This document shows, one piece after another, positions 1 through 64,000 of a DNA stretch of 64,000 nucleotides. This DNA comes from Deroplatys truncata. Its lineage: Eukaryota > Arthropoda > Insecta > Mantodea > Mantidae. The DNA lies in assembly GCA_030765065.1 (NCBI GenBank), contig CM060977.1:94877795-94941794 (forward strand), written 5' to 3'. Position 1 is the stretch's first letter. Every line of letters starts with the position of its first letter. Position numbers and translations under genes: made by a program. The notes beneath the pieces are model-generated. The model had not been told where the DNA came from, made no database searches, and saw nothing but the letters and a program-made list of their open reading frames with translations.

Positions 1-178
1 CTATCGCTGTTCGTTTGTATCTGTAATGAAATGTGTAATGTAGCAATTTCTGCAAAGGTTTATCTGGGACAAAATGTAGTAGATAGGAAAATAAACTTTC
101 ATAAGAATAATTTGTATAGCCACTAATAAGCAATAGAGAATAGAGAAAATCATGTGAATGTGACACGTAAAAGATTTT
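1..178 (+). repeat. R850 repeat, subtype B tail (cut by window edge)
   Basis: Terminal part of the 0.85-kb family R850. It carries the module 'gaaatgtgtaatgtagc', a line matching 'aaggtttatctcgattaaaa', and the end module 'gagaaaatcatgtgaatg' followed by AGATTTT. The same order recurs at 9,888-10,144, 13,740-13,920 and 37,670-37,827. The upstream part lies outside the window. No coding potential. Confidence 0.8.
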
Positions 179-1375
179 AAAATTAATTTTTGCTGTCACG
201 AATGTCAATAAAAATTAGATCCTGTATATGCAAACATATCTTTCTACATGGAATCAGTCTGCCCTAGATTTTTTTTGTTGTAAAATGCATATGCAGGGTA
301 CAAGGGAAAAACAATAAAACTCCAGTTTTTAATATTCTGCAGTAATTTAATTTGAAGTTTATAAACGCAGCAGCTTAAGTACATTATGCATAAAGAAAAC
401 GTTTTTTTCTATAACAATTCTCAAGATGTTTTTCTAACAGGTCCTTCTTTTAGAATTAGTGTAATGTGTTTTAGGGTCCTGTTTATTAAAATTAAGTCAA
501 GGTACACATTTTTATAAACAAAATTAACCGTAGTCCACTTACTTTATATAATGTCTTACATTATACATAACTGTTTGCCTTAGAAAAAGGTAACCTAAAA
601 AACATTAATGAAATTAATTATTTTATCTCTACATCAAATTACTCATTTTTGACTACTGTAATCTTGAAAAATAGACCTGAAGATTTTCAGAACGGAATTT
701 TTTCAAGGGTTGTAGATCATCATAATTTGCCTTGGAGAGTGGAATTAAACTTGAATACGAAGCTCTTGGCTACTTTTCAGTCTGTGTATGGCACTTTTTG
801 CCTCAATAGCATACGACTCCCAGGAGGAAAAGTATGTCACACATTTAAAGCACCCAAGCTGACCAACATTTAAAACAATAAACTCTCCTAAGTAGTATAA
901 AATTACTCTCATTTAAAATATATGTGGACTCTGAATATTTTTCCATTTCACAGAGGATTGATTGCTCTTTTCCTGGACACCTTTTTTATATGCTGATTTT
1001 GTGCGGTCTATATCTAGTTTTTTTCAAGTATGAAGCTGTTGGAATGTAGTACTACATACAATGAATCCATTGGTACAAGAATCTCAAATTTCACCAAAGG
1101 TGAACTTTGATTGTTTTACCCCTGTACCCTTCATATGTAAATTAAAGGGAATTGGATAGAGATTATAACCTTGTATATCTCCTGGACTTGTCTTCAAACT
1201 CTAATATCAATTAACCAATAATTTAAATAAAGGTTTGGGCTAGTAAACGTTTAGTATAACATTTATTAAATCTAAATCAAATGGATTTCTTTTGTTTACA
1301 ATTTTCTGGAGTATTTCAGGAACTATTCTATTAACCGCTTTCTCTAGATGTAGGAATGTTTAGCTGTGTCTCGGC
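179..1375. other. AT-rich interval, no recognised feature
   Basis: No gene or known element seen. An open frame near 649-873 has no ATG start and matches no family I know, so I do not call it. Confidence 0.6.
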
Positions 1376-2065
1376 TTTTGCTTACCACGTACCTAGCAGG
1401 TACAGGAGAATTTCATTACCCCAAAGAATACGATATTCAGACTTTATCGGAAATACATGTTTTGTTGTTCCTGAACCCAAAAATATTTGTTTTTAGTAAA
1501 ATGTGTGCATGCATATGTGAGTCTGAATAGTATGATCAAAAACAAAAAATTAGATAAATGCCAACTTGGTATTTAATTTCAGAATCTTCTAACTATACGA
1601 CACAAAATTGTTCAACAAAATCCCCAAACCCCAAACCATGTTTTGTATTAAATCAGTTTGGATATTTTTGGATTTTCTAAAAAAAATGGCTCTTAACAAT
1701 TTTGATTAGAATACCATATATTTGAGATATTTACCGTAGCAGATAAAATATGTCTTGAATTTTCTGGGGATTGCCTATGTAGGTATCTTTAAAGCACGTA
1801 AAGCACTTTTTTGGGTCATCAGCTATTTCCGAGATCTTCGTTAATATTGGTGGAAATTCTTCAGTACCTTGTTCAGTTTCTAACAGAACTGTCGTTATTC
1901 AGTAAAGAAAAGAGCATAAAATTTTAAGGCCTGTATAAGCGATTGGGTTTTCAACATATCACTATCACCCTTTTACCTATAACGAAATGTGTAATCAAAC
2001 TATATGTGCAAAGGTTTATCTCAATTAAGTTGAAGATACAGCTGAATAAGCTAACTACTGCATCG
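1376..2065 (+). repeat. R850 repeat, diverged near-full copy
   Basis: The module order of R850 is retained but strongly mutated: a head around 1,380, 'cggaaatacatgttttg', a GT-containing stretch near 1,500-1,520, 'ccaacttggtatttaa', 'aacaattttgattagaata', 'cttgaattttctgggga', and 'gaaatgtgtaat' at 1,984. It is older than most copies in the window. Confidence 0.65.
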
Positions 2066-2615
2066 TGCCATTTCAATTACTGCATGAAGTGAAATATTCC
2101 ATAGTTTATGACAAAAGAGGAATTATCTACCTGATACTTAATATTTTTTGACAAGGCTGTACCATAAACTTTTGTTGGCTGACGGCTTAAATACAATTGG
2201 TTGCACTGCATAGCTATGCCATTTTGTTTTCAAATAGCTTTGTCAACCGATGCATGTGATAAGTTGGTCCTTCAGGGGCGTTTTCAAATATTTAATGAAT
2301 GTATCCTAAAGAATGAAAGTTGGTAAAATCAGCTAAAGCGCAACTGCAGCTCCCAGTGTCAGGGTGAGATGTTATTGGCATCGACATACATGGCGATTGC
2401 ATTCTTCCCCTAAAACACTTATGCACTGAGTTATCTATCCCTCCTCTATAAAGTGTTAATGCAAATGAGCCATTAGAAGGCATTCAAGAAAGGCTTAGCA
2501 TGTTGCATAAATTCAAATATAAATAGGGGCAATGGCTCACCTAGTATAGGCATATATACATACGTACATAGTCATAACCCCATGGTTTTAAATATCCCAC
2601 TGTTGATTCGGCATT
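2066..2615. other. No recognised feature
   Basis: No coding, RNA or repeat signature that I can support. Confidence 0.5.
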
Positions 2616-2730
2616 TTTAATGCCTTTATATCTATAACGAGATGTGTAATGTAGCTATTTATGTAAATGTTTAGCTCGATTAACTTGAAGTGGATAATAA
2701 AATAAGCTTCTGTAGGAATATTTTGAATAA
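2616..2730 (+). repeat. R850 tail fragment interrupted by a transposon
   Basis: Subtype B tail ('atctataacgagatgtgtaatgtag', then 'aataagcttctgtaggaat'). It stops exactly where the long-TIR transposon begins at a TA dinucleotide, so R850 was probably the insertion target. Confidence 0.6.
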
Positions 2731-2732
2731 TA

Positions 2733-4610
2733 TACAGAGTAAATCACTTAAAACTTGCACCGTAAATATTTCGAAAATGGAAAGTGCTATTGCTGTGCAG
2801 TTTTCACAACATTGATTGATAGTTAGGGGCTCGTACATTTAGCCTGTAAACAGACTTAAATAATGCTGAGAAAGTGTATTTTTTGAGCAAATATACAATT
2901 TATAAATGGAACAATGCCTAGTTACATCAACAGAATAAATGTTGGGTAAATTAGAATGTCAGTGGCGTTTGTTGCAAGATTCTAGTGCAAGTGGTTAACG
3001 AGAAATCTTATTTTGAAACTTTTACACACCGACATTTGTACAATCTGTGGTAGCACAAACTAAAGATAAACAAAAGGGAATTGCAATACTTCTGTGGATT
3101 GTTACAAGTACAGAGAACACAGCCCTTCAAAGGTTGTGTTCAAAATGACCACATGCAGCTTCAATACACGCTTCCAGTCTGCTATGGAAAGACTGCTGCA
3201 CACGTTCTAGCATTTCAGTGAAAAATTCAGAGCAGGTAGCAGTAATACGTCGTTTCATATCGTGTGGTGTAGTTGATACATCCTTGTGGACAGGGTCTTT
3301 CAACTTTTTCCAAAGAAAAAAAGTCTAAAAGGGTCAGATCCGGTGAACGGACCGGCAAAGCTACAGGTATTCTTCGTCCAATTCAACGATTTGGTAACAA
3401 TCCCTTAGACAAGCTGTAGTACTTCGTGCACTATAGGCTGGACAGCCATCATGTTGGTACTACAGGTTCCTCCTAGTCTGCAAAGGAACGTCTTCTATCA
3501 TCTGTGGCAGGTGGTTTGTCAGGAGGCTGCGTTACTTGTGCGAGTTCATTGTTCCTTCTGTGAACAAAGGGCATATAAGCTGATGGTTCACTACCCCACA
3601 CCACACGTTTAAACTCCATGGACGCTGACGTTCCACCTGACTAAGCCAACGGGGATTGTCAACAGACCAATAGTGCATGTTTCTGCGGCTTACCTGGCCA
3701 TGATTAGTAAATGTTGCCTCATCACTAAACAAGATACATGCTGAATCTGGAATATCATGTCGTAATGCCCACGTACAAAAGTTAACACGATTCTCAAAAT
3801 CGTTTCCATGCAGCTCTTGATGGAGAGAGATGTATTAGGGATGGAACCTATGTGGATGGAGAACGCGCAGTACACTTGCCTGACCTATGCCACTTCCACG
3901 TGCGATTGTTCGGGAAATAATTTGCGGATCTACTGCAACGGAAGCCAAAACATTAATTTCTGCCTCTTCTCCAGTCACTTGTTTGTTTCTTTTACGTTTG
4001 ACCGCACCACTTTCACGTAATTGGTTGAAGAGGTTCATAAATAATTACCGAGATGGTTGACGTCTATTGGGATACGTTTCCGCATACACCATACAGGAGT
4101 GAACTGCATTCTTTCTACACTCTCCATACACCATGAGCATGTCGGCTTTTTCTACATTAGAAAACCCCATCTTCCACTCACGACTTACCGCTTGAGCTGC
4201 CACAAACTAACTGACCAGAAAGTCGCAATGCAATCAATGAACAGAAAATACAATGCAAACAAACATAACATCGTACCTAGCAACTAAGCAGCTTGAACGG
4301 GACAAACAATTGTCGGGGTGGAAACTTTTCAAAATACGATATCACGTAAACCGCTTGCACTACAATCCTGCAACAAAGACTATTGACATTCTAATTTACC
4401 GTACCTTTATTCTGTTGATGTTACTAGACATTGCTCCATTTAAAAATTGTATGTTTTCTAAAAAAATACACTTTCTCAGTATTATTAAAATCTGATTATA
4501 GCTAAATGTTCGAGCCCCTGACTAGCAATCAATGCTGTAAAAACTGCAGATCAAAAGCACTTTCCATTACCGAAATATTTGCGGTGCAATTTTAGTTGAT
4601 TCAGCCTGTA
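2733..4610 (-). mobile_element. Tc1/mariner-superfamily DDE transposon with long terminal inverted repeats
   Basis: The element is flanked by TA at 2,731-2,732 and 4,611-4,612. The ends are TACAGAGT and its counterpart GCCTGTA. Homology between the ends continues inward for roughly 250 bp ('tttcgaaaatggaaagtgct' on the left against 'agcactttccattaccgaaa' on the right), so these TIRs are long. The interior carries a decayed transposase on the minus strand. Confidence 0.8.
3127..4170 (-). pseudogene. DDE transposase pseudogene of the long-TIR element
   Basis: The reading frame can be followed for about 347 codons from ATG at 4,170 to TGA at 3,127, the full length I would expect for such a transposase. 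Domains in order: an N-terminal helix-turn-helix (…NLFNQLRESGAV…); a second DNA-binding segment; the first catalytic Asp in FSDEATF; a WCG motif in LNVWCGVVN; the second Asp in YQHDGCPAY; and the C-terminus EACGHFEHNL-like. The third catalytic region is garbled by a frameshift near 3,350. In-frame stops sit near 4,045, 3,832 and 3,525, with two further TAG codons near 3,460 and 3,370. Most of the damage is point mutation in one frame, typical of slow neutral decay. It cannot encode an active enzyme. Confidence 0.8.
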
Positions 4611-4612
4611 TA

Positions 4613-5233
4613 TGGTTTAAAACGATATTGGATAGTAAACGTCAGGTTAAAGTCACACATATTTTGTTTCTCGGACGAAATATAAACACCAGGAGTGAAA
4701 CTGTATTATCATTTGTCACTCGTCTCTGTGAATAAAATAACTGACTTAGTGAATATTGCTGTACTTTCATCAACCGGTATAAGAAGATACCTTTCTTCTT
4801 ATTGCTGTTTTTTGAAAGTCATACTTAAATAAATGCGTAAGCTTTTTCTTTGTATTTTTCCCCCGGACTCTTTACTTCTGGGATTCGTTGGTTTTTTCTG
4901 TCTCCAAATCCTTTTTTATTGCCAAGGCGGTATTTGTCGCACTCCAGTCGTCGTGGGCGTTTGTTGCGTAGCTTAACAACACAGTGCCATAATTTATCCG
5001 GCTTTTTCTAAAATATTTCTTCTTTAAGTATTTTGAGTCATATTTTCAAACCACGGGATTGGGAACATTTAGTATTTTAAACTAGTATTGTTACTGTACT
5101 GACGCATTATATTATACCCTGTGAATTATAAATATTATGTGTTTAATATAAGTGCTAGCAATAAGCTTCATAAGAAACTGAAAATCAGCGTGATCTCTTC
5201 ATCATAAATATTCTACAAACATAGATTAGCTTA
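4613..5233. other. No recognised feature
   Basis: Interval between two DNA transposons. No supported gene or RNA. Confidence 0.5.
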
Positions 5234-5235
5234 TA

Positions 5236-6503
5236 TAGGGTCTTTCAACAAGAGTGTCCTATGTTTGAACTTAAATATAACACCTTCTATAAACGATAGA
5301 GGTTTATTTCTTTTTTTATTTTGGGACAAATTAATGTCATTACGTATGGAAGAGAACACCAGTTAAGTGCCCGCCGCGACTTCGTTGGGTTGCGCATATA
5401 CGGTTGACCCAATTTTCAACTACGAACGTAAATTAGGTCCAACTTCACGAATAACACGCGTGATGTTATTCATAAGATCATTTCCTATTTCTGGCTTGTT
5501 GACATAAACTCGAGATTTAACATAACCCCACAAGAAGTAATCCAACGGCGTTAAATCACATGACCTCGGGGGTCAGTTACATCACCCCACGGGAAATGAT
5601 GAAACCTCTAAACTTCTCCTTCAAAATATCGATTGTTTCGAGAGCAATATGACATGTGGCACCATCTTGCTGGAACCAGATGTTTCTGAGATCCATACCT
5701 TCGATTGAGGCCAAAAATAGTCCCTTATGAGAACCCGGTATCTTTCTCCATTGACAGAGCTTCTACATTTTCATCTTGAAAAAACTATGGACCAATGATT
5801 ACACCACACAGTAACCTTTTGGGGATAAAGTGGTCGATCTTGAATCTGCATTAGATTTTGATTGCTCCAATAGCGGTTATTTTGTTTGTTAACACAACCA
5901 TCCATCCAAAACTGGGCTTCGTCGCTGAAGATGATTTTTCGACAAAAAAGTCAGCTTCGAATTGCTCCATGGCCCAGTCAGCTAACACACGGCTTAACCT
6001 ATGATCGCTGGGCTTTAGTTCTTGAGATAATACCATTTTGTAAGAGTGAAACTTCAAGTCCAGATGCAGAATTCGCCAAGTTGTGGTCGGCAAAAGCCCC
6101 AATTCTTGCGTTCGACGAGCAAATGATTTGTTTCCGTTCTCGCGTACACACTCACGAACGGCGCCTATGTTTTCGCGTGAGCACTTACGTCGATTACGTA
6201 CAGGCATTGTTTGATCGCTGACAGAACCACGTCTTTCAAATTTATCGATCAAACTTCGAATCGTTCTCTCGCAGGGACGATTATGAACACTGTAAGCTTC
6301 ACGCAATACACGGAAGATTTGGCGAACAGATGATCCATATTGATAACAAATTTTCACAATTTCTACGCGTTGCTGAATGCTGTAACATTCCATGACTATT
6401 TTTGAATAAAAATTGTAATCGCGTGAAAAAATGACTGCTGTAACTCAATAACGACGACAGCAATCACATGTTAAAAATAGGACACTCTTGTTGAAAGACC
6501 CTT
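5236..6503 (-). mobile_element. Tc1/mariner-superfamily transposon, copy 1 of a two-copy family
   Basis: The ends are TAGGGTCTTTCAACAAGAGT and its inverted copy 'actcttgttgaaagaccctt', with TA just outside the left end. The same TIR and interior occur in opposite orientation at 24,657-25,950. The right-hand flank has drifted by about one base, so that boundary is ±2 bp. Confidence 0.8.
5340..6393 (-). pseudogene. Transposase pseudogene (HTH plus DDE type)
   Basis: The first 180 codons, from ATG at 6,393, are open. They contain an N-terminal HTH (MECYSIQQRVEIVKICYQYG…), a second HTH with the linker SARRTQELG-like, and the sequence leading to the first catalytic Asp. That Asp region reads VEKSSSATKPSFGWM, because a frameshift has replaced the expected (I)CSDE-type motif. 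Downstream homology continues in other frames: VTVWCGVIIGPWFFQDE, then KHLVPARWCHMSYCSR, which is the out-of-frame shadow of the second Asp motif GATCHTA. Translations run on to about 5,340 with several stops. Compared with the copy at 24,767, the N-terminal half is better preserved here and the middle is worse. Not functional. Confidence 0.75.
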
Positions 6504-6630
6504 AAATTGTAACGTCACTTCTTATAGAAAGGGTGACCCACAAACAGATTTCATTGGAGAGGATTAAGATTGGCAGGAAAGAGTCAGTGAAGGAATACAA
6601 AAACTACCTGTAACGCAATTTTGTTATGTA

Positions 6631-8422
6631 CAGTCGGGTAGAAAAAAATTAGCAAAGAAAAGTGCCCATATGAGGAATTGCGGTTTAAGTTGCAATCAAT
6701 AATTAACACGCTTCTGCCGCGCCTTTCATCCCTCATTCTGTTACAGAGGTTAATGCTTGAATGTCGAACCAATAAGAAACGGATACATTCAGGAGTTAGT
6801 ATGGTCAGTCTTCGGAAGATGCATTGTTTTCACCATTCAGGTGAAATATATCTATACACCAGGATATGTGTGAAATAAAATGAACAAAGGTGGTGGAATA
6901 AACTGCTCAAAGTGATGAAATAAAATACTGAAAGCGGTGAAATAAAAAATCAAGGAATAACACCTCAAATGGAAATAAGTACTGCTTTTCTATTGAAATA
7001 ATCATAATTACATTATTTAAAAATAAAGATCACATAGAAATGAATAGCAAGAACATCATCATTTAGCTGAAAGTGTCACCAAAGTACAAGCACGGCATTG
7101 TTTCTACATTTTCTGGGCGTAAATTTGTTCACCTGTCTGACAATAAGTTTGCATATGCTGCAAAGCCACTCTCGCTATCCATAGTTGTAGTTGGAAACCA
7201 TACTGCCTTGAAGCAGCGACTTAAAAATCAGGATATTCCTCCATCAGTCCCTTCAGTAATTCAGGTTCCACGTCCTGCTTCACATCAGCTGTCTGTCTAA
7301 TGCTGCAATGCTAGGTATCCTTTCAGAAATGCCTCTTTAGAGAGGCACTTCAGAAGTGGAATCTAACTCACGTGTCACTTGAGCTTATTGAATATGGGTG
7401 CTACCAGTAAATTAGATAAACGGAAAAGCTGGGCGGTTGAGCAAAATATTTCTCTGCATTGTCTTTTGCAACAGATTATCCAGCTTTGCGATGCTGCATT
7501 TGGCCAATTTCATCACTCGAGCGTCTTCCCTTTGCTTGGGTTCACCCTTCAGTTTGCTCAGGGTTAAGGATGTTTCTTCCTCAGACACCTTGTTTTTTAG
7601 CGCTGCACTTCACCAGTAAAGCAATCACTCTTGTCACAAGCTTGTGCGCTGAAGGATATTGACACCCCTCAAAATTTTAATAACATAGAAATAGAGCTGC
7701 AATGCGCTTTCAGAAAAGCAGCTTCAAAACAAATGCAGTTTCTATCATGATTTTAAAGCTCTTTAAAGTAGCTGACCGCCGGATTAGTCAGTACTTGCTT
7801 GAAGTACTCGAGGGATCATTGAAGTATTCCCCAACATTCAGAACAGATTTTATCCATGAACCACCGAGATAACACAGGAATCGGAAACATCTTTTCTTCT
7901 TTAGCACCAGCATGTTTATGCTTCAGAAAGGTTACACACTCCGCTTCCTCTTCCTAGCATTCTTGAAGGCTACCATAACCATAGAAGGCACAAGCAAACA
8001 ATTAAACAATAAAAACTTGACATAATCTACAGCATTTCGCTACATTTCACGTTTTAAAGTAGCTTTGGTAAAATAAAAACATTTCGCAATATTTCGTGGC
8101 TTCAATTTTAAAAAAAAATTAAGTTTATCTGTATAAATATTGATTTTTGTAACATTAAACCTATCACTCGAAAATTTCATAGTTATCTCTTTTATCAGAA
8201 ATTCGGGCATTTACATACATCGATTTTCCACCCTGTTCATAGCCAGTTAGGTCTAACCATTCTTCGTAGGGTAATGCTAGCATGTCAGACTTCAGCTAGA
8301 AGGAATTAGAGGATAGCTCACTTAAGCCAGGCGTGGAACACAATGATGAGATTTTGCCAACATTCAAGGATGGAAAACACTAAGAGTAACCAAAAGCATA
8401 GACAGTTTTTTGCACTCGACTG
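6631..8422. mobile_element. TIR element, long version of the family at 63,393-63,791
   Basis: Flanked by TA at 6,629-6,630 and 8,423-8,424. The ends are CAGTCGGGTAGAAAAA and TTGCACTCGACTG. The left ~225 bp and right ~205 bp align to the 399-bp element near the window end (shared 'tctgccgcg', 'gttacagaggtt', 'ttttgccaacattcaaggat'). Between them lies about 1.36 kb absent from the short copy. TA target sites and short TIRs suggest Tc1/mariner-type mobilisation. Confidence 0.7.
6856..8213 (-). other. Extra interior of the TIR element with a decayed coding-like stretch
   Basis: This segment is present in the long copy only. On the minus strand, about 7,985-7,600, translations read protein-like with a few stops: TFLKHKHAGAKEEKMFPIPV, WFMDKICSECWGIL, QVLTNPAVSYFKEL, FEAAFLKAHCSSISMLLKF. 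I do not recognise the family with certainty; the style resembles the C-terminal part of cellular or transposon-derived zinc-finger/hAT-like proteins. No DDE motif seen. It could be the remnant of the autonomous interior or a separate insertion. Confidence 0.35.
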
Positions 8423-8424
8423 TA

Positions 8425-9885
8425 CTTGAGCCGTATGCGATATTAGGGTGGTTTATTTACATAACGTGGAACGTGTGGGTTATGGTGAGTGCTAGGATTT
8501 AAATTATTGACATCAATATAATAACGGTTTATTATAGAAAACCTCTTGTATGTTTAACAATTCCATAAAGTTTCAGCAGAGCTTGCAGTATCTTTAAACA
8601 TTTACCTTTCAAGTACAAGATTATCGTGTATTCTCTTTCATCATTCTTTGCAACATTTAATGTGTTTATAATGTTACAAGTATTTTATTTCCTGCGTTGC
8701 AAAATGCAATATAAATACAAAACACGAATAAATATGCTTCTCCCGCGAGTTTCATTTTCAAGACCAAAGGTAAGATGATACATTTTGAATCGCTTTCCAA
8801 AGTGATGTAGTAGAATTTAGAAATGGCCAAAACATTACCCTTGGTAACTCTATGCTGAAACCCCGCCGAAGCCAAAGCAGAGCTAAGTGCTTTGGCGGTC
8901 TGTTCGCTCTGTCCCTCGTGAATGAATGACTTCTCTTCTTGCCCGGGAGCTTCCGGTTCCTCCTCGGGTCTAGGAGAGAGCTGCGATCAGTGACGTGGTC
9001 AAGCCAGACATGTAGTAGCACTGTATGATCATTTCGTCATTCTACAAGCGCTACGTCAGATATGGCGGCATTCTTCTAGAACATACTTGAGTGTTCCTGA
9101 GCTGGCGAGGAAGGGAAGGGGTGAAAACGTCTCCATTTCTAAAATTATTTTAATTAGCTGAAGTACTAGTCCACACTACAACATGTCAGCAGATAGTAAA
9201 GCTGCGTGAGACAGCCGGAATTTGCTGCTTGGTTGCGAAGGAGGTGCGACGTTTTATGTTTCGGTGTGTCTGTTTCGTAGCTAAAAATGAAATCAAAGAT
9301 GAAAGGATTGAGTGTCACAGATTCTGTCAGTATGTGTCTGACAGGGAGAGCGACGTCAACAAAACCCGCTAACTTTAAATACAGCTGGAGAATGCAGGTC
9401 TTCCACTTCGATCAGCGCTGACATGTCCGTCATAAGCATGATTTGCACATTTCCACCACGTGTCGGTTCCTTGCGAAATTACAGCAATTACTCTTTCTCG
9501 GGCTGCAACGCCAGAGAGGGAATTCGGTTTGGTGTATATATCGGAAGCATTCGTTGCCGCTGCGTTTACAATACACGATTTAATTACTCCCTGCGTTTAT
9601 TTCAAACCTATGCGATAAGTAGGAAGCTGCTTTCTATTTGGTTATGTCCATTGTAGTCGAGCGCTGAAACGCATGTGTCTCGTATTTGGAACAACCTGGG
9701 TTCGAATACTCTGCGTAAATGTTTCATTATTCAAATTTCAATTTATTAAATATATAGCAATGCCATATGTTTTCCATGCATAAGATGTCTATTACGTTTA
9801 AGACATTTATGGATAAAACACAAACAAGTTACTCTTTTCGCTTTCAAAATAAGTGGCAAATTAGTTAAGTATTCTAAAGCGTATT
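8425..9885. other. Mostly unique DNA with a GC-richer stretch at about 8,850-9,420
   Basis: No transposon or supported gene. The GC-richer portion is unlike the AT-rich neighbours. Open frames on both strands there (for example 8,758-9,021 minus) match nothing I know. Confidence 0.45.
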
Positions 9886-9887
9886 CC

Positions 9888-10144
9888 ATACAGTTTCTCG
9901 CAATTGCATGGAAACGGTATGGAATTTTAAGGCCAGCGCATAGCGTCCCGTTCTTAAACATTTGACTATCTATATTCCATTTGTATCTATAACGAATTGT
10001 GTAATGTGGTTATTTCTGCAAAGCGTATTTGGATTAAAATGTAGTAGACAGAAAAATAAGGTTTAGTAATAATAGTTTGTATATCCATTAATAAACGATA
10101 GAGGTTAGGGAAAGCATGTGCATGTATCACATTAGATTTTTCAT
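9888..10144 (+). repeat. R850 subtype B tail
   Basis: Contains 'tttctcgcaattgcatgga', 'ggaattttaaggccagcg', 'gtaatgtggttatttctgca', and the end 'gaaagcatgtgcatgtatca' with AGATTTTT. The 5' part is missing. A Tc1-like element is inserted just after the end. Confidence 0.8.
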
Positions 10145-10153
10145 TTAGTAATA

Positions 10154-11529
10154 CACACTGCCGTTTGTGAAAATTGCAACACAAAGAAAGAATTTCCCGA
10201 ATAACTCTAAACTTGGTGGAAGTGCAGAAGAATGTGCAAGCAATATGTGATTAGGTTTGCAGAGAAACGGGGTGCACGTGGACTGAGCAGAGGCCTCTCG
10301 TGTCGGTGTTGCGCCCAGTGTAGTCAGTGCAGAGCTGTCAAACAAGGTGGAAAATAAATTGAGTGCCAGTATGACTCGTCGACGTCAAAGGAAGCCATAT
10401 TAACATGTGAGTGAGTTCGAACGGGACAGAATGATCGGTATCCGTGAAGCGGATTTGTCATACTGTGACATTTTGGCTCGTACAGGGCATGCTACTACGA
10501 CAGTGATGCGTGTGTGGAAGCAGCGGATACATGAAGGTCGTACGCAGCGAAGAGCGGCTACTGGACCACGGAACATGACCACAGCACGGGATGATCATCT
10601 TGTCCGCATGGCCATAACGGACCGTATAGCTTCTTCCACAGCGTTGGCACTGCAACAGGTGTGAACTTGTCTGCATCAACGGTTTGTCGCCGTCTGCTGC
10701 AGGTTGGACTGGTTACATGCATGTCATTACGTCGGCTTCCATTGTCCAGAAACCACAAGCTCTTCCAACTGCAATGGGCACGTGAATATCTTCACTGGGG
10801 TGCTGAGTGGCAAATTGTAGTCTTTTTGGACGACATCCGCTTCAACGTGTCCTACAGTGATGGCCTCATACGTGTCCGTTGGTACCGTGGTGAGCGCAAC
10901 CTGGAGGGTTGCATTGTTGAGCGGCATAGTAGACAAACACCAGGTGTGATGGTTTGGGGCGCCATTGGTTACAACAGCCGATTTCGCCTCCTACGAATTG
11001 AGGGCAGTTTGAACAGCAACCGGTACCTAACGGCGGTTGTAGAGCCTGAGGTACTCCCTCTGCTTCAGGCATCTCCACAGGCCACATTTCAACAGGACAA
11101 TGCCCGGCCATATATTGTGAGGAATGTACAAGCCTTCTTCGAAGAGCGACGGATACCATTGCTTCCTGGCCTACACATTCGCCTGACATGCCGCCATCGA
11201 ACATGTCTGGGATATGGTTGGTCGGCACCTGGTGTATCATGGTCCTCCAGTAACCAGTGTCACGGAATTGTGAGCTGGAATACAAAATGCGTGTAGGAAA
11301 ATTTCTCAGGAACTTATTCTGAACCTTTTTGATTCAATGCCACGGCCTATATCAGCTCTAATTGCAGCGCATGGAGGCCACACCAAATAGTTAATATTAG
11401 GGCTCAAAGGTCATGTATAGGTTTGAAAAGTTTATTATTTGCTACTTGCCATGTACCTAACCTGTGGTATTAAATTCTTTGAATATATGCTTTTCCTTCT
11501 TGGTGTTGCAATTTTCACAAACGGCAGTG
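10154..11529 (+). mobile_element. Tc1-like DNA transposon
   Basis: The TIRs are CACTGCCGTTTGTGAAAATT on the left and its inverse 'aattttcacaaacggcagtg' on the right. The right side is followed by TA (11,530-11,531). The left has TA two bases further out (10,152-10,153). About 1.38 kb, the normal size of a Tc1 element. The interior encodes a Tc1 transposase in broken frames. Confidence 0.85.
10371..11390 (+). pseudogene. Tc1-type transposase pseudogene
   Basis: The true start is ATG at 10,371 (MTRRRQRKPY), followed by an in-frame TAA at 10,401 and then a paired-like HTH region (SEFERDRMIGIREADLSYCD). A frameshift near 10,660 moves the frame to LSASTVCRRLL. The catalytic core follows: FLDDIRFNV (first Asp; normally S-D-E-S), the VMVWGAIGY motif, and the second Asp in FQQDNARP. 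A second frameshift near 11,180 destroys the SPD..PIEHVWDM region, which is visible only as RLTCRHRTCLGYGW in the shifted frame. The C-terminal end (…ALIAAHGGHTK, TAG at 11,388) is still readable in another frame. Total length about 340 codons, as in intact Tc1 transposases. Not functional. Confidence 0.85.
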
Positions 11530-11531
11530 TA

Positions 11532-11888
11532 ATAATTAGTTATTTCTTATGCAGTTTAAAATTGAAAGGAGTGTTTAAGTTTTTATTTGTGAGCATAAAA
11601 TCAAATAAGTCTTAGCAATTCGAAATTATTTTATAGTATGTGTAATAAACATTGCGTTTTTCCTGAAAAAAATAAACTTATAATCGGAATACGAAACCCG
11701 GTAGGTCTAATTACTACGTACCTGCTTAAAACCCCTCGGCTATCAGCGCATATTCATTGGTGACTGGGACTCAATATCAAATATGATAATAGACCGAAGC
11801 TAAAGGCACGCTTTCCGAGACACCATTGTGAACCAGTCACGGAAACGATTTGGACATAGACAAATATACACTTCGAGAGTATACTTTT
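11532..11888. other. No recognised feature
   Basis: AT-rich gap between the Tc1 element and the next R850 copy. Confidence 0.5.
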
Positions 11889-11889
11889 A

Positions 11890-12822
11890 ACTTTCTCTAC
11901 TACGTATAGTAAGTAGGGGAAGTATTGTATTCCACCAAAAAATTCGATACCGAGATTTCACCGGAAATATATATTTTGGGACCCCTGAATCCAAAAAGAG
12001 CATTTTTGGAAACATGCCCGTGTGTGTCTGTGAACAGCATAACTCAGAAACGAACAGTCGGATAAACACCAAACTTGGTATTTAGGTTCAGTATCTGCCA
12101 GAGATGCGACAGGAATGTTTTCAAGAAACTTACCCCCAGATTACCCTTTTCATGGAACATTTTTCGAAAATTTTAATTTTCTCAAAAATTGCTCTAACGA
12201 TTTTGATTAGAATACTATATGTTTAAGATATTGTTATGACAAATAAAATGTATATCTTGAATTTTCTGGGAATGTCTCCAAAAGTATTTTTCATTGTGAC
12301 GACATTTGCATAACTGGTAAACCATAAAAGATAGACAAAATTTTACTACACAAAAAATGTAGATCGCGTTAAAACACATAATTTATGTCATACTTTTTTT
12401 GTTGAGTGAAGCATTTTCGAGATATTGCTTGTTATTCCCTTAAATTTTCAACACTTATTTTCTCAAATGGGAATTCGTTATTCATTTTTTTGTCTTGGAT
12501 ATGCAAAGAGCATTAATCTGTGGCAAAGGGAATGGTGCTGCACCTAGCAACCAGCTATTAAGAGATATGTCTACGCTTAAAGGCTACTGTATTTCTATAT
12601 TGCCCTTGCAAATACAAACAGTACGCCTTAAGCGAAAGTCAAATACTTTTAGAACTGGTGGCTATGTATAAAATATAATTCTCTTTGCATGTCAAAAGAT
12701 CGTTTTTGCAAATGTTTATCTCGATTAATGTGAAATAGATGGGGAATGAGAGTTTGTAAAAATAGTTTGTACAAGAGTAGAGAAAGTCGTGTGGGTGTAA
12801 CACTTCAGAGTTTTTTTTTCTC
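11890..12822 (+). repeat. R850 repeat, full-length copy
   Basis: Runs from the head ACTTTCTCTACTACGTATAG to the tail 'gagtagagaaagtcgtgtgg' and the T-run. It carries an internal variant around 12,490-12,600 ('gcaaagggaatggtgctgca', 'ttgcccttgcaaatac') that is shared in inverse orientation by the copy at 49,588-50,487. Those two copies therefore belong to one lineage. Confidence 0.85.
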
Positions 12823-13107
12823 TCTTAGGATATGCGTCGCCAGGAAAACTTCAGCTCTTATTTCATTCAACAATTGTTCCGCTACAAATTACACGATACT
12901 CTCTTGCTTACCTAGGCATCCAGGAAATGACCTGCAAGAATTTATAACGCCAATTTCATCGTTTCTCTTTAACACTTTTGCCCTAAACATCCTTAGGCGT
13001 TAAACTGATAACTATCACAATCTTATAGAAACATAAAGGTAACAACTCTCTAGGACTGTTTCTGCTAATAACGTGTTGCCAAGGACGTTTGGCTCCAGAA
13101 AGATATG
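12823..13107. other. No recognised feature
   Basis: Short unique-looking gap between two R850 copies in the same orientation. Confidence 0.5.
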
Positions 13108-13920
13108 TTTTTACTTTCTTTACTACTTGCGTATAGCAAGTAGAGGAAATATTGTGTTCCACCCAAAAAGTCGATACCGATATTTCACCGGAAATAATTG
13201 TTTATAAAAGAAGCAGTTCCATAAAAAGGTACTCACACACGTGAGAGAGAGAGAGCTTGTGAACAACATAGCTCAAAAACGAAAAGTCAGACAAAAAACC
13301 AAACTTGGAATGTAGGTTCAGTGCCTTCCATGGATGCGATACGAATATTTTCAAGAAAACGTGATTTTATAAAAACCGTCTAACGGTTTTAATTAAAGTG
13401 GCAAATATTAGAGATGTCTACACAAAAATAAAATTGTTATCTTGAATTTTCTGATGATATCTTTTCAGTCCTCTTCATTCGTAAGGAATTTTGTACAATC
13501 TTGTATGACTGGTAAACGTTATGCGATAGACTTAAACCTATTACAGAAAAATGTAGATCTCTCTAAAAAATAATTTATTTAACATGGGTACTTTTTGTGC
13601 TATCAGTCATTTTCGAGATAATCCATATTAATGGTTCGAATTGTTCAATACTTAGCAATTCTTTTAAATTCCTGTCGATTTTCAGTTGTTTCTCGCGATG
13701 TCATGGAAACAGTATGGAATTTTAAGGTCAGTATATAGCGTCCAGTTCTCTTTCTATCTATAACGAAATGTGTATTTAATGTAGCTACTTTTGGAAAGGC
13801 TTATCTCAATTAAAATAAGTAGATAGGGAAATAACCTTTCGTAAAAATAAATTGTATTCCCAGTAATATAGGATAGAGAGTAGAGAAAGCCAAGTGAATG
13901 TGGCATATCAAGTTTTCTTC
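13108..13920 (+). repeat. R850 repeat, subtype B full-length copy
   Basis: Head 'tactttctttactacttgcg' and tail 'agtagagaaagccaagtgaa'. The B-type tail module 'gaaatgtgtatttaatgtag' replaces the A-type 'caagaaaattagcaataa'. The GT position is only 'actcacacacgtgagagag' here. Confidence 0.85.
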
Positions 13921-15164
13921 CGTATCGAATCTGTAGTACGAGCTTGCTATGTCATGAAAAAGACAGCATTATGAAGATTCTTGAATTTTAGTGCACGTTT
14001 TCACTTCCCTATAGAATATTCCTTTTATCACGAAAGCCTCTTGTAGAGGTCTGCTACTGTTTCGCAGGTTTTAAAGTCTACGCACAATTCTGCGGATTGA
14101 TAAACAAGCCTGCTTAAAAAGGAAGTTGGCGTTAATTTTTGACGATGGAAGTTTAAATTCAGGTAGGGCGGTCCGCTTATGCCTTGTTCTACTTGTTAGT
14201 CAAAAGAGGCAGCCGTCTGAGTTCCCTTTTGTTACAGAGTAAATTAACGCAACGATTTGCAGCCTAATGACTGCCGGCCGGCCGGCGAGCCACTTGATGG
14301 AGACAAATAACTGTGGAACTTTTAGAGCAAAGCTTTGCTGGGGGACTTTCCATTGAAAACCGTTGAACCGCAAGTACTTAGCTTGGCTACAGCTCTCACA
14401 ACTTTACCACAATGCAGAATGCAATTAATCTGGTGTAGAAATAAAAACAATAAAGGTCTTGGGAAGTCTAAAACTAAAATTGCGCTCACCACCAGCCTTT
14501 TCATTACAGCAGAATGTTTATTCATTTGGTTCCTTTTCGCTTTCTAGAAATAAATACTTATATAGGGAAACAAAGAAAGTTGTAACGATATTTTTATGTA
14601 ATAACGGTTCACAAATTATATTGATGGTCGTTTTAACGTGTGTTTTAGGAGCACGGCTACTCTCAGCACTTCTTATTACTTAGGGTATCGAACCAACGAG
14701 CTAGGACTAACAACTTGGACATGCTCTCAGACCCAGGGATCGGTATATTTTGCGTACCTATTACACGTGCCCCCTCCCCTTGCTTACAAAGCGAGGAAGT
14801 GGGCCAGACATTGTCAAGTTACCATCTACCAGCTTTAAAGTTTGGTCTCAGAGGGCAGTAAGGCGTCTCACAATCCCCTAAAAGCATTGCGCAAACGTAT
14901 TCAATCTCCCATGGAGTTTGGGAACCACTGCCCTCGAGTCCAACTCAATCCAAACAGCTCCCTTTTGAGAGGGGCTCAGATATTCGGCCCGACGTACTTT
15001 TAGTAACGTCAAAAGTACCACGAATGCTAAGGGTCAGCAGCGCCCGCTCCTTGGCAGTTGAAGGGGTCCGAACCCTCCATTACGTGCAAGGTGTAGGCAG
15101 CCACAATCAACTTGCCTGCCGCAGTGCATGTGCTTGAATACGGCACTATGCTGACTCAGTGCGT
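13921..15164. other. Unique-looking DNA, GC-richer from about 14,840
   Basis: No supported gene. Contains a short palindrome GCCGGCCGGCCGGC at 14,273-14,286. The right part (14,840-15,164) is the host target of the LINE insertion that follows; its sequence resumes at 16,682. Confidence 0.5.
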
Positions 15165-15177
15165 ACTGCGCAGTGGG
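15165..15177. repeat. Left target-site duplication of LINE
   Basis: 13-bp ACTGCGCAGTGGG, identical to 16,669-16,681. Confidence 0.85.
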
Positions 15178-16357
15178 TAGCCCTGTACCCAGTCTGTACG
15201 CAGAAGCTGCAGAGCCTCCGCTGTCCTTCCGGCGTGAGATTCTTTTGTGCAGCTATGCTTGTCGGCGCTCAAGCTTGTCTAACCACCCGTCCTTCGAGTT
15301 ATTTTACGAGGATTCGCTTGATCGACAATATTTAGTTAGCTCCTCTGCATTACTACCTCCAGGGGTTCGATTTCGACAATTCCTTCGGCATTTGGACGTT
15401 TCCCCAGCGGGGAAACGCTTTTTCCTACATGGCTGCGCGCTGAGGCCCACTAACACCTTGGGCTAACGTCGATGCCGAAGACTGAGACTCCTTCTTCAGT
15501 TCTTAGATCAGCTTTTTTAGAACTCCAGGCGAAAATCGGGAACTTTCATTTTATATACATTGATGGGTCTAAGACTGATGTTGGAGTAGGGTGTGCCTTT
15601 GTTCTTGGTCAGCATAGTTTTACCTTTCGTTTACCGGAGCAATGTTCGATTTTTACCGCCGAACTTTTTAGTCTTTATCAGGCTCTTTTATACATCCAGC
15701 GGCATGATTTACAGCACTGTGTTCTTTGCGCAGACTCCCTGAGTGCCCTTCAGAGTATTAACGCGCTGTACAATTACCACCCACTCATACAGCGCATACA
15801 TGATCTGGTCCGCTCGCTTGGTGTCTCTGGCATCCGCGTCTCCTTCATGTGGATTCCAGGTCATGTTGGCATCTCAGGGAACGAGTCTGCCGACACCGCT
15901 GCCAAATCGGCGATTTTATCACCCAGAAGTTTTACCTCTGTTGTTCCCTCGTCAGATTTGTTTATTGTTTTACGTCGCCGCATCCTCTCGCTTTGGAACG
16001 ATGAGTGGACGGCCCTCCGGGGGAAGAAGTTACGGGAGGTTAAACCTCTCCCGTTAGTCTGGGTTACCTCTTCCCGTGTTTCTCGTCGGGAAGAGGTAAT
16101 TTTAACACGCCTTCGTATCGGACATTGCATTTTTAGTCATAGGTATTTGCTCACTGGTGACCCCGCACCAGTATGCGAGCAGTGTGATGCGCCCTTAACG
16201 GTGCGTCACATTTTAACAGTGTGTTAAGTTTTAACTCCATTGCGCTGTCGTGGGGGTCTGCCTGTTGGCATAGCCAACGTTTTGGCAGACGACGCGCATG
16301 CTGTAGAATGTCTTTTACGTTTTATCAATGACAGTGATTTTAATCGGCGCATGTGAT
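15178..16357 (+). pseudogene. LINE ORF2 C-terminal part: post-RT region, RNase H and zinc knuckle
   Basis: The first piece (15,178-15,466) reads PVPSLYAEAAEPPLSFRR, a common post-RT segment of I/Jockey-type LINEs. A frameshift near 15,465 leads into a 251-codon open frame (15,472-16,227) with RNase H signatures: the first Asp in FIYIDGSKTDVGVGC, Glu in FTAELFSLYQAL, Asp in VLCADSLSALQS, and WIPGHVGISGNESADTAAK with its HV…E…D core. A C-terminal zinc-knuckle-like motif follows, CEQCDAPLTVRHIL. The frame stops at a TAA (16,225), but homologous sequence continues in the same frame to 16,357 (LPVGIANVLADDAHAVECLL), so that TAA is probably a mutated sense codon. All four acidic RNase H residues appear intact. 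Without RT and endonuclease it cannot move. Confidence 0.85.
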
Positions 16358-16668
16358 GCGCTGAGCGCCTTTTAACCTTGTGATATTATATTGCCTTTTT
16401 AATGGGGGCTCTACTCCCCAGTGGACATATGACGCTCATGTCCAAAACGTTCTACAGCTCTTGACAGTGCTTTTACTCTTTTATTGTTTTGTATAACATG
16501 TTTTAGTGTGGTGGTTTTAGCATTTGTGTGCGTGCTTTTTAATGTTTTTGACTTCTCGAATTTTCCGTTTTTGTAGTTCTTGAATGTTATATTTTACACC
16601 TTGTAAGGGCGCTGATGACCTTTGATATTTAGCGCCCTTAACCCCATATCATCGTCATCATCATCATC
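15178..16668 (+). mobile_element. 5'-truncated non-LTR retrotransposon (LINE) with RNase H domain
   Basis: Bounded by perfect 13-bp direct repeats. It begins abruptly inside the region between reverse transcriptase and RNase H, and ends with a short (ATC/TCA) tail instead of poly(A). Just before the tail, AAGGGCGCT (16,605-16,613) and AGCGCCCTT (16,631-16,639) form a perfect 9-bp stem with a 17-nt loop. The sharp 5' end plus target duplication is the classic product of incomplete target-primed reverse transcription. Confidence 0.9.
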
Positions 16669-16681
16669 ACTGCGCAGTGGG
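16669..16681. repeat. Right target-site duplication of LINE
   Basis: ACTGCGCAGTGGG, identical to 15,165-15,177. Confidence 0.85.
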
Positions 16682-17328
16682 AGCAGTCGGTTTTCCTCCG
16701 TAGAAGTGATGGTCAGTAGAGAGGCGTGCGGCATCTATGATTGCAATGTTTGGTTCTACCTATGTATGTAAAATTAGTTTTAATTATGAAATGTAATAAA
16801 GGCCCTCAAGAGAGCCAATATCAGTGACAACTTAAGGTGTGCATTAAGGGTTCAGAATTGTGTTTCATTGTCACCAAATGTTGTGAACACTCCTATTTTT
16901 AAAACCTAAAGATGACAGAACGCAGGAGTGTGTATCGAGAAGTGAATGTATCAAATTCTTAGTTGAAACATGTATTCACTACACAGTTTATATTCGTTTA
17001 ATTTGAAGTCCTCTTTGTAGTGTATAGTTTTGTTGCACATATATGTAGTTTTATTTTGTTATTTTATATTTGTAGAACTTTTCCCGAATCAAAATCATGC
17101 TAATTCCCACTAACAAAGTACTGTTTCGTTCCTATAGTAAAAGATATTGCAGTTATATGCTCGTATTTGATTTTATAGGACTAACGACTATAATTTATTT
17201 ATATTGGATTGTTTTGTCTATTGTTTAATATCAAACATAAGAGCAATACTAAACCATGTATAATACAGTTTGCGACTGAATCCTTCTCTACTATCGTATC
17301 CATAATATTTTAGTGTTAACGCAACTAC
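16682..17328. other. No recognised feature
   Basis: AT-rich interval; continuation of the LINE target locus. No gene supported. Confidence 0.5.
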
Positions 17329-17329
17329 A

Positions 17330-17886
17330 GATTACCGGACGCCGCTCCGTGAGGTAGTGATTTACTTATAGGCGTATACCTTGTCCAGTGATCTTCAGTA
17401 CCGTGCGCACAGACACGTCGTGCTTAAGAGTTGGTTGTCCCTGGTATGGGGTATACAACGGAGGGGAAACCCTAGTGAACTGCAGCCTACATAGATCTAC
17501 TGCGGCTACTAGAATTAAAGGGATCGCAGAAGACTACAGGCCACAGAGACGCACGGAAGTTCTCCTTAAATTTTCCTGAATGGAAGACCCGACTCACTAC
17601 TGGAGCTACCAAGAAAGGGCGATAAACTACCCTTGCAACTAGGTAGCCATCCATTCTTGAAGCAAGTATCTGCGCCATCTGTCCGGCACCGCTCCACGTC
17701 ACGAACAATACAAGCATATCTGAAACGTGAGAATAAACTGGAAATGAGGGAAACGAAATCGTGGTAGAAGAGAAACCACCCCAGCGTTTGCCTTCTGACT
17801 AGGGAAAAACAAGGAAACTCAAGGTCAGAGTGAGCGAACCCGGAACCTCCCAAATGCGAGCATCACAGATTACCGCCGAGTTAACT
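17330..17886 (-). repeat. ~500-bp tRNA-type SINE, diverged copy
   Basis: Read on the minus strand it starts with a tRNA-like head ('agtaagttaactcggcggt') and a box-B-like 'ccgggttcgct' at about 17,835-17,850. A body follows shared with 35,714-36,207 and 52,440-52,955: a 'gtggtttctcttc…' segment, a 'gctggggtgg' segment, and a distal 'ccaggg' then 'aagcacg' segment. It abuts an R850 head at about 17,887. Confidence 0.5.
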
Positions 17887-18100
17887 TACTCGGTAGAGGA
17901 GGTATTGTACTCCTCGCAAAATATATTATAACGGGATTTAATTGGAAACATTATTTCAAAATTAAAAAATGCACATCAAAAAGGATTTGTGTGTGTGTGT
18001 GTGTGTGTGTGTGTGAACAGCATAACTCTAAAAAGGATCAGTCGGATTAATACCAAACTTCGCAAGTTCATCGTATTGCAAGAATACGATATGAAGCTTT
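17887..18100 (+). repeat. R850 head fragment
   Basis: 'ggtagaggaggtattgtact', then the GT microsatellite and 'gtgtgaacagcataactcta'. It ends after 'aagaatacgatatgaagctt'. Only the first ~200 bp of the element is present. Confidence 0.7.
17988..18015. repeat. (TG)n microsatellite
   Basis: About 14 dinucleotides immediately before 'gaacagcataactc', the canonical GT position inside R850. Confidence 0.95.
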
Positions 18101-18298
18101 TTTACACGGAAAATATTATGTTTGATTTTCTAAAGTTACTTCAAGTATTCTTTTCTTACATAAGCTTATTATTATATTTCTTATTTATAATTCCATGCTC
18201 TTTATATGGCCACAGAAAGACAGAAATAAAAAAGAAAACGAATAGGGTCTTACCAGTTGAGAAATTATATGTAGATACTTGATAGTTCAAACCAATAA

Positions 18299-19153
18299 AA
18301 CAAATCTGATGTGTTGCACTCACATGACTCTCTTATTATCACAAACGCTTATTCACATTCTACTTTATGTTAATATAGATAAACATTTGTAGAAATTATC
18401 TTATTGCTAATGTTATTGTAGGTACAAGGGGAATATGGTAGGCTTTAAGCGATACTCAAATGTTTTAATAGCTGGTTACTATGTGGCGCATTCCATTCTC
18501 TTTGCGTGTCCAGGACATAAAACAAACCAATAACGAATTCCCATTTGAGAAAAAGTATAAGTATTGAAAATTCAAACAAATAACAAGGAATATCTCGAAA
18601 ATGGTTCACTCGACAAATAGAGGTGTATATGAACTAAATTGTGTTTTAACGAGATCCATATTTTTTGTGTACTAACATTTTGTCTATCTCTTACAGTTTA
18701 CCAGTTATGCGAAAGTCATTCAGAATGAGGATGACTTTTGGGAATATTCATAGAAAATTCAAGATATACATATTATTTTCCATGAAAATATGTTAAACAT
18801 ATGATATTTTAATCAAAACTGTTAGAGGCATGTTTGAAAGAATCAAGATTTTCCAAAAATATTGAATTGAAAATAGTCTGGGGTTGGGAGCTCTTCTTGA
18901 AAATTTTCATCTCGCATCATTGAAATATACTAAACACAAATGCTAAGTTTGGTATATATCCGAATTTTCGTTTTTGAGTTATGCTGTTCACAGAGGCACA
19001 CAGACAGACGTGCACACGGACAGGTTTTCAAAAATGCTTTATTTGGATTCAGGGCACCTCAAAGTATGTATTTCCGGTCAAATCGCGGTATCAAATTTTT
19101 GGGTGGAATGCACTACTTTCCCTTCTTACTATATGTAGTAAGGAAAGTAAGAA
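18299..19153 (-). repeat. R850 repeat, subtype A full-length copy
   Basis: Begins 'caaatctgatgtgttgcact' and ends 'actatatgtagtaaggaaag'. All modules are present in inverse order. Confidence 0.85.
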
Positions 19154-19673
19154 ACGAATAACGAATTCGCATTTGAGAAAATGCATAACTATTGGAAAAT
19201 TCAAACAAGTAACAAGGAATATCTCTGAAGTGGTTCACTCGATCAAAAGTTTGTGACATAAATAAAGTGATTTAACTAGATGCACATATTTGTATAGTAA
19301 AATCTGTCTATCTCTTACGATTCATCACTTATGCGAAAGCCAATGGGAATGAAGAGGACTTTTGGGGACATTCCCATAAAATTCAAGATAAACGTTTCAT
19401 TTGACATGAAAATATCTTAAACATATGATAACTTGGAGAAAATCGTGGTGTCGCATGCTTGGAAGATAGTAAACTCAAATTCCAGGTTTGGTATTTATCC
19501 GATTTTTGATTCTCGAGTTTTGCTGTTCACCGACAGAGAGACGCACACATGGACATGTTTCCAAAAATACTTTATTTGGGCACCTGAAAACATGTATTTC
19601 TGGTGAAATATCGGTACCGAATTTTTTAGTGAAATGCATACTTCCCCCGCTTAGTATACGTAGTAGAGAAGGC
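19154..19673 (-). repeat. R850 repeat, tail-truncated copy in tandem with the previous one
   Basis: Starts at 'aacgaataacgaattcgcat', so about 300 bp of tail is missing, and runs to the head 'tagtatacgtagtagagaag'. Directly joined to the preceding copy in the same orientation. Confidence 0.8.
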
Positions 19674-19728
19674 AATATCTTGAAAATTGTTAAGTTCAGA
19701 AAAAAAATTCACACATTCTGCGTTCCAA

Positions 19729-19776
<48 letters not shown>

Positions 19777-19813
19777 GTAGTAAGACTTTAAGTATCTCTT
19801 GGGATTTCCCATG
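19674..19813 (-). repeat. R850 repeat, left part split by a mariner
   Basis: Includes an (AT)n expansion at 19,731-19,772 and then 'tttgtgtagtaagactttaa'. Resumes at 21,117 after the mariner. Confidence 0.65.
19731..19772. repeat. (AT)n microsatellite
   Basis: About 21 AT dinucleotides inside R850, at a position corresponding to the 'ctacattttttgtgtag' region. Confidence 0.95.
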
Positions 19814-19815
19814 TA

Positions 19816-21116
19816 CGAGGGCAGTCCAGAAAGTCCCGGACATTTTGGTCTATCGTGGCGATGAGTAGGGCTAAAGCCGCCATCTTGGTGTCAGAACGTT
19901 CCTACATTCAGTACGCATCTAGCTGTGGTAGCGTGAGGACTGTGTCTTCCTTGCTGTGCTCTCTGTGAGTTGTTAAAATGTGCGCTGCAATAGAAAATCC
20001 CGCCACTTGTGAAGTGCGGTTGGCTAAAAGGAACAAACCAATTGAAATTTATCGTCAACTTTGTGATGTTTACGGCCAGGGAATAATGAGTGAAAGCCGA
20101 GTCAGGCAATGGTGCATTTACTTTACAAATGGCCGTACCAATGTTCACGACGAGGATCGCAGTGGTAGGCCTAGCGTTATGGCTGATGAACTGTCAATGC
20201 AAATCGATGACAAAATTCGCGAAAATCATCGTTTCATGATTACAGAACTTTCGAAACCTTTTCCCAAATTTCACGGAGTTTGCGCATCAAATTGTGGTGG
20301 AGAAGCTTGGTTACCTCAAATTGTGTGCTAGCTGGGTTCCAAAAATCTTAACGGAAGACCATAAAAAACAGAGATTGGCTGCATCACTGACCTTCCTCCA
20401 AGATTTCAACAAATATGGTAACGCTTTACTCGATCGTATCGTAACTGGGGACGAGACTTGGGTGAAGCACGTTAATTGTGGAACAAAACAGCAGTCATGG
20501 AATGGGGACATACACATTCTCCCAAGAAACCTAGATAGTGTTTGCAAACGCTGTCAGCAAGAAAGGTCATGGGAGTCTAAGGGGGTGCTTCTCGTTGAGT
20601 TTCTGGAACGTGGAACGACAATAACCTCAGAGACGTATTGTGAAATGCTAAGAAAGTTAAGGCGTGCCATACAAAATAAGCATCGGGGAATACTTAGCAC
20701 CAAGGTGACGTTTCTTCACGACAATGCACGCCCACATACGGCCAATCGTACCCGAACACTCTTGGATGGTTTTGTATGGGAGGTGTTTGACCATCCACCA
20801 TACAGCCCGGATTTGGCTCTGAGCGACTACCACCTCTTCCCAGCGATGAAGAAATGGCTCGGTACACAACGCTTTGATACTGACGCTGAACTGCATGCCG
20901 GTGTAAAGGAGTGGTTGAAATCGCAGGCGGCAGATTTCTACAGAGAGGGTATTGAAAAACTTGTACCACGGTATAATAAATGCCTCAATTTGAATGGCGA
21001 TTATGTAGAAAAATAGCTTAAGTGTGTACCTTTCAAATGTAGATAATAAACGTTGATATTTGTATTTTGTTAATTGTTTATTTCAAAACGTCTGTGGACT
21101 TTCTGGATTACCCTCG
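19816..21116 (+). mobile_element. mariner element, best-preserved transposon in the window
   Basis: The TIRs are CGAGGGCAGTCCAGAAAGTC and the inverse 'gactttctggattaccctcg'. They are flanked exactly by TA at 19,814-19,815 and 21,117-21,118. Length 1,301 bp, typical for mariner. Inserted within an R850 copy. Confidence 0.92.
19978..21016 (+). pseudogene. mariner transposase (D,D34D), lightly damaged
   Basis: Starts MCAAIENPATCEVR at 19,978 and ends NLNGDYVEK with TAG at 21,014, close to the ~345 codons usual for mariner. Order: an N-terminal HTH in which some residues are deleted after CEVR; a second HTH with GRPSVMADEL; the linker YLKLCASWVPKIL; the first Asp in VTGDETWV; the second in FLHDNARPHTA; the third in YSPDLALSDYHLFP. 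I count 34 residues between the second and third Asp, the diagnostic D,D34D spacing, and all three catalytic Asp are present. Defects: a frameshift near 20,270-20,300, and a shifted segment near 20,500-20,580 (the stretch after QQSW reads NGDIHILPRNL, out of register with the family). No in-frame stop in the catalytic half. Inactive as it stands, but recently so. Confidence 0.9.
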
Positions 21117-21400
21117 TATAAGAGATTCAGAAAGAAAAATTCACAGGCTATTCCCAAAAATACAAGACATTATATTTGTCATAAAAACATCTTAAAAGCA
21201 TGGTATTTTAATAAAAAATGTTAGTCATTTTAGAAAGAATCAAGAATATCGAAACGAAAGGACAGATTGAGATTTGGGGGAGGAATTTTCTTGAAAATAT
21301 ACGTCACATTTTTGGAAGATACTCAGCTGAAGTACAAAGTTTGTTATGTAACGTACTTTAAGTTTTTGAGTTCACATTGTCCGTGTGTACAGAACTTTCT
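21117..21400 (-). repeat. R850 repeat, right part after the mariner
   Basis: Continues with 'attcacaggctattcccaaa', 'ggtattttaataaaaaatgt', 'ggaggaattttcttgaaaat' up to the 'gttcacattgtccgtgtgta' region. The head is lost. Confidence 0.75.
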
Positions 21401-21542
21401 TCTAAAAATCTTGTGTTACAATCGTATAATTTACTCTCTATCATTTATTAACGAAATAACAAATATTCAAGCTTATATTTCTACCTAATTCATTTTAATC
21501 GAGTTAAAGCTTTGCAGAAATAGCATTACACATTTAGTTATA
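21401..21542 (-). repeat. R850 subtype B tail, split by a transposon
   Basis: 'ttactctctatcatttatta', 'cattttaatcgagttaaagc', 'catttagtta'. Resumes at 22,298. Confidence 0.8.
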
Positions 21543-22297
21543 CAGGGTGTATCATAATTAACAGTGTAAACTGAAACGGTTGAAAGTGTACGATAATAGA
21601 AATAAAAGCGTTACGGTAAACATGGTTACACAAACGAGCTATGAGCCAGATAATTTCAAATGTGTGTGATTACAAGCCGACACTGACTTCATTAAGCAAT
21701 ATCGCCCTATTAGTACAAATTAATTTAAAAGGAAGATTTTCGCTTAGTATTTAACATTTTAGGTTATCTCAAAGTTCACTTATAGCTGAACTTAACGAGC
21801 AATACAATTCTACATTATAATGTTACATGTTATTAATCACTCTTCCCTGCTAAAGGAGTTGTTCAAAGTGTTGTTCTTGCATCTGGATGGAATATTGCAA
21901 TCGCCTCTGCAGCGAATTTAAAATTCTTTCAAACACTCCCGGATCATCTCGGAATTCTTTATAAGCAGTAAAAGCACGTTTTAGGTGGCCACATACAGAA
22001 AAACTTAAAGGATTGAGATCAGGTGATAGTGGAGGCCAAGGTGCAGGCCCTCCTCGACTTATCCATCTTGGACCATATCTCCAAGTTAGACGTCTTCTTA
22101 CAATAGCAGCAAAATGTAGCGGTGTTCCATCATGGATGCACCACTAACTCTGGGGTTCCTCAAGGGGAACATCCTCAAGAATTCACGTCATTGCCGGCTC
22201 ATAACAGCACTTGTTTGCTGGATTTTTTTTTTTTTTTGCTTATATTATCAGATACTTTAAACCCTTTCACGTTGCGTTATTAATTATGATACATCTC
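21543..22297 (-). mobile_element. Internally deleted Tc1/mariner-type transposon
   Basis: The ends are CAGGGTGTATCATAATTAAC and the inverse 'attaattatgatacatctc'. TA is at 21,541-21,542 and 22,298-22,299. About 755 bp, so roughly half of a full element is gone. Inserted inside an R850 copy whose sequence continues on both sides. Confidence 0.8.
21850..22150 (-). pseudogene. Transposase C-terminal fragment
   Basis: A minus-strand translation from about 22,150 gives HDGTPLHFAAIVRRRL, then WISRGGPAPWPPLSPDLNPL and the tail GHLKRAFTAYKEF. It ends EQHFEQLL with TAG at 21,850. HDG holds the second catalytic Asp and SPDLNPL the third. The N-terminal DNA-binding domain and first Asp are missing. The family is the arthropod Tc1/mariner relative with the WPPRSPDL signature; the exact clade is not determined. 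Confidence 0.75.
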
Positions 22298-22975
22298 TAG
22301 ATAGAAAGGGGATAGCGATAATCAAATGTTTAAGAACTGGACGGTATATGCTGGCGTATAAATTCCATACTGTTTCTATGCAATTGCGAGAAACAACTGA
22401 ATGTCGACAGGACTTTAAAATAATGACAAAGAATGGAATAATTCAAACCATTAACGGATATCTAGGAAATGGCTTATGCCACAAGAAGGGTTATTTGAAA
22501 TACATTTTGTGTTTGAAGAGATCTACGTTTTATTGTGATGTGCATTTCCGTCTCTGGCTTAAACTTTGCCAGTTATATAAGATTATATAAAATTCTTTTG
22601 GAATAAATAAGACTTCATAGGTTACTCCAAGAAAATAGAAGATAAACATGTAAATATCTTTAATATGTATCTTGAATAATATGTATCTTGAATATCTTGA
22701 AACATATTCGTTCCATTTTTAAGAAAATAATAACTTTTTCAAAATGTTGTATGTAAATTGTATTTGAGGGTAGGAGGAGTTTGTTAAAACTGTTCTTGTT
22801 GCATCTTTGGAAGATACTGAAATTGAATACAAAGCACGGACACAGACCCTTTCTCCAAAAGTTTTTGTTTTTGAATTCAGAAACTCTTAAAGCCTGTGTT
22901 TCCGTTGAAATCTTCATATGGAATTCTTGGGGAAATGCAACACTTTTTCTACTGGTGTAATTTAGTAAAAGTGTG
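22298..22975 (-). repeat. R850 subtype B repeat, right part
   Basis: Continues from the split copy: 'gatagcgataatcaaatgtt', 'aacaactgaatgtcgacagg', 'gcttatgccacaag', down to the head near 22,960. A short duplication of 'aatatgtatcttgaat' occurs at about 22,661-22,692. Confidence 0.8.
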
Positions 22976-23022
22976 AGTAGAGAAAATCATGTGAATGCAA
23001 CACATCAGATTCTTTTTTTTAA
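22976..23022 (+). repeat. R850 tail in opposite orientation, fused to the preceding copy
   Basis: 'gagtagagaaaatcatgtga' and 'cacatcagattcttttt' follow directly where the minus copy should show its own head end. An inverted chimera. Confidence 0.7.
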
Positions 23023-23865
23023 GGAATTTGCCTTAAAAGGCTGCAGAAGCATTTCTAAGAGGGTTGTTTGTGAAGTTTCGAAGCAAGGCTGTGGTTTATT
23101 TTTTGGGCTTTTAGCATCTTTTAATCTTAAGTGAGTATTATTAGTTTAACACAGGCACACATTTACAGATTTCAGGGCTAACGTTTTCTCTCTCCAGCAG
23201 TCTCTTTGTCCCCCTTTGCGCGTTCCATCTCTGTCACTCTAAGCTCTGTAATCTGCTAAGTGAAGCTGTGATCCTCCAGCAGAGCATCTCCTTCTCTCTT
23301 TTCATCTCACCCATATCAAACCTCTTTCTAAAAGCTTTTCATAAGAAATAGACGCGCCACGAATCGTGAAATAAGAGTAGACAGCGAGTCGCTAGGGTGT
23401 GGTGTTGGGGTGGAAACGTAACCTGTCATTCCTGAGCAAGGTCTCAAGTTAAATTTCAGGACACGACACATTTTCAGTAACCCTCTTCGCCAGTGAAAAA
23501 GGAGGAGCTTTCTTTCTCCCCCACCTGCCGACCTGAGAGGGACACATTTGTACGAATTGGCCTCCAGGGAAAGAGAGACGAAATTTAATCGAGATGATGA
23601 CTTTTTTTCCTTGATATCGAATGTCGTGCCAGATAGGTTTCAGAAAAGGGAAACTAATGAACGGGTGTCATTGGGCCACTGCGTTGCGCTTTGTCTTTCT
23701 CCAATACCTTCGATCGTCCACGGGCGAACAGCAGTTCCACCGAAGGGGCATCATAATTTTATTTCATTGCATTGCGTCAAGAATTGATATACTTTCAGTG
23801 ACCAAAGTAGAGTCGATTAATTAATAAATACAATAAAATGAGGTAGGTTCAATCGACCTAACACG
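23023..23865. other. Unique-looking interval, no supported gene
   Basis: Moderately GC-rich, with pyrimidine-rich tracts around 23,190-23,300. Open frames at 23,548-23,824 on the plus strand overlap each other in different frames and match nothing known to me. Confidence 0.45.
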
Positions 23866-24525
23866 ATCTGACTTTCTCTACTCCCTATCATTTATTACCG
23901 GTATACAAACTAGTTTTACGGAAGCTTATTTTTCTATCTACCTCATTTTAATCGAGACAAACCGTTGCGAAATAGTTACGTTACACACTTCAATATAATT
24001 ACAAACGAAACAGCGATAGTCAAACGTTTAAGAATTGGACTGTATTGGGCTTCAATACTAGGCTTCATACAGTTTCTATGACATGCGAGAAGTAACTGAA
24101 AATCGACAGGACTTCAAAACAAAGTATTGAACAACTCGAACCATTAGTAAGCGATATATCGAAATTGCTGTTGAAATTAAAGAAGAACTTATTTGAAAAA
24201 AATGTTATTTTTAAAGAGATCTACATTTTTTGTGTATTACGTTTTCGTCTGTCCCTTAACATTTACCAGCTACACAAGATCTACAAAATTCCTCCAAATG
24301 AAAACAACTACACAGGCTATTCGCGAAAAATTCAAGATATGCATTTTGTTGTTAATGTACATATCTTTAATATACGGTATTTTAATAATATTTTTTGTGA
24401 AAATCAAACATTTACAAAAATTTTCCATATAAATGGGTTGTTGTGAAGGGGAAATACTGAGCTTAGCAGCCAAGCTTTTTGTCTATCCGACTTACCGTTT
24501 TGACTTACCTATGCTGTTCACTTCT
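23866..24525 (-). repeat. R850 subtype B repeat, truncated at the GT position
   Basis: From 'gatctgactttctctactcc' to 'cctatgctgttcac', exactly where the GT tract would begin. The head third is missing. Confidence 0.8.
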
Positions 24526-24526
24526 A

Positions 24527-24592
24527 AGATTAGTTTGTAGAAGAATGAGTAGGAATAATCATGTGGATGGAACGCATTAGAATTTTTTCTAT
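24527..24592 (+). repeat. R850 tail fused in inverted orientation
   Basis: 'attagtttgtagaagaatga' through 'acgcattagaattttttc'. Joined to the truncated minus copy at its 'ctgttcac' break. Confidence 0.65.
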
Positions 24593-24656
24593 ACATTTCA
24601 TGATAATGGAGTTGAATTATTCCAGAAATACTTTAATTAGTATTTCGGTTTAGGTA

Positions 24657-25950
24657 TAGGGTCTGTCAACAAGAGTGTCCTATCTTTAACATGTGATACC
24701 TGCTGTTCTTATTGAGTTACAACAGTCATTCTTTCATGTGGTTACAATTGTTATTGAAAAATAGCCATGGAACGATACAGTATTCAGTAACACGCAGAAA
24801 TTGTGAAAAATTATTATCAAAATGGATCATCTATTCGCCAAACCTTTGAGTATTGCGTGAAGCTTACGGTGTACATAATTGTCCCTGCAAGAGAACTATT
24901 CGCGTTTGATCGATAAATTTGAAAGAAGTGGTTCTATCAGCGATCAAAGAGCGCCTATACGTAATCGACGTAAGCGCTCCAACGAACATAGGCGCCGTTC
25001 GTGAGAGTGTACGCGAGACCGGAAACAAATCAATTGCTCGTCGAGCGCAAGAATTGGGGCTTTCGCTGACTACAGCTTGGCACATTCTGCATCTGGACTT
25101 GAAGCTTCACGCTTACAAAATGGTGCTAACTCAAGAACTAAAGCCCAACGACCATAGGTTGCGCCGTGTATTCGCTGACTGGGATATGGAGCAATTGGAA
25201 GCTGACCCGGATTTTTGTCGAAAAATCATCTGCAGCGACGGAACCCACTTTTGGATGGATGGTTGATTTAGCAAACAAAATTGCCGCTATTGGAGAAATT
25301 ACAATCAATGCAGATTCAAGATCGACCACTTCATCCCCAAAATGTTACTGTTTGGTGGGGATTTTTGTATGGGGGAATCATTGGACCATATTTTTTCCAA
25401 GACGAAGATGGAGAAGCTCTAACTGTCAATGGAGAAAGATACCGGGCTCTTATAAGGGACTATTTTTTGGCCTCAATTGGATGGTGTGGATCTCAGAAGC
25501 ATCTTGTTCCAGCAATATGGTGCCACATGTCATACTGCTCTCGAAACAATCGATCTTTTGAAGGAGAAATTCAGAGGTTTCATTATTTTCCGTGGTGGTG
25601 ATGTTAACTGCCCTCCGAGGCCATGTGATTTAACGTAGTTGGATTACTTCTTGTGGGGTTATGTTAAATCTCGAGTTTATGTGAATCACTAGAAAGAGTA
25701 AATGATCTTATGAATAACATCACGCGTGTTATTCGTGAAGTTTGACCTAATTTACGTTCCTCTGTCTTTGAAATTGGGTCATACGTATACGCGCAACGCA
25801 ACGAAGTCGCGGCGGTCACTTAACTGATGTCCTCTACCACACGTAATGACATTAATTATGTTCGAAAATAAAAAATAAATAAACCTCTATCATTTATAGA
25901 ACGTATTTTATTTAAGTTCAAAGATAAGACACTCTTTTTGAAGGACCCTA
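24657..25950 (+). mobile_element. Tc1/mariner-superfamily transposon, copy 2 of a two-copy family
   Basis: The ends are TAGGGTCTGTCAACAAGAGT and the inverse 'actctttttgaaggaccct'. TA is at 24,655-24,656 and 25,951-25,952. Same family as 5,236-6,503, in opposite orientation. Confidence 0.85.
24767..25855 (+). pseudogene. Transposase pseudogene, copy 2
   Basis: Start MERYSIQ at 24,767 with a stop after seven codons (ORF1 counterpart: MECYSIQQR). The DNA-binding part is broken by stops and shifts up to about 24,960. A readable stretch at about 24,990-25,266 gives NIGAVRESVRETGNKSIARR, then HLDLKLHAYKMVLTQELKP and the first catalytic Asp in IICSDGTHFWM. A frameshift near 25,265 moves to the frame holding QDRPLHPQNVTVWWGFL, the WWG motif and ASIGWCGSQKHLVPA. 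The second Asp region GATCHTALETIDLLKEKF is readable only in a third frame around 25,520-25,570. Stops follow. The catalytic half is better preserved here than in the copy at 5,340-6,393. Inactive. Confidence 0.8.
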
Positions 25951-25959
25951 TACAGGAGC

Positions 25960-26480
25960 TATACAGAAAACCGAAGGGATAGTCAAATGTTTAAAACAGC
26001 ATCGCTACATCCCGACCTTGAAATTCAACTTTCTGATACGATGTCGCGAGAAACAGCTGAATACATAAAAATTAATATTGAGAAACAGGTCAAGCCAATA
26101 ATATTAAATGGCTGGTGCCACAGAATAAGATATTTGAAACTGTGTGTTTTAAAGAGAACCTAACCTACATATGTTGTGTAGTACGTCTTCGTCTCTCTCT
26201 TATGGGTTAATCATTATACAAAATTATACAAGATTATTTTCAATAAAGAAACTTTACGTTCATTGACAGAAAATTCAGTATACAAATTTAAATTGTCATG
26301 CAAGCATCTCAAATATTCGGTGTTTGAATCACAATCGATAGTCATTTTTGAGAAAGTAACACACATTTTTTCATGTAAAGCTAGTTTTAGTAAGGCTATT
26401 TTCCTGAAAATCTTTGTATCGCATCCTTAGAAAAAGCTGTGCTAAAATACCAATTTTGGTTTCTTAAAGAGTTTTCGTTA
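25960..26480 (-). repeat. R850 subtype B repeat, head-truncated
   Basis: 'gggatagtcaaatgtttaaa' to 'ttaaagagttttcgttaata', then a switch of orientation. Confidence 0.75.
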
Positions 26481-27023
26481 ATACATTCTCTATCATGTAA
26501 GTAGTAGGTAGAGAAGGTATTGGATTAAATGCAAAAATTCTATACCAATATCTCATCGGAAATACAAGTTTTAAAGCCACCTGAATGAGAGAAAAGGATT
26601 TTTAGACACGAAGGTTTTCAGGAAAATTCCGCAACTCAACTGCCCTTTACATGGAACATTTTTGGAAAATTCTGATTTTCAAAAAAAATGGCTGTAAAGA
26701 TTTTTATTAAGTTACCACATACTAAGAATATTTACGTGATAAATAAAATATATATCTTGAATTTTCAGGTAATAACCTGTGAAGTAATCATTCGGAAGGA
26801 ATTTTATATAATCTTGTATAACCGGTAAACGTTAACCAATTGGCGAAAATCTACTGCAATAAATTTAGATCGCTTTAAAACACACAATTTATTTCAAATA
26901 AGCTTTTTTGTGGCACAAGCCATTTCTGAGATATCCGTTATTAATGTTTGGAATTGTTCATTTATCGGTCATTCTCTTAAAGTCCTGTCAACATTCGTTT
27001 CTCACGACTCATGGAAACAAACA

Positions 27024-27025
<2 letters not shown>
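26481..27025 (+). repeat. R850 repeat, head to middle, ending at a CA microsatellite
   Basis: Head 'tctatcatgtaagtagtagg', 'ataccaatatctcatcggaa', and on to 'cgactcatggaaaca', where the family sequence stops and (AC)n begins. Confidence 0.75.

Positions 27026-27071
<46 letters not shown>
27026..27071. repeat. (AC)n microsatellite at an inverted R850 junction
   Basis: About 23 dinucleotides linking a plus-oriented copy to a minus-oriented head. Confidence 0.95.
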
Positions 27072-27075
<4 letters not shown>

Positions 27076-27232
27076 CTGTTTGAAAAACTTTTATTCTTTT
27101 TTCTTTCTTTGCTTTTTTAATACTCATGGATCCTCAAAACGTACATTTCCGTTGAAATTCCGCTATCAAATTTTTTGGCGAAATACAGCACGCCATTTGC
27201 TTACTATAGGTAAGTAGTAGGGAAAGTAGGAA
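27072..27232 (-). repeat. R850 head fragment
   Basis: 'tttccgttgaaattccgcta' and the end 'tactataggtaagtagtagg'. Begins at the CA tract. Confidence 0.75.
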
Positions 27233-28039
27233 TTGGTGGTGATAAATATTGTTAACATTGTTCCGATGCAGTATTCTTATAGACGGTATCTACACATTTG
27301 CCTAAAAGCTTTGGTTTATCATCCAAGAAATTTTCTACTGTTTTTCACAATCTCGTTTCTAAAAAACTCGTTTGTGCAAGTCTAGTTCCTCTGGCACTTT
27401 CCTTAATAGAACGGCCCATCTAATGTGTTGGACATTCCCCTGCTCTCGCAATTTACTGGGCGATTAAAGAGTCCCATATGGCTGCTGTTGCGTCATTGAG
27501 TGGACAGGGAAAGAAAGAGAGGGGTGGATTAATAGCCTGCGAGTTTGTCTCTCTTTTATAATAGTGTTGTAATTAATTATTTTATAGGTATAAGACATTC
27601 TCTTCAATCATACCTACATGTTCTATAATAAAATAATGCTTGCTAACGTTAAAATTGAAAGATGGCATACAAAAGAAATCAGGAAGATATGGAAAATGAA
27701 GGAACATTTTAAGATTCTGTTTCTGAATAAACAGCAACATTGTAATACTTTGTAGAAATTTATGCAGTGATTTTCGTTCACACTGTGGCTGCGAAAGACT
27801 AATCGTACGCCGGCAGCCGTAGCTCAGACTCCCGCCGAAATAGTTATATCCTCGCAACCGCCTTACGTGTGAATGAATTTCTCGTCTGATGTTTACTTTT
27901 AGTGCCTCCAATTTGTGGGGTTTATTTCATACACTTTATTTTTGATGTTACCAGAATCGGGTAAATTTCAGTAATTGAATTTTGCGAAATAATAGAGTAT
28001 TTTAATCCAGGCTTAATATTCTTCTCTTGGAAACGTGGT
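27233..28039. other. No recognised feature
   Basis: A 109-codon open frame (27,582-27,911 minus) has no recognisable domain. Not called as a gene. Confidence 0.45.
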
Positions 28040-28480
28040 TATATTTATGTGGCTATATTTCGTCGCAAAATAAAAGATATTGGAGTACTGAGAAACCGGA
28101 TTTTACACACGAGATTGCCATGTATGCAGCGAAAATTGGTTTGCACTAAATACACACAGAATAATAACGCCTATACTTTTTTTAACAAATAATATATGCA
28201 GAGACAGTGTCACACCATTTCTTGAATAGCTGACGGATGTTCAATGTCATTTTGGATATTTTAAACAACACTCTACTACCGCGCATACCGCTGATGAATC
28301 GTTACGTTTAATTCGGGAAATACTTGAAGATAGAGTAATTAGTAAAGTATAATGGCCCTCGAGATCCCCTGATTTAACTGTGTGTGGTTTTTGTCTATGG
28401 GGTTCTTATCAACCTGGAAAACTCGAAACATATGACACTAAACATTTCGGAAAAGTCCGATTCTACATGGAAGCCTCTTT
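28040..28480 (+). pseudogene. DDE transposase fragment, heavily decayed
   Basis: Pieces of a Tc1/mariner-related transposase are readable across three frames: YWSTEKPDFTHEIAMY; then DVQCHFGYFKQHSTTAHTAD, where the second catalytic Asp of the family motif FQQDSATAHTA has become His; and WPSRSPDLTVCGFCLWGS with the third Asp. Several stops and shifts. No terminal inverted repeats recognised around it, so it is a relic without clear boundaries. Confidence 0.7.
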
Positions 28481-28836
28481 TACAGAAGTTTTACATTTTA
28501 AAGAGTTGCAAGTCCTTTTTTATAGAGTAAGTTTCGGTCAAGATTTTTTTGTTTTTAAACTGTATAAATGTAGAAAATATTTAAACAGTTATTAGAAGAG
28601 AGATCATACCGCTCTCTCTTCAACCGATCATAAGACGGCTAGCACTAGAGAACAGGCCCAGTATACATGGCGCGGAGAATTAGCTCCGTCACATTATCAG
28701 TATTATTTGTCACAAAGTTATTTAAAATAAAATTCTTTGGAGATAATTTGAGAAAAATTACGTATAACGAAAATGTTTTCTCAGATAATGGGGTGTTCCT
28801 TGCGGTTTTCTTGAGAAAGAGAGAGAAATAGAGAGC
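28481..28836. other. No recognised feature
   Basis: Short unique gap before a poly(A) run. Confidence 0.4.
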
Positions 28837-28863
28837 AAAAAAAAAAAAAAAAAAAAAAAAAAA
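28837..28863. repeat. Poly(A) run
   Basis: 27 consecutive A. It creates poly-Phe open frames on the minus strand that are not genes. No clear retroelement upstream. Confidence 0.9.
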
Positions 28864-28884
28864 GGAGCTACACACCTGGCATGA

Positions 28885-28960
28885 TTAAAGGGTGCCTTAC
28901 TCAAGTACGAAATGTTGCATTTATCCGCGTTTTCAGTTTGGATTATGCTATTCACACACA
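28885..28960 (-). repeat. R850 fragment around the GT position
   Basis: 'aagtacgaaatgttgcattt', then 'gttttcagtttggattatgc' and 'tattcacacacaaac'. Weak but ordered similarity. Confidence 0.45.
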
Positions 28961-29533
28961 AACATAGCCTGAACAAAAATTGTACTATGTCCAAATTTTA
29001 CTTCGGTATCCCCTTAAATTCTCATATAGTGGTTTTATAATATAAGTATTTAAACACCAATACTTTTTGTTGGCCTGCTCTATTTACACTACTACTATCA
29101 TCCTATAATACTGAATCTTTGGTAGGTTGTCAGCAACTATACTAATTAATTTGCATATGAAGTAACATGAGACGAATCCCCAGATGTTGCTGAAAGTGTT
29201 GCTGAATAATTTCGTATTGGATTAATGTAACTATGCGCTAACCGAGGAAAGGACGAGAATGCAATTAGAGATATATTACTAGATTGCAGTGCAATGTTCC
29301 CGCAGGTCTCCTGACCTTGATAAGATCATGTTTGTGTCGCTCAAGGGTGTGACACGTAACATATCTTAATGTCATCTGCGTCTGACTGGCCATTAAACTG
29401 TGTTCAGCATATGTATGTAGGTGAAATTACGACAGCAATAAAACTAGATGAATTGTAAGCAAACCAGCTGTTTTATTCTGGAACAGAATTCAGAATTTGC
29501 TTCCTATTAAAGACGTTTTTTATTGCATTTGTT
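28961..29533. other. No recognised feature
   Basis: AT-rich; no supported gene. Confidence 0.5.
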
Positions 29534-29534
29534 T

Positions 29535-29598
29535 GATTTTCTGCACTCTCTCTTTCACAAACCATTTTTAACAAATCTTATTCTTCTGTTTACTTACT
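29535..29598 (-). repeat. R850 tail fragment
   Basis: 'tctctctttcacaaaccatt' and 'caaatcttattcttctg' match the tail in inverse orientation. It joins a plus copy beginning at the GT position. Confidence 0.5.
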
Positions 29599-29599
29599 G

Positions 29600-30320
29600 G
29601 AAAAGTGTCCGTGTGTGTGAGTTTGTATGTCTGTGAACAGCATAACTCAAAAACGAAAAGTCGGATAAATAAACAACTCGATATTTGGGTGTAGTATCTT
29701 ACAAGAATACGACACAACGACTTTCAAGAAAATTCCGCCACTCCAAACTACCCCTTGCATGGAACACTTTTCGAAAATGTTGATTTTCTCAAAACGGCTC
29801 TAGCAATTTTGATTAAAATATTATACGTTTGAGATATTTTCATGGCAAGTGAAGTATATATCTTGAATCTTATGGGAATATCCCCAAAAGTCCTGTACAT
29901 TCTGACCGAGTTTTGCGTAACTCGTAAACCGTAAGAGAAAGACTAAATTTTTCTAAACAAAAAATGCATATCTCGTTAATTTATGTTGCATACATTTGTT
30001 TGTGGAGTTAACCATTTCCTAGATATTCCTTGTTATTTGTCTGAATTTTCCAAAACTTATACCTTTTCTCAAATGGAATTCGTTACTGGCTTTCTTATGT
30101 CCTGGTTATGCAAAGAGAACGGAATGCTCCACATAGCAACCAGCTCTTAAAGACTTTGACAATCGCTTAAAGCCTATTATATTCCCCTTTCACCTGCAAG
30201 AAAATTAGGAATAACATACTTTCTGCAAATGTTTATCTCGATTAACATGAACCATATGGAGAATAAGCGTTTATAAAAATATTAGAGTGTAGAAAAAGTC
30301 ATGTGATTTTTTTCAAATAA
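29600..30320 (+). repeat. R850 subtype A repeat lacking the head
   Basis: Begins 'gaaaagtgtccgtgtgtgtg' at the GT position, continues through 'gaacagcataactcaaaaac', and ends 'gtagaaaaagtcatgtga'. Confidence 0.85.
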
Positions 30321-31127
30321 ACTTTCCTTACACATTTGCATATTCGATGTAGGCATAAGTTAAATACGGAAGACTAAGTCGATATTCGGATGTTTAAAAA
30401 ATGCATCGCTGTGTAATGTCTTTGAAATTCCATATCCTTTGCATGACTGGTAGCAAGAGAGGACTAATATAAATACTAACCGTTTTAAGATTCAAACCAT
30501 TTAAAAAATCTGCTGTGATATATCCTTATGACTTTCTTTAGCCTCTATCGTTTATTAACGGGTATGTAAACTAATCTTACTGAAGCTTATTTTGATATCT
30601 ACTTCATTTTAATCCGAATAAACCTTTGTAGAAATAGTTATATTGCACATTTCGTTATAGATAGATACAACCAGAACAGCAATCGTCAAATGTTTAAGAA
30701 CTGGACACTACATAATGGCCTTAAAATTCCATACTGTTTCTATGCAATCGGAAGAAACAACTGAATTTTGACAGGACTTTCAAAGATTGTATAAGTATTG
30801 GTCAATTCGAACCATTAATAACGGATATCTCGAAATGGCTGATGCCACAAAAAAGCTTATTTGAAATTTCGTGTAGTACGTTTTCGTCTATCGCTTAACG
30901 TTTACCAGTTATATAAGATTATGTAAAATTCTTTACAAATGAAGATGTCTTCACAGGCTATTCCCGGAAAATGTTATTAAATATCTTTAATATGTAGTAT
31001 TTTAATCAAAATAGTTAGAGGAATGTTTTAGAAAATAAAAAAATTAGAAAAATGCTCCATGTAAAGGATAGTTTGGGTCGAGGATTCTTTTAAAAACCTT
31101 TGTCATGTCTTTGGAACATATTGAATC
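30321..31127 (-). repeat. R850 subtype B repeat, head-truncated, preceded by a diverged piece
   Basis: The well-preserved part runs 30,498-31,127 ('tatgactttctttagcctct' to 'ggaacatattgaatcc'). 30,400-30,497 carries weaker matches to the middle of the family. Confidence 0.75.
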
Positions 31128-31673
31128 CTGGGACGGACTTCGTAGGATGTTATATTTGTACGGTATCGGTTTTGCAGGGGGAAAGAAAGGAGGTCGTTGA
31201 AATATTGGAAGAGCATGGATATATATGGTTCTCTTAATCTCGGGTCCGTTAACCGATGACATTTATATTATTTTATACATTTTATTTTGTCCTCCTTAAA
31301 ATCATTCCCGAAATCTATCCGTCCACACAAATATATTTAACTACACTATCGCCAATCAAATTATAGCCACATGATAGCCCGTTGTGTTGTCCACGTCTGC
31401 TCGCGTCGGATTCCAGATTACAAGTGCTTGTCTTTACCCTTCTCTCCGAACTCCTTAAGGTTTTTAACCCTAACTTTCTGACTGCCTTGTTTCCTCATGT
31501 CACGTGTGTGTTCCCTTAGACAAAAGGAATGTTCGGCTGGCATTCCCGTCCCCTAACGGTATGTTTACGTATACCTACTCTGTACAGCCCTATAAAAATA
31601 TGTTACATGTTTCTACATTTATTTAGGTGATACGCAAATAGACTTTATATATTATTATCCTTATTGCTTCAGT
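31128..31673. other. No recognised feature
   Basis: Unique-looking; no supported gene. Confidence 0.5.
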
Positions 31674-31896
31674 GCAGCACTTGAACTCAAATACGAAGTT
31701 TGGTATTTAACCGACTTTTCGTTTTTGAATTATGCTGTTCAAATACACACACTCATACGCGCGCGCGAACATTTTTTTCTAAAAATGCTTTCTCTGGATT
31801 TAGAGCGCCTCAAAACCTGCATTTCTGGTGAAACCTCTATGGAAGTTTTAGGTGCAATGCAATACTTCCTCTACCTACTATGTACGTGAAAGAGAA
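31674..31896 (-). repeat. R850 head fragment
   Basis: 'gaagtttggtatttaaccga', 'tgaattatgctgttcaaata', and the end 'ctatgtacgtgaaagagaaa'. The GT position reads 'cacacactcatacgcgcgcg'. Confidence 0.8.
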
Positions 31897-32365
31897 AGTC
31901 TCCCTTTCTCTTTCTTTTCAATCCCTTCCGCAAATTCTACATTTATCCATGATACGTTAAAAGCTGATACATCGTGTGGATGGATATGCATTTTTGTTTA
32001 TATAATTTAAGAATTAAGTATAAATGTTAAAGGAATAAGTAAATCTTACTTTAACTAATAGCTCCAGGCTTTCGCACTGACATTATGGAAGCTTTTATCT
32101 CTCAACGAACTGAAAAAAGAACGCCTTTTTCAACCATTTACCGGAAGGGAAAGTGAGGAAAAAGGAAGGGAGAGCGGAAGCGGAAAGATCAAAGCTTATC
32201 TCCAGTTGCATTTAGAAATACGTAGTTTTCTGTGCTAAGAAAAGATTTGAGCATTTAATGCATCAAACTGTCCTAAACTCTGAGACAAATGAACGTAAAT
32301 ATTTGTAATACGAAGTTTTTTTTTCAAACTGCGATGTCACCGCCAGGTGGCGCTATTAGGCATAG
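31897..32365. other. No recognised feature
   Basis: Unique-looking interval. Confidence 0.45.
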
Positions 32366-32468
32366 GAGGTGGAGTGTCACACAGCATCATTGGCTGACCT
32401 GTCGACATTATCAGCAAGAGGTGAAGTGTCACACAGCACGATCGGCTGACCTGTCGACATTATCAGCA
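32366..32468. repeat. Two-unit 52-bp tandem duplication
   Basis: Units at 32,366-32,417 and 32,418-32,468, each with 'agtgtcacacagca' and 'ctgacctgtcgacattatca'. Few mismatches, so recent. Confidence 0.85.
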
Positions 32469-32674
32469 CCAACTTCAAGGCAAACTGGTCAGTTAAACTA
32501 TGGTTACACGCATGTAAATGTGTCTGCTAACACACTCTCCCTCCAATTAAAAGTTATGCAGAGTTACATTTATGAGTTATATGAGCGTAATGCAACGAAA
32601 ATTCAGAAAAATGAGCTGTATGTATGGTAAGAACTCTTGAGTGGGAAAATGATGTAGGAAATTTAGAGATTTAG

Positions 32675-32895
32675 AGGTTTTGATCACCCACCCTACAGCT
32701 CACACCTAGTGCCGAGAAACGTTCCATCTTTTCCAGCAGCTGAAGTACTGTTTGGGACGAAAGAATTTCCACTACAATGAGCTTAAGGACGCCGTGTATA
32801 CCTAGCTCAAGAGACAGGGCAATTCGTTTTAAGAGGGTAGCGGAAAACTTGTGCGTATGTGCAACAAATGTTTAAATCTTAGGGGAACACCCATC
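32675..32895 (+). pseudogene. mariner transposase C-terminal fragment
   Basis: Translations around 32,680-32,890 give DHPPYSSHLVPR, where the third catalytic Asp of YSPDLAPSD is lost; VPSFPAAEVLFGTKEFPL; and near the end SGKLVRMCNKCLNL, the usual mariner C-terminus. Stops and shifts are present. Nothing of the N-terminal half or the TIRs is recognisable. Confidence 0.65.
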
Positions 32896-32989
32896 CCATA
32901 ATCAATATACAAGTGATTATAACGAATATATTCATAGATTGGTAATAAGCAATAGGGAAACTAATAGGAAATAAGTTGAATTTATAAAC

Positions 32990-33090
32990 GTCTGTGTATG
33001 TGTGTGTGTTACTTATAGGTCGCTATATTTTTGTACCGATTTCGACCAAATTTGGCACAGATAACGTTTGACGCAAGGAAAACCCACTGT
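32990..33090 (+). repeat. Different GT-associated repeat motif
   Basis: 'gtgtatgtgtgtgtgt' followed about 40 bp later by 'cgaccaaatttggcacagat'. The layout is like R850 (GT tract, then ACCAAACTTGGT) but the sequence differs. Only one copy is in the window. Confidence 0.35.
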
Positions 33091-33238
33091 CTAGCTTATA
33101 ATTGTAAATCCGTCCTATTTCACACGATTTACTATTTAATTTTATGCGATGCCTACAAAAGCTCTCAAGGCCATCTACATATTTCTCAACCATAACCGTA
33201 ATATAGCTAACATAAGAGTAATAATTACTTAGGTTTTC

Positions 33239-33249
33239 ACGGCCTCAAA
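33239..33249. repeat. Left target-site duplication of SINE
   Basis: ACGGCCTCAAA, identical to 33,516-33,526. Confidence 0.8.
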
Positions 33250-33515
33250 GTCGTCTTCCGTAGTGTAGTGGTTACCCCAGTTCGCGGGTTCTAACCCGGC
33301 GGAGGGCGATGAATTTTTTCGGGCGAAAAAATCGTTAACATGGCTTCCTTAGGAAGGGAAGTAAAGCTGGTGAGGTTCTTTTACGGCACGTAAAAGAACC
33401 TCAAGCCTGATAGAGGCATCTGAGCAAACTTACCGATCTTTCAAGCCCAATATAGAATAGGACGCTAAGGACCACAATAGTTAAACAGCGTCCATAAATA
33501 AAACTCAATTTATTT
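33250..33515 (+). mobile_element. tRNA-derived SINE (~270 bp), copy 1
   Basis: The tRNA-like head has box A GTGTAGTGGTTA (33,263-33,274) and box B GGGTTCTAACCC (33,286-33,297), the internal RNA polymerase III promoter. A body follows ('catggcttccttaggaaggg', 'aataggacgctaaggacca'), ending 'aataaaactcaatttattt'. Perfect 11-bp direct repeats flank it. Same family as 48,026-48,311. Confidence 0.9.
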
Positions 33516-33526
33516 ACGGCCTCAAA
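33516..33526. repeat. Right target-site duplication of SINE
   Basis: ACGGCCTCAAA, identical to 33,239-33,249. Confidence 0.8.
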
Positions 33527-34589
33527 AAATAACAAAGGAACCACGAGTTCACATATTCGTTGATCTCTTCTCTGATATTGACCATGGTGTAATAACATAG
33601 CCAAGTAAATAATTAGAACAGCTATGTCATCTGTGACTATGTTTGCGGTAAAGGCGCTACAATTGTTTGGTTAAAAATAAACAAAATTTCATACTTTATT
33701 ATGCTAGACTGTAATAATGCTTATTGTTTATCTTTTTATGGATATTTATTGTACAGCACAAAAGGATTCAATATAATCGCATTCACTACAAGTGTATGTT
33801 GCTCAAGCATTACTAACGTAAGAGCAATAAAATAAGTCTTAGTTCGCAGCCATACGTTCTGCAATCATACCTGATGTTTGCATATTCACTTATTATAATT
33901 TGTGGGACAGATAATTTTATAATTTATCATTATTATTATTATCTCCTTTCAATTTTAATTTTGGCCTTTCTTGTTTGTCTTGTGTTTTAGTAGTTTTACG
34001 TGTGTTGGTGCAGAGAACAAACTAAAATATATTGTTATACATCGGGGTAAGACTAAAAGGTTTGGAGCTAAAGTATTAAATTTAGTTACCCCGAACATAA
34101 CATTCGGGGACGTAGCTAAAGAGACATACGAGAGACGCTAGAGGAACTTGCTGCACAAATCTAAAGCGGTGGTGGGATATTTATAAATAATACGTACATT
34201 CACATTTAACTCAATTTTATTATGAAGTTACCTTAATGCAGCTACATAATTTCCAAAAGATTGCAGGCAAACATTGGAGGGAGATGGACCACGCATACAC
34301 ACGACGATGTGATTCTATATAGCAATAATGTGTCCGACGCGACAGTGCACACATATACGCTACATCATTGACGTTACTTAAACTGCTATTATTTCTTCCC
34401 AACTGAGATTGTCGCTATAAATAACGACGAGGCAGCCGAATGTGACAACGTGGAAGTCACTCAGCTGCATTCACAAAAAATCATCGTTACAAACTGTGGT
34501 ATTTGTAATTGTTCAACAGTGCTTTTGTATAGTGTTTTCTCAGAACTTTAATTTTGTTATTTATAGTGTTCTGGGAGTTTAAGAGTTGT
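33527..34589. other. No recognised feature
   Basis: AT-rich unique-looking DNA. A short inverted pair 'ccccgaa…ttcgggg' occurs at about 34,088-34,110. Confidence 0.5.
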
Positions 34590-35000
34590 CGGTAGTGCAA
34601 AATTATACAGAATTCCATGCATATGAAGAAGAGTGTTCACAGGCTATTCCCCTCAAAAATTCAAAATATATATACATTTTATTGTCGTTTAAGTATAAAA
34701 AGAATATAGTACATAAATAAAAATCTCTGTAGTCATGTTTAAGAAAATCGAAGATTTAAACAAATCTTGGGGTGGGGAATTTTATTGAAAATCTTCTTGT
34801 CGCATCTTTAAATAAACTGAACCCAAAATCTGAATTTGGTATTTATCGTACATTTTTGGGCCATGCTGTTCACACATACACATACGAAGCTTTTTTCTAA
34901 AAGCGAATTTTTGGATTATGAGGATGGGACCACAATAAATGTACTTCCAAGAAATCTCGGAATGCCTACTTCCAAATACGTGCTAGAGAAAATAAAAGTA
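34590..35000 (-). repeat. R850 repeat, tail-truncated
   Basis: 'attcacaggctattcccct'-like start, 'ggaattttattgaaaatctt', 'gccatgctgttcacacatac', and a head region altered near 34,950-35,000. Confidence 0.7.
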
Positions 35001-35135
35001 TTTTTAAAAACCACAGCGGAGTGTGAGAATTGCTTAAGTTGTAAAGAAACACTCAAGTTATTTAAAATAACTTTTTTGTGGCATACCTTTTCCGAGGTAT
35101 TCGTGGTTAATGGTTCGAATTTTTTAATACTTAAG
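35001..35135 (+). repeat. R850 middle fragment, inverted relative to the preceding one
   Basis: 'aaagaaacactcaagttatt', 'ttttgtggcatac', 'ttccgaggtattcgtggtta' and 'ggttcgaattttttaatact' correspond to the middle of a plus copy. Confidence 0.5.
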
Positions 35136-35373
35136 CCCCTTGTAAACCATCAATTTCTTTTTTCAAATTCAATGATTTACAAGACTTCACAACATTTCTT
35201 GTCAAATTGCTTCCAACACTTGTGAAGTCTTTGAAAGTATTGAAAGCAAATAAGGACATGCTCTAAAGGATAAAATGTTTTACAATGATTTGATGGCTTT
35301 GGCCAATGAAATGCGTCTGTTTACAGTACGTCACGATATCTGCAACTTGACTGAAAGCGACAAGTAAACAAAA

Positions 35374-35509
35374 ATGGCCACCTGGGAGCTGATTAAGTTA
35401 TACGAAAACTGGCCTGTCCGTACGTCGTGAGTTTCGTGGATTACCACAAGATGAAAGCGAGAGTATATGAAGAAATTGTCAAGCAGGTTTTCGAAGTGTA
35501 CATATGCAT
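35374..35509 (+). pseudogene. MADF-like fragment
   Basis: ATG at 35,374 gives MATWELIKLYENWPV. After a one-base shift the next frame gives YHKMKARVYEEIVKQVFEVY. Together they resemble the N-terminal part of MADF/BESS-type DNA-binding domains (LI.LY….W…Y…R..A.EEI). Only about 45 codons; no downstream domain. MADF-like genes occur both as host genes and as partners in PIF/Harbinger transposons; neither is demonstrated here. Confidence 0.3.
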
Positions 35510-35695
35510 TAACTCAATGTTATATGGTGTAATCGTGTTATTTCCATTGCATTCTTTACTCGTAATGTGATTTAATGGTCTATAATACGTAAGGTGCTAT
35601 GTAATATTACATAGAGAAGAATACTTTTATTGCAAATTTTTATATTGTGCCACTAATAGTAATTTACTTCGCACGTGGTAAATTATCAATGTGCT

Positions 35696-35713
35696 CTGAA
35701 GAGGTTAAAGGTA
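35696..35713. repeat. Left target-site duplication of the 500-bp SINE
   Basis: CTGAAGAGGTTAAAGGTA, one or two mismatches from 36,208-36,225. Confidence 0.7.
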
Positions 35714-36207
35714 AAGGAACCATCACGGAGGGGCCCCTGGAACCGGGGCAGAGCACCGCACGCACGCCAGTCGGCCCTTTGTGCTTCCAACGTGACCCCT
35801 GGAAGGGAGGGATGAGGGGCGACCAGAACCGGTGCAAGAATGGACGGGATCTCTAACGTTTTCAGATATAACGCATGCGACGCCGCACGGTCCCTGCCCA
35901 CAAGCCATCAATCTCCAGGGTCTCTGAGGAGAGACTTGACTGAATGGAACCGCAGCGACGACAGGGAAGAAATTTTTACAGAGCGCAAGCCACCACCCAC
36001 CTCCCGAACACCGTGCCTGGTCCTATAACCCTGAAATAGATGACAAGGAAGATGAGGGGCAGGAGAGTCGTGGTGGAAGTTGAACCATCCCAGCATTCGG
36101 CTAGGGATCCGGGTAACCCACGGAAAACCCATGGGCCAGAGTCGGCGTTCGCCGAGGTTCAATCCCGGGAATGCGGGCCACAGACAACTGCCTGAGCCAT
36201 CGCGGTT
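35714..36207 (-). mobile_element. ~500-bp tRNA-type SINE
   Basis: Read on the minus strand it starts 'aaccgcgatggctcaggca' (box-A-like), then a box B-like GGGATTGAACC (36,157-36,167 region). The body has 'ccatgggttttccgtgggtt', 'gaatgctgggatggttca', and 'tagatttcagggtt'-type sequence, and it ends at the target duplication. The same body order is found at 52,440-52,955. An 18-bp near-perfect direct repeat flanks it. It has open frames only because it is GC-rich. Confidence 0.75.
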
Positions 36208-36225
36208 CTGAAGAGGTTAAGGGTG
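36208..36225. repeat. Right target-site duplication of the 500-bp SINE
   Basis: CTGAAGAGGTTAAGGGTG, pairs with 35,696-35,713. Confidence 0.7.
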
Positions 36226-36383
36226 ACAAAGAGACAACATGTAAATATACTTTTATGACATTGTCAAGTCTCGTTCAATTCTGTCAAATATTGAAAAACA
36301 TTTAACAACCTCTCTTCTAAACTTTTGAATTGAAAAATAAAGTTTCATGTACAAGAGGCTTTAGCCATTGTTTAAAAGTGTTG

Positions 36384-36550
36384 TCGACATTCATTTGTCT
36401 CTCGCGATGTCATGCAAGCAGTATGGAATTTTAAGGCCAATGTATAGTGTTCAGTATGTATGGAAAATAAAGTTTCTTAATAATATTTTGTTTGTTCACT
36501 AATAAATCGCAGAGGGCAGAGAAAGTCATATGAATGTAACAAAGCTTTAA
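36384..36550 (+). repeat. R850 subtype B tail
   Basis: 'tctctcgcgatgtcatgcaa', 'ggaattttaaggccaatgta', and the end 'gcagagaaagtcatatgaat'. About 50 bp of the tail module is missing. Confidence 0.8.
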
Positions 36551-36990
36551 ATGGATGTAGCGGTTACAGTTTATAAAGCATACTGCAGCTACAATTGCCG
36601 CATGCACACACTTGAGTAACACAAGTCCCGCCTTTGGTGCGTGTTAGATTAAGTAATCAAAAATCGATACCCGACCTTCGTGAGAAAGGGTGTGTATGTA
36701 GGTCAATGGGGCTCTTCATAATAATTTACAATTTTCGTACACACATTCACTCCCAGCGCTCCATATTTATCAAGCAATATTGATTTCCTATAGAGTGTCA
36801 TTTTTCCTTCCCATGCCAATTACACGCACTAAAGAAGTTACCTCCCCTTTACCTTTAAATAACACAACTTGCTAACGTTGAAATATTTGCTTTCGTTTAG
36901 ACGTAATGAAAGTTTACATTCCGTTAAAATTCTTTCATCCTTTGGATTGAAATATTAATCACGAGAGTTAGAATTCTACACTGAATACCT
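36551..36990. other. No recognised feature
   Basis: Unique-looking interval. Confidence 0.5.
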
Positions 36991-36991
36991 A

Positions 36992-37827
36992 CTTTTACTT
37001 TCTATACTGCTTATCCATTTTGAATAGAGTAAGTATTGCATTCCACCAAAAAATGTTATACAGAGACTTCATAGAAAATACACGTTTTGAGGTCCCCGCT
37101 TATAAAATAAGGATTTCAACTGAATGGTCCATACATGTGCGGATGAATGAATGATATAACTTATAAATGAAAAGTTGGATTTGGTATTTAAGTCGATTAT
37201 TTTCCAAACATATGACACGAAGATTTTCAAGAAAATTCCCAAGTCCAGCTACCCTTTACTTGGAATATTTTTAGAAATATTTGATTCCCCCAAAAAGGGC
37301 TACAACGATTTTGATTAAAATACATCATATAAAGAACATTTACATGACAAATATAATGTTTATCTTGAAATTTCTAGAAATAGCCTGTGAAGTCCTATGT
37401 TGAAAGGAATTTGTATAATCTTCTATAACTGGCAAACGTTAAGCAATAGAACAAAACGCATTGCACTATAAATGTATATCTCTTTAAAATAAAACTTTTA
37501 GCGGCATGAATCATTTGAGATTCGTTTAGTACCGTTATTAATAGTTAGAATTGTTCAATACTTTGTCATTCTTTTCAAGCCCTGTCGATTTTAAATTGTG
37601 TCTCACGATCGCATGGAATTTTAAGACCAGCATATAACGCCGAGTTCTAAAACATTGGACTATAGCTTTTGTGTCTATAACGAAATGTGTAATGTAGCTA
37701 TTTCCGGAAATGTTTATCTCGGTTAAAATGGAAAGATAAGAAAAACGTTAGTAAGAATAACTTGTGTACCTAATAATAAACAACAGAGGTAGAGAAACTG
37801 ATGTAAATGTAACGCAGAGAGTTTTAG
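36992..37827 (+). repeat. R850 subtype B full-length copy
   Basis: Head 'tactttctatactgcttatc' to tail 'agagaaactgatgtaaatgt' and AGAGAGTTTT. First of three copies in head-to-tail order. Confidence 0.85.
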
Positions 37828-38405
37828 AAAAAATGTCCGTGTATCTGTGAATATGTAACTCAGAAATGAAAAGTCGGTTTGATTAAAATACTATATTAAT
37901 GACATTTAACTGGCAAAAAAGATTATTTATCTTAAATTTTCTGAGAATAGCTTGTGAAGTGCTGTAATTTCGGAAGAAATTTGGTATAATTTTGTGTAAG
38001 CAATAGACAAACCGTACAACTCAAAAAAAAATTACATCTTTTTTTAAAATACACAACTTATTAGAAATAACATGACTGGTGGCAGAAGCCATTTCCGAGA
38101 TATGCGTTATTAATGGTTCGAATTGTTCAATACTTATCTTCTTTTTAAACCCTGTCGATATCCAGTTGTTTCTCGCGATGTCGTGGAAAGAGTAGCATTT
38201 TAAGGACAGCTTTTAGCGTCCAGTTCGTAAACATTTTCTTTGACTGATCCCTTTATATCTATAAAGAAATATATAATATAGCTGTTTCTACAAAGGTATA
38301 TCTAAAAATAAATTAAATACAAAAATAATCTTTCATAAGAATAGTTTATGTACTCACTAACAAACGATAGAGGGTAGAAAAAGTCGTGTGAATGTACACA
38401 AGACT
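37828..38405 (+). repeat. R850 subtype B copy with internal deletion
   Basis: Starts near the GT position ('gtccgtgtatctgtga'). At about 37,875 it jumps from 'gaaaagtcgg' to 'tttgattaaaatactata', losing roughly 150 bp. It ends 'agaaaaagtcgtgtgaatgt'. Confidence 0.8.
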
Positions 38406-38409
38406 ATAT

Positions 38410-38545
38410 CCCCCGGTTATGCAAGGGTCATGGAATTATTTCAAAGGCATCACATAGTGACCAGCTGTTAAAACATTTGACTATCACTTAAGCCTACTGT
38501 ATTCCCCTATTACCATTGTACCTATAAGGAAATATGTAATAATTG
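38410..38545 (+). repeat. R850 tail fragment, subtype A-like
   Basis: 'tatgcaagggtcatggaatt', 'gaccagctgttaaaacattt', 'cttaagcctactgtattccc'. Confidence 0.7.
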
Positions 38546-38820
38546 ATTCAATAATTCATTGATTGAAACTGAACGGTTATTTTGAAGACAACGTTTTGGA
38601 ACACATTCTTGAGTAATTGCAGGTCTTTTTTTTGAAGACAGAGCCAGTTGTCTCAAGCTTTCTTATCGCCGATAAAATTGTTGCCCTTGTTGGAACAAAG
38701 CACGTATCACTTTGTCTGACAATATGTTTTCACAAGAAAAACGCAGAAACTGAACTGAGAAATGCATGTTCGTTTATGACTGCAAAACTACAGACTGAAA
38801 TTTAGTTACTAACAGACTAA

Positions 38821-39102
38821 TACGAGGGTCATTTATAAAGCAACTTCCGTTTATTTTTTAAAAATTTACAGAATTTGTTTTACAATAGTTCGAAAGTACA
38901 CACACTAATTTATTTTTCCACATAGTTTCCAGCCACATTGAGAACTTGTAGCGTTTGACGAGCTTTGAAGTTCCACAATCGTAGAATTCTGCCGCCTGTG
39001 ACTGAAGCCAACAGGACGCTGGTTTTCAACTCTTCGCCATCGCAAAAGCGATTTTAGTCAAGCCACTTCAATATGCCACCACGTTTGTTTTGAATGACCC
39101 TT
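38821..39102 (-). mobile_element. mariner deletion derivative (282 bp)
   Basis: Left end TACGAGGGTCATTTATAAAG; right end 'gtttgttttgaatgaccctt', an imperfect inverse. The interior keeps only the C-terminal coding part on the minus strand (KARQTLQVLNVAGNYVEK, stop near 38,920). Most of the transposase is gone, so it could move only with enzyme supplied elsewhere. Confidence 0.7.
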
Positions 39103-39550
39103 CTCAATTTTAGTATGTTACAACATCTTTCGGTGTTCCATTGTGGCATTTCTCTCCAAGAATCCACTAGCAAAATAATTCCTCTTCTGTCACAGAAGAC
39201 AGCAGACACGAGTTTCCTGCCGGAAGGTGTTTGGCGACACTTTCTTTTTCCGGTGACCCAGTATGGCCCCAGTGCATTGATTGAAGCTTGGTTTAACAGG
39301 GGGCAAACCGCACTCTCCTAGGAGTGGGGGTAAACTTAACGAGTAGCTTAGGTGTAGTATCCAGATTCCGGATCTACGAGTCACCACCCGTGGGTGTTCG
39401 TGGTATGTGAGTGTTGACACCGACGTCTACAGTCACCTCCAAGAGTAGAAGCATTAGCCGTAGAAGCTATTCCGGGCACACCGCGCCAAGTGGTGGAGAC
39501 GCACTTTGGTGTAGCAGTCACCATATCCCAAGAACCCCCGTGACATTATC
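39103..39550. other. No recognised feature
   Basis: GC-richer, unique-looking. Open frames here overlap on both strands and match nothing known to me. Confidence 0.45.
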
Positions 39551-39551
39551 T

Positions 39552-39877
39552 TTTATGCATAGTATTTCAATAAAAATCGTTAGATATTTTTCAGAAAATA
39601 AAATATTTGAAAAATGTTATGTGTAAAGTGCAGTTTGTGGTGTTGGGATTTTCTTCAAAACCTTCGTGTCATACGTTTGAAATATACTGAACTTAAACGC
39701 CAGTTGGACGCTTATCAGAGTTTTCGTTTTTGAGTTATGATGTTCACAATCACACACAGCCACATACATATGGATATTTTTTCTAAAAATGTATTTTCAA
39801 AGCATGTATTTAATGTGAAATATCGATATAGAATCTTGGATGGAATGCCTACTTTGTACGTAGTACAGAAAATAAAT
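39552..39877 (-). repeat. R850 head fragment
   Basis: 'agtatttcaataaaaatcgt', 'gttttcgtttttgagttatg', and the end 'tactttgtacgtagtacaga'. Confidence 0.8.
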
Positions 39878-40564
39878 ATACCAATATCGATTCTCCCGAG
39901 TGACGGAATTAATTAAGCTCAATTATCTTTTAGACTGCAAAGCCTAAAAGTAGAACTTGTAATACAGCGCACATGATCTAAAAGCTTTCTGATTTCATTG
40001 TGACCAACTATGGTTTCAAGTCCAATTACATGGCAATTACTCTTTGTGTTTTCACATATTTAATAATTCGACATGGTTTGATTAGGTTTTAGTTTTCATC
40101 ATGACTTTTTAAATGATTAATTTCCCATGGCGCTCGCATTACCTTTTCATAGCACAAATCATCATAATTCAATGCATTGCAATTCATTATAGAGTTAACC
40201 TATACGTTATATTGGCAGCCTTCTTTGGTCTAAAACGCTATTCTTTTATGTAAGATAACCTACATAAGGATTAAATGGCTGAATTTATGAAATCAGAAGA
40301 AACTAAAATATAACTGAAACTACAGAAGTAGTACAAACTAACACTAGAACTTCTTGCACAAAAATTGCAGAAATCAATATGATATATCATTTAATCGCTT
40401 GATTGGATGTTGAAATATGACAGCTAGCGAATAAACACAACTAGACATCAGACATCTCGCTTTTATAACGTCATTTCCCTGTTTCAAGAGCCGCCTTGTA
40501 AACGGAATTTCTGTTAGTTTCAGGAATCAATAGAATATTATTGATATTTTACAAATTCCAGCGA
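39878..40564. other. No recognised feature
   Basis: AT-rich; no supported gene or repeat. Confidence 0.5.
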
Positions 40565-41254
40565 TATGTAAAAAATCTGATGTGTTACACACTCACATGA
40601 CTTTCTCTACTCTTGTACAAACTATTTTTACAAACGCTTATTCTCCATATGCTTCATGTTAATCGAGATGTTCATCTTATTGCTAATTTTCTTGTAAGTG
40701 CAAGGTGAGTATGGCAGGCTTTAAGCGATAGTCAAATCTTTTAAGAGCTAGTTGCTATGTGACGCAGTCCTTTGCATGTACAGTACATAAAAGCAATGAA
40801 TAACGAATTCCCTTTGAGAAAAAGTATAAGTATTGGAAAATTTAATGGAATAACAAGCAATATCCCGAAAATGGTTCACTCAACAAAAAATGTATATGAT
40901 ATAAACTGTGTATTTTAACGCGATCTACATTTTTGTGTAGTAAAATTTTGTCTATCTGTTAGGGTTTACCAGTTATACAAAAGTGTTCACAATGAAGAAT
41001 ACCTTTGGAGACATTCCCAGAAAATTCGAGATATACATATCATTGTTATGAAAATATCTTAAACATATGATATTTTAATCAAAATCGTTAGAGCTATTTT
41101 TGAGAAAATGAAAATTTTCGAAAAACGTTCCATGTAAAGGGTAATCAGAGGTGGGCAGATTTTCTTGAAAAACTTCGTATCGCATCTCTGGAAGATACTG
41201 AACCTAAATACCAAGTTTGGTGTTTATCCGACTGTTTGTTTCTGAGTTATGCTG

Positions 41255-41296
<42 letters not shown>

Positions 41297-41432
41297 GACA
41301 TGTTTCCAAAAATGCTTTTTTGGATTCAGGGGGTCTCTAAACATATATTTCCGGTGAAATCTCGGTATCGAATTTTTGGGTGGAATACAATACTTCCCCA
41401 ACTTACTATACGTAGTAGAAAAAGTAAAAATA
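40565..41432 (-). repeat. R850 subtype A full-length copy
   Basis: Begins AAAAATCTGATGTGTTACAC and ends ACTATACGTAGTAGAAAAAG plus TAAAAA. A clean example of both termini in about 865 bp. Contains the CA expansion at 41,257-41,289. Confidence 0.9.
41257..41289. repeat. (CA)n microsatellite inside R850
   Basis: Directly follows 'gagttatgctgtt', the canonical position. Confidence 0.95.
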
Positions 41433-42111
41433 GTACATGACACATATGTTAAAAGTGGTTTTATTTTCCTACTCGCAAAATAAAACCCTATTTTTACCCC
41501 TTGTCTCATAATCTACTACTGTTACTTTAAAGAGGGAGATTACAGGTTTGCAAACGTAATTACGTTTATACTGAGCGCCACGTTTCCAAGTAGATTTTAA
41601 CCACGTAAAAAGTATTTTATCTGGCACTACTTGCCTTAATTAGTTTTACTACTTACACCTGGATTTGTGGAAATTTTAATAATAGCATACACAACAATTT
41701 CAACTTTTCTTAGAGAATGATTACACCCACTAAAAGCGTAATCTTTTAAAGTCGCTGTGGTAAAAGACACACCGTTGTGAAAAGTGGAGATCTGACGTGA
41801 CTGCGAAAAATAATTATGAAGAATCCGGCACACAGGAGTCCTCCCACTCACAAGGAGAAAAACCCTTTGCTTTGCCAGTTCTCAACGTTAGCCAGCAATT
41901 TGTTGCTGTTTTCTGCATGGCATCGTCGCTTCCTGCTTCGTCGTAAGAATAATGTTGACGGCGAAACGATAAGCATCTCTACAATTTAAAATAAACCAGC
42001 TTTTATACGACTGTATTTCAAATGCTGCTTCCAATGGAGGGAGAGAATGTTCAAAATAAAAATACTTAAAATAGCAACAGCGCATCCCTCCCGAATTTTA
42101 TTTCTTATTTC
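41433..42111. other. No recognised feature
   Basis: Unique-looking interval between R850 blocks. Short open frames on the minus strand, no recognisable domain. Confidence 0.5.
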
Positions 42112-42112
42112 T

Positions 42113-42366
42113 CTTTTTACTTTCAGTGCTGCTTACCTATAGTAAGCATTCCATAAAAAAATTGGATATTGGAATTTCACCGGAAAATTACGTTTTGATA
42201 CTTCCTGAATCCAACAAAAATACTTTTAGAAAAAGGCAGTTGTGCGTGTGTGTGAAAACCAAAATTTAACAAAAAAGTAAGTTAAATGCCAAACCTGGTA
42301 TTTATGGTTTTGTATCTTACAAGGATGCGACACGAGAATCTTCAAGAAAATCCCTCTACTCCAACT
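42113..42366 (+). repeat. R850 head fragment, first unit of a tandem array
   Basis: Head 'ttactttcagtgctgcttac' through 'aatgccaaacctggtattta' to 'ccaactaccctttt', then directly a new head. Confidence 0.85.
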
Positions 42367-43227
42367 ACCCTTTTTACTTTTTACTTTCTCTGCTACATAT
42401 AGTAAGTAGGGGAAGTATTGTATTCCTCCCAAAAATTTGATACCGAGATTTCACCGGAAATATATGTTTTGAGATCCCCTGAGTAAAAAAAAGCATTTTT
42501 GGAAACATGTCCGTGTGTGTATGTATGTGTGTGTCTGTAAACAGCATAACTCAGAAACGAACAGTCAGATAAACACCAAACTTGGTATTTAGGTTCAGTA
42601 TCGTCCAGAGATGTGACACAAAGGTTTTCAAGAAAATCCCCCACCCCAGATTACCCTTTACATGGAAGTTTTTTCGAAAATTTTTATTTTCTCAAAAACT
42701 GCTGTAACGATTTTGATTAAAGTATCATACGTTTAAGACATTTTTATGACAAATAAAATGTATATCATGAATTTTCTGGGAATGTCCCCAAAAGTATACT
42801 TCATTTGAACGAATTTTGCATAACTGGTAAACCATAAGAGATAGACAAAAGTTTACTAGACAAAAAATGTAGATCGCGTTAAAGTACACAACTTATACCC
42901 TATACATTTTTTTATTGAGTGAACCATTTTTAAGATATTGCTTGTTATTCCCCTAGATTTTCCAATACTTATACTTTCTATTAAAGGGAATTCGTTAGTC
43001 ATTTTTTTTATGTCCTGGACATGCAAAGACAATGGAATGCTCCACATTGCAACCAGCTCTTAAAAGATTTGACTATCGCTTAAAGCCTACCGTATTCACC
43101 TCTGCACCTACAGGAAAATTAGCAATAACATTAACATCTCAATTAACTGAAGCATATGGAGAATAAGGTTTGTAAAAATAGTTTGTACAAGAGTAGAGAA
43201 AGTCATGTGAGTGTAACACTCAGATTT
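42367..43227 (+). repeat. R850 subtype A reference copy
   Basis: Full unit of 861 bp. Modules in order: head ACTTTCTCTGCTACATATAG with the near-palindrome CTACT…AGTAG; 'gataccgagatttcaccgga'; GT-rich 'gtgtgtatgtatgtgtgtgt'; 'aaacagcataactcagaaac'; 'accaaacttggtatttaggt'; 'accctttacatgg'; 'taacgattttgattaaagta'; 'cataactggtaaaccataag'; 'atgtcctggacatgcaaaga'; 'agctcttaaaagatttgact'; tail 'gagtagagaaagtcatgtga' and CAGATTTTTTT. No open frame of note on either strand. Confidence 0.9.
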
Positions 43228-44080
43228 TTTTACTTTATCTACTACGTATAGTAAGTAGGATTCCACTCAAAAATTCGATACCGAGATTTCACGGAAATAC
43301 ATGTTTTGAGGTCTCCTGAATCCAAAAAAAGCATTTTTGGAAACATGTCTGTGTGAGTGGCTCTGTGTCTGTGCGAGCGTGTGTCTGTGAACACAATAAG
43401 TCAGAAACAATAGTCGGATAAACACCAAACTTGGTATTTAGGTTCAGTATCTTCCAGAGATGCGACACGAAGGTTTTCAAGAAAATCCGCCTACCCCGGA
43501 TTACCCTTTAATGGAACTTTTTTCGAAAATTTTTATTTTCTCAAAAACTGCTCTAAGGATTTTGATTAAAGTATCATAAGTTTAAGACATTTTTATGGCA
43601 AATAAAATGTATATCTTGAATTTTGTGGGAATGTCTCCAAAAGTGTTCTTAATTGTGAACGACTTTTGCATAACTGGTAAAGCATAAGAGATAGACAAAA
43701 TGTTACTACACAAAAATGTAGATCGCGTTAAAATACACAATTTATGTCATATACATTTTTTATTGAGTGAACCATTTTCGATATATTGCTTGTTATTCCC
43801 CTAAATTTTCCAATAGTTATACTTTCTCTCAAAGGAGAGTTCGTTAGTCATTTTTTTATGTCCTGGACATGCAAAGAGAATGGAATGCGCCACATTGCAA
43901 CCAGCTCTTAAAAGATTTGACTATCGCTTAAAGCCTACCATATTCCCCTTGCACCTACAAGAAAATTAGCAATAGGATTAACATCTCAATTAACATGAAG
44001 CATATGGAGATTAAGCGTTTGGAAAAATTGTTTGTACAAGAGTAGGGAAGGTCATGTGAGTGTAACACATCAGATTTTTC
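43228..44080 (+). repeat. R850 subtype A copy, tandem with the preceding one
   Basis: Same modules, closely similar sequence. The GT position reads 'gtgagtggctctgtgtctgt'. The junction between units is CAGATTTTTTT joined to ACTTTATCTACTACG. Confidence 0.9.
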
Positions 44081-44090
44081 AGGGTGCTAA

Positions 44091-44098
44091 TGCAGCAG
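44091..44098. repeat. Possible left target duplication of LINE fragment
   Basis: TGCAGCAG, matched at 44,355-44,362. Short, so only suggestive. Confidence 0.45.
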
Positions 44099-44354
44099 TT
44101 CCCCACTGACATATGTTTACTCGGAATTGCCCTGTTGAATTCAACTATTTTAACGCACGAAGGGTTATTTGCACGCATCAAATACGGCGCGGTTGGGCCA
44201 CCTGGCATATTATTTGCTATTATTTTCCCTGTTGTTTATTACCATATCTTTGGAATGAATTCTGCAAATTGATTATGGGGTGGTATTCCCCTACAGTGGG
44301 GCGCTAATGACGACTACAGTTGTGCGCCCTAAAACCATACTACTACTACTCCCC
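44099..44354 (+). mobile_element. LINE 3'-end fragment
   Basis: Severely 5'-truncated. Carries a 3' stem-loop, GGGCGC (44,298-44,303) with GCGCCC (44,324-44,329), then 'taaaaccatactactactac'. The layout is the same as the end of the LINE at 15,178-16,668 (stem, short A-rich link, trinucleotide tail), so both likely belong to related LINEs. Confidence 0.7.
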
Positions 44355-44491
44355 TGCAGCAGAAAGAAATGTTTAAGAAGAGTCATCGTGAGCTTCGCAT
44401 TTATATAATATTTTAGTATAACTTTCTTATTTTTAGTCAATTTCGCATTTTATCGCATCTTTCATCATAAACACTAAAAAGTGGTGGCGAA

Positions 44492-45039
44492 TCTCCTCTT
44501 AGAGTATCCCCATTGAAAATCAAAAGGAAAGCCAATAAATTACCTTAGGAGTGAGTTTAGAACAGGATGTGATCTCTTCTGTATCTGGTACCCACCTGTT
44601 CGCCCCTTTTAGGTGTTTTACTTATATAGGCGAATCGCTTCAGGAACACAACAAACGTAGCCATTTTTCGACAATTCACATGCAAAGTGGGTACTGCCAA
44701 CCTACATAAAGAGTGAAATGCGCTAAATATGCGATGTGCTGTTGTTTCTGCGAACGTGAATCATTCGAGTTTTAGACGCAGATCCCTCGGCTACGCTCTG
44801 TCGGTCTCTTCGCAACTTGCTACACTCCTCTCCTAAAAAACATCCATCGGCTACGCTTTGAGGCTGAGGGCCCTCAATCTCTCGGCTACGCCTTAAGGCT
44901 GAGTTTCTTACCGGCTTTGGGGGCATTAGTTATTCATAGTTGCCAGCATTGCGTTAGAGCAAGCGTATGATATAGAGTTACATCTGTTGGACTTATAACA
45001 CATCATTTTCATCGCTGTGGGGGATACTCTAAGAGGAGA
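44492..45039. mobile_element. Short non-autonomous TIR element
   Basis: A perfect 20-bp inverted repeat, TCTCCTCTTAGAGTATCCCC (44,492-44,511) against 45,020-45,039, 548 bp apart end to end. The interior is GC-richer and contains three near-copies of TCGGCTACGC (44,787, 44,847, 44,882), two of them followed by 'TTGAGGCTGAG'-like sequence. No coding potential. Target duplication not clear, so the superfamily is open. Confidence 0.65.
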
Positions 45040-45697
45040 ATGTCGAAAGTGGTTTCTAGGCGGTGAGAATTGAAAATACTATAGCTGAAGGTTTTATTAG
45101 GGTATCAGGCTATATTGCATTTGCTTAAAGTCACCATCTCTGCAGATGTTTTATAATTATTAAAGGCTGCAATCGTTAGAAAGTAATTGAATGTAATTTT
45201 CTATTCAGATATATTGGGGATTACATATTACGAATTACTTAGGTTCAGAACAGATGAGACAAAGCAGATATCTGCTGTGTCTTACTTGTGAAAACCGTCT
45301 TGCCAGAAGACGGTCGATAAACCTGTCTGCATGTGACCGAGTCTAGCTGTACGTAGTTTTATAGCGCTTTTTCGGTTCTTGATTTATAGCTTGGAGAACT
45401 AGTTTCTTTTAATGGATATTGCAAAGATGTTGAAAAACGGTCCTTGTCGCCATGTTGTGTAACGTGCCCCGCATCTGTGACTTCCAAAACTAGGCTACAA
45501 ATGTGAACAGTTCGTAAGGAATTATTTTTCACTCCGTTGTCCTATAACCTAAAGCAGGGGTTCCCAAACTTTTCAGACACATATCTCTCTTAATCTACAG
45601 TTTATTTCGGGGGCGCCTACAATACGAACCACAAAAAAAAATCGTTAAAACAAATCCACGAACTGTTGAATTTATATTAGATTATAGGGTTTTAAAG
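45040..45697. other. No recognised feature
   Basis: Unique-looking interval. Confidence 0.5.
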
Positions 45698-45849
45698 ACT
45701 GCCTCTAATCTGGTGGTTAGTATTCTAGCCTTAAAATTCAGAGGTTCCGGGTTCGATTCTCGCCTCGAGGGCGGGAGGCTTTCTTTAGCCAGGTTAATTT
45801 CCCATTCTCCCTAGAGTATGGAAGTATAAATCTCTGTGTGAATTTAATG
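45698..45849 (+). mobile_element. tRNA-type SINE fragment
   Basis: Box A-like CTGGTGGTTAGTATTC (about 45,710) and box B GGTTCGATTCT (45,750-45,760), then a body 'tagccaggttaatttcccat'. Different from the other two SINE types. Cut at the right by the mariner that follows. Confidence 0.6.
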
Positions 45850-45851
45850 TA

Positions 45852-47109
45852 CGAGGGCTGTCCCAGAAGCACCCGACCTAACAAGGAAAACACAGTAATT
45901 TTAAAAAAAAAGCTTTATTTCTCTACATAGTCCCCTTTCAGCTCGATGCACTTTTCCCAGCGATGTTCAATAGCTTCTATTCCCTGTTTATAGTGAGAAC
46001 CGTCGAGTTCTGCAAAATAGTCATCAACTGCAAACTCTACCTCCTTATTGTTGGCAAATATTTTCCCATTAAGCCATTTCTGCAACTTTGGAAACAGAAA
46101 TAATCTGAGGGGGCTAAGTCTGGCGAATAGGGTGAATGAGGAAACAATTTGAACTTTTAACTCATTGATTTTGGCCATGGCGATAATGGATGTGTGAATT
46201 GATGCATTGTCTTGAACTTTCTTTTTTTTCTCTAAATGCAACTGTTTTTGCTTATTTTTATCATTCAAAAACTGCAATAACTTTGCATAACACTCGTCAA
46301 TGATTGCGTTTCCTTTTTGAAGATAATTAATGAAAATTATCCCAAGCGCATTCCAAAAAATCTGACGCCATATCCCTGCCTGCAGATGGAACTGTCTTCG
46401 CCTTCTGGAGCCGATTCTCCCCTGTTAATCCACTGTTTTGACTGTTCCTTCGTCTCAGGTATTTCATCCATGGTTATGAATCGACGCAAAAACTCGCTTT
46501 ATTGCAGCGAAATATCGCCAACCACTCGACTGAACTATCCTCACGATGCTGCTTTTGTTCCATTGTGAGTAAACGCGGCACCCATCTTGCGCACAGCTTT
46601 CTCATGTATAAATTTTCAGTTGGTGTGCGATGTACAGTACTTTTTTAAATGCCTGTGATGTCTGCTAGCTCGCGCACATTCAGTCGACGGTCATCCAATA
46701 CCATTTTGTGGTTTTTCTTCACAATTTCTGACGTGATCACCTCATTTGGTCGTCCACTGCAACGCTTGTCTTGGCTGCTCGTACGGCCTAACTTAAATTC
46801 TGCCATCCAATATTTTACTGTTGTAAACGAAGGAGCAGACTCCCCCAGAGTACAATCTAGCTCAGCTTGAATTGGACTAAGATCTTTCAAATGAAGGTAT
46901 TGTATCACATAACAATGGCCAATTTTATCCAGGTTTAAAAATTAGCTGAGAGAGTTCACTATTAATGGCTGCCAAACAATTACTAAAGATCGTAGCGTCG
47001 TCAAACTTCAAACTTAAGCTTCATAAGGGTGGTACTCTACCATAGTAATTTGTTTGAAACAACAACTGCTATATATACGTCAGGTCGGGTGCTTCTGGGA
47101 CTGCCCTGG
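45852..47109 (-). mobile_element. mariner element
   Basis: Left TIR CGAGGGCTGTCCCAGAAGCA; right inverse 'tgcttctgggactgccctgg'. Left TA at 45,850-45,851; the right end has drifted by a base. About 1.26 kb. Transposase remnants on the minus strand. Confidence 0.88.
45915..46908 (-). pseudogene. mariner transposase pseudogene (SETMAR/Hsmar-like group)
   Basis: The N-terminal part (from 46,908) reads MIQYLHLKDLSPIQAELDCT, then APSFTTVKYWMAEFKLGRTS, SGRPNEVITSEIVKK and LDDRRLNVRELADITGI: both HTH motifs in usual order. The middle (46,640-46,280) is shredded: AKTVPSAGRDMAS and VDS*PWMKYL mark the region of the first catalytic Asp. The C-terminal part (46,277-45,915) reads ASIHTSIIAMAKINELKVQI, loses the third Asp (LFARLSPLRLFLFPKL in place of YSPDLAPSDYFLFP), and ends EKCIELKGDYVEK with a stop at 45,915. 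The second Asp motif is also altered (VQDNASIHTS). Multiple frameshifts; not functional. Confidence 0.85.
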
Positions 47110-47246
47110 TTATTACACAAAGTAATACCACATAACTGCAAAACAGGTGCACGTCTTTGCCGATGAGCCATTATTCGAAAGCAAAACAGCCGCAGATATG
47201 ACCTCAGGTGTTAAGGGCGGAATATAAATGGAACAAAAGAAAAAAC

Positions 47247-47332
47247 ATCTTATTCACATGACTTTCTCTACCCTCTATCACTTATTGATGGGTATAAAAG
47301 TTATTGGTACGAAATCTGATTACTTTCTTTAC
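47247..47332 (-). repeat. R850 subtype B tail fragment
   Basis: 'cacatgactttctctaccct' and 'tatcacttattgatgggtat'. Followed by a plus-oriented head: an inverted junction. Confidence 0.65.
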
Positions 47333-48020
47333 TATATATATAGTAGGTAGGTGAAGTATTGGATCTCACTCAAAAATTCGATACCGAGACTTCACTGGAA
47401 AGACATGTTTTGAGGCCCCATGCATTTAAAAAGAACACTATTAGAAAATGGTGCATATGTGTGTGTCTGTAAACATCATAAATGAAAAACGAAAAGCCTA
47501 AAAAATGCCAAACTTGGTATTTAAGTTCAACATCTTTCAAAGATGCAACGCGAAGATTTTCAAGAAAATCACTCCACCCCAGACTACCTTTACATGGAGC
47601 ATTTTTCGAACATTTTAATCTTATGGTTCTAACGATTTTGATTAAAATATTATGTTATAAAACGCATAATTTATGTAATATACGTTTTTTATGTCAAGTA
47701 AACCATTTCCGAGATATTCCTTATTTATTTGAATTTTCCAATATTAAACTTTTTCGCAAATGAGAATTCGTTATTCCTTTTTTATGTCCTGGACATGCAA
47801 AGAGAATGGAATACTTAACATAGCAATCAGCTCTTAAAAGATTTGACTATTACTTAAAGCCTGCCATATTCCCCTTGTACCTACAAGAAAATTAGGCATA
47901 AGGAAGTTTCTGCAAAATATGTTTATCTCGATTAACATAAGTAGATGGAGAATAAGCGTTTGTAAAAATAGTTCCTACAAGAGTAGAGAAAGTCATGTCA
48001 GTGTAGCATATCAGATTTTT
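47333..48020 (+). repeat. R850 subtype A copy with internal deletion
   Basis: Head 'actttctttactatatatat' to tail 'gagtagagaaagtcatgtca'. At about 47,650 it jumps from 'gattaaaatatta' to 'acgcataatttatgt', losing about 150 bp. A SINE is inserted in the terminal T-run. Confidence 0.85.
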
Positions 48021-48025
48021 TTTTC

Positions 48026-48311
48026 GTCGCCCTCCGTGGTGTAGTGGTTACCATGCTAGCCTCTAGTTCCCGAGGTTGCGGGTTCAAACCCGGATAGATT
48101 TTTTCGGGCGTGAAAATCTTTAGCATGGCTTCCTTCGGAAGGGAAGTAAAGCCGGTGGTCCCGTGTCGTAGATTTAAGGCACGTAACAAAACATGAAGCC
48201 TGACAAAGAGGACGCTGAGCAACATTGCCGGTCTTTCACGCCCAGTATAGAATGGGACGCTAGAACCACAGCAGTTAAAGAGCGTCCATAAATAAAACTC
48301 AATTTAATATA
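48026..48311 (+). mobile_element. tRNA-derived SINE (~285 bp), copy 2
   Basis: Box A GTGTAGTGGTTA (48,039-48,050) and box B GGTTCAAACC (48,081-48,090). Same body as 33,250-33,515, ending 'aataaaactcaatttaatat'. The flanks 'agattttttttttc' and 'agattttttc' (48,312-48,321) look like a target duplication made within the R850 T-run. Confidence 0.88.
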
Positions 48312-48316
48312 AGATT

Positions 48317-48898
48317 TTTTCTGTCTACTACATTTTAATCCAGAGAAATCCTTGCAGAAGTAACTCCCTTACATTATAAATGCAAAGGGAATAGTAGTCA
48401 AATATTTAAAAACTGGACGCATGCACTAGCCTTAAAATTCCATACTCCGTGCATGCAACTGCAAGAAACAGCTGAAGGTCGACACGACTTTAAAAAATGG
48501 CAAAGAATTGAACAATTCAAACCATTAATAATTGAAATCTCAAAAATGGTAATGCCACAAAAGTTATTTGAAACAAAGTGTGTGTTTTAAAGATATATGT
48601 ATATTTTTTGTGTAGTGCATTTATGTCTATCGCTTAACATTAACAAGTTGTACAAGTTTATAAACACTTCCCTCCTAATGAAGAATTCGTAGGCTATACC
48701 CAGAAATTTCAAGATATAATTTTATTTGCCATGCAAATATGTTTAATATGTGGCGTTTTAATCAAAATCGTTATTAATTTTTGAGAAAATGAAACATTTC
48801 GAAAAATATTCAGGTAGTGGGTAGTTGGAGTGTGGGAAGTTTTGTCACACCTTTAGAAGATACTGACCTTAAATAGTTATGCTGTTCTGACACACACT

Positions 48899-48934
<36 letters not shown>

Positions 48935-49030
48935 CGCATACATACAAACGGAACTTCTTTCTAAAAATATGGTTTTATTCAGGGGATCTCAAAACATGTG
49001 AAATAATGCAGTGCATGGAAATACTCACTA
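48317..49030 (-). repeat. R850 subtype B repeat with CA/TA microsatellite
   Basis: 'actacattttaatccagaga', 'aacagctgaaggtcgacacg', 'agttatgctgttctgacaca', and the head at about 48,990-49,030. About 80 bp is missing between 'gatactgaccttaaa' and 'tagttatgctg'-type modules. Confidence 0.8.
48890..48934. repeat. Compound (CA)n(TA)n microsatellite inside R850
   Basis: Same position as the CA/GT tracts in other copies. Confidence 0.95.
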
Positions 49031-49262
49031 TATCCTTCCATTTATTGGTTTGCGTTTATGCACGCCAAACTCGGGTCACGAGCTTAGCTTACTGGTCTAC
49101 CGTACGACTAATTTCCAAAATATGGATAGAAAAGCCTTCAAAAGAATATCATCAGCACAAAATATAGCTACTTAAAAAGGCAGACAAAGAAAGCATTTCT
49201 ACTTTTATTACTATTATTAGCCTTAACTAACAATATGGTTATATAACTTGTGACATTACCGA

Positions 49263-49587
49263 GATAAAAAATCTGATGTGTTACACTCGCATCACTTTCT
49301 TTGCTCTTGTACAAACTATTTTTACAAACACTTATTCTCCATATGCTTCATGTTAATCGAGATGTTAACTTTATTGCTAATTTTCTTGTACGTGCAAGGG
49401 GAATATGGTAGGCTTTAAGCGATAGTCAATTCTTTTAAGAGCTCGTTGCTATGTGGCTATGTGTTCCATTCTCTTTACATGTTCAGTACATAAAAGAAAT
49501 GAATAACGAATTCCCATTTAAGAAAAAGTATAAGTATTGGAAAATTTAAGGGAATAACAAGCAATATCTAAAAAATGGTTCACTCCA
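49263..49587 (-). repeat. R850 subtype A, tail half
   Basis: AAAAAATCTGATGTGTTACA to 'aatggttcactccacaa'. The head half is missing; joined directly to the next copy. Confidence 0.85.
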
Positions 49588-50487
49588 CAAAAAAAATCCG
49601 ATGTGTTACACTCACATGACTTTCTCTACTCTTGTACAAACTATTTTTACAAACGCTTATTCTCCATCTACTTCATGTTAATCGAGATAAACATTTGCAG
49701 ACTCTATCTTATTGCCAATTTTATTGTATATGTAGGGGGAATATATATTTACAAGGGCAATATAGAAATACAGTAGCCTATAAGCACATACATATCTCTT
49801 AATAGCTGGTTGCTAGGTGCAGCACCATTCCCTTTGCCACAGATTAATACTCTTTGCATATCCAAGACAAAAAAATTAATAACAAATTCCCATTTGAGAA
49901 AATAAGTATTGAAAAATTTAAGGGAATAACAAGCAATATCTCGAAAATGGTTCACTCAACAAAAAAAATATATATATGACATAAATTGTGTATTTTAACG
50001 CGATCTACATTTTTGTGTATTAAAATTTTGTCTATCTCTTATGGTTTACCAGTTATGCAGAAGTCGTTCACAATGAATACTTTTGGAGACATTACCAGAA
50101 ATTTCGAGATATATATTTCATTTGTCATGCACATGTCTTAAAAATATGATATTTTAATCAAAATCTTTAGAGCCATTTCTGAGAAAATTAAAATTTTCGA
50201 AAAATGTTCCATGAAAAGGGCAATCTGGGGTGGGGGATTTTCTTGAAAACCTTTGCGTCGCATCTATGGAAGATACTGAACCTAAATACCAAGTTTGGTG
50301 TTTATCCGACTGTTTGTTTCTGAGTTATGCTGTTCACAGACACACAGACGGACATGTTTCCAAAAATGCTTTTGTTTTAGATTCAGGAGGCCTCAAAACA
50401 TATATTTCCGGTGAAATCTCGGTATCGAATTTTTGGGTGGAATACAATTATTTTTCCTACTTACTATACGTAGTAGAGAAAGTAAAA
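49588..50487 (-). repeat. R850 full-length copy
   Basis: AAAAATCCGATGTGTTACAC to 'tatacgtagtagagaaagta'. Shares the 'ggtgcagcaccattcccttt' variant with 11,890-12,822. Tandem with the previous half copy. Confidence 0.9.
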
Positions 50488-50631
50488 ATTGCTGCCGATT
50501 GAAGAATGTCAAACAGGAGCAATTTCGGAATTAGCATACAGTACCAAACTGGTTACGTGTGTTTATAGACGGAAACTACTAACAAGAACATAACTCAGTG
50601 AACAAGCTATCGCCTTCACGATTTTATAAAT

Positions 50632-50690
50632 TGAGTATTGAGTATCGGTGCTCAAAGATCAGTATCGGTATCGAGTATGGAGTATCGTGA
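50632..50690. repeat. Cryptic minisatellite based on GAGTATCG
   Basis: Variants of 'gagtattgagtatcgg' and 'atcggtatcgagtatggagt' are repeated without a fixed period. Confidence 0.6.
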
Positions 50691-51001
50691 AATAGTGAAA
50701 TCGTCCCACCACTAGTTTGTCTGCAAGGGTATAACCAGGTACCGCTCTTAGGAATTCCATCTCTGCTGTTTCTATTCCTTTCTATCTGTCCTGTTCATAG
50801 TCCAGTTTTACTTCCATATCTTGGCCCTGGCACTGTCACTACCTTGTCAAAATTCATTTGCGTTGTTCTTGCCGTCTTGTTCTTTAATGTTCTCCTTATT
50901 ATTCCAATCATTTTCTTAATTTATTCAGTTTTATATTCCGGTCTTCGTTTTTACTATATGATAAAACATACATAGTTAAAACTAGAATCTTCTTCTGTTT
51001 A

Positions 51002-51661
51002 GAGGGCTGTCTAGAAAGTAACCTCCGTTTATCCATAACACGAGAATTAGTAGGGGTAGCGTCGCCATTTCGACATAAGCGTGCGCAATAGCTCAGTACG
51101 ATTCTAGCTATGAAAGCTAGAGCATCGTGCTGCCGCGTGATTGCTAGTTATAACCTGACAACATGAGCGCCGAAACGTGAAGCGTGCCAAGTGTGAAGCG
51201 TGAGAATGCTAAGTAGAGCAATGTAAAAAAGCATCATAGTCTTCTGACATCTGGTGTTGTGTTTTTGCATTACAACGCTCACTCACACACAGCAAACAAC
51301 ACAAATGAACTTTTGGACAAGTTCAAATGGGACGTTTTTGACCATCCCCTGTACAGCCCAGACTTGTCCCTAGCGACTTCCATCTGTTCCCGTGAAAAAG
51401 TGACTTGCAGCTCAGCACTTTGGCAATGACGAAGAGCTTCAAAAAGCCGTGACAGGTTGGCTTAGTTCACAGGCGGCTGAAATTTTATGCAGAGGGTATT
51501 TCAAAGACTATGAAAAGGTATGGCAAGTGCTTGAATCTCTCTGGAGATTATGTAGAAAAACAGAGAAAAGCTGTAGTTTTCAGATGCATATAATAAAGCC
51601 TAGTATGTGTACTGGTTTCATGCTTATTTCAAAACGGAGGTTACTTTCTGGACAGCCCTCG
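51002..51661 (+). mobile_element. mariner deletion derivative (660 bp)
   Basis: TIRs GAGGGCTGTCTAGAAAGTAA and inverse 'ttactttctggacagccctc'. TA is just left; at the right the dinucleotide is CA. The 5' leader is retained, but the N-terminal half of the transposase is deleted. The C-terminal part (51,240-51,560) reads VVFLHYNAHSHTANNT (second Asp changed to Tyr), then FDHPLYSPDLSL, and AVTGWLSSQAAEI in shifted frames. Confidence 0.82.
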
Positions 51662-52438
51662 CATTTCTTCAATAATAACTGCCTTAGTGGCTACATTATT
51701 TTCCTTTTAAAGGTCAATGATTTTGTCTTGCAAAATTATTACCATCCAGTTTTCTCAAATAAACCTACCTGATTTTACTGCATTCTTTATAAGCAAAATT
51801 TAGCTGTTTAATACCTCGACAAAAATAAACCAATTCAGTTTTACAGTTGTAAATAATTCACCCCATGAAGGGCAAAGGAAATTCGTATACATTTAAATTA
51901 TCATACAGCCTGGTGGCCATAGCCCAAACGACTAATGAACACTCGCTATGCAAGCGTGGTGGGGTCAGAGGGGGGGGCGTGTTGAACTTATAGCAACTGC
52001 TGAGAATGAAAATAAGAAAGATAATTAATTCAAATGAATGGTGGGGGAACAAGAGTTGTGTGTTTAATTAGACTTTGAAAAGCACCGTCTTAATACGGGC
52101 AGAATATCATGAAGCAGTGAAACTGGACGGGGAAACTACAGCGAAGAGAAAGCAATTTAAAAAAAGGAACAAAAGAAATACAGAGGACAATAAAGCAAAC
52201 CTAACGAAGGGCACAAGAAAGGCGCCTTGCTTGGCACAAAAGAAAATGAAGCAGCAATTATATAGTGATAAAATTAGTTCTTTTTCCTCTGATTCTCCGT
52301 AGTCTCGGTGATACAAGAAGATGCAATATTGCATTGATGTATATGTAGAACAGGTGAGACAAAACAGCGTACGTTCTGTTATGAACGCTAAAATTCACAC
52401 GTTTTTCTGTTTACTTTATCGACTAAACTTCTGTATAG
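51662..52438. other. No recognised feature
   Basis: Contains a Lys-rich 75-codon open frame at 52,075-52,302 with no recognisable domain, and a G-run near 51,973. Not called. Confidence 0.45.
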
Positions 52439-52439
52439 T

Positions 52440-52955
52440 ACCGACAGGGGTGCCGCTTTCTGTAGGTCCCAAGTTCGATCCTAGGTAGCGCCCACTCTAG
52501 CTTATGGGTTTTCTCGTGGTTTCTCCGGGTTGACAGGCGAATGCTGAGGTGGTTCATCTTCTAGCATAATTCTCCTCCCTCTCATTTTCTGTACCCAACA
52601 TCCTCCTCCTCATCTGTTTCAGGGTTGTATGACCAGGCGACGGTGTTCGGTGGGTTGCGGTTGGACGATGACTTTATGTCGTCCTGACGTCGTCCAAGGA
52701 CAGTTCTGCTGGAATCTGCCTCAGGGTTCTTTCGGCCGGGAGCTCCTTCGGGAAAGTCCCGGAGGTTCGGGGGACGTCTTGGAGGCGTTTATGCTGAAAT
52801 ACTAGGGTTTGTCTGTGCTTGCGCCCGTAGTCATCTGGTCCCCTTCCGCTCTCTCCCCTCTGCCCTTTCTCCTGGGGATCACGGTAGACGCACAAGGGAT
52901 CGGCTGGTCTGCAGTCCCAGTCTCTCCGTTCGTCTAATTGTTTCAACATGATCTT
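52440..52955 (+). mobile_element. ~500-bp tRNA-type SINE, plus copy
   Basis: Box B-like AGTTCGATCCT (52,472-52,482), then 'tatgggttttctcgtggttt', 'gaatgctgaggtggttcatc', 'tcatctgtttcagggttgta', 'acggtgttcggtgggttg', and distally 'ggtagacgcacaagggatcg'. These blocks align in order with the reverse of 36,207-35,714. GC-rich, which explains the long minus-strand open frame. Confidence 0.65.
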
Positions 52956-54030
52956 CTTTTACATTATTTTTAGGCGAACCACCTTTCTTAAATTATTGAT
53001 TGAAATTGACTTTAGGTTTGTGAAGAAAAGTAAAGTTTATATAATTACTGAAGCAGGACATTTTGTGCTGGAAGCAAAGATTTTAGATCTGTTCCCGTCA
53101 GTGTTGTAACTACAGAGTAAGGTTGTACTTTAGTGTTATATTTATGTAATTTCAACTCGGCTTTAATTTTGGTATTTATTACACTTTGTGACTTTGTGCA
53201 GTTTTTAACTCTCACTTCACAAATGTTCTCACTGCCACTTTGTCAAAGAGATCTACTGGGTGTTCGGTATTGAGGCTGTATTTTTAACACTTAAATGATT
53301 TCAGTCTAGTTATATAATATATAAAATTAATAACAGTCCGACTTAAAGCAATATGTGTGTGTAACAATATATAAAAAGTGTATATTACAGTCATTGTATA
53401 TGTTTATATTATTGTATGCATGTGTAATAATGTTATGTGAATGTATTACGTAATTTAATAATGTAGGAGCTGTGAGAATAATAACTTAAAAGTTGCTAAC
53501 AATGAGGTAACAATGAGGTAACCTTGAGGCAATAATGAGTAAGAAAGTGTAATAATGCTACTAGTCATTCTTGGAGCAAAAATAATGTATTTTTGTGACA
53601 GTTTATAAAATAGCGAATCAACAACCAGAAAAAGGTTTAAGTTAAATAAAAGTATTCTATTGGATTAGGAATAGCTAATCAGAGACTTGAAATACAGAAA
53701 TTTACAAATGTAGGCGGAAGAAATCAAGTCAGTTGCTTGTAGACAGTGCTCATAACTGGACGCGTTGTTTGTAGACAGTGTTCTTAACCGGATGCGAGAT
53801 GTATTCTCGAGAAATTTAATACGTATTCGTGAGAGACGAAAATAGTTTTACGTGATAAAAAGTGCGAGTAATTAAAAGAAATCTCACAGCTCTCTCTCTA
53901 TATCAGTGAAGTGTTATTTAAATCGTATCAAGCATTAATAAAAGGAGTGAACTAAAATTATAATCTGTGTAAGTCTACATGCTTCAGTCGCACCACAACC
54001 CTGCAAAGAAATCCGTGTCTGTAACAATAA
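52956..54030. other. Possible solo LTR or unidentified repeat
   Basis: GTAACAATA occurs at 53,361-53,369 and 54,021-54,029. The interval between has an 'aataaaaggagtgaac' signal late and small internal repeats. No primer-binding site, polypurine tract or coding region is seen, and the direct repeat is longer than usual for an LTR. Low confidence. Confidence 0.25.
53732..53795. repeat. Two-unit 32-bp tandem repeat
   Basis: Units 'gttgcttgtagacagtgctc…' and 'gttgtttgtagacagtgttc…', about five substitutions apart. Confidence 0.85.
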
Positions 54031-57000
54031 TACTGACGCAGCCGAGGCAAACATAAATACATAGTATTTAAAGAAACGGTCAAATTACAAAGTTAATATT
54101 TTTAAACATTTGGGGCAAAGGCTATCGGAAACTTTTTACCATACGTGCGGTTGCAACTATTTCAAGTTCGGCTCCCCAACAGCTGAACTACAATATAACC
54201 TTGCTTCAAATTGGCTTATCATACGTAGCAGCACAAAACATTCTTCAAATTGGCTCCCAAAGCCAATGGGGCAAATAACAATACAACAAGCTAACCTTAC
54301 TTCAGTATATAACCTGATCGCTTACGCGGTGTTGTATATCAAGCCAATGTCGGATGCATTCACCCACTCTCCTCACCCTCACTCACAAGAGGTTTTCTGT
54401 CCTTCAGTTACCACGTAGTCATTAACGTCAATAGACCACTTTCATTGGCGAAAATAGGGAGGCGTTTATATTTAAAACAACTTATAGTTGTGTGTAAATG
54501 TTATTTAAATAAAAATCGGCCCATCGTGTTGGTGAAGAATTCATCCTGAAGTTTTCGGCACAATTGCCTCCTTTCAGAACTTCAATTCACGATTGTGTGA
54601 ATTTGTTTGAGACTACTGTTGCGGTACAAAACAATCACATGTGAAAAGGATAGTATTAACAAAAAGTACACTAGACGAAGTTGGCGAAAATCTTGTACGT
54701 TCGCCACGAAAACACTAAGTTAGAGCGACTAATTGGGATTTCAGCGACTTCTACATATGTAGCATTTTCTATGAGGTATCAATTAATTCTGTTACATTTT
54801 ATGTACAGGTTTACAGAAATACAGCATTAAGAAGCGAAGTCAGAGTACTAGTACGGCTGGATGTGGCATGTCGTGCTATCCAGATGCAAAACCTCGTGGG
54901 AGAATCAAGGTTTATACCGAGAACCCTGCAGTTCACTATTCATTGTCACTTCAAAATGGCTTTACTTTCCTCGCGACTTAACACTGTAATGCAATATGTA
55001 AGACGTTGCCACTTCTTTCGGAGGGTTCTCTCCCTGGGGAGCCGAACATAAGACTTCTTAAATATCTCGTGGAAGTAGCACTCACTGTACGTCTTAGTAG
55101 TCGTCACAAACTCGCTCGGAGAATAGCACTTTGTCGCACCAGGAACGTACTCGCTAACTCATTGACCTGCGAGAGCGCTCGATTGTATAGCCATTGAGAA
55201 CGTTTTAGAAAGAGAAACATCTAAGTGTTGTGGTTATGGGGAACGCAGCCTAACTGAGGTTACTAAAAACAAATATGGCTGATGTTGCATGTCGCGGCAG
55301 GCAACGTTCGAACCTGAGTCACTAGATATATATAACCAGAGGAATCACCAGGTAACCTATTTACAAAGGAATCAATATTTCAGACTTCCCTTAGTATTAC
55401 GAGTCATTGTTATGTCATATATGCTCCTCTGTAATATTCTTTTCTTTGGTGCCAAAATTTGGTCATCTCCTTCCTTCTTCGCCATAATCGCTGATTATTT
55501 ATAACCTGTATGCACCTTAAGTGTGAAATTAAGTACTGAACCGTGCTTTGGACTTAATTTATATAAAACGCGCATTTTATTAAACGTTGCAAAGTACTGT
55601 ACTGTAATAAGCAACATGTGTGTAATGGATCTTTGATTTCTAATGGTAAGGTTAAATATATTCATTGCAAGGTCCGCTACAAATTGCAAATTCATCAAAG
55701 TTCTAAATCCCAACTACAATTAAGCGCAGCTACCATAGTTGTAGTCGCATATAGACAACTAACATAAAGTGTTATGTCCGGGCCTATTCTAGAATACATT
55801 CCATAGGAAGTATTCCGCCAGAGCAATAATTTGTTCTGCTTTATAGAAATGACTTGAAAGGAATTAAGACAAAGATTTAGCACACTTCTCCGAAATAAAA
55901 CTACCAATATTCTTGCAGCTGAATAACATTAAATATATTCACACGAAAACGTAAGAACTTTAACAGAGTTACACTCGACATGCTTTAAATATTTGTTTGT
56001 TTTTTCCTTCTTGCTCCACGTGCACAATTTAATACAATATCAATATCTCAAACATGTATGAAATCACTCTAATGTGTATAGGTTTACCGCTCCACACATA
56101 AGCATTAAATTTTGAAGTTATTTACGACCAAAAGAATGTATATATATATATATATAAGCCGAAAAGTGTAGAGTCGACCGCCTCCAAGATGCGGAGCCCG
56201 AAGAAGTCTTTCCTGGTCAGTAACCGAGAAGAAAGTCGTTCTTCCAAGAACGCTCTTGCTCGAGGCACACATGTAGAGGCCACGTGATGATGACGTTGGT
56301 GACGACGTTACAACCTCAGCGCCGTCTACGCTGGCTGAGCGCTCCTGGTGAGAGCTGCAGTTATATCTTGCAGCCAGTAACGAAACTTGTTACACTGGTT
56401 GCTGGCTTGGTTGTAGCAGGAGCCGAATCTTGTACTCCATAACTCCAGAGTGTGGTTATATAACTGCACCCCACATCTGCTAAAGCTATTATGGCTCTCT
56501 CCCCAATAGTATAAACAATAAAATAGTATGACCAACAACGTATAGTTACGTTTTAATATGATTTCGGCGTACTTAAACCAAACAATTACATACAATGGCT
56601 TTTATCCACACAGATCTTCTTCTAGGAATAAAACCCCCACACAAACAGACAACGCTCACAGAAACAATTAAAATTTCTGCTTACTGAAAAGGAAAGACCT
56701 AATAATTAATATTAGCTCAATAGCCCAAATATCCTAACCTAGTAATTATTAATAGGGATATACTCAGATAATTAACGTAATTAATATAACTATAATTAAT
56801 ATAAATAGTAATGTAATTAAAGTAACATTATAACATATAATATAATTTTACTAACAGTGCGTCAGTTAATAACTAAATGGCTGGCATGCAAAGATTGAAC
56901 GTCTACTAATATAACAACAGGGCTTCAAAATAACAAATGCAATATAATTTACCTTCCCAATACATGTGAAAGGTATGTATTTGAGGAGGAGATGTCGGTT

Positions 57001-57204
57001 ATGAATGGAACCTAACAATCTGAATATCACCAGATTCTAGTGACTTGTCCAATAATGGTGGAAAAATGCCAAGGTTGCACTTTAGCATCCTTTGGTATAT
57101 GGCAATAGCGCTTCCGGTGTTTACGCTGGAGAGCCCTACCTATATCTGTTTATCTCCAATAACCATCGCCGACCTCACGGTAACTTCGAGCCATGCCACT
57201 GAAT
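54031..57204. other. Long interval without a supported gene
   Basis: Contains a (TA)n run at 56,139-56,157, a GC-richer stretch at 56,160-56,450, and very AT-rich sequence at 56,690-56,860. Open frames (for example 54,110-54,418 plus) have no recognisable domain. Confidence 0.45.
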
Positions 57205-57205
57205 A

Positions 57206-57265
<60 letters not shown>
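57205..57265. repeat. (ATT)n microsatellite
   Basis: About 20 trinucleotides. It creates a poly-Leu open frame that is not a gene. Confidence 0.95.
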
Positions 57266-57442
57266 GGAATTGTACATCGTTCTGTTTATAAATACGAGAA
57301 CCACGTGGCATTTTTTCTTCCTCACAGCTGATACACACACAAGGCTAACGTGGAGGGACACAAAATGTTTTGATTACATCAAGTGTGGTTCTAAGGCTGG
57401 ATTGGCTATATGCACTTTCCATTATACTTACCGTATATTATA

Positions 57443-58620
57443 GATGGTGTCTCATAAGTAATGCCGGGTTTTAAGCAAAATTTCATTTGGAACGTTTTCT
57501 AACAAGAAATTAAATTACTCTTCAAAGTATAGACCATCAGATTCTGTGGTCCTTTAGCTATCTTTCAACGAGGTATTTTGTCCCGAGATGGTACCAGTCT
57601 CTAGTTTTCGATGGGAAGAATTCGATGCAACCCACTTCCACAGCTTCAATGCTTTCGAAATTTCTTCCACGCAAGAAATGGACCATGGATCTGAAGGCGC
57701 AAGATCAGGGTTGTATGCTGGGTGTGGTAGCAGTTCGACTTCCACTTCCTGAATTGTTGTCATAATTGTTTGTGCATCTTGCATTGTTCTGCTGCAAGAG
57801 AACTTTTATTTCGGTTAACTAATGCTGGGTATCTCGGTCTCAAAATTTAATGAACTGGTTCCAGTTGTTGAGAATAAAGATCCGCATTGTCTGCGCTCGC
57901 AGTGAATCACTCCATAGTTCACCAGGCTCGCATTACTTTGGGGCTGAACTGATTTTTTTAACACGACTTTGGCAGGTTGACGGGGCTGCGCCACTGTAGA
58001 GGCATCAGGGTTGCGGTAATAGACCCATTTTTTTTCACATTTGACAATTCTTCTGATAAGTCTATCATCCATGAGATTACTGATAAGCTGACGACAGATA
58101 TCCACTCTAAGGTGAGCCCGTTGAGGTGTCAATTCATGAGACACAGATCTATAGCTTGTGTTTGATTTTCCACATTTCTTAATCTGGCGATGTGTGATAT
58201 CTTTTGATGGAAGAAGTTCTTCTGACAACCTACCAGTGATTTTTGTGGATTTTCTTAAAAAACCATGCATGTGTTCTCGGTATCCCATAGTTTAGATCTT
58301 CCAGTACGCGGTGTTTTCTTCTCCAGTGTTAAACGTTGGAACCATAGTTGTGCCACACGCTCACTAACGACACCTTCACCTTCCACTTCACATATTTTTC
58401 GAACCGCGGCAGCAGTTTTAAAATGATGTTTTCAATAGTGCTTTAGAAGGACTCAAATCTGAAACTTTGTAACTTCTATTTTGTGATTATGTTTTAACAA
58501 CTGACGACTGACAGATTCTCGCAATACTAGCCATGGCATCCTATATATAGCATCAGCGAACCAAAGAAAACGAATTCTTTCTTCTAAAACAAAAACCGAC
58601 TTTAGTTACGAGACAACTAT
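57443..58620 (-). mobile_element. mariner-like element
   Basis: Left end 'gatggtgtctcataagtaat'; right end 'tagttacgagacaactat' (imperfect inverse). TA at 57,441-57,442 and 58,621-58,622. About 1.18 kb. The TIRs have drifted, so this is an older insertion. Confidence 0.78.
57515..58460 (-). pseudogene. mariner transposase pseudogene
   Basis: Readable pieces on the minus strand, in order: KVKVSLVSVWHNYGS (second HTH region, about 58,390); LLPSKDITHRQIKKCGKSNT; SHELTPQRAHLRVDICRQLI; the first catalytic region RRIVKCEKKWVYYRNPDAST (family CDEKW; here Asp is replaced by Glu/Lys context); QPRQPAKVVLKK; GVIHCERRQCGSL. The second Asp region is only partly visible around 57,790 (EQCKMHKQL in frame, with QDNA-R lost). 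Then ELLPHPAYNPDLAPSD, with the third Asp intact, and the end TESDGLYFEE with TAA at 57,515. Several frameshifts. A different lineage from the mariners at 19.8 and 61.6 kb. Confidence 0.82.
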
Positions 58621-58622
58621 TA

Positions 58623-59204
58623 CACGCACACTAAACCTATGAATAATTTTCTAACAATACTAGTGTTTTAAATGCGAGAAAGTAACTCTGCAATTCAGCA
58701 AATGTAGAATTTGTTCCTCTCTTATTGATTACCCAATCCTCTAATTGGTTTAATGGCGACATTTTCTGATACGTTGTTTTAATGAATATAATGTATTAGC
58801 AGCTATGCAATGTAAAACCAATGTACGATATCACCCAACGCTGCAAAAGGCCTGTAATTAAACTAAAATGAAATAAACTGGCCGATACTAAATATTTTAC
58901 AGCCTAGCGGAGCTAATGAAGCAAACTGTTTTATATTTGTTGTTATAGTTCATTTATTCAGAATGCTCTGAACTTTCGAACATAAGGTATATTTATTCCT
59001 ATAACTGTTGTTAAAGTTTAACTAGCAGCAGAAACAAAACGATACCATACGCTTGCATATTGATTATTTGAACATGCGGGTAGTCATCTGAAAGCCCGTT
59101 GATTAAAGTCAGTCGTTATTGCTTCATATATGAATGCTCTTCAAGTAATTTTTCTACTACGACCTTTATTGAATGTATTTGCATTGAATTTATAAAAAAA
59201 AATC
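58623..59204. other. No recognised feature
   Basis: AT-rich; no supported gene. Confidence 0.5.
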
Positions 59205-59340
59205 TTAAGTTTGTATTCACGTGATCTTCACTGTTCCTTCTCCTACAAACTATACTTACAAAAGGTTATTCTTCTATCTACTTCCTAATATAGTAAAGCT
59301 TTCATTACACATTTCGTTTTAGGTATAAGAAAAGTTTGTC
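59205..59340 (-). repeat. R850 tail fragment
   Basis: 'cacgtgatcttcactgttcc', 'caaactatacttacaaaagg', 'cattacacatttcgttttag'. Confidence 0.7.
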
Positions 59341-59597
59341 TTACATTCAGGTGACTTTCTCTACCCTCTACGCACTTATTAATGAGTGTACGAATTATTC
59401 TTACGAAAGTTGTTTTCAAATCTAGTACGTTTTAATCCAAATAAACCTTTCCAGAAGTAGCTACATAGCACATTTCGTTATAGATACAAAGGGAACACTA
59501 TAACCAAATGTTTAAGAGTTTTACGCTATATGCTGGCCTTAAAATTCTATATTGTATCTACGACATTGGAAGAAACAACTGAAAATCGACAGGAGAG
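59341..59597 (-). repeat. R850 subtype B tail, tandem with the preceding fragment
   Basis: 'aggtgactttctctaccctc', 'ttttaatccaaataaacctt', 'tgctggccttaaaattctat', ending 'gaaaatcgacagga'. Confidence 0.8.
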
Positions 59598-59845
59598 CAG
59601 CTTAGAATGTACTTATTGGTCTTAAAATTTTTACATGTTCAAACTCGTGCATCGTACGGGTCGGATAGGCCGTATGTGCTTATATAATAGAGCACTGTAG
59701 TTCATATTTTCCTGACTATATTCATCACATTGAACTTTTAAAGTTAATGATATTTACAAGAAATAACAAGTAAATAAAACAAACGGATAATCTAGCAACA
59801 GAAATCACACAAGAAAAACAGAAGTAGAAGAGAAAACAATATTGT
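59598..59845. other. No recognised feature
   Basis: Short AT-rich gap. Confidence 0.4.
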
Positions 59846-60893
59846 TCACAAGCACATGCTACAGTTTATAAAGCTAACAAATATCTGCCCCTGAGCCACT
59901 AACTCTCCCCTCCTATTCTTGACCATCTTCCTAACACTCCGATCTAAGACGCATAACCTCTTGTAAAAATGAACCAATTGCTTACCCCTCCCCCCAGCCA
60001 GCAGGGTCCACCAAGCTTGTAACCCTCTCCTTGAGTTAACAAAGGAACCTGACAGATACATTCTCCTCAACTGTTCTGTCTTAGTACAATGCGCCCGAAT
60101 ATGAATCCAAATTTCTTCCTCTCTACATCAGGGACAGATTCTTATGCCTCGTTCGTTAATGAATATGGTCGCTCGCCTTGATCCCAGTCTGAGCTAAATA
60201 AACCCTTGTTTGCTGGCTCTATTTCTGGACAACATATATTGCTCTATACCTCATTCTGACATTACTTTCGACTACAAGCTAAATGATACTTTCCCATTAC
60301 ATTATGACAGCGTCTGCTCCCAATCCATGTCCTTCAGTCACTTATGTGTTTTTCTCCAGACATTTGTTCTATTTTCAGGTCCTTTAAACCAAATATTACA
60401 CATCCCTATTCTCTCCAACCCTCTCTTGATTTTCGTTGCCCACGTCTTGCCCCCTCCCATTCTAAGCTGTTCCTTATAACACAACGTTCTCATAAAGTGA
60501 TTGATCCCCTCTCATAAAATCTAATCCAATATTTGATCGCCCGTACCTTACATTCAGTTGTTTCGCTCATGCACCATATTCTCTAAAAATACCACAGTTT
60601 GCCTTACCTCTTCCCACAATAAGATACCTTTTATAAATCCTGTTCTTACTTGGTCTAGCCTTTACATAGGTTCCTACGCCCAGATATCCGACCCATACGC
60701 CATTCCTCCATATATTGTCTCTAGCAATTTTACCTGAATATCTGAGATTTTCTGTTCCGAATGCGCAGAGTTTCCGGATTTTTAATTCCTGCATTAAGTT
60801 TTGTAACCTCAATGTGGTTAGTCACTCTCCCGTTTGTTGCAACAGTAAAACCTAGGTATACAAAACTCTTTACACTGTCCAGTTTCTCCCCTA
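59846..60893 (-). pseudogene. LINE ORF2 C-terminal relic
   Basis: On the minus strand, pieces in several frames resemble the post-RT part of a Jockey/CR1/RTE-style LINE: LDSVKSFVYLGFTVATNGRV; NAGIKNPETLRIRNRKSQIF; WRMGRISGRRNLCKG; and nearer the end a cysteine/histidine cluster, RGIRICP.CREEEIWIHIRA then HCTKTEQLRRMYLS, consistent with a C-terminal zinc knuckle. A last readable stretch is RGLQAWWTLLAGGRG. Many stops and shifts. No target duplication or tail identified. Unlike the LINE at 15.2 kb there is no RNase H, so it is a different lineage. Confidence 0.5.
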
Positions 60894-61258
60894 GAGTAGC
60901 TAAGTATTGAACAATCCGAACCACTTATAACGGGTATCTCAGAAATAAACACACACACATGCATATATATATTCAGAATCGTTGGAACCGTTTTAGAACA
61001 TACATTTAGAAAAAATTCTCCATGTAAAGGGTAGTTTTGAGTAGGAGAATTTTTCTAAAATCCTCCATGTCGCATGTTTGGAAGATACTAAACATGAATA
61101 CAAGTTAGGTATTTACCTGGCTTTTAGTTACTGAGTTTTGCTGTTCACACATTCACACAGACAAAACATGTATTCCTAGTGAAATCTCGGTATCGAATTT
61201 TTGGGTGGAATAGAATACATTCCACGCTTACAATGTATGTGGTAGAGAAAGAAAAAAA
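60894..61258 (-). repeat. R850 head half with internal deletion
   Basis: 'aagtattgaacaatccgaac', then a jump through 'cacacacacatgcatatat' to 'cagaatcgttggaaccgttt', 'gagttttgctgttcacacat', and the head 'caatgtatgtggtagagaaa'. Confidence 0.8.
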
Positions 61259-61587
61259 GCTTTAAGTATTTCAGAGTTCAAACTAATGACAAAGACCTGG
61301 TGAACACCACAAGAACTGTTATAGTGCATTTGCTTTAAGTTGAGACATCAAAAGCAGAAAGAGATATCAATATCCCACACGACAGTTGTTAGTCCTCAGC
61401 TGCCTATCCTCAAAGCCGTTACTGTTGAAACTTGCTGTTTAAAATCTGGGTTGATTGAAACATGAAATTCAGAAGAGAGCAACCAACAAGCGCTTGTAAC
61501 AATACGAAAGCCAGCGAAGCAAGGACGGCCGAAGATATGAGGATATTTTTCATATTTCACTGTAGAAAGTACAACTGGCAACCATAC
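61259..61587. other. No recognised feature
   Basis: Unique-looking gap before the mariner. Confidence 0.5.
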
Positions 61588-61589
61588 TA

Positions 61590-62876
61590 CGAGGTGTGTC
61601 CGTAGAGCAAGATCCGGTTAAAAAAAAAGGGTACAAAGTATTTTTTCACAACATTTATTTGTACATGAAAAATCATTCCTTAGCCTTTTTCTCGACATAG
61701 TTGGCACCATTGTTCAGGCATCTATCATAGTGGGGAATCAACTTTTAAATGCCCTCTTCATAGGAAGATGCCAACGATGAAGACAGCCACTGTTGAACAC
61801 ACCGTTTTGCGTCATCTCCGCTGTCAAAGAGCCTTCTTCCGAACTCACGCTTAATGTTCAAGAGCAAGTAGTAGTCAGAAGGCACAAGATCGGGGGTGCA
61901 CGGCGGGTGATTGAACTGCACCCATCCGAATTTTTGAATAAGGTTTTGTGTGATAACATTAGAATGGAGAAGTGCGTTGTCATGAAGCAACACAATACTT
62001 GACTGAGCATTCCACGCCTTTTGTTTTGAGTTGAGAGATTTCTCATAAGTTTCACAGTAGCGTAGCCCATTGTTGATTGCATCTCTGGGAAGGAATTCGA
62101 CAACAGTGCACATGATTTTTCGTGCTGACAACAATGCTTTGAATTTTTGTCATATGGATGATCCTGTGTGCTCCATCGACTGTTGTTTTGATTCTGGAGT
62201 GATATGACAAACCCAAGTTTCATCACCGGTTACTATCCTGCTTAGCAATTCATCTCGATCAACATTGTATCGGATAAGAAATGTCAAACCACTGTAAAGT
62301 CGCTTTCTTTTATGGACATTCGTAATCATCTTTGGAACCCAATGAGAACACAGTTTGCGATAATTTAAGCGCTTAGTGACAATCTCATGCAAAGCGGTTT
62401 TTTAAATTTGTGGAAACACATCACTAGACATTGTTATTGTGAACAGTATTTTCACGAATTGCCTCATTCAGCTGTTCATCTAAACCACCAGTAACAACAG
62501 AAGATCTCCCACCCCGTGCTTTGTTATTTACATTGGATCGTCCATCATTGAATTGCCTAACCAACTTTCTCACCATTCCATATGTTATTAAATGTTCACC
62601 GTAAATATCTACAAGTTGACGATGAATTTCAGCTGGCTTAAGATTCCTTGCGTTTAAAAACCGTATTACGGAACGTACTTTACAGTCGGCGGGATCAGCA
62701 ATTGTCTTTAACATTTCGAACCAACACAAACAACTGTCAACACAACACGATCCGGCTATAATGGCGTCAGTGGACAGACAATGAACCAGAGAGACTAGTG
62801 GGTATGCGTGGAACTGCGACACTAGCGTTGGGGTGGCGGTAGAACGAAATTATACTTACTTTACGGACACGTCTCG
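61590..62876 (-). mobile_element. mariner element
   Basis: TIRs CGAGGTGTGTCCGTAGAGCA and inverse 'ttactttacggacacgtctcg'. TA at 61,588-61,589 and 62,877-62,878. 1,287 bp, full mariner length. Confidence 0.9.
61673..62714 (-). pseudogene. mariner transposase (D,D34D) pseudogene
   Basis: ATG at 62,714 (MLKTIADPADCKVRSVIRFL) to TGA at 61,673 (…NYVEKKAKE), about 347 codons, the usual mariner size. Order: HTH1; HTH2 with VRKLVRQFNDGRSNVNN; linker YRKLCSHWVPKMIT; first Asp in VTGDETWVCH; second Asp in VLLHDNALLHSN; third Asp in CTPDLVPSDYYLL. I count 34 residues between the second and third. All three catalytic Asp survive. Damage: a frameshift near 62,400-62,425, an in-frame TGA near 62,148 in a position where related enzymes carry Arg (CGA to TGA), and a TAA near 61,745 where Gln is expected (CAA to TAA). 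Both stops are C-to-T changes. Confidence 0.88.
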
Positions 62877-63019
62877 TATTACAAGTAGGTACAACTTATA
62901 CTGAGAGAAGAGACAGTGAAGAGTGAGTGTGACAAAGATTCTCATCACCTGAACCATCATTAGCACGCCCCCTCCTAGACCGGTCAGGTAGTGTCAATTT
63001 AAACTTCACGTACTATAGA

Positions 63020-63362
63020 TGCTTTCACGAAGTCTATATCTTTTGTGTAGTGAGGTTTTGTCTGTATCTTACGGTTAACCAGTTATACAAGAGCAATTAA
63101 GAATGAAGAGGACTTCACAAATCAGCGCCGAAAATTAAAGACATAGATTTTATTTGTGATTAAGCATATTAAATGTATGGTATGTTAATCTAAATCGTCA
63201 GAACCGCTTGGAGAATATAAAACATAAACATTTGTAAAGGGTAATTTGAAGTGCGGAATTTCTTAAAAGTTGGGTCGCATCTTTGGACTATACCAAACGT
63301 CAAATATCAAATGTGGTGTTTATCCTACATTTCCTTTTTGAATTATTCTGTTCACAGCACTT
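63020..63362 (-). repeat. R850 middle part, broken at the GT position
   Basis: 'tttgtgtagtgaggttttgt', 'ggttaaccagttatacaaga', 'gtgtttatcctacatttcct', and the break at 'ttctgttcacag'. Confidence 0.75.
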
Positions 63363-63392
63363 CCAAAAAGGCAATTGTACCTACTAGGTACA

Positions 63393-63791
63393 GTCGGGTG
63401 CAAATAGGTGCCGATATGAGGAACCGAGGTTTAAGTAGGTAACTAATTAAGACACCTCTGCCGCGGCCTATTTCCATTCCACATTTGGTTACAGAGGTTC
63501 GAACCACTAAGAACCTGTCTCATTCAGAGCTAGTATGGGCAGCCTTTGGGAGGCATATTGTTTCAACCATTCAGGAGACATATATCGATTCTCCACCCGT
63601 TTCAATGCCCAGCTGGACCTGACCTTTGTTCATAAGATAATGCTAGGGTATCAGACTTCAGCTAAATCTAATCAGAGGATTGCTCACATAAGGCAGGCAC
63701 GGAGCACAAATCATAGGATATTCTGCCAACATTCATGAATGGAAAACACTAAGAATAACCAAACGCATCGGTACGTTCTTGCACTCGACTG
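63393..63791. mobile_element. Short TIR element (MITE-like), 399 bp
   Basis: TA at 63,391-63,392 and 63,792-63,793. Ends CAGTCGGGTGCAAATAGG and TTCTTGCACTCGACTG. Aligns to both ends of 6,631-8,422. No coding capacity; the small open frame inside is incidental. Confidence 0.75.
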
Positions 63792-63793
63792 TA

Positions 63794-64000
63794 CGTGGTA
63801 CAGAAAGTATAAAGGCATTAGAGCTGTGTTTATTAGTCATATGGTCATTATATGTATATATCCTTCTCCGAAAAGCTGCCATCATGGAAAATATCACTAT
63901 ATCAGCTGCATTTGCGGAGTGTGAACATCGTAATCTGGATTACAAAGGTTCATCTAGTGCTTAACAAAACACTATAGAAAAAGTTTAGCTCGCTACTGTT
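63794..64000. other. No recognised feature
   Basis: Runs to the window edge. Confidence 0.4.

What the first reader, a model, noticed from the sequence alone, without database searches (positions are those of the whole stretch)
17988..48934. Microsatellites born repeatedly at one fixed site inside R850
(GT/CA)n tracts at 17,988-18,015, 41,257-41,289 and 48,890-48,934 all lie directly beside 'gttatgctgtt'/'aacagcataac' of an R850 copy. Other copies have short proto-tracts there (29,608, 31,742, 42,512, 43,350, 50,336). This is a microsatellite-seeding element, in the style described for dipteran mini-me elements, but with an unrelated sequence.
Basis: partly seen in the sequence, partly recalled or inferred. 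Interest (0 to 1): 0.7.

Follow-up and report, generated by a model that had tools for sequence, protein, structure and literature searches.

The report
Rolling-circle transposon that seeds microsatellites
A very abundant jumping element in a leaf-mantis genome carries a short GT-rich stretch near one end, and that stretch has grown independently into a CA/GT microsatellite in many of the places where the element landed.

Summary
Genome-wide, about a third of perfect AC tracts of 21 nt or more (22,214 of 66,497 on the forward strand) lie within 30 bp after the exact R850 word GTTATGCTGTT. Another R850 word gives 0 forward sites. The genome is almost certainly that of the leaf mantis Deroplatys truncata.

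R850 looks like a non-autonomous Helentron-type rolling-circle transposon (HINE, DINE-1-like): 12-bp subterminal inverted repeats, hairpins, T-rich ends, no target duplication. Both ends match those of a Rep-encoding Helitron-like element in 3 of 3 copies examined. That element carries the same GT tract, 65, 29 and 61 nt long beside an identical 132-bp 5' flank.

The tract is inherited as a proto-microsatellite and expands copy by copy: 6 long-tract copies need 6 changes on a (weakly supported) tree of 45. The seeding idea holds. 'Unrelated to mini-me' does not hold as a statement of kind, because mini-me is DINE-1. This is a new, very large case of a known phenomenon.

The parts
17887..18131 (-). 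R850 fragment around the site (model about 615-846); strand is that of the R850 model, the Helentron 5'->3' direction is the opposite
17988..18015 (-). (CA)14 tract at the fixed site, directly after GTTATGCTGTT
18302..19153 (+). full-length R850 copy, unexpanded proto-tract
27027..27071 (+).
29598..30306 (-). truncated R850 copy with short proto-tract
31681..31899 (+). R850 fragment with short proto-tract
40571..41430 (+). full-length R850 copy with expanded tract
41257..41289 (+). pure CA tract of 33 nt at the fixed site
42378..43229 (-). full-length R850 copy, head-to-tail neighbour of the next one; Helentron 5' end at 42378
42383..42394 (+). 5' subterminal inverted repeat of this copy (1 mismatch to ACTTTCTCTACT), after TTTTT
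42513..42539 (+). GT-rich proto-tract of this copy
43192..43203 (+). 3' subterminal inverted repeat AGTAGAGAAAGT of this copy, followed by palindrome and T-run
43227..44079 (-). second full-length R850 copy of the tandem pair
48316..48999 (+). R850 fragment carrying the third tract
48890..48934 (+). AC tract (pure part 48899-48924) with TA run at its end
49592..50488 (+). full-length R850 copy with unexpanded proto-tract
11886..12814 (-). full-length R850 copy, short proto-tract
13108..13916 (-). old full-length R850 copy; (CT)6 at the same site (13243-13255)

Best explanation
R850 is a non-autonomous rolling-circle transposon (Helentron-associated, HINE/DINE-1-like). It looks like an internally deleted relative of a Rep-encoding Helitron-like element in the same genome, with which it shares both ends. 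Both carry, about 130 bp from the Helentron 5' end, a GT/CTGT-rich proto-microsatellite between ATGTCCG and GAACAGCATAACTC. Each transposition places this stretch at a new locus. There it either erodes by point mutation or expands by replication slippage into a long (GT/CA)n microsatellite. Shown: the fixed site, shared ends, inherited proto-tract, length differences between copies with an identical 5' flank, and the genome-wide share. Supported but on a weak tree: independent expansions. Inferred: slippage as the cause of length change, rolling-circle replication as the mode of spread, and mobilisation of R850 by the protein of this particular partner.
For: Site: 22,214 forward matches of GTTATGCTGTT with a 21-nt AC run within 30 bp, reversed-pattern control 0; another R850 word 0 forward matches; exact adjacency 6,681 against 0. 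Anatomy, in 17 copies with nearly complete ends: 12-bp subterminal inverted repeats with at most 1 mismatch at the 5' end in 15 and at the 3' end in 13; T-runs at both ends; no target duplication (identical flanks of 3 nt or more in 0 of 17; of 2 nt in 1 of 17 against 1.4 in shuffles); hairpins near both ends; longest stop-free stretch 109 aa in the 12 copies checked. Partner: Helitron_like_N (PF14214) in this genome, 152 matches reported, 0 of 14 control genomes. Three copies become alike at T-run + ACTTTCTCTACT and stop being alike at CACATCAGATTTTTT. R850 is 86-88% identical to the second 5' module of one of them over 667-764 aligned positions and 90-92% to the 3' end of all three over the last 38-40 bp. 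Tract dynamics: lengths 65, 29 and 61 beside an identical 132-bp 5' flank; 6 long-tract copies of 45 need 6 changes on the tree.
Against: The tree is weakly supported (4 starred of 42 inner branches; two of the six long-tract rows have under half of the columns filled), and window tracts 27,027 and 48,899 as well as L025:8882 and L020:2048 are not on it. No empty insertion site was found, so the TT target preference is not shown. Most AC tracts of the random sample lack R850 flanks (8 of 13 loci of 12 nt or more; 3 of 4 of 21 nt or more), so R850 is a main source and not the only one. Helicase and endonuclease domains of the partner were not examined, and the best-scoring Rep matches (up to 196 bits) belong to other groups that were not examined. 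The 3' part shared by R850 and partner is only about 40-60 bp. The 5' modules of the partner are themselves R850-like, so capture of R850 sequence by the partner is not fully excluded. The site is not the only indel-rich part of R850.
Confidence: 0.93

Rival explanations
1. A few long-tract master copies spread; the long tracts are inherited, not born repeatedly.
For: Two long-tract copies lie in the same small group of the young clade (L012_9188-8334 and window_40571-41430, 90/73).
Against: 6 of 6 long tracts need separate changes; 15 of 17 copies of the young clade have runs of 6-11 nt; tract length differs between partner copies with an identical 5' flank.
Confidence: 0.05
2. R850 inserts next to existing CA microsatellites (target preference) and does not make them.
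For: Microsatellite-targeting elements are known (MuTAnT, PMC4486113, seen in search listings only).
Against: The tract is internal: 40 copies have R850 on both sides of it, and the element ends lie about 130 and 710 bp away.
Confidence: 0.01
3. R850 is a dispersed satellite DNA, not a transposon; its tandem pairs and wide spread reflect recombination.
For: Head-to-tail pairs at 42,378-44,079 and several units behind one partner's 3' end; a 3.41-kb periodic array at the start of contig C1.
Against: Full copies have fixed ends, most of them in flanks that are not R850, and both ends equal those of a Rep-encoding element. HINE elements elsewhere carry satellite-like tandem repeats (PMC7492417, passages read).
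Confidence: 0.03
4. Profile artefact: the model itself contains CACACA, so any CA tract looks like R850.
For: The model consensus has CA repeats at the site.
Against: The flank-only, CA-masked test gives 4 of 4 and 5 of 13 against 1.5% by chance, and the pattern counts use a word without CA repeats.
Confidence: 0.01

Closest known systems
DINE-1 / INE-1 / mini-me of Drosophila (non-autonomous Helentron), PMC2374699 (section 6 part 1 and passages) and PMC4067079 (passages)
   Same: Non-coding, subterminal inverted repeats, partial inverted repeat beside the 5' one, GT-rich microsatellite in block A near the 5' end, hairpin after the 3' subterminal repeat, T-rich ends, high copy number
   Different: Other terminal sequences (ACTTTCTCTACT instead of e.g. 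ATACCCGTTACTC), mainly GT/CA rather than (CCGT)n(CTGT)n, long pure dinucleotide tracts; core homology not tested
Helentrons and HINEs of the mite Metaseiulus occidentalis (PMC4067079, passages)
   Same: Non-autonomous copies share ends with Rep-encoding partners; no target duplication; variable terminal T-runs
   Different: Endonuclease of the partner not looked for here; mite families lack the DINE-1 core and IR
Cg_HINE of Crassostrea gigas (PMC7492417, passages)
   Same: 5' subTIR, IR, GTCY-like microsatellite, 3' subTIR and palindrome
   Different: Oyster elements carry satellite-like central arrays; none was seen in R850
Lepidopteran MITEs with hitchhiking (GTCY)n microsatellites (Coates 2011, seen only as a reference in PMC4067079 and PMC9659126)
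   Same: Mobile element that disperses a microsatellite
   Different: Tetranucleotide motif, other host order; paper not read

Membership tests
HINE / DINE-1-like (non-autonomous Helentron) | Subterminal inverted repeats of 11-15 bp | tested here: met
   ACTTTCTCTACT / AGTAGAGAAAGT; at most 1 mismatch in 15 of 17 (5') and 13 of 17 (3') copies
[quoted passage not shown]
HINE / DINE-1-like (non-autonomous Helentron) | Palindrome between 3' subTIR and 3' end | tested here: met
   ATGTG/CACAT stem, end piece -6.6 kcal/mol in which the stem also draws in part of the subTIR; 5-bp stem, shorter than the 7-11 nt of DINE-1, within the 5-10 bp of mite HINEs; no shuffle test
HINE / DINE-1-like (non-autonomous Helentron) | Microsatellite in the 5' block | tested here: met
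   GT/CTGT tract about 130 bp from the Helentron 5' end
HINE / DINE-1-like (non-autonomous Helentron) | T-rich ends, no target site duplication | tested here: met
   T-runs of 2-7 nt (5') and 3-11 nt (3'); identical flanks of 3 nt or more in 0 of 17 copies
HINE / DINE-1-like (non-autonomous Helentron) | Insertion between TT | tested here: inconclusive
   No empty site found in the window and first sample
HINE / DINE-1-like (non-autonomous Helentron) | No coding capacity | tested here: met
   Longest stop-free frame 109 aa in the 12 of 17 copies checked
HINE / DINE-1-like (non-autonomous Helentron) | Autonomous partner with the same two ends and a Rep domain | tested here: met
   3 of 3 copies examined with a PF14214 match share both ends
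Helentron (autonomous partner) | Helicase domain and endonuclease in the ORF | not tested
   Only the first 972 aa of one copy were scanned: DUF6570 and a domain labelled Herpes_teg_N
DINE-1 / mini-me proper | Conserved core of about 33-90 bp | not tested
   No DINE-1 sequence was at hand; similarity of the site's flank to the core is recalled only

The most novel reading that the evidence does not exclude
The GT-rich tract is kept at a like place in Helentron-type elements of flies, molluscs and now a mantis because it does something in transposition (for example as an easily melted or slipped stretch near the 5' end). The microsatellites of a host genome would then largely be the by-product of a working part of one transposon family, here for about a third or more of all long AC tracts in 4.3 Gb.
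Probability: 0.2. Interest if true: 0.7.

Novelty: new member of a known kind. Interest (0 to 1): 0.45.

Why it matters
Where microsatellites come from is often argued from small samples. Here one transposon family, with both a non-autonomous and a coding form in hand, gives about 290,000 intact copies of the same flank word, of which roughly 12-15% now have a perfect AC run of 21 nt or more within 30 bp (22,214 forward matches against 145,341 forward 13-mers; the numerator used the shorter 11-mer, which in the 250-kb sample is 21/16 as common). That would make birth and decay rates of microsatellites measurable against flank divergence. It also warns that AC markers in this mantis will often have repeated flanks.

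Tried and rejected
Insertion at existing tracts: rejected, since R850 lies on both sides of the tract. Profile artefact: rejected by the CA-masked flank test. Empty-site search by joining the flanks of full-length copies: the matches were the copy's own locus, tandem neighbours or related R850 sequence, so no insertion target was shown. A search of viral contigs for CTGTGAACNNNATAACTCAAAAACG gave 0 matches. A genome count of the control word CGGTATCGAATTT could not be had; in the 250-kb sample CGGTATCGAAT occurs 8 times against 21 for GTTATGCTGTT, so rarity alone does not explain the zero. The reverse-strand count (129,335) repeats one site many times and was not used; that forward rows are one per site is read from the roughly 100 rows listed. 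A simple 'older copies have longer tracts' rule was rejected. That the site is the one indel hotspot of R850 was not borne out: positions 721-750 have 4.6 inserted nt per copy and 18.6% deleted, but positions 31-60 have 7.2 inserted nt and 151-180 have 19.3% deleted.

Full report
Where the window lies. The window is C3:94,877,795-94,941,794 of a 4,289,915,091-base genome. [quoted passage not shown] Total size (4,290,792,545 there) and 15+X chromosomes, the X described as the largest chromosome, also fit a genome whose C16 has 707 Mb (passages read, supplements not seen). The identification is therefore almost certain, but it is an inference. [quoted passage not shown]

The observation. A fourth, 27,027-27,071, has R850's right flank only. 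I built an R850 profile from window copies and searched the window plus 20 random 10-kb stretches: R850 covers 29% of the window and 15.1% of that sample. With 5 more stretches, in which it covers 2,360 of 50,000 bases, it is 13.0% of 250 kb. Of 15 pure AC runs of 12 nt or more in the window and first sample, 10 fall on model positions 713-744. Because the profile contains CA repeats I repeated the test with CA runs masked and flank-only profiles: 4 of 4 loci in the window, 5 of 10 in the first random sample (two neighbouring runs of L010 counted as one; L020:2048 not confirmed) and 0 of 3 in the second sample, against 308 of 20,000 random placements.

Whole genome. Perfect AC tracts of 21 nt or more number 53,878 that begin with C and 78,698 that begin with A, 132,576 in all. 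The word GTTATGCTGTT stands directly before 6,681 of them (reversed pattern 0). Within 30 bp there are 22,214 matches on the forward strand (reversed pattern 0), which is 33.4% of the 66,497 forward tracts. Only exact words count and C-start tracts of exactly 21 nt are missed, so this should be a lower bound. A different R850 word, CGGTATCGAAT, gives 0 forward matches and 9 reverse rows from 3 sites (reversed pattern 0 and 1). The 13-mer GTTATGCTGTTCA occurs 289,690 times (reversed 27), so roughly 12-15% of intact sites carry such a tract (see Why it matters for the two words used).

What R850 is. Read on the strand opposite to the model, typical young copies begin TTTTTACTTTCTCTACTACGTATAGTAAGTAG and end AGTAGAGAAAGTCATGTGAGTGTAACACATCAGATTTTT. 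There are 12-bp subterminal inverted repeats, each next to a hairpin, T-runs at both ends, no target duplication and no long coding frame. This is the published anatomy of DINE-1 and HINE elements (PMC2374699 section 6 part 1 and passages; PMC4067079 and PMC7492417 passages), including a GT-rich microsatellite in the 5' block. The site reads ATGTCCG(GT/CTGT)nGAACAGCATAACTC on this strand.

The coding partner. Helitron_like_N (PF14214) gives 152 reported matches in this genome (150 of 291 candidates scored) and none in 14 control genomes; 30 of the listed matches lie in open frames of 1,100-2,543 aa. I fetched the ends of three such copies, all from the group scoring about 104 bits; higher-scoring, more broken groups were not examined. 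At the 5' side the sequences become alike at TTTTTTACTTTCTCTACTACG (L043:362, L044:422, L045:330; one of the three pairings aligns 16 nt further out), with different sequence before it. At the 3' side they stop being alike after CACATCAGATTTTTT (L035:948, L037:485, L039:444; one pairing aligns 10 nt further), again with different sequence behind. R850 is 86-88% identical to the second 5' module of the C5 copy over 667-764 aligned positions and 90-92% to the last 38-40 bp of all three. The partner's 5' region holds two head-to-tail R850-like modules and further R850 pieces, one inverted, before the coding frame. The frame's first 972 aa match DUF6570 and a domain labelled Herpes_teg_N. Head-to-tail R850 copies follow directly behind the 3' end of one partner copy.

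How the tracts arise. In the first 5' module of the three partner copies the tract is 65, 29 and 61 nt long beside 132 identical bases on its 5' side. In the second module it is 25 nt in all three. In 40 R850 copies with both flanks the median longest pure AC run is 9 nt, and 6 copies reach 12 nt or more. On a tree of 45 copies built without the site columns, 6 long-tract copies need 6 changes, so no two are inferred to share one event, though support is weak and four further tract loci are not on the tree. Young copies (17, median divergence 6%) have a median run of 10, old ones (28, 19%) of 6.5. Among copies below 12 nt the run falls with divergence (Spearman -0.51), while long tracts occur in 2 of 17 young and 4 of 28 old copies. 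This fits a proto-tract that erodes in most copies and expands in some. The site is indel-rich, but other parts of the model are as well.

Verdict. The element is not a stranger to mini-me but an element of the same kind. GT-rich microsatellites inside such elements are known from flies and oysters (passages read) and moths (cited only); the scale and the matched coding partner are what is new here. In the searches made I saw no paper describing it for mantises; that covers only the open-licence library, and PMC10415354 was seen in the listing only.

Noticed in passing
genome contig C1:19855-122125 (outside the window): GTTATGCTGTTCA recurs 30 times on the minus strand, mostly 3,406-3,410 bp apart (one double gap): a satellite-like array at a contig end whose unit contains an R850/Helentron site.
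   Followed up: no
L035:891-3191: Head-to-tail R850 units (two full, two partial) stand directly behind the 3' end of a coding Helitron-like copy.
   Followed up: partly
window 42378-44079: Two full R850 copies in head-to-tail tandem sharing the A/T-run at their junction.
   Followed up: partly
window 13243-13255: A (CT)6 run at the same R850 site, so the proto-tract may also give another dinucleotide motif.
   Followed up: no
window 17700-17900: Another dispersed repeat: 39 other genome places listed at 71-88% identity (capped list); looks SINE-like (recalled, not tested).
   Followed up: no
window 5234-6502 and 24658-25952: Inverted segment pairs, 86-89% complementary, with 18-20 kb between the arms.
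   Followed up: no
window 10595-11296, 19969-21016, 45915-46424, 61745-62849: Broken frames that look like Tc1/mariner transposases by recalled motifs; no domain search was run.
   Followed up: no
window 15454-16227: Frame of 257 aa that looks like an RNase H piece of a retrotransposon, by recalled motifs only.
   Followed up: no
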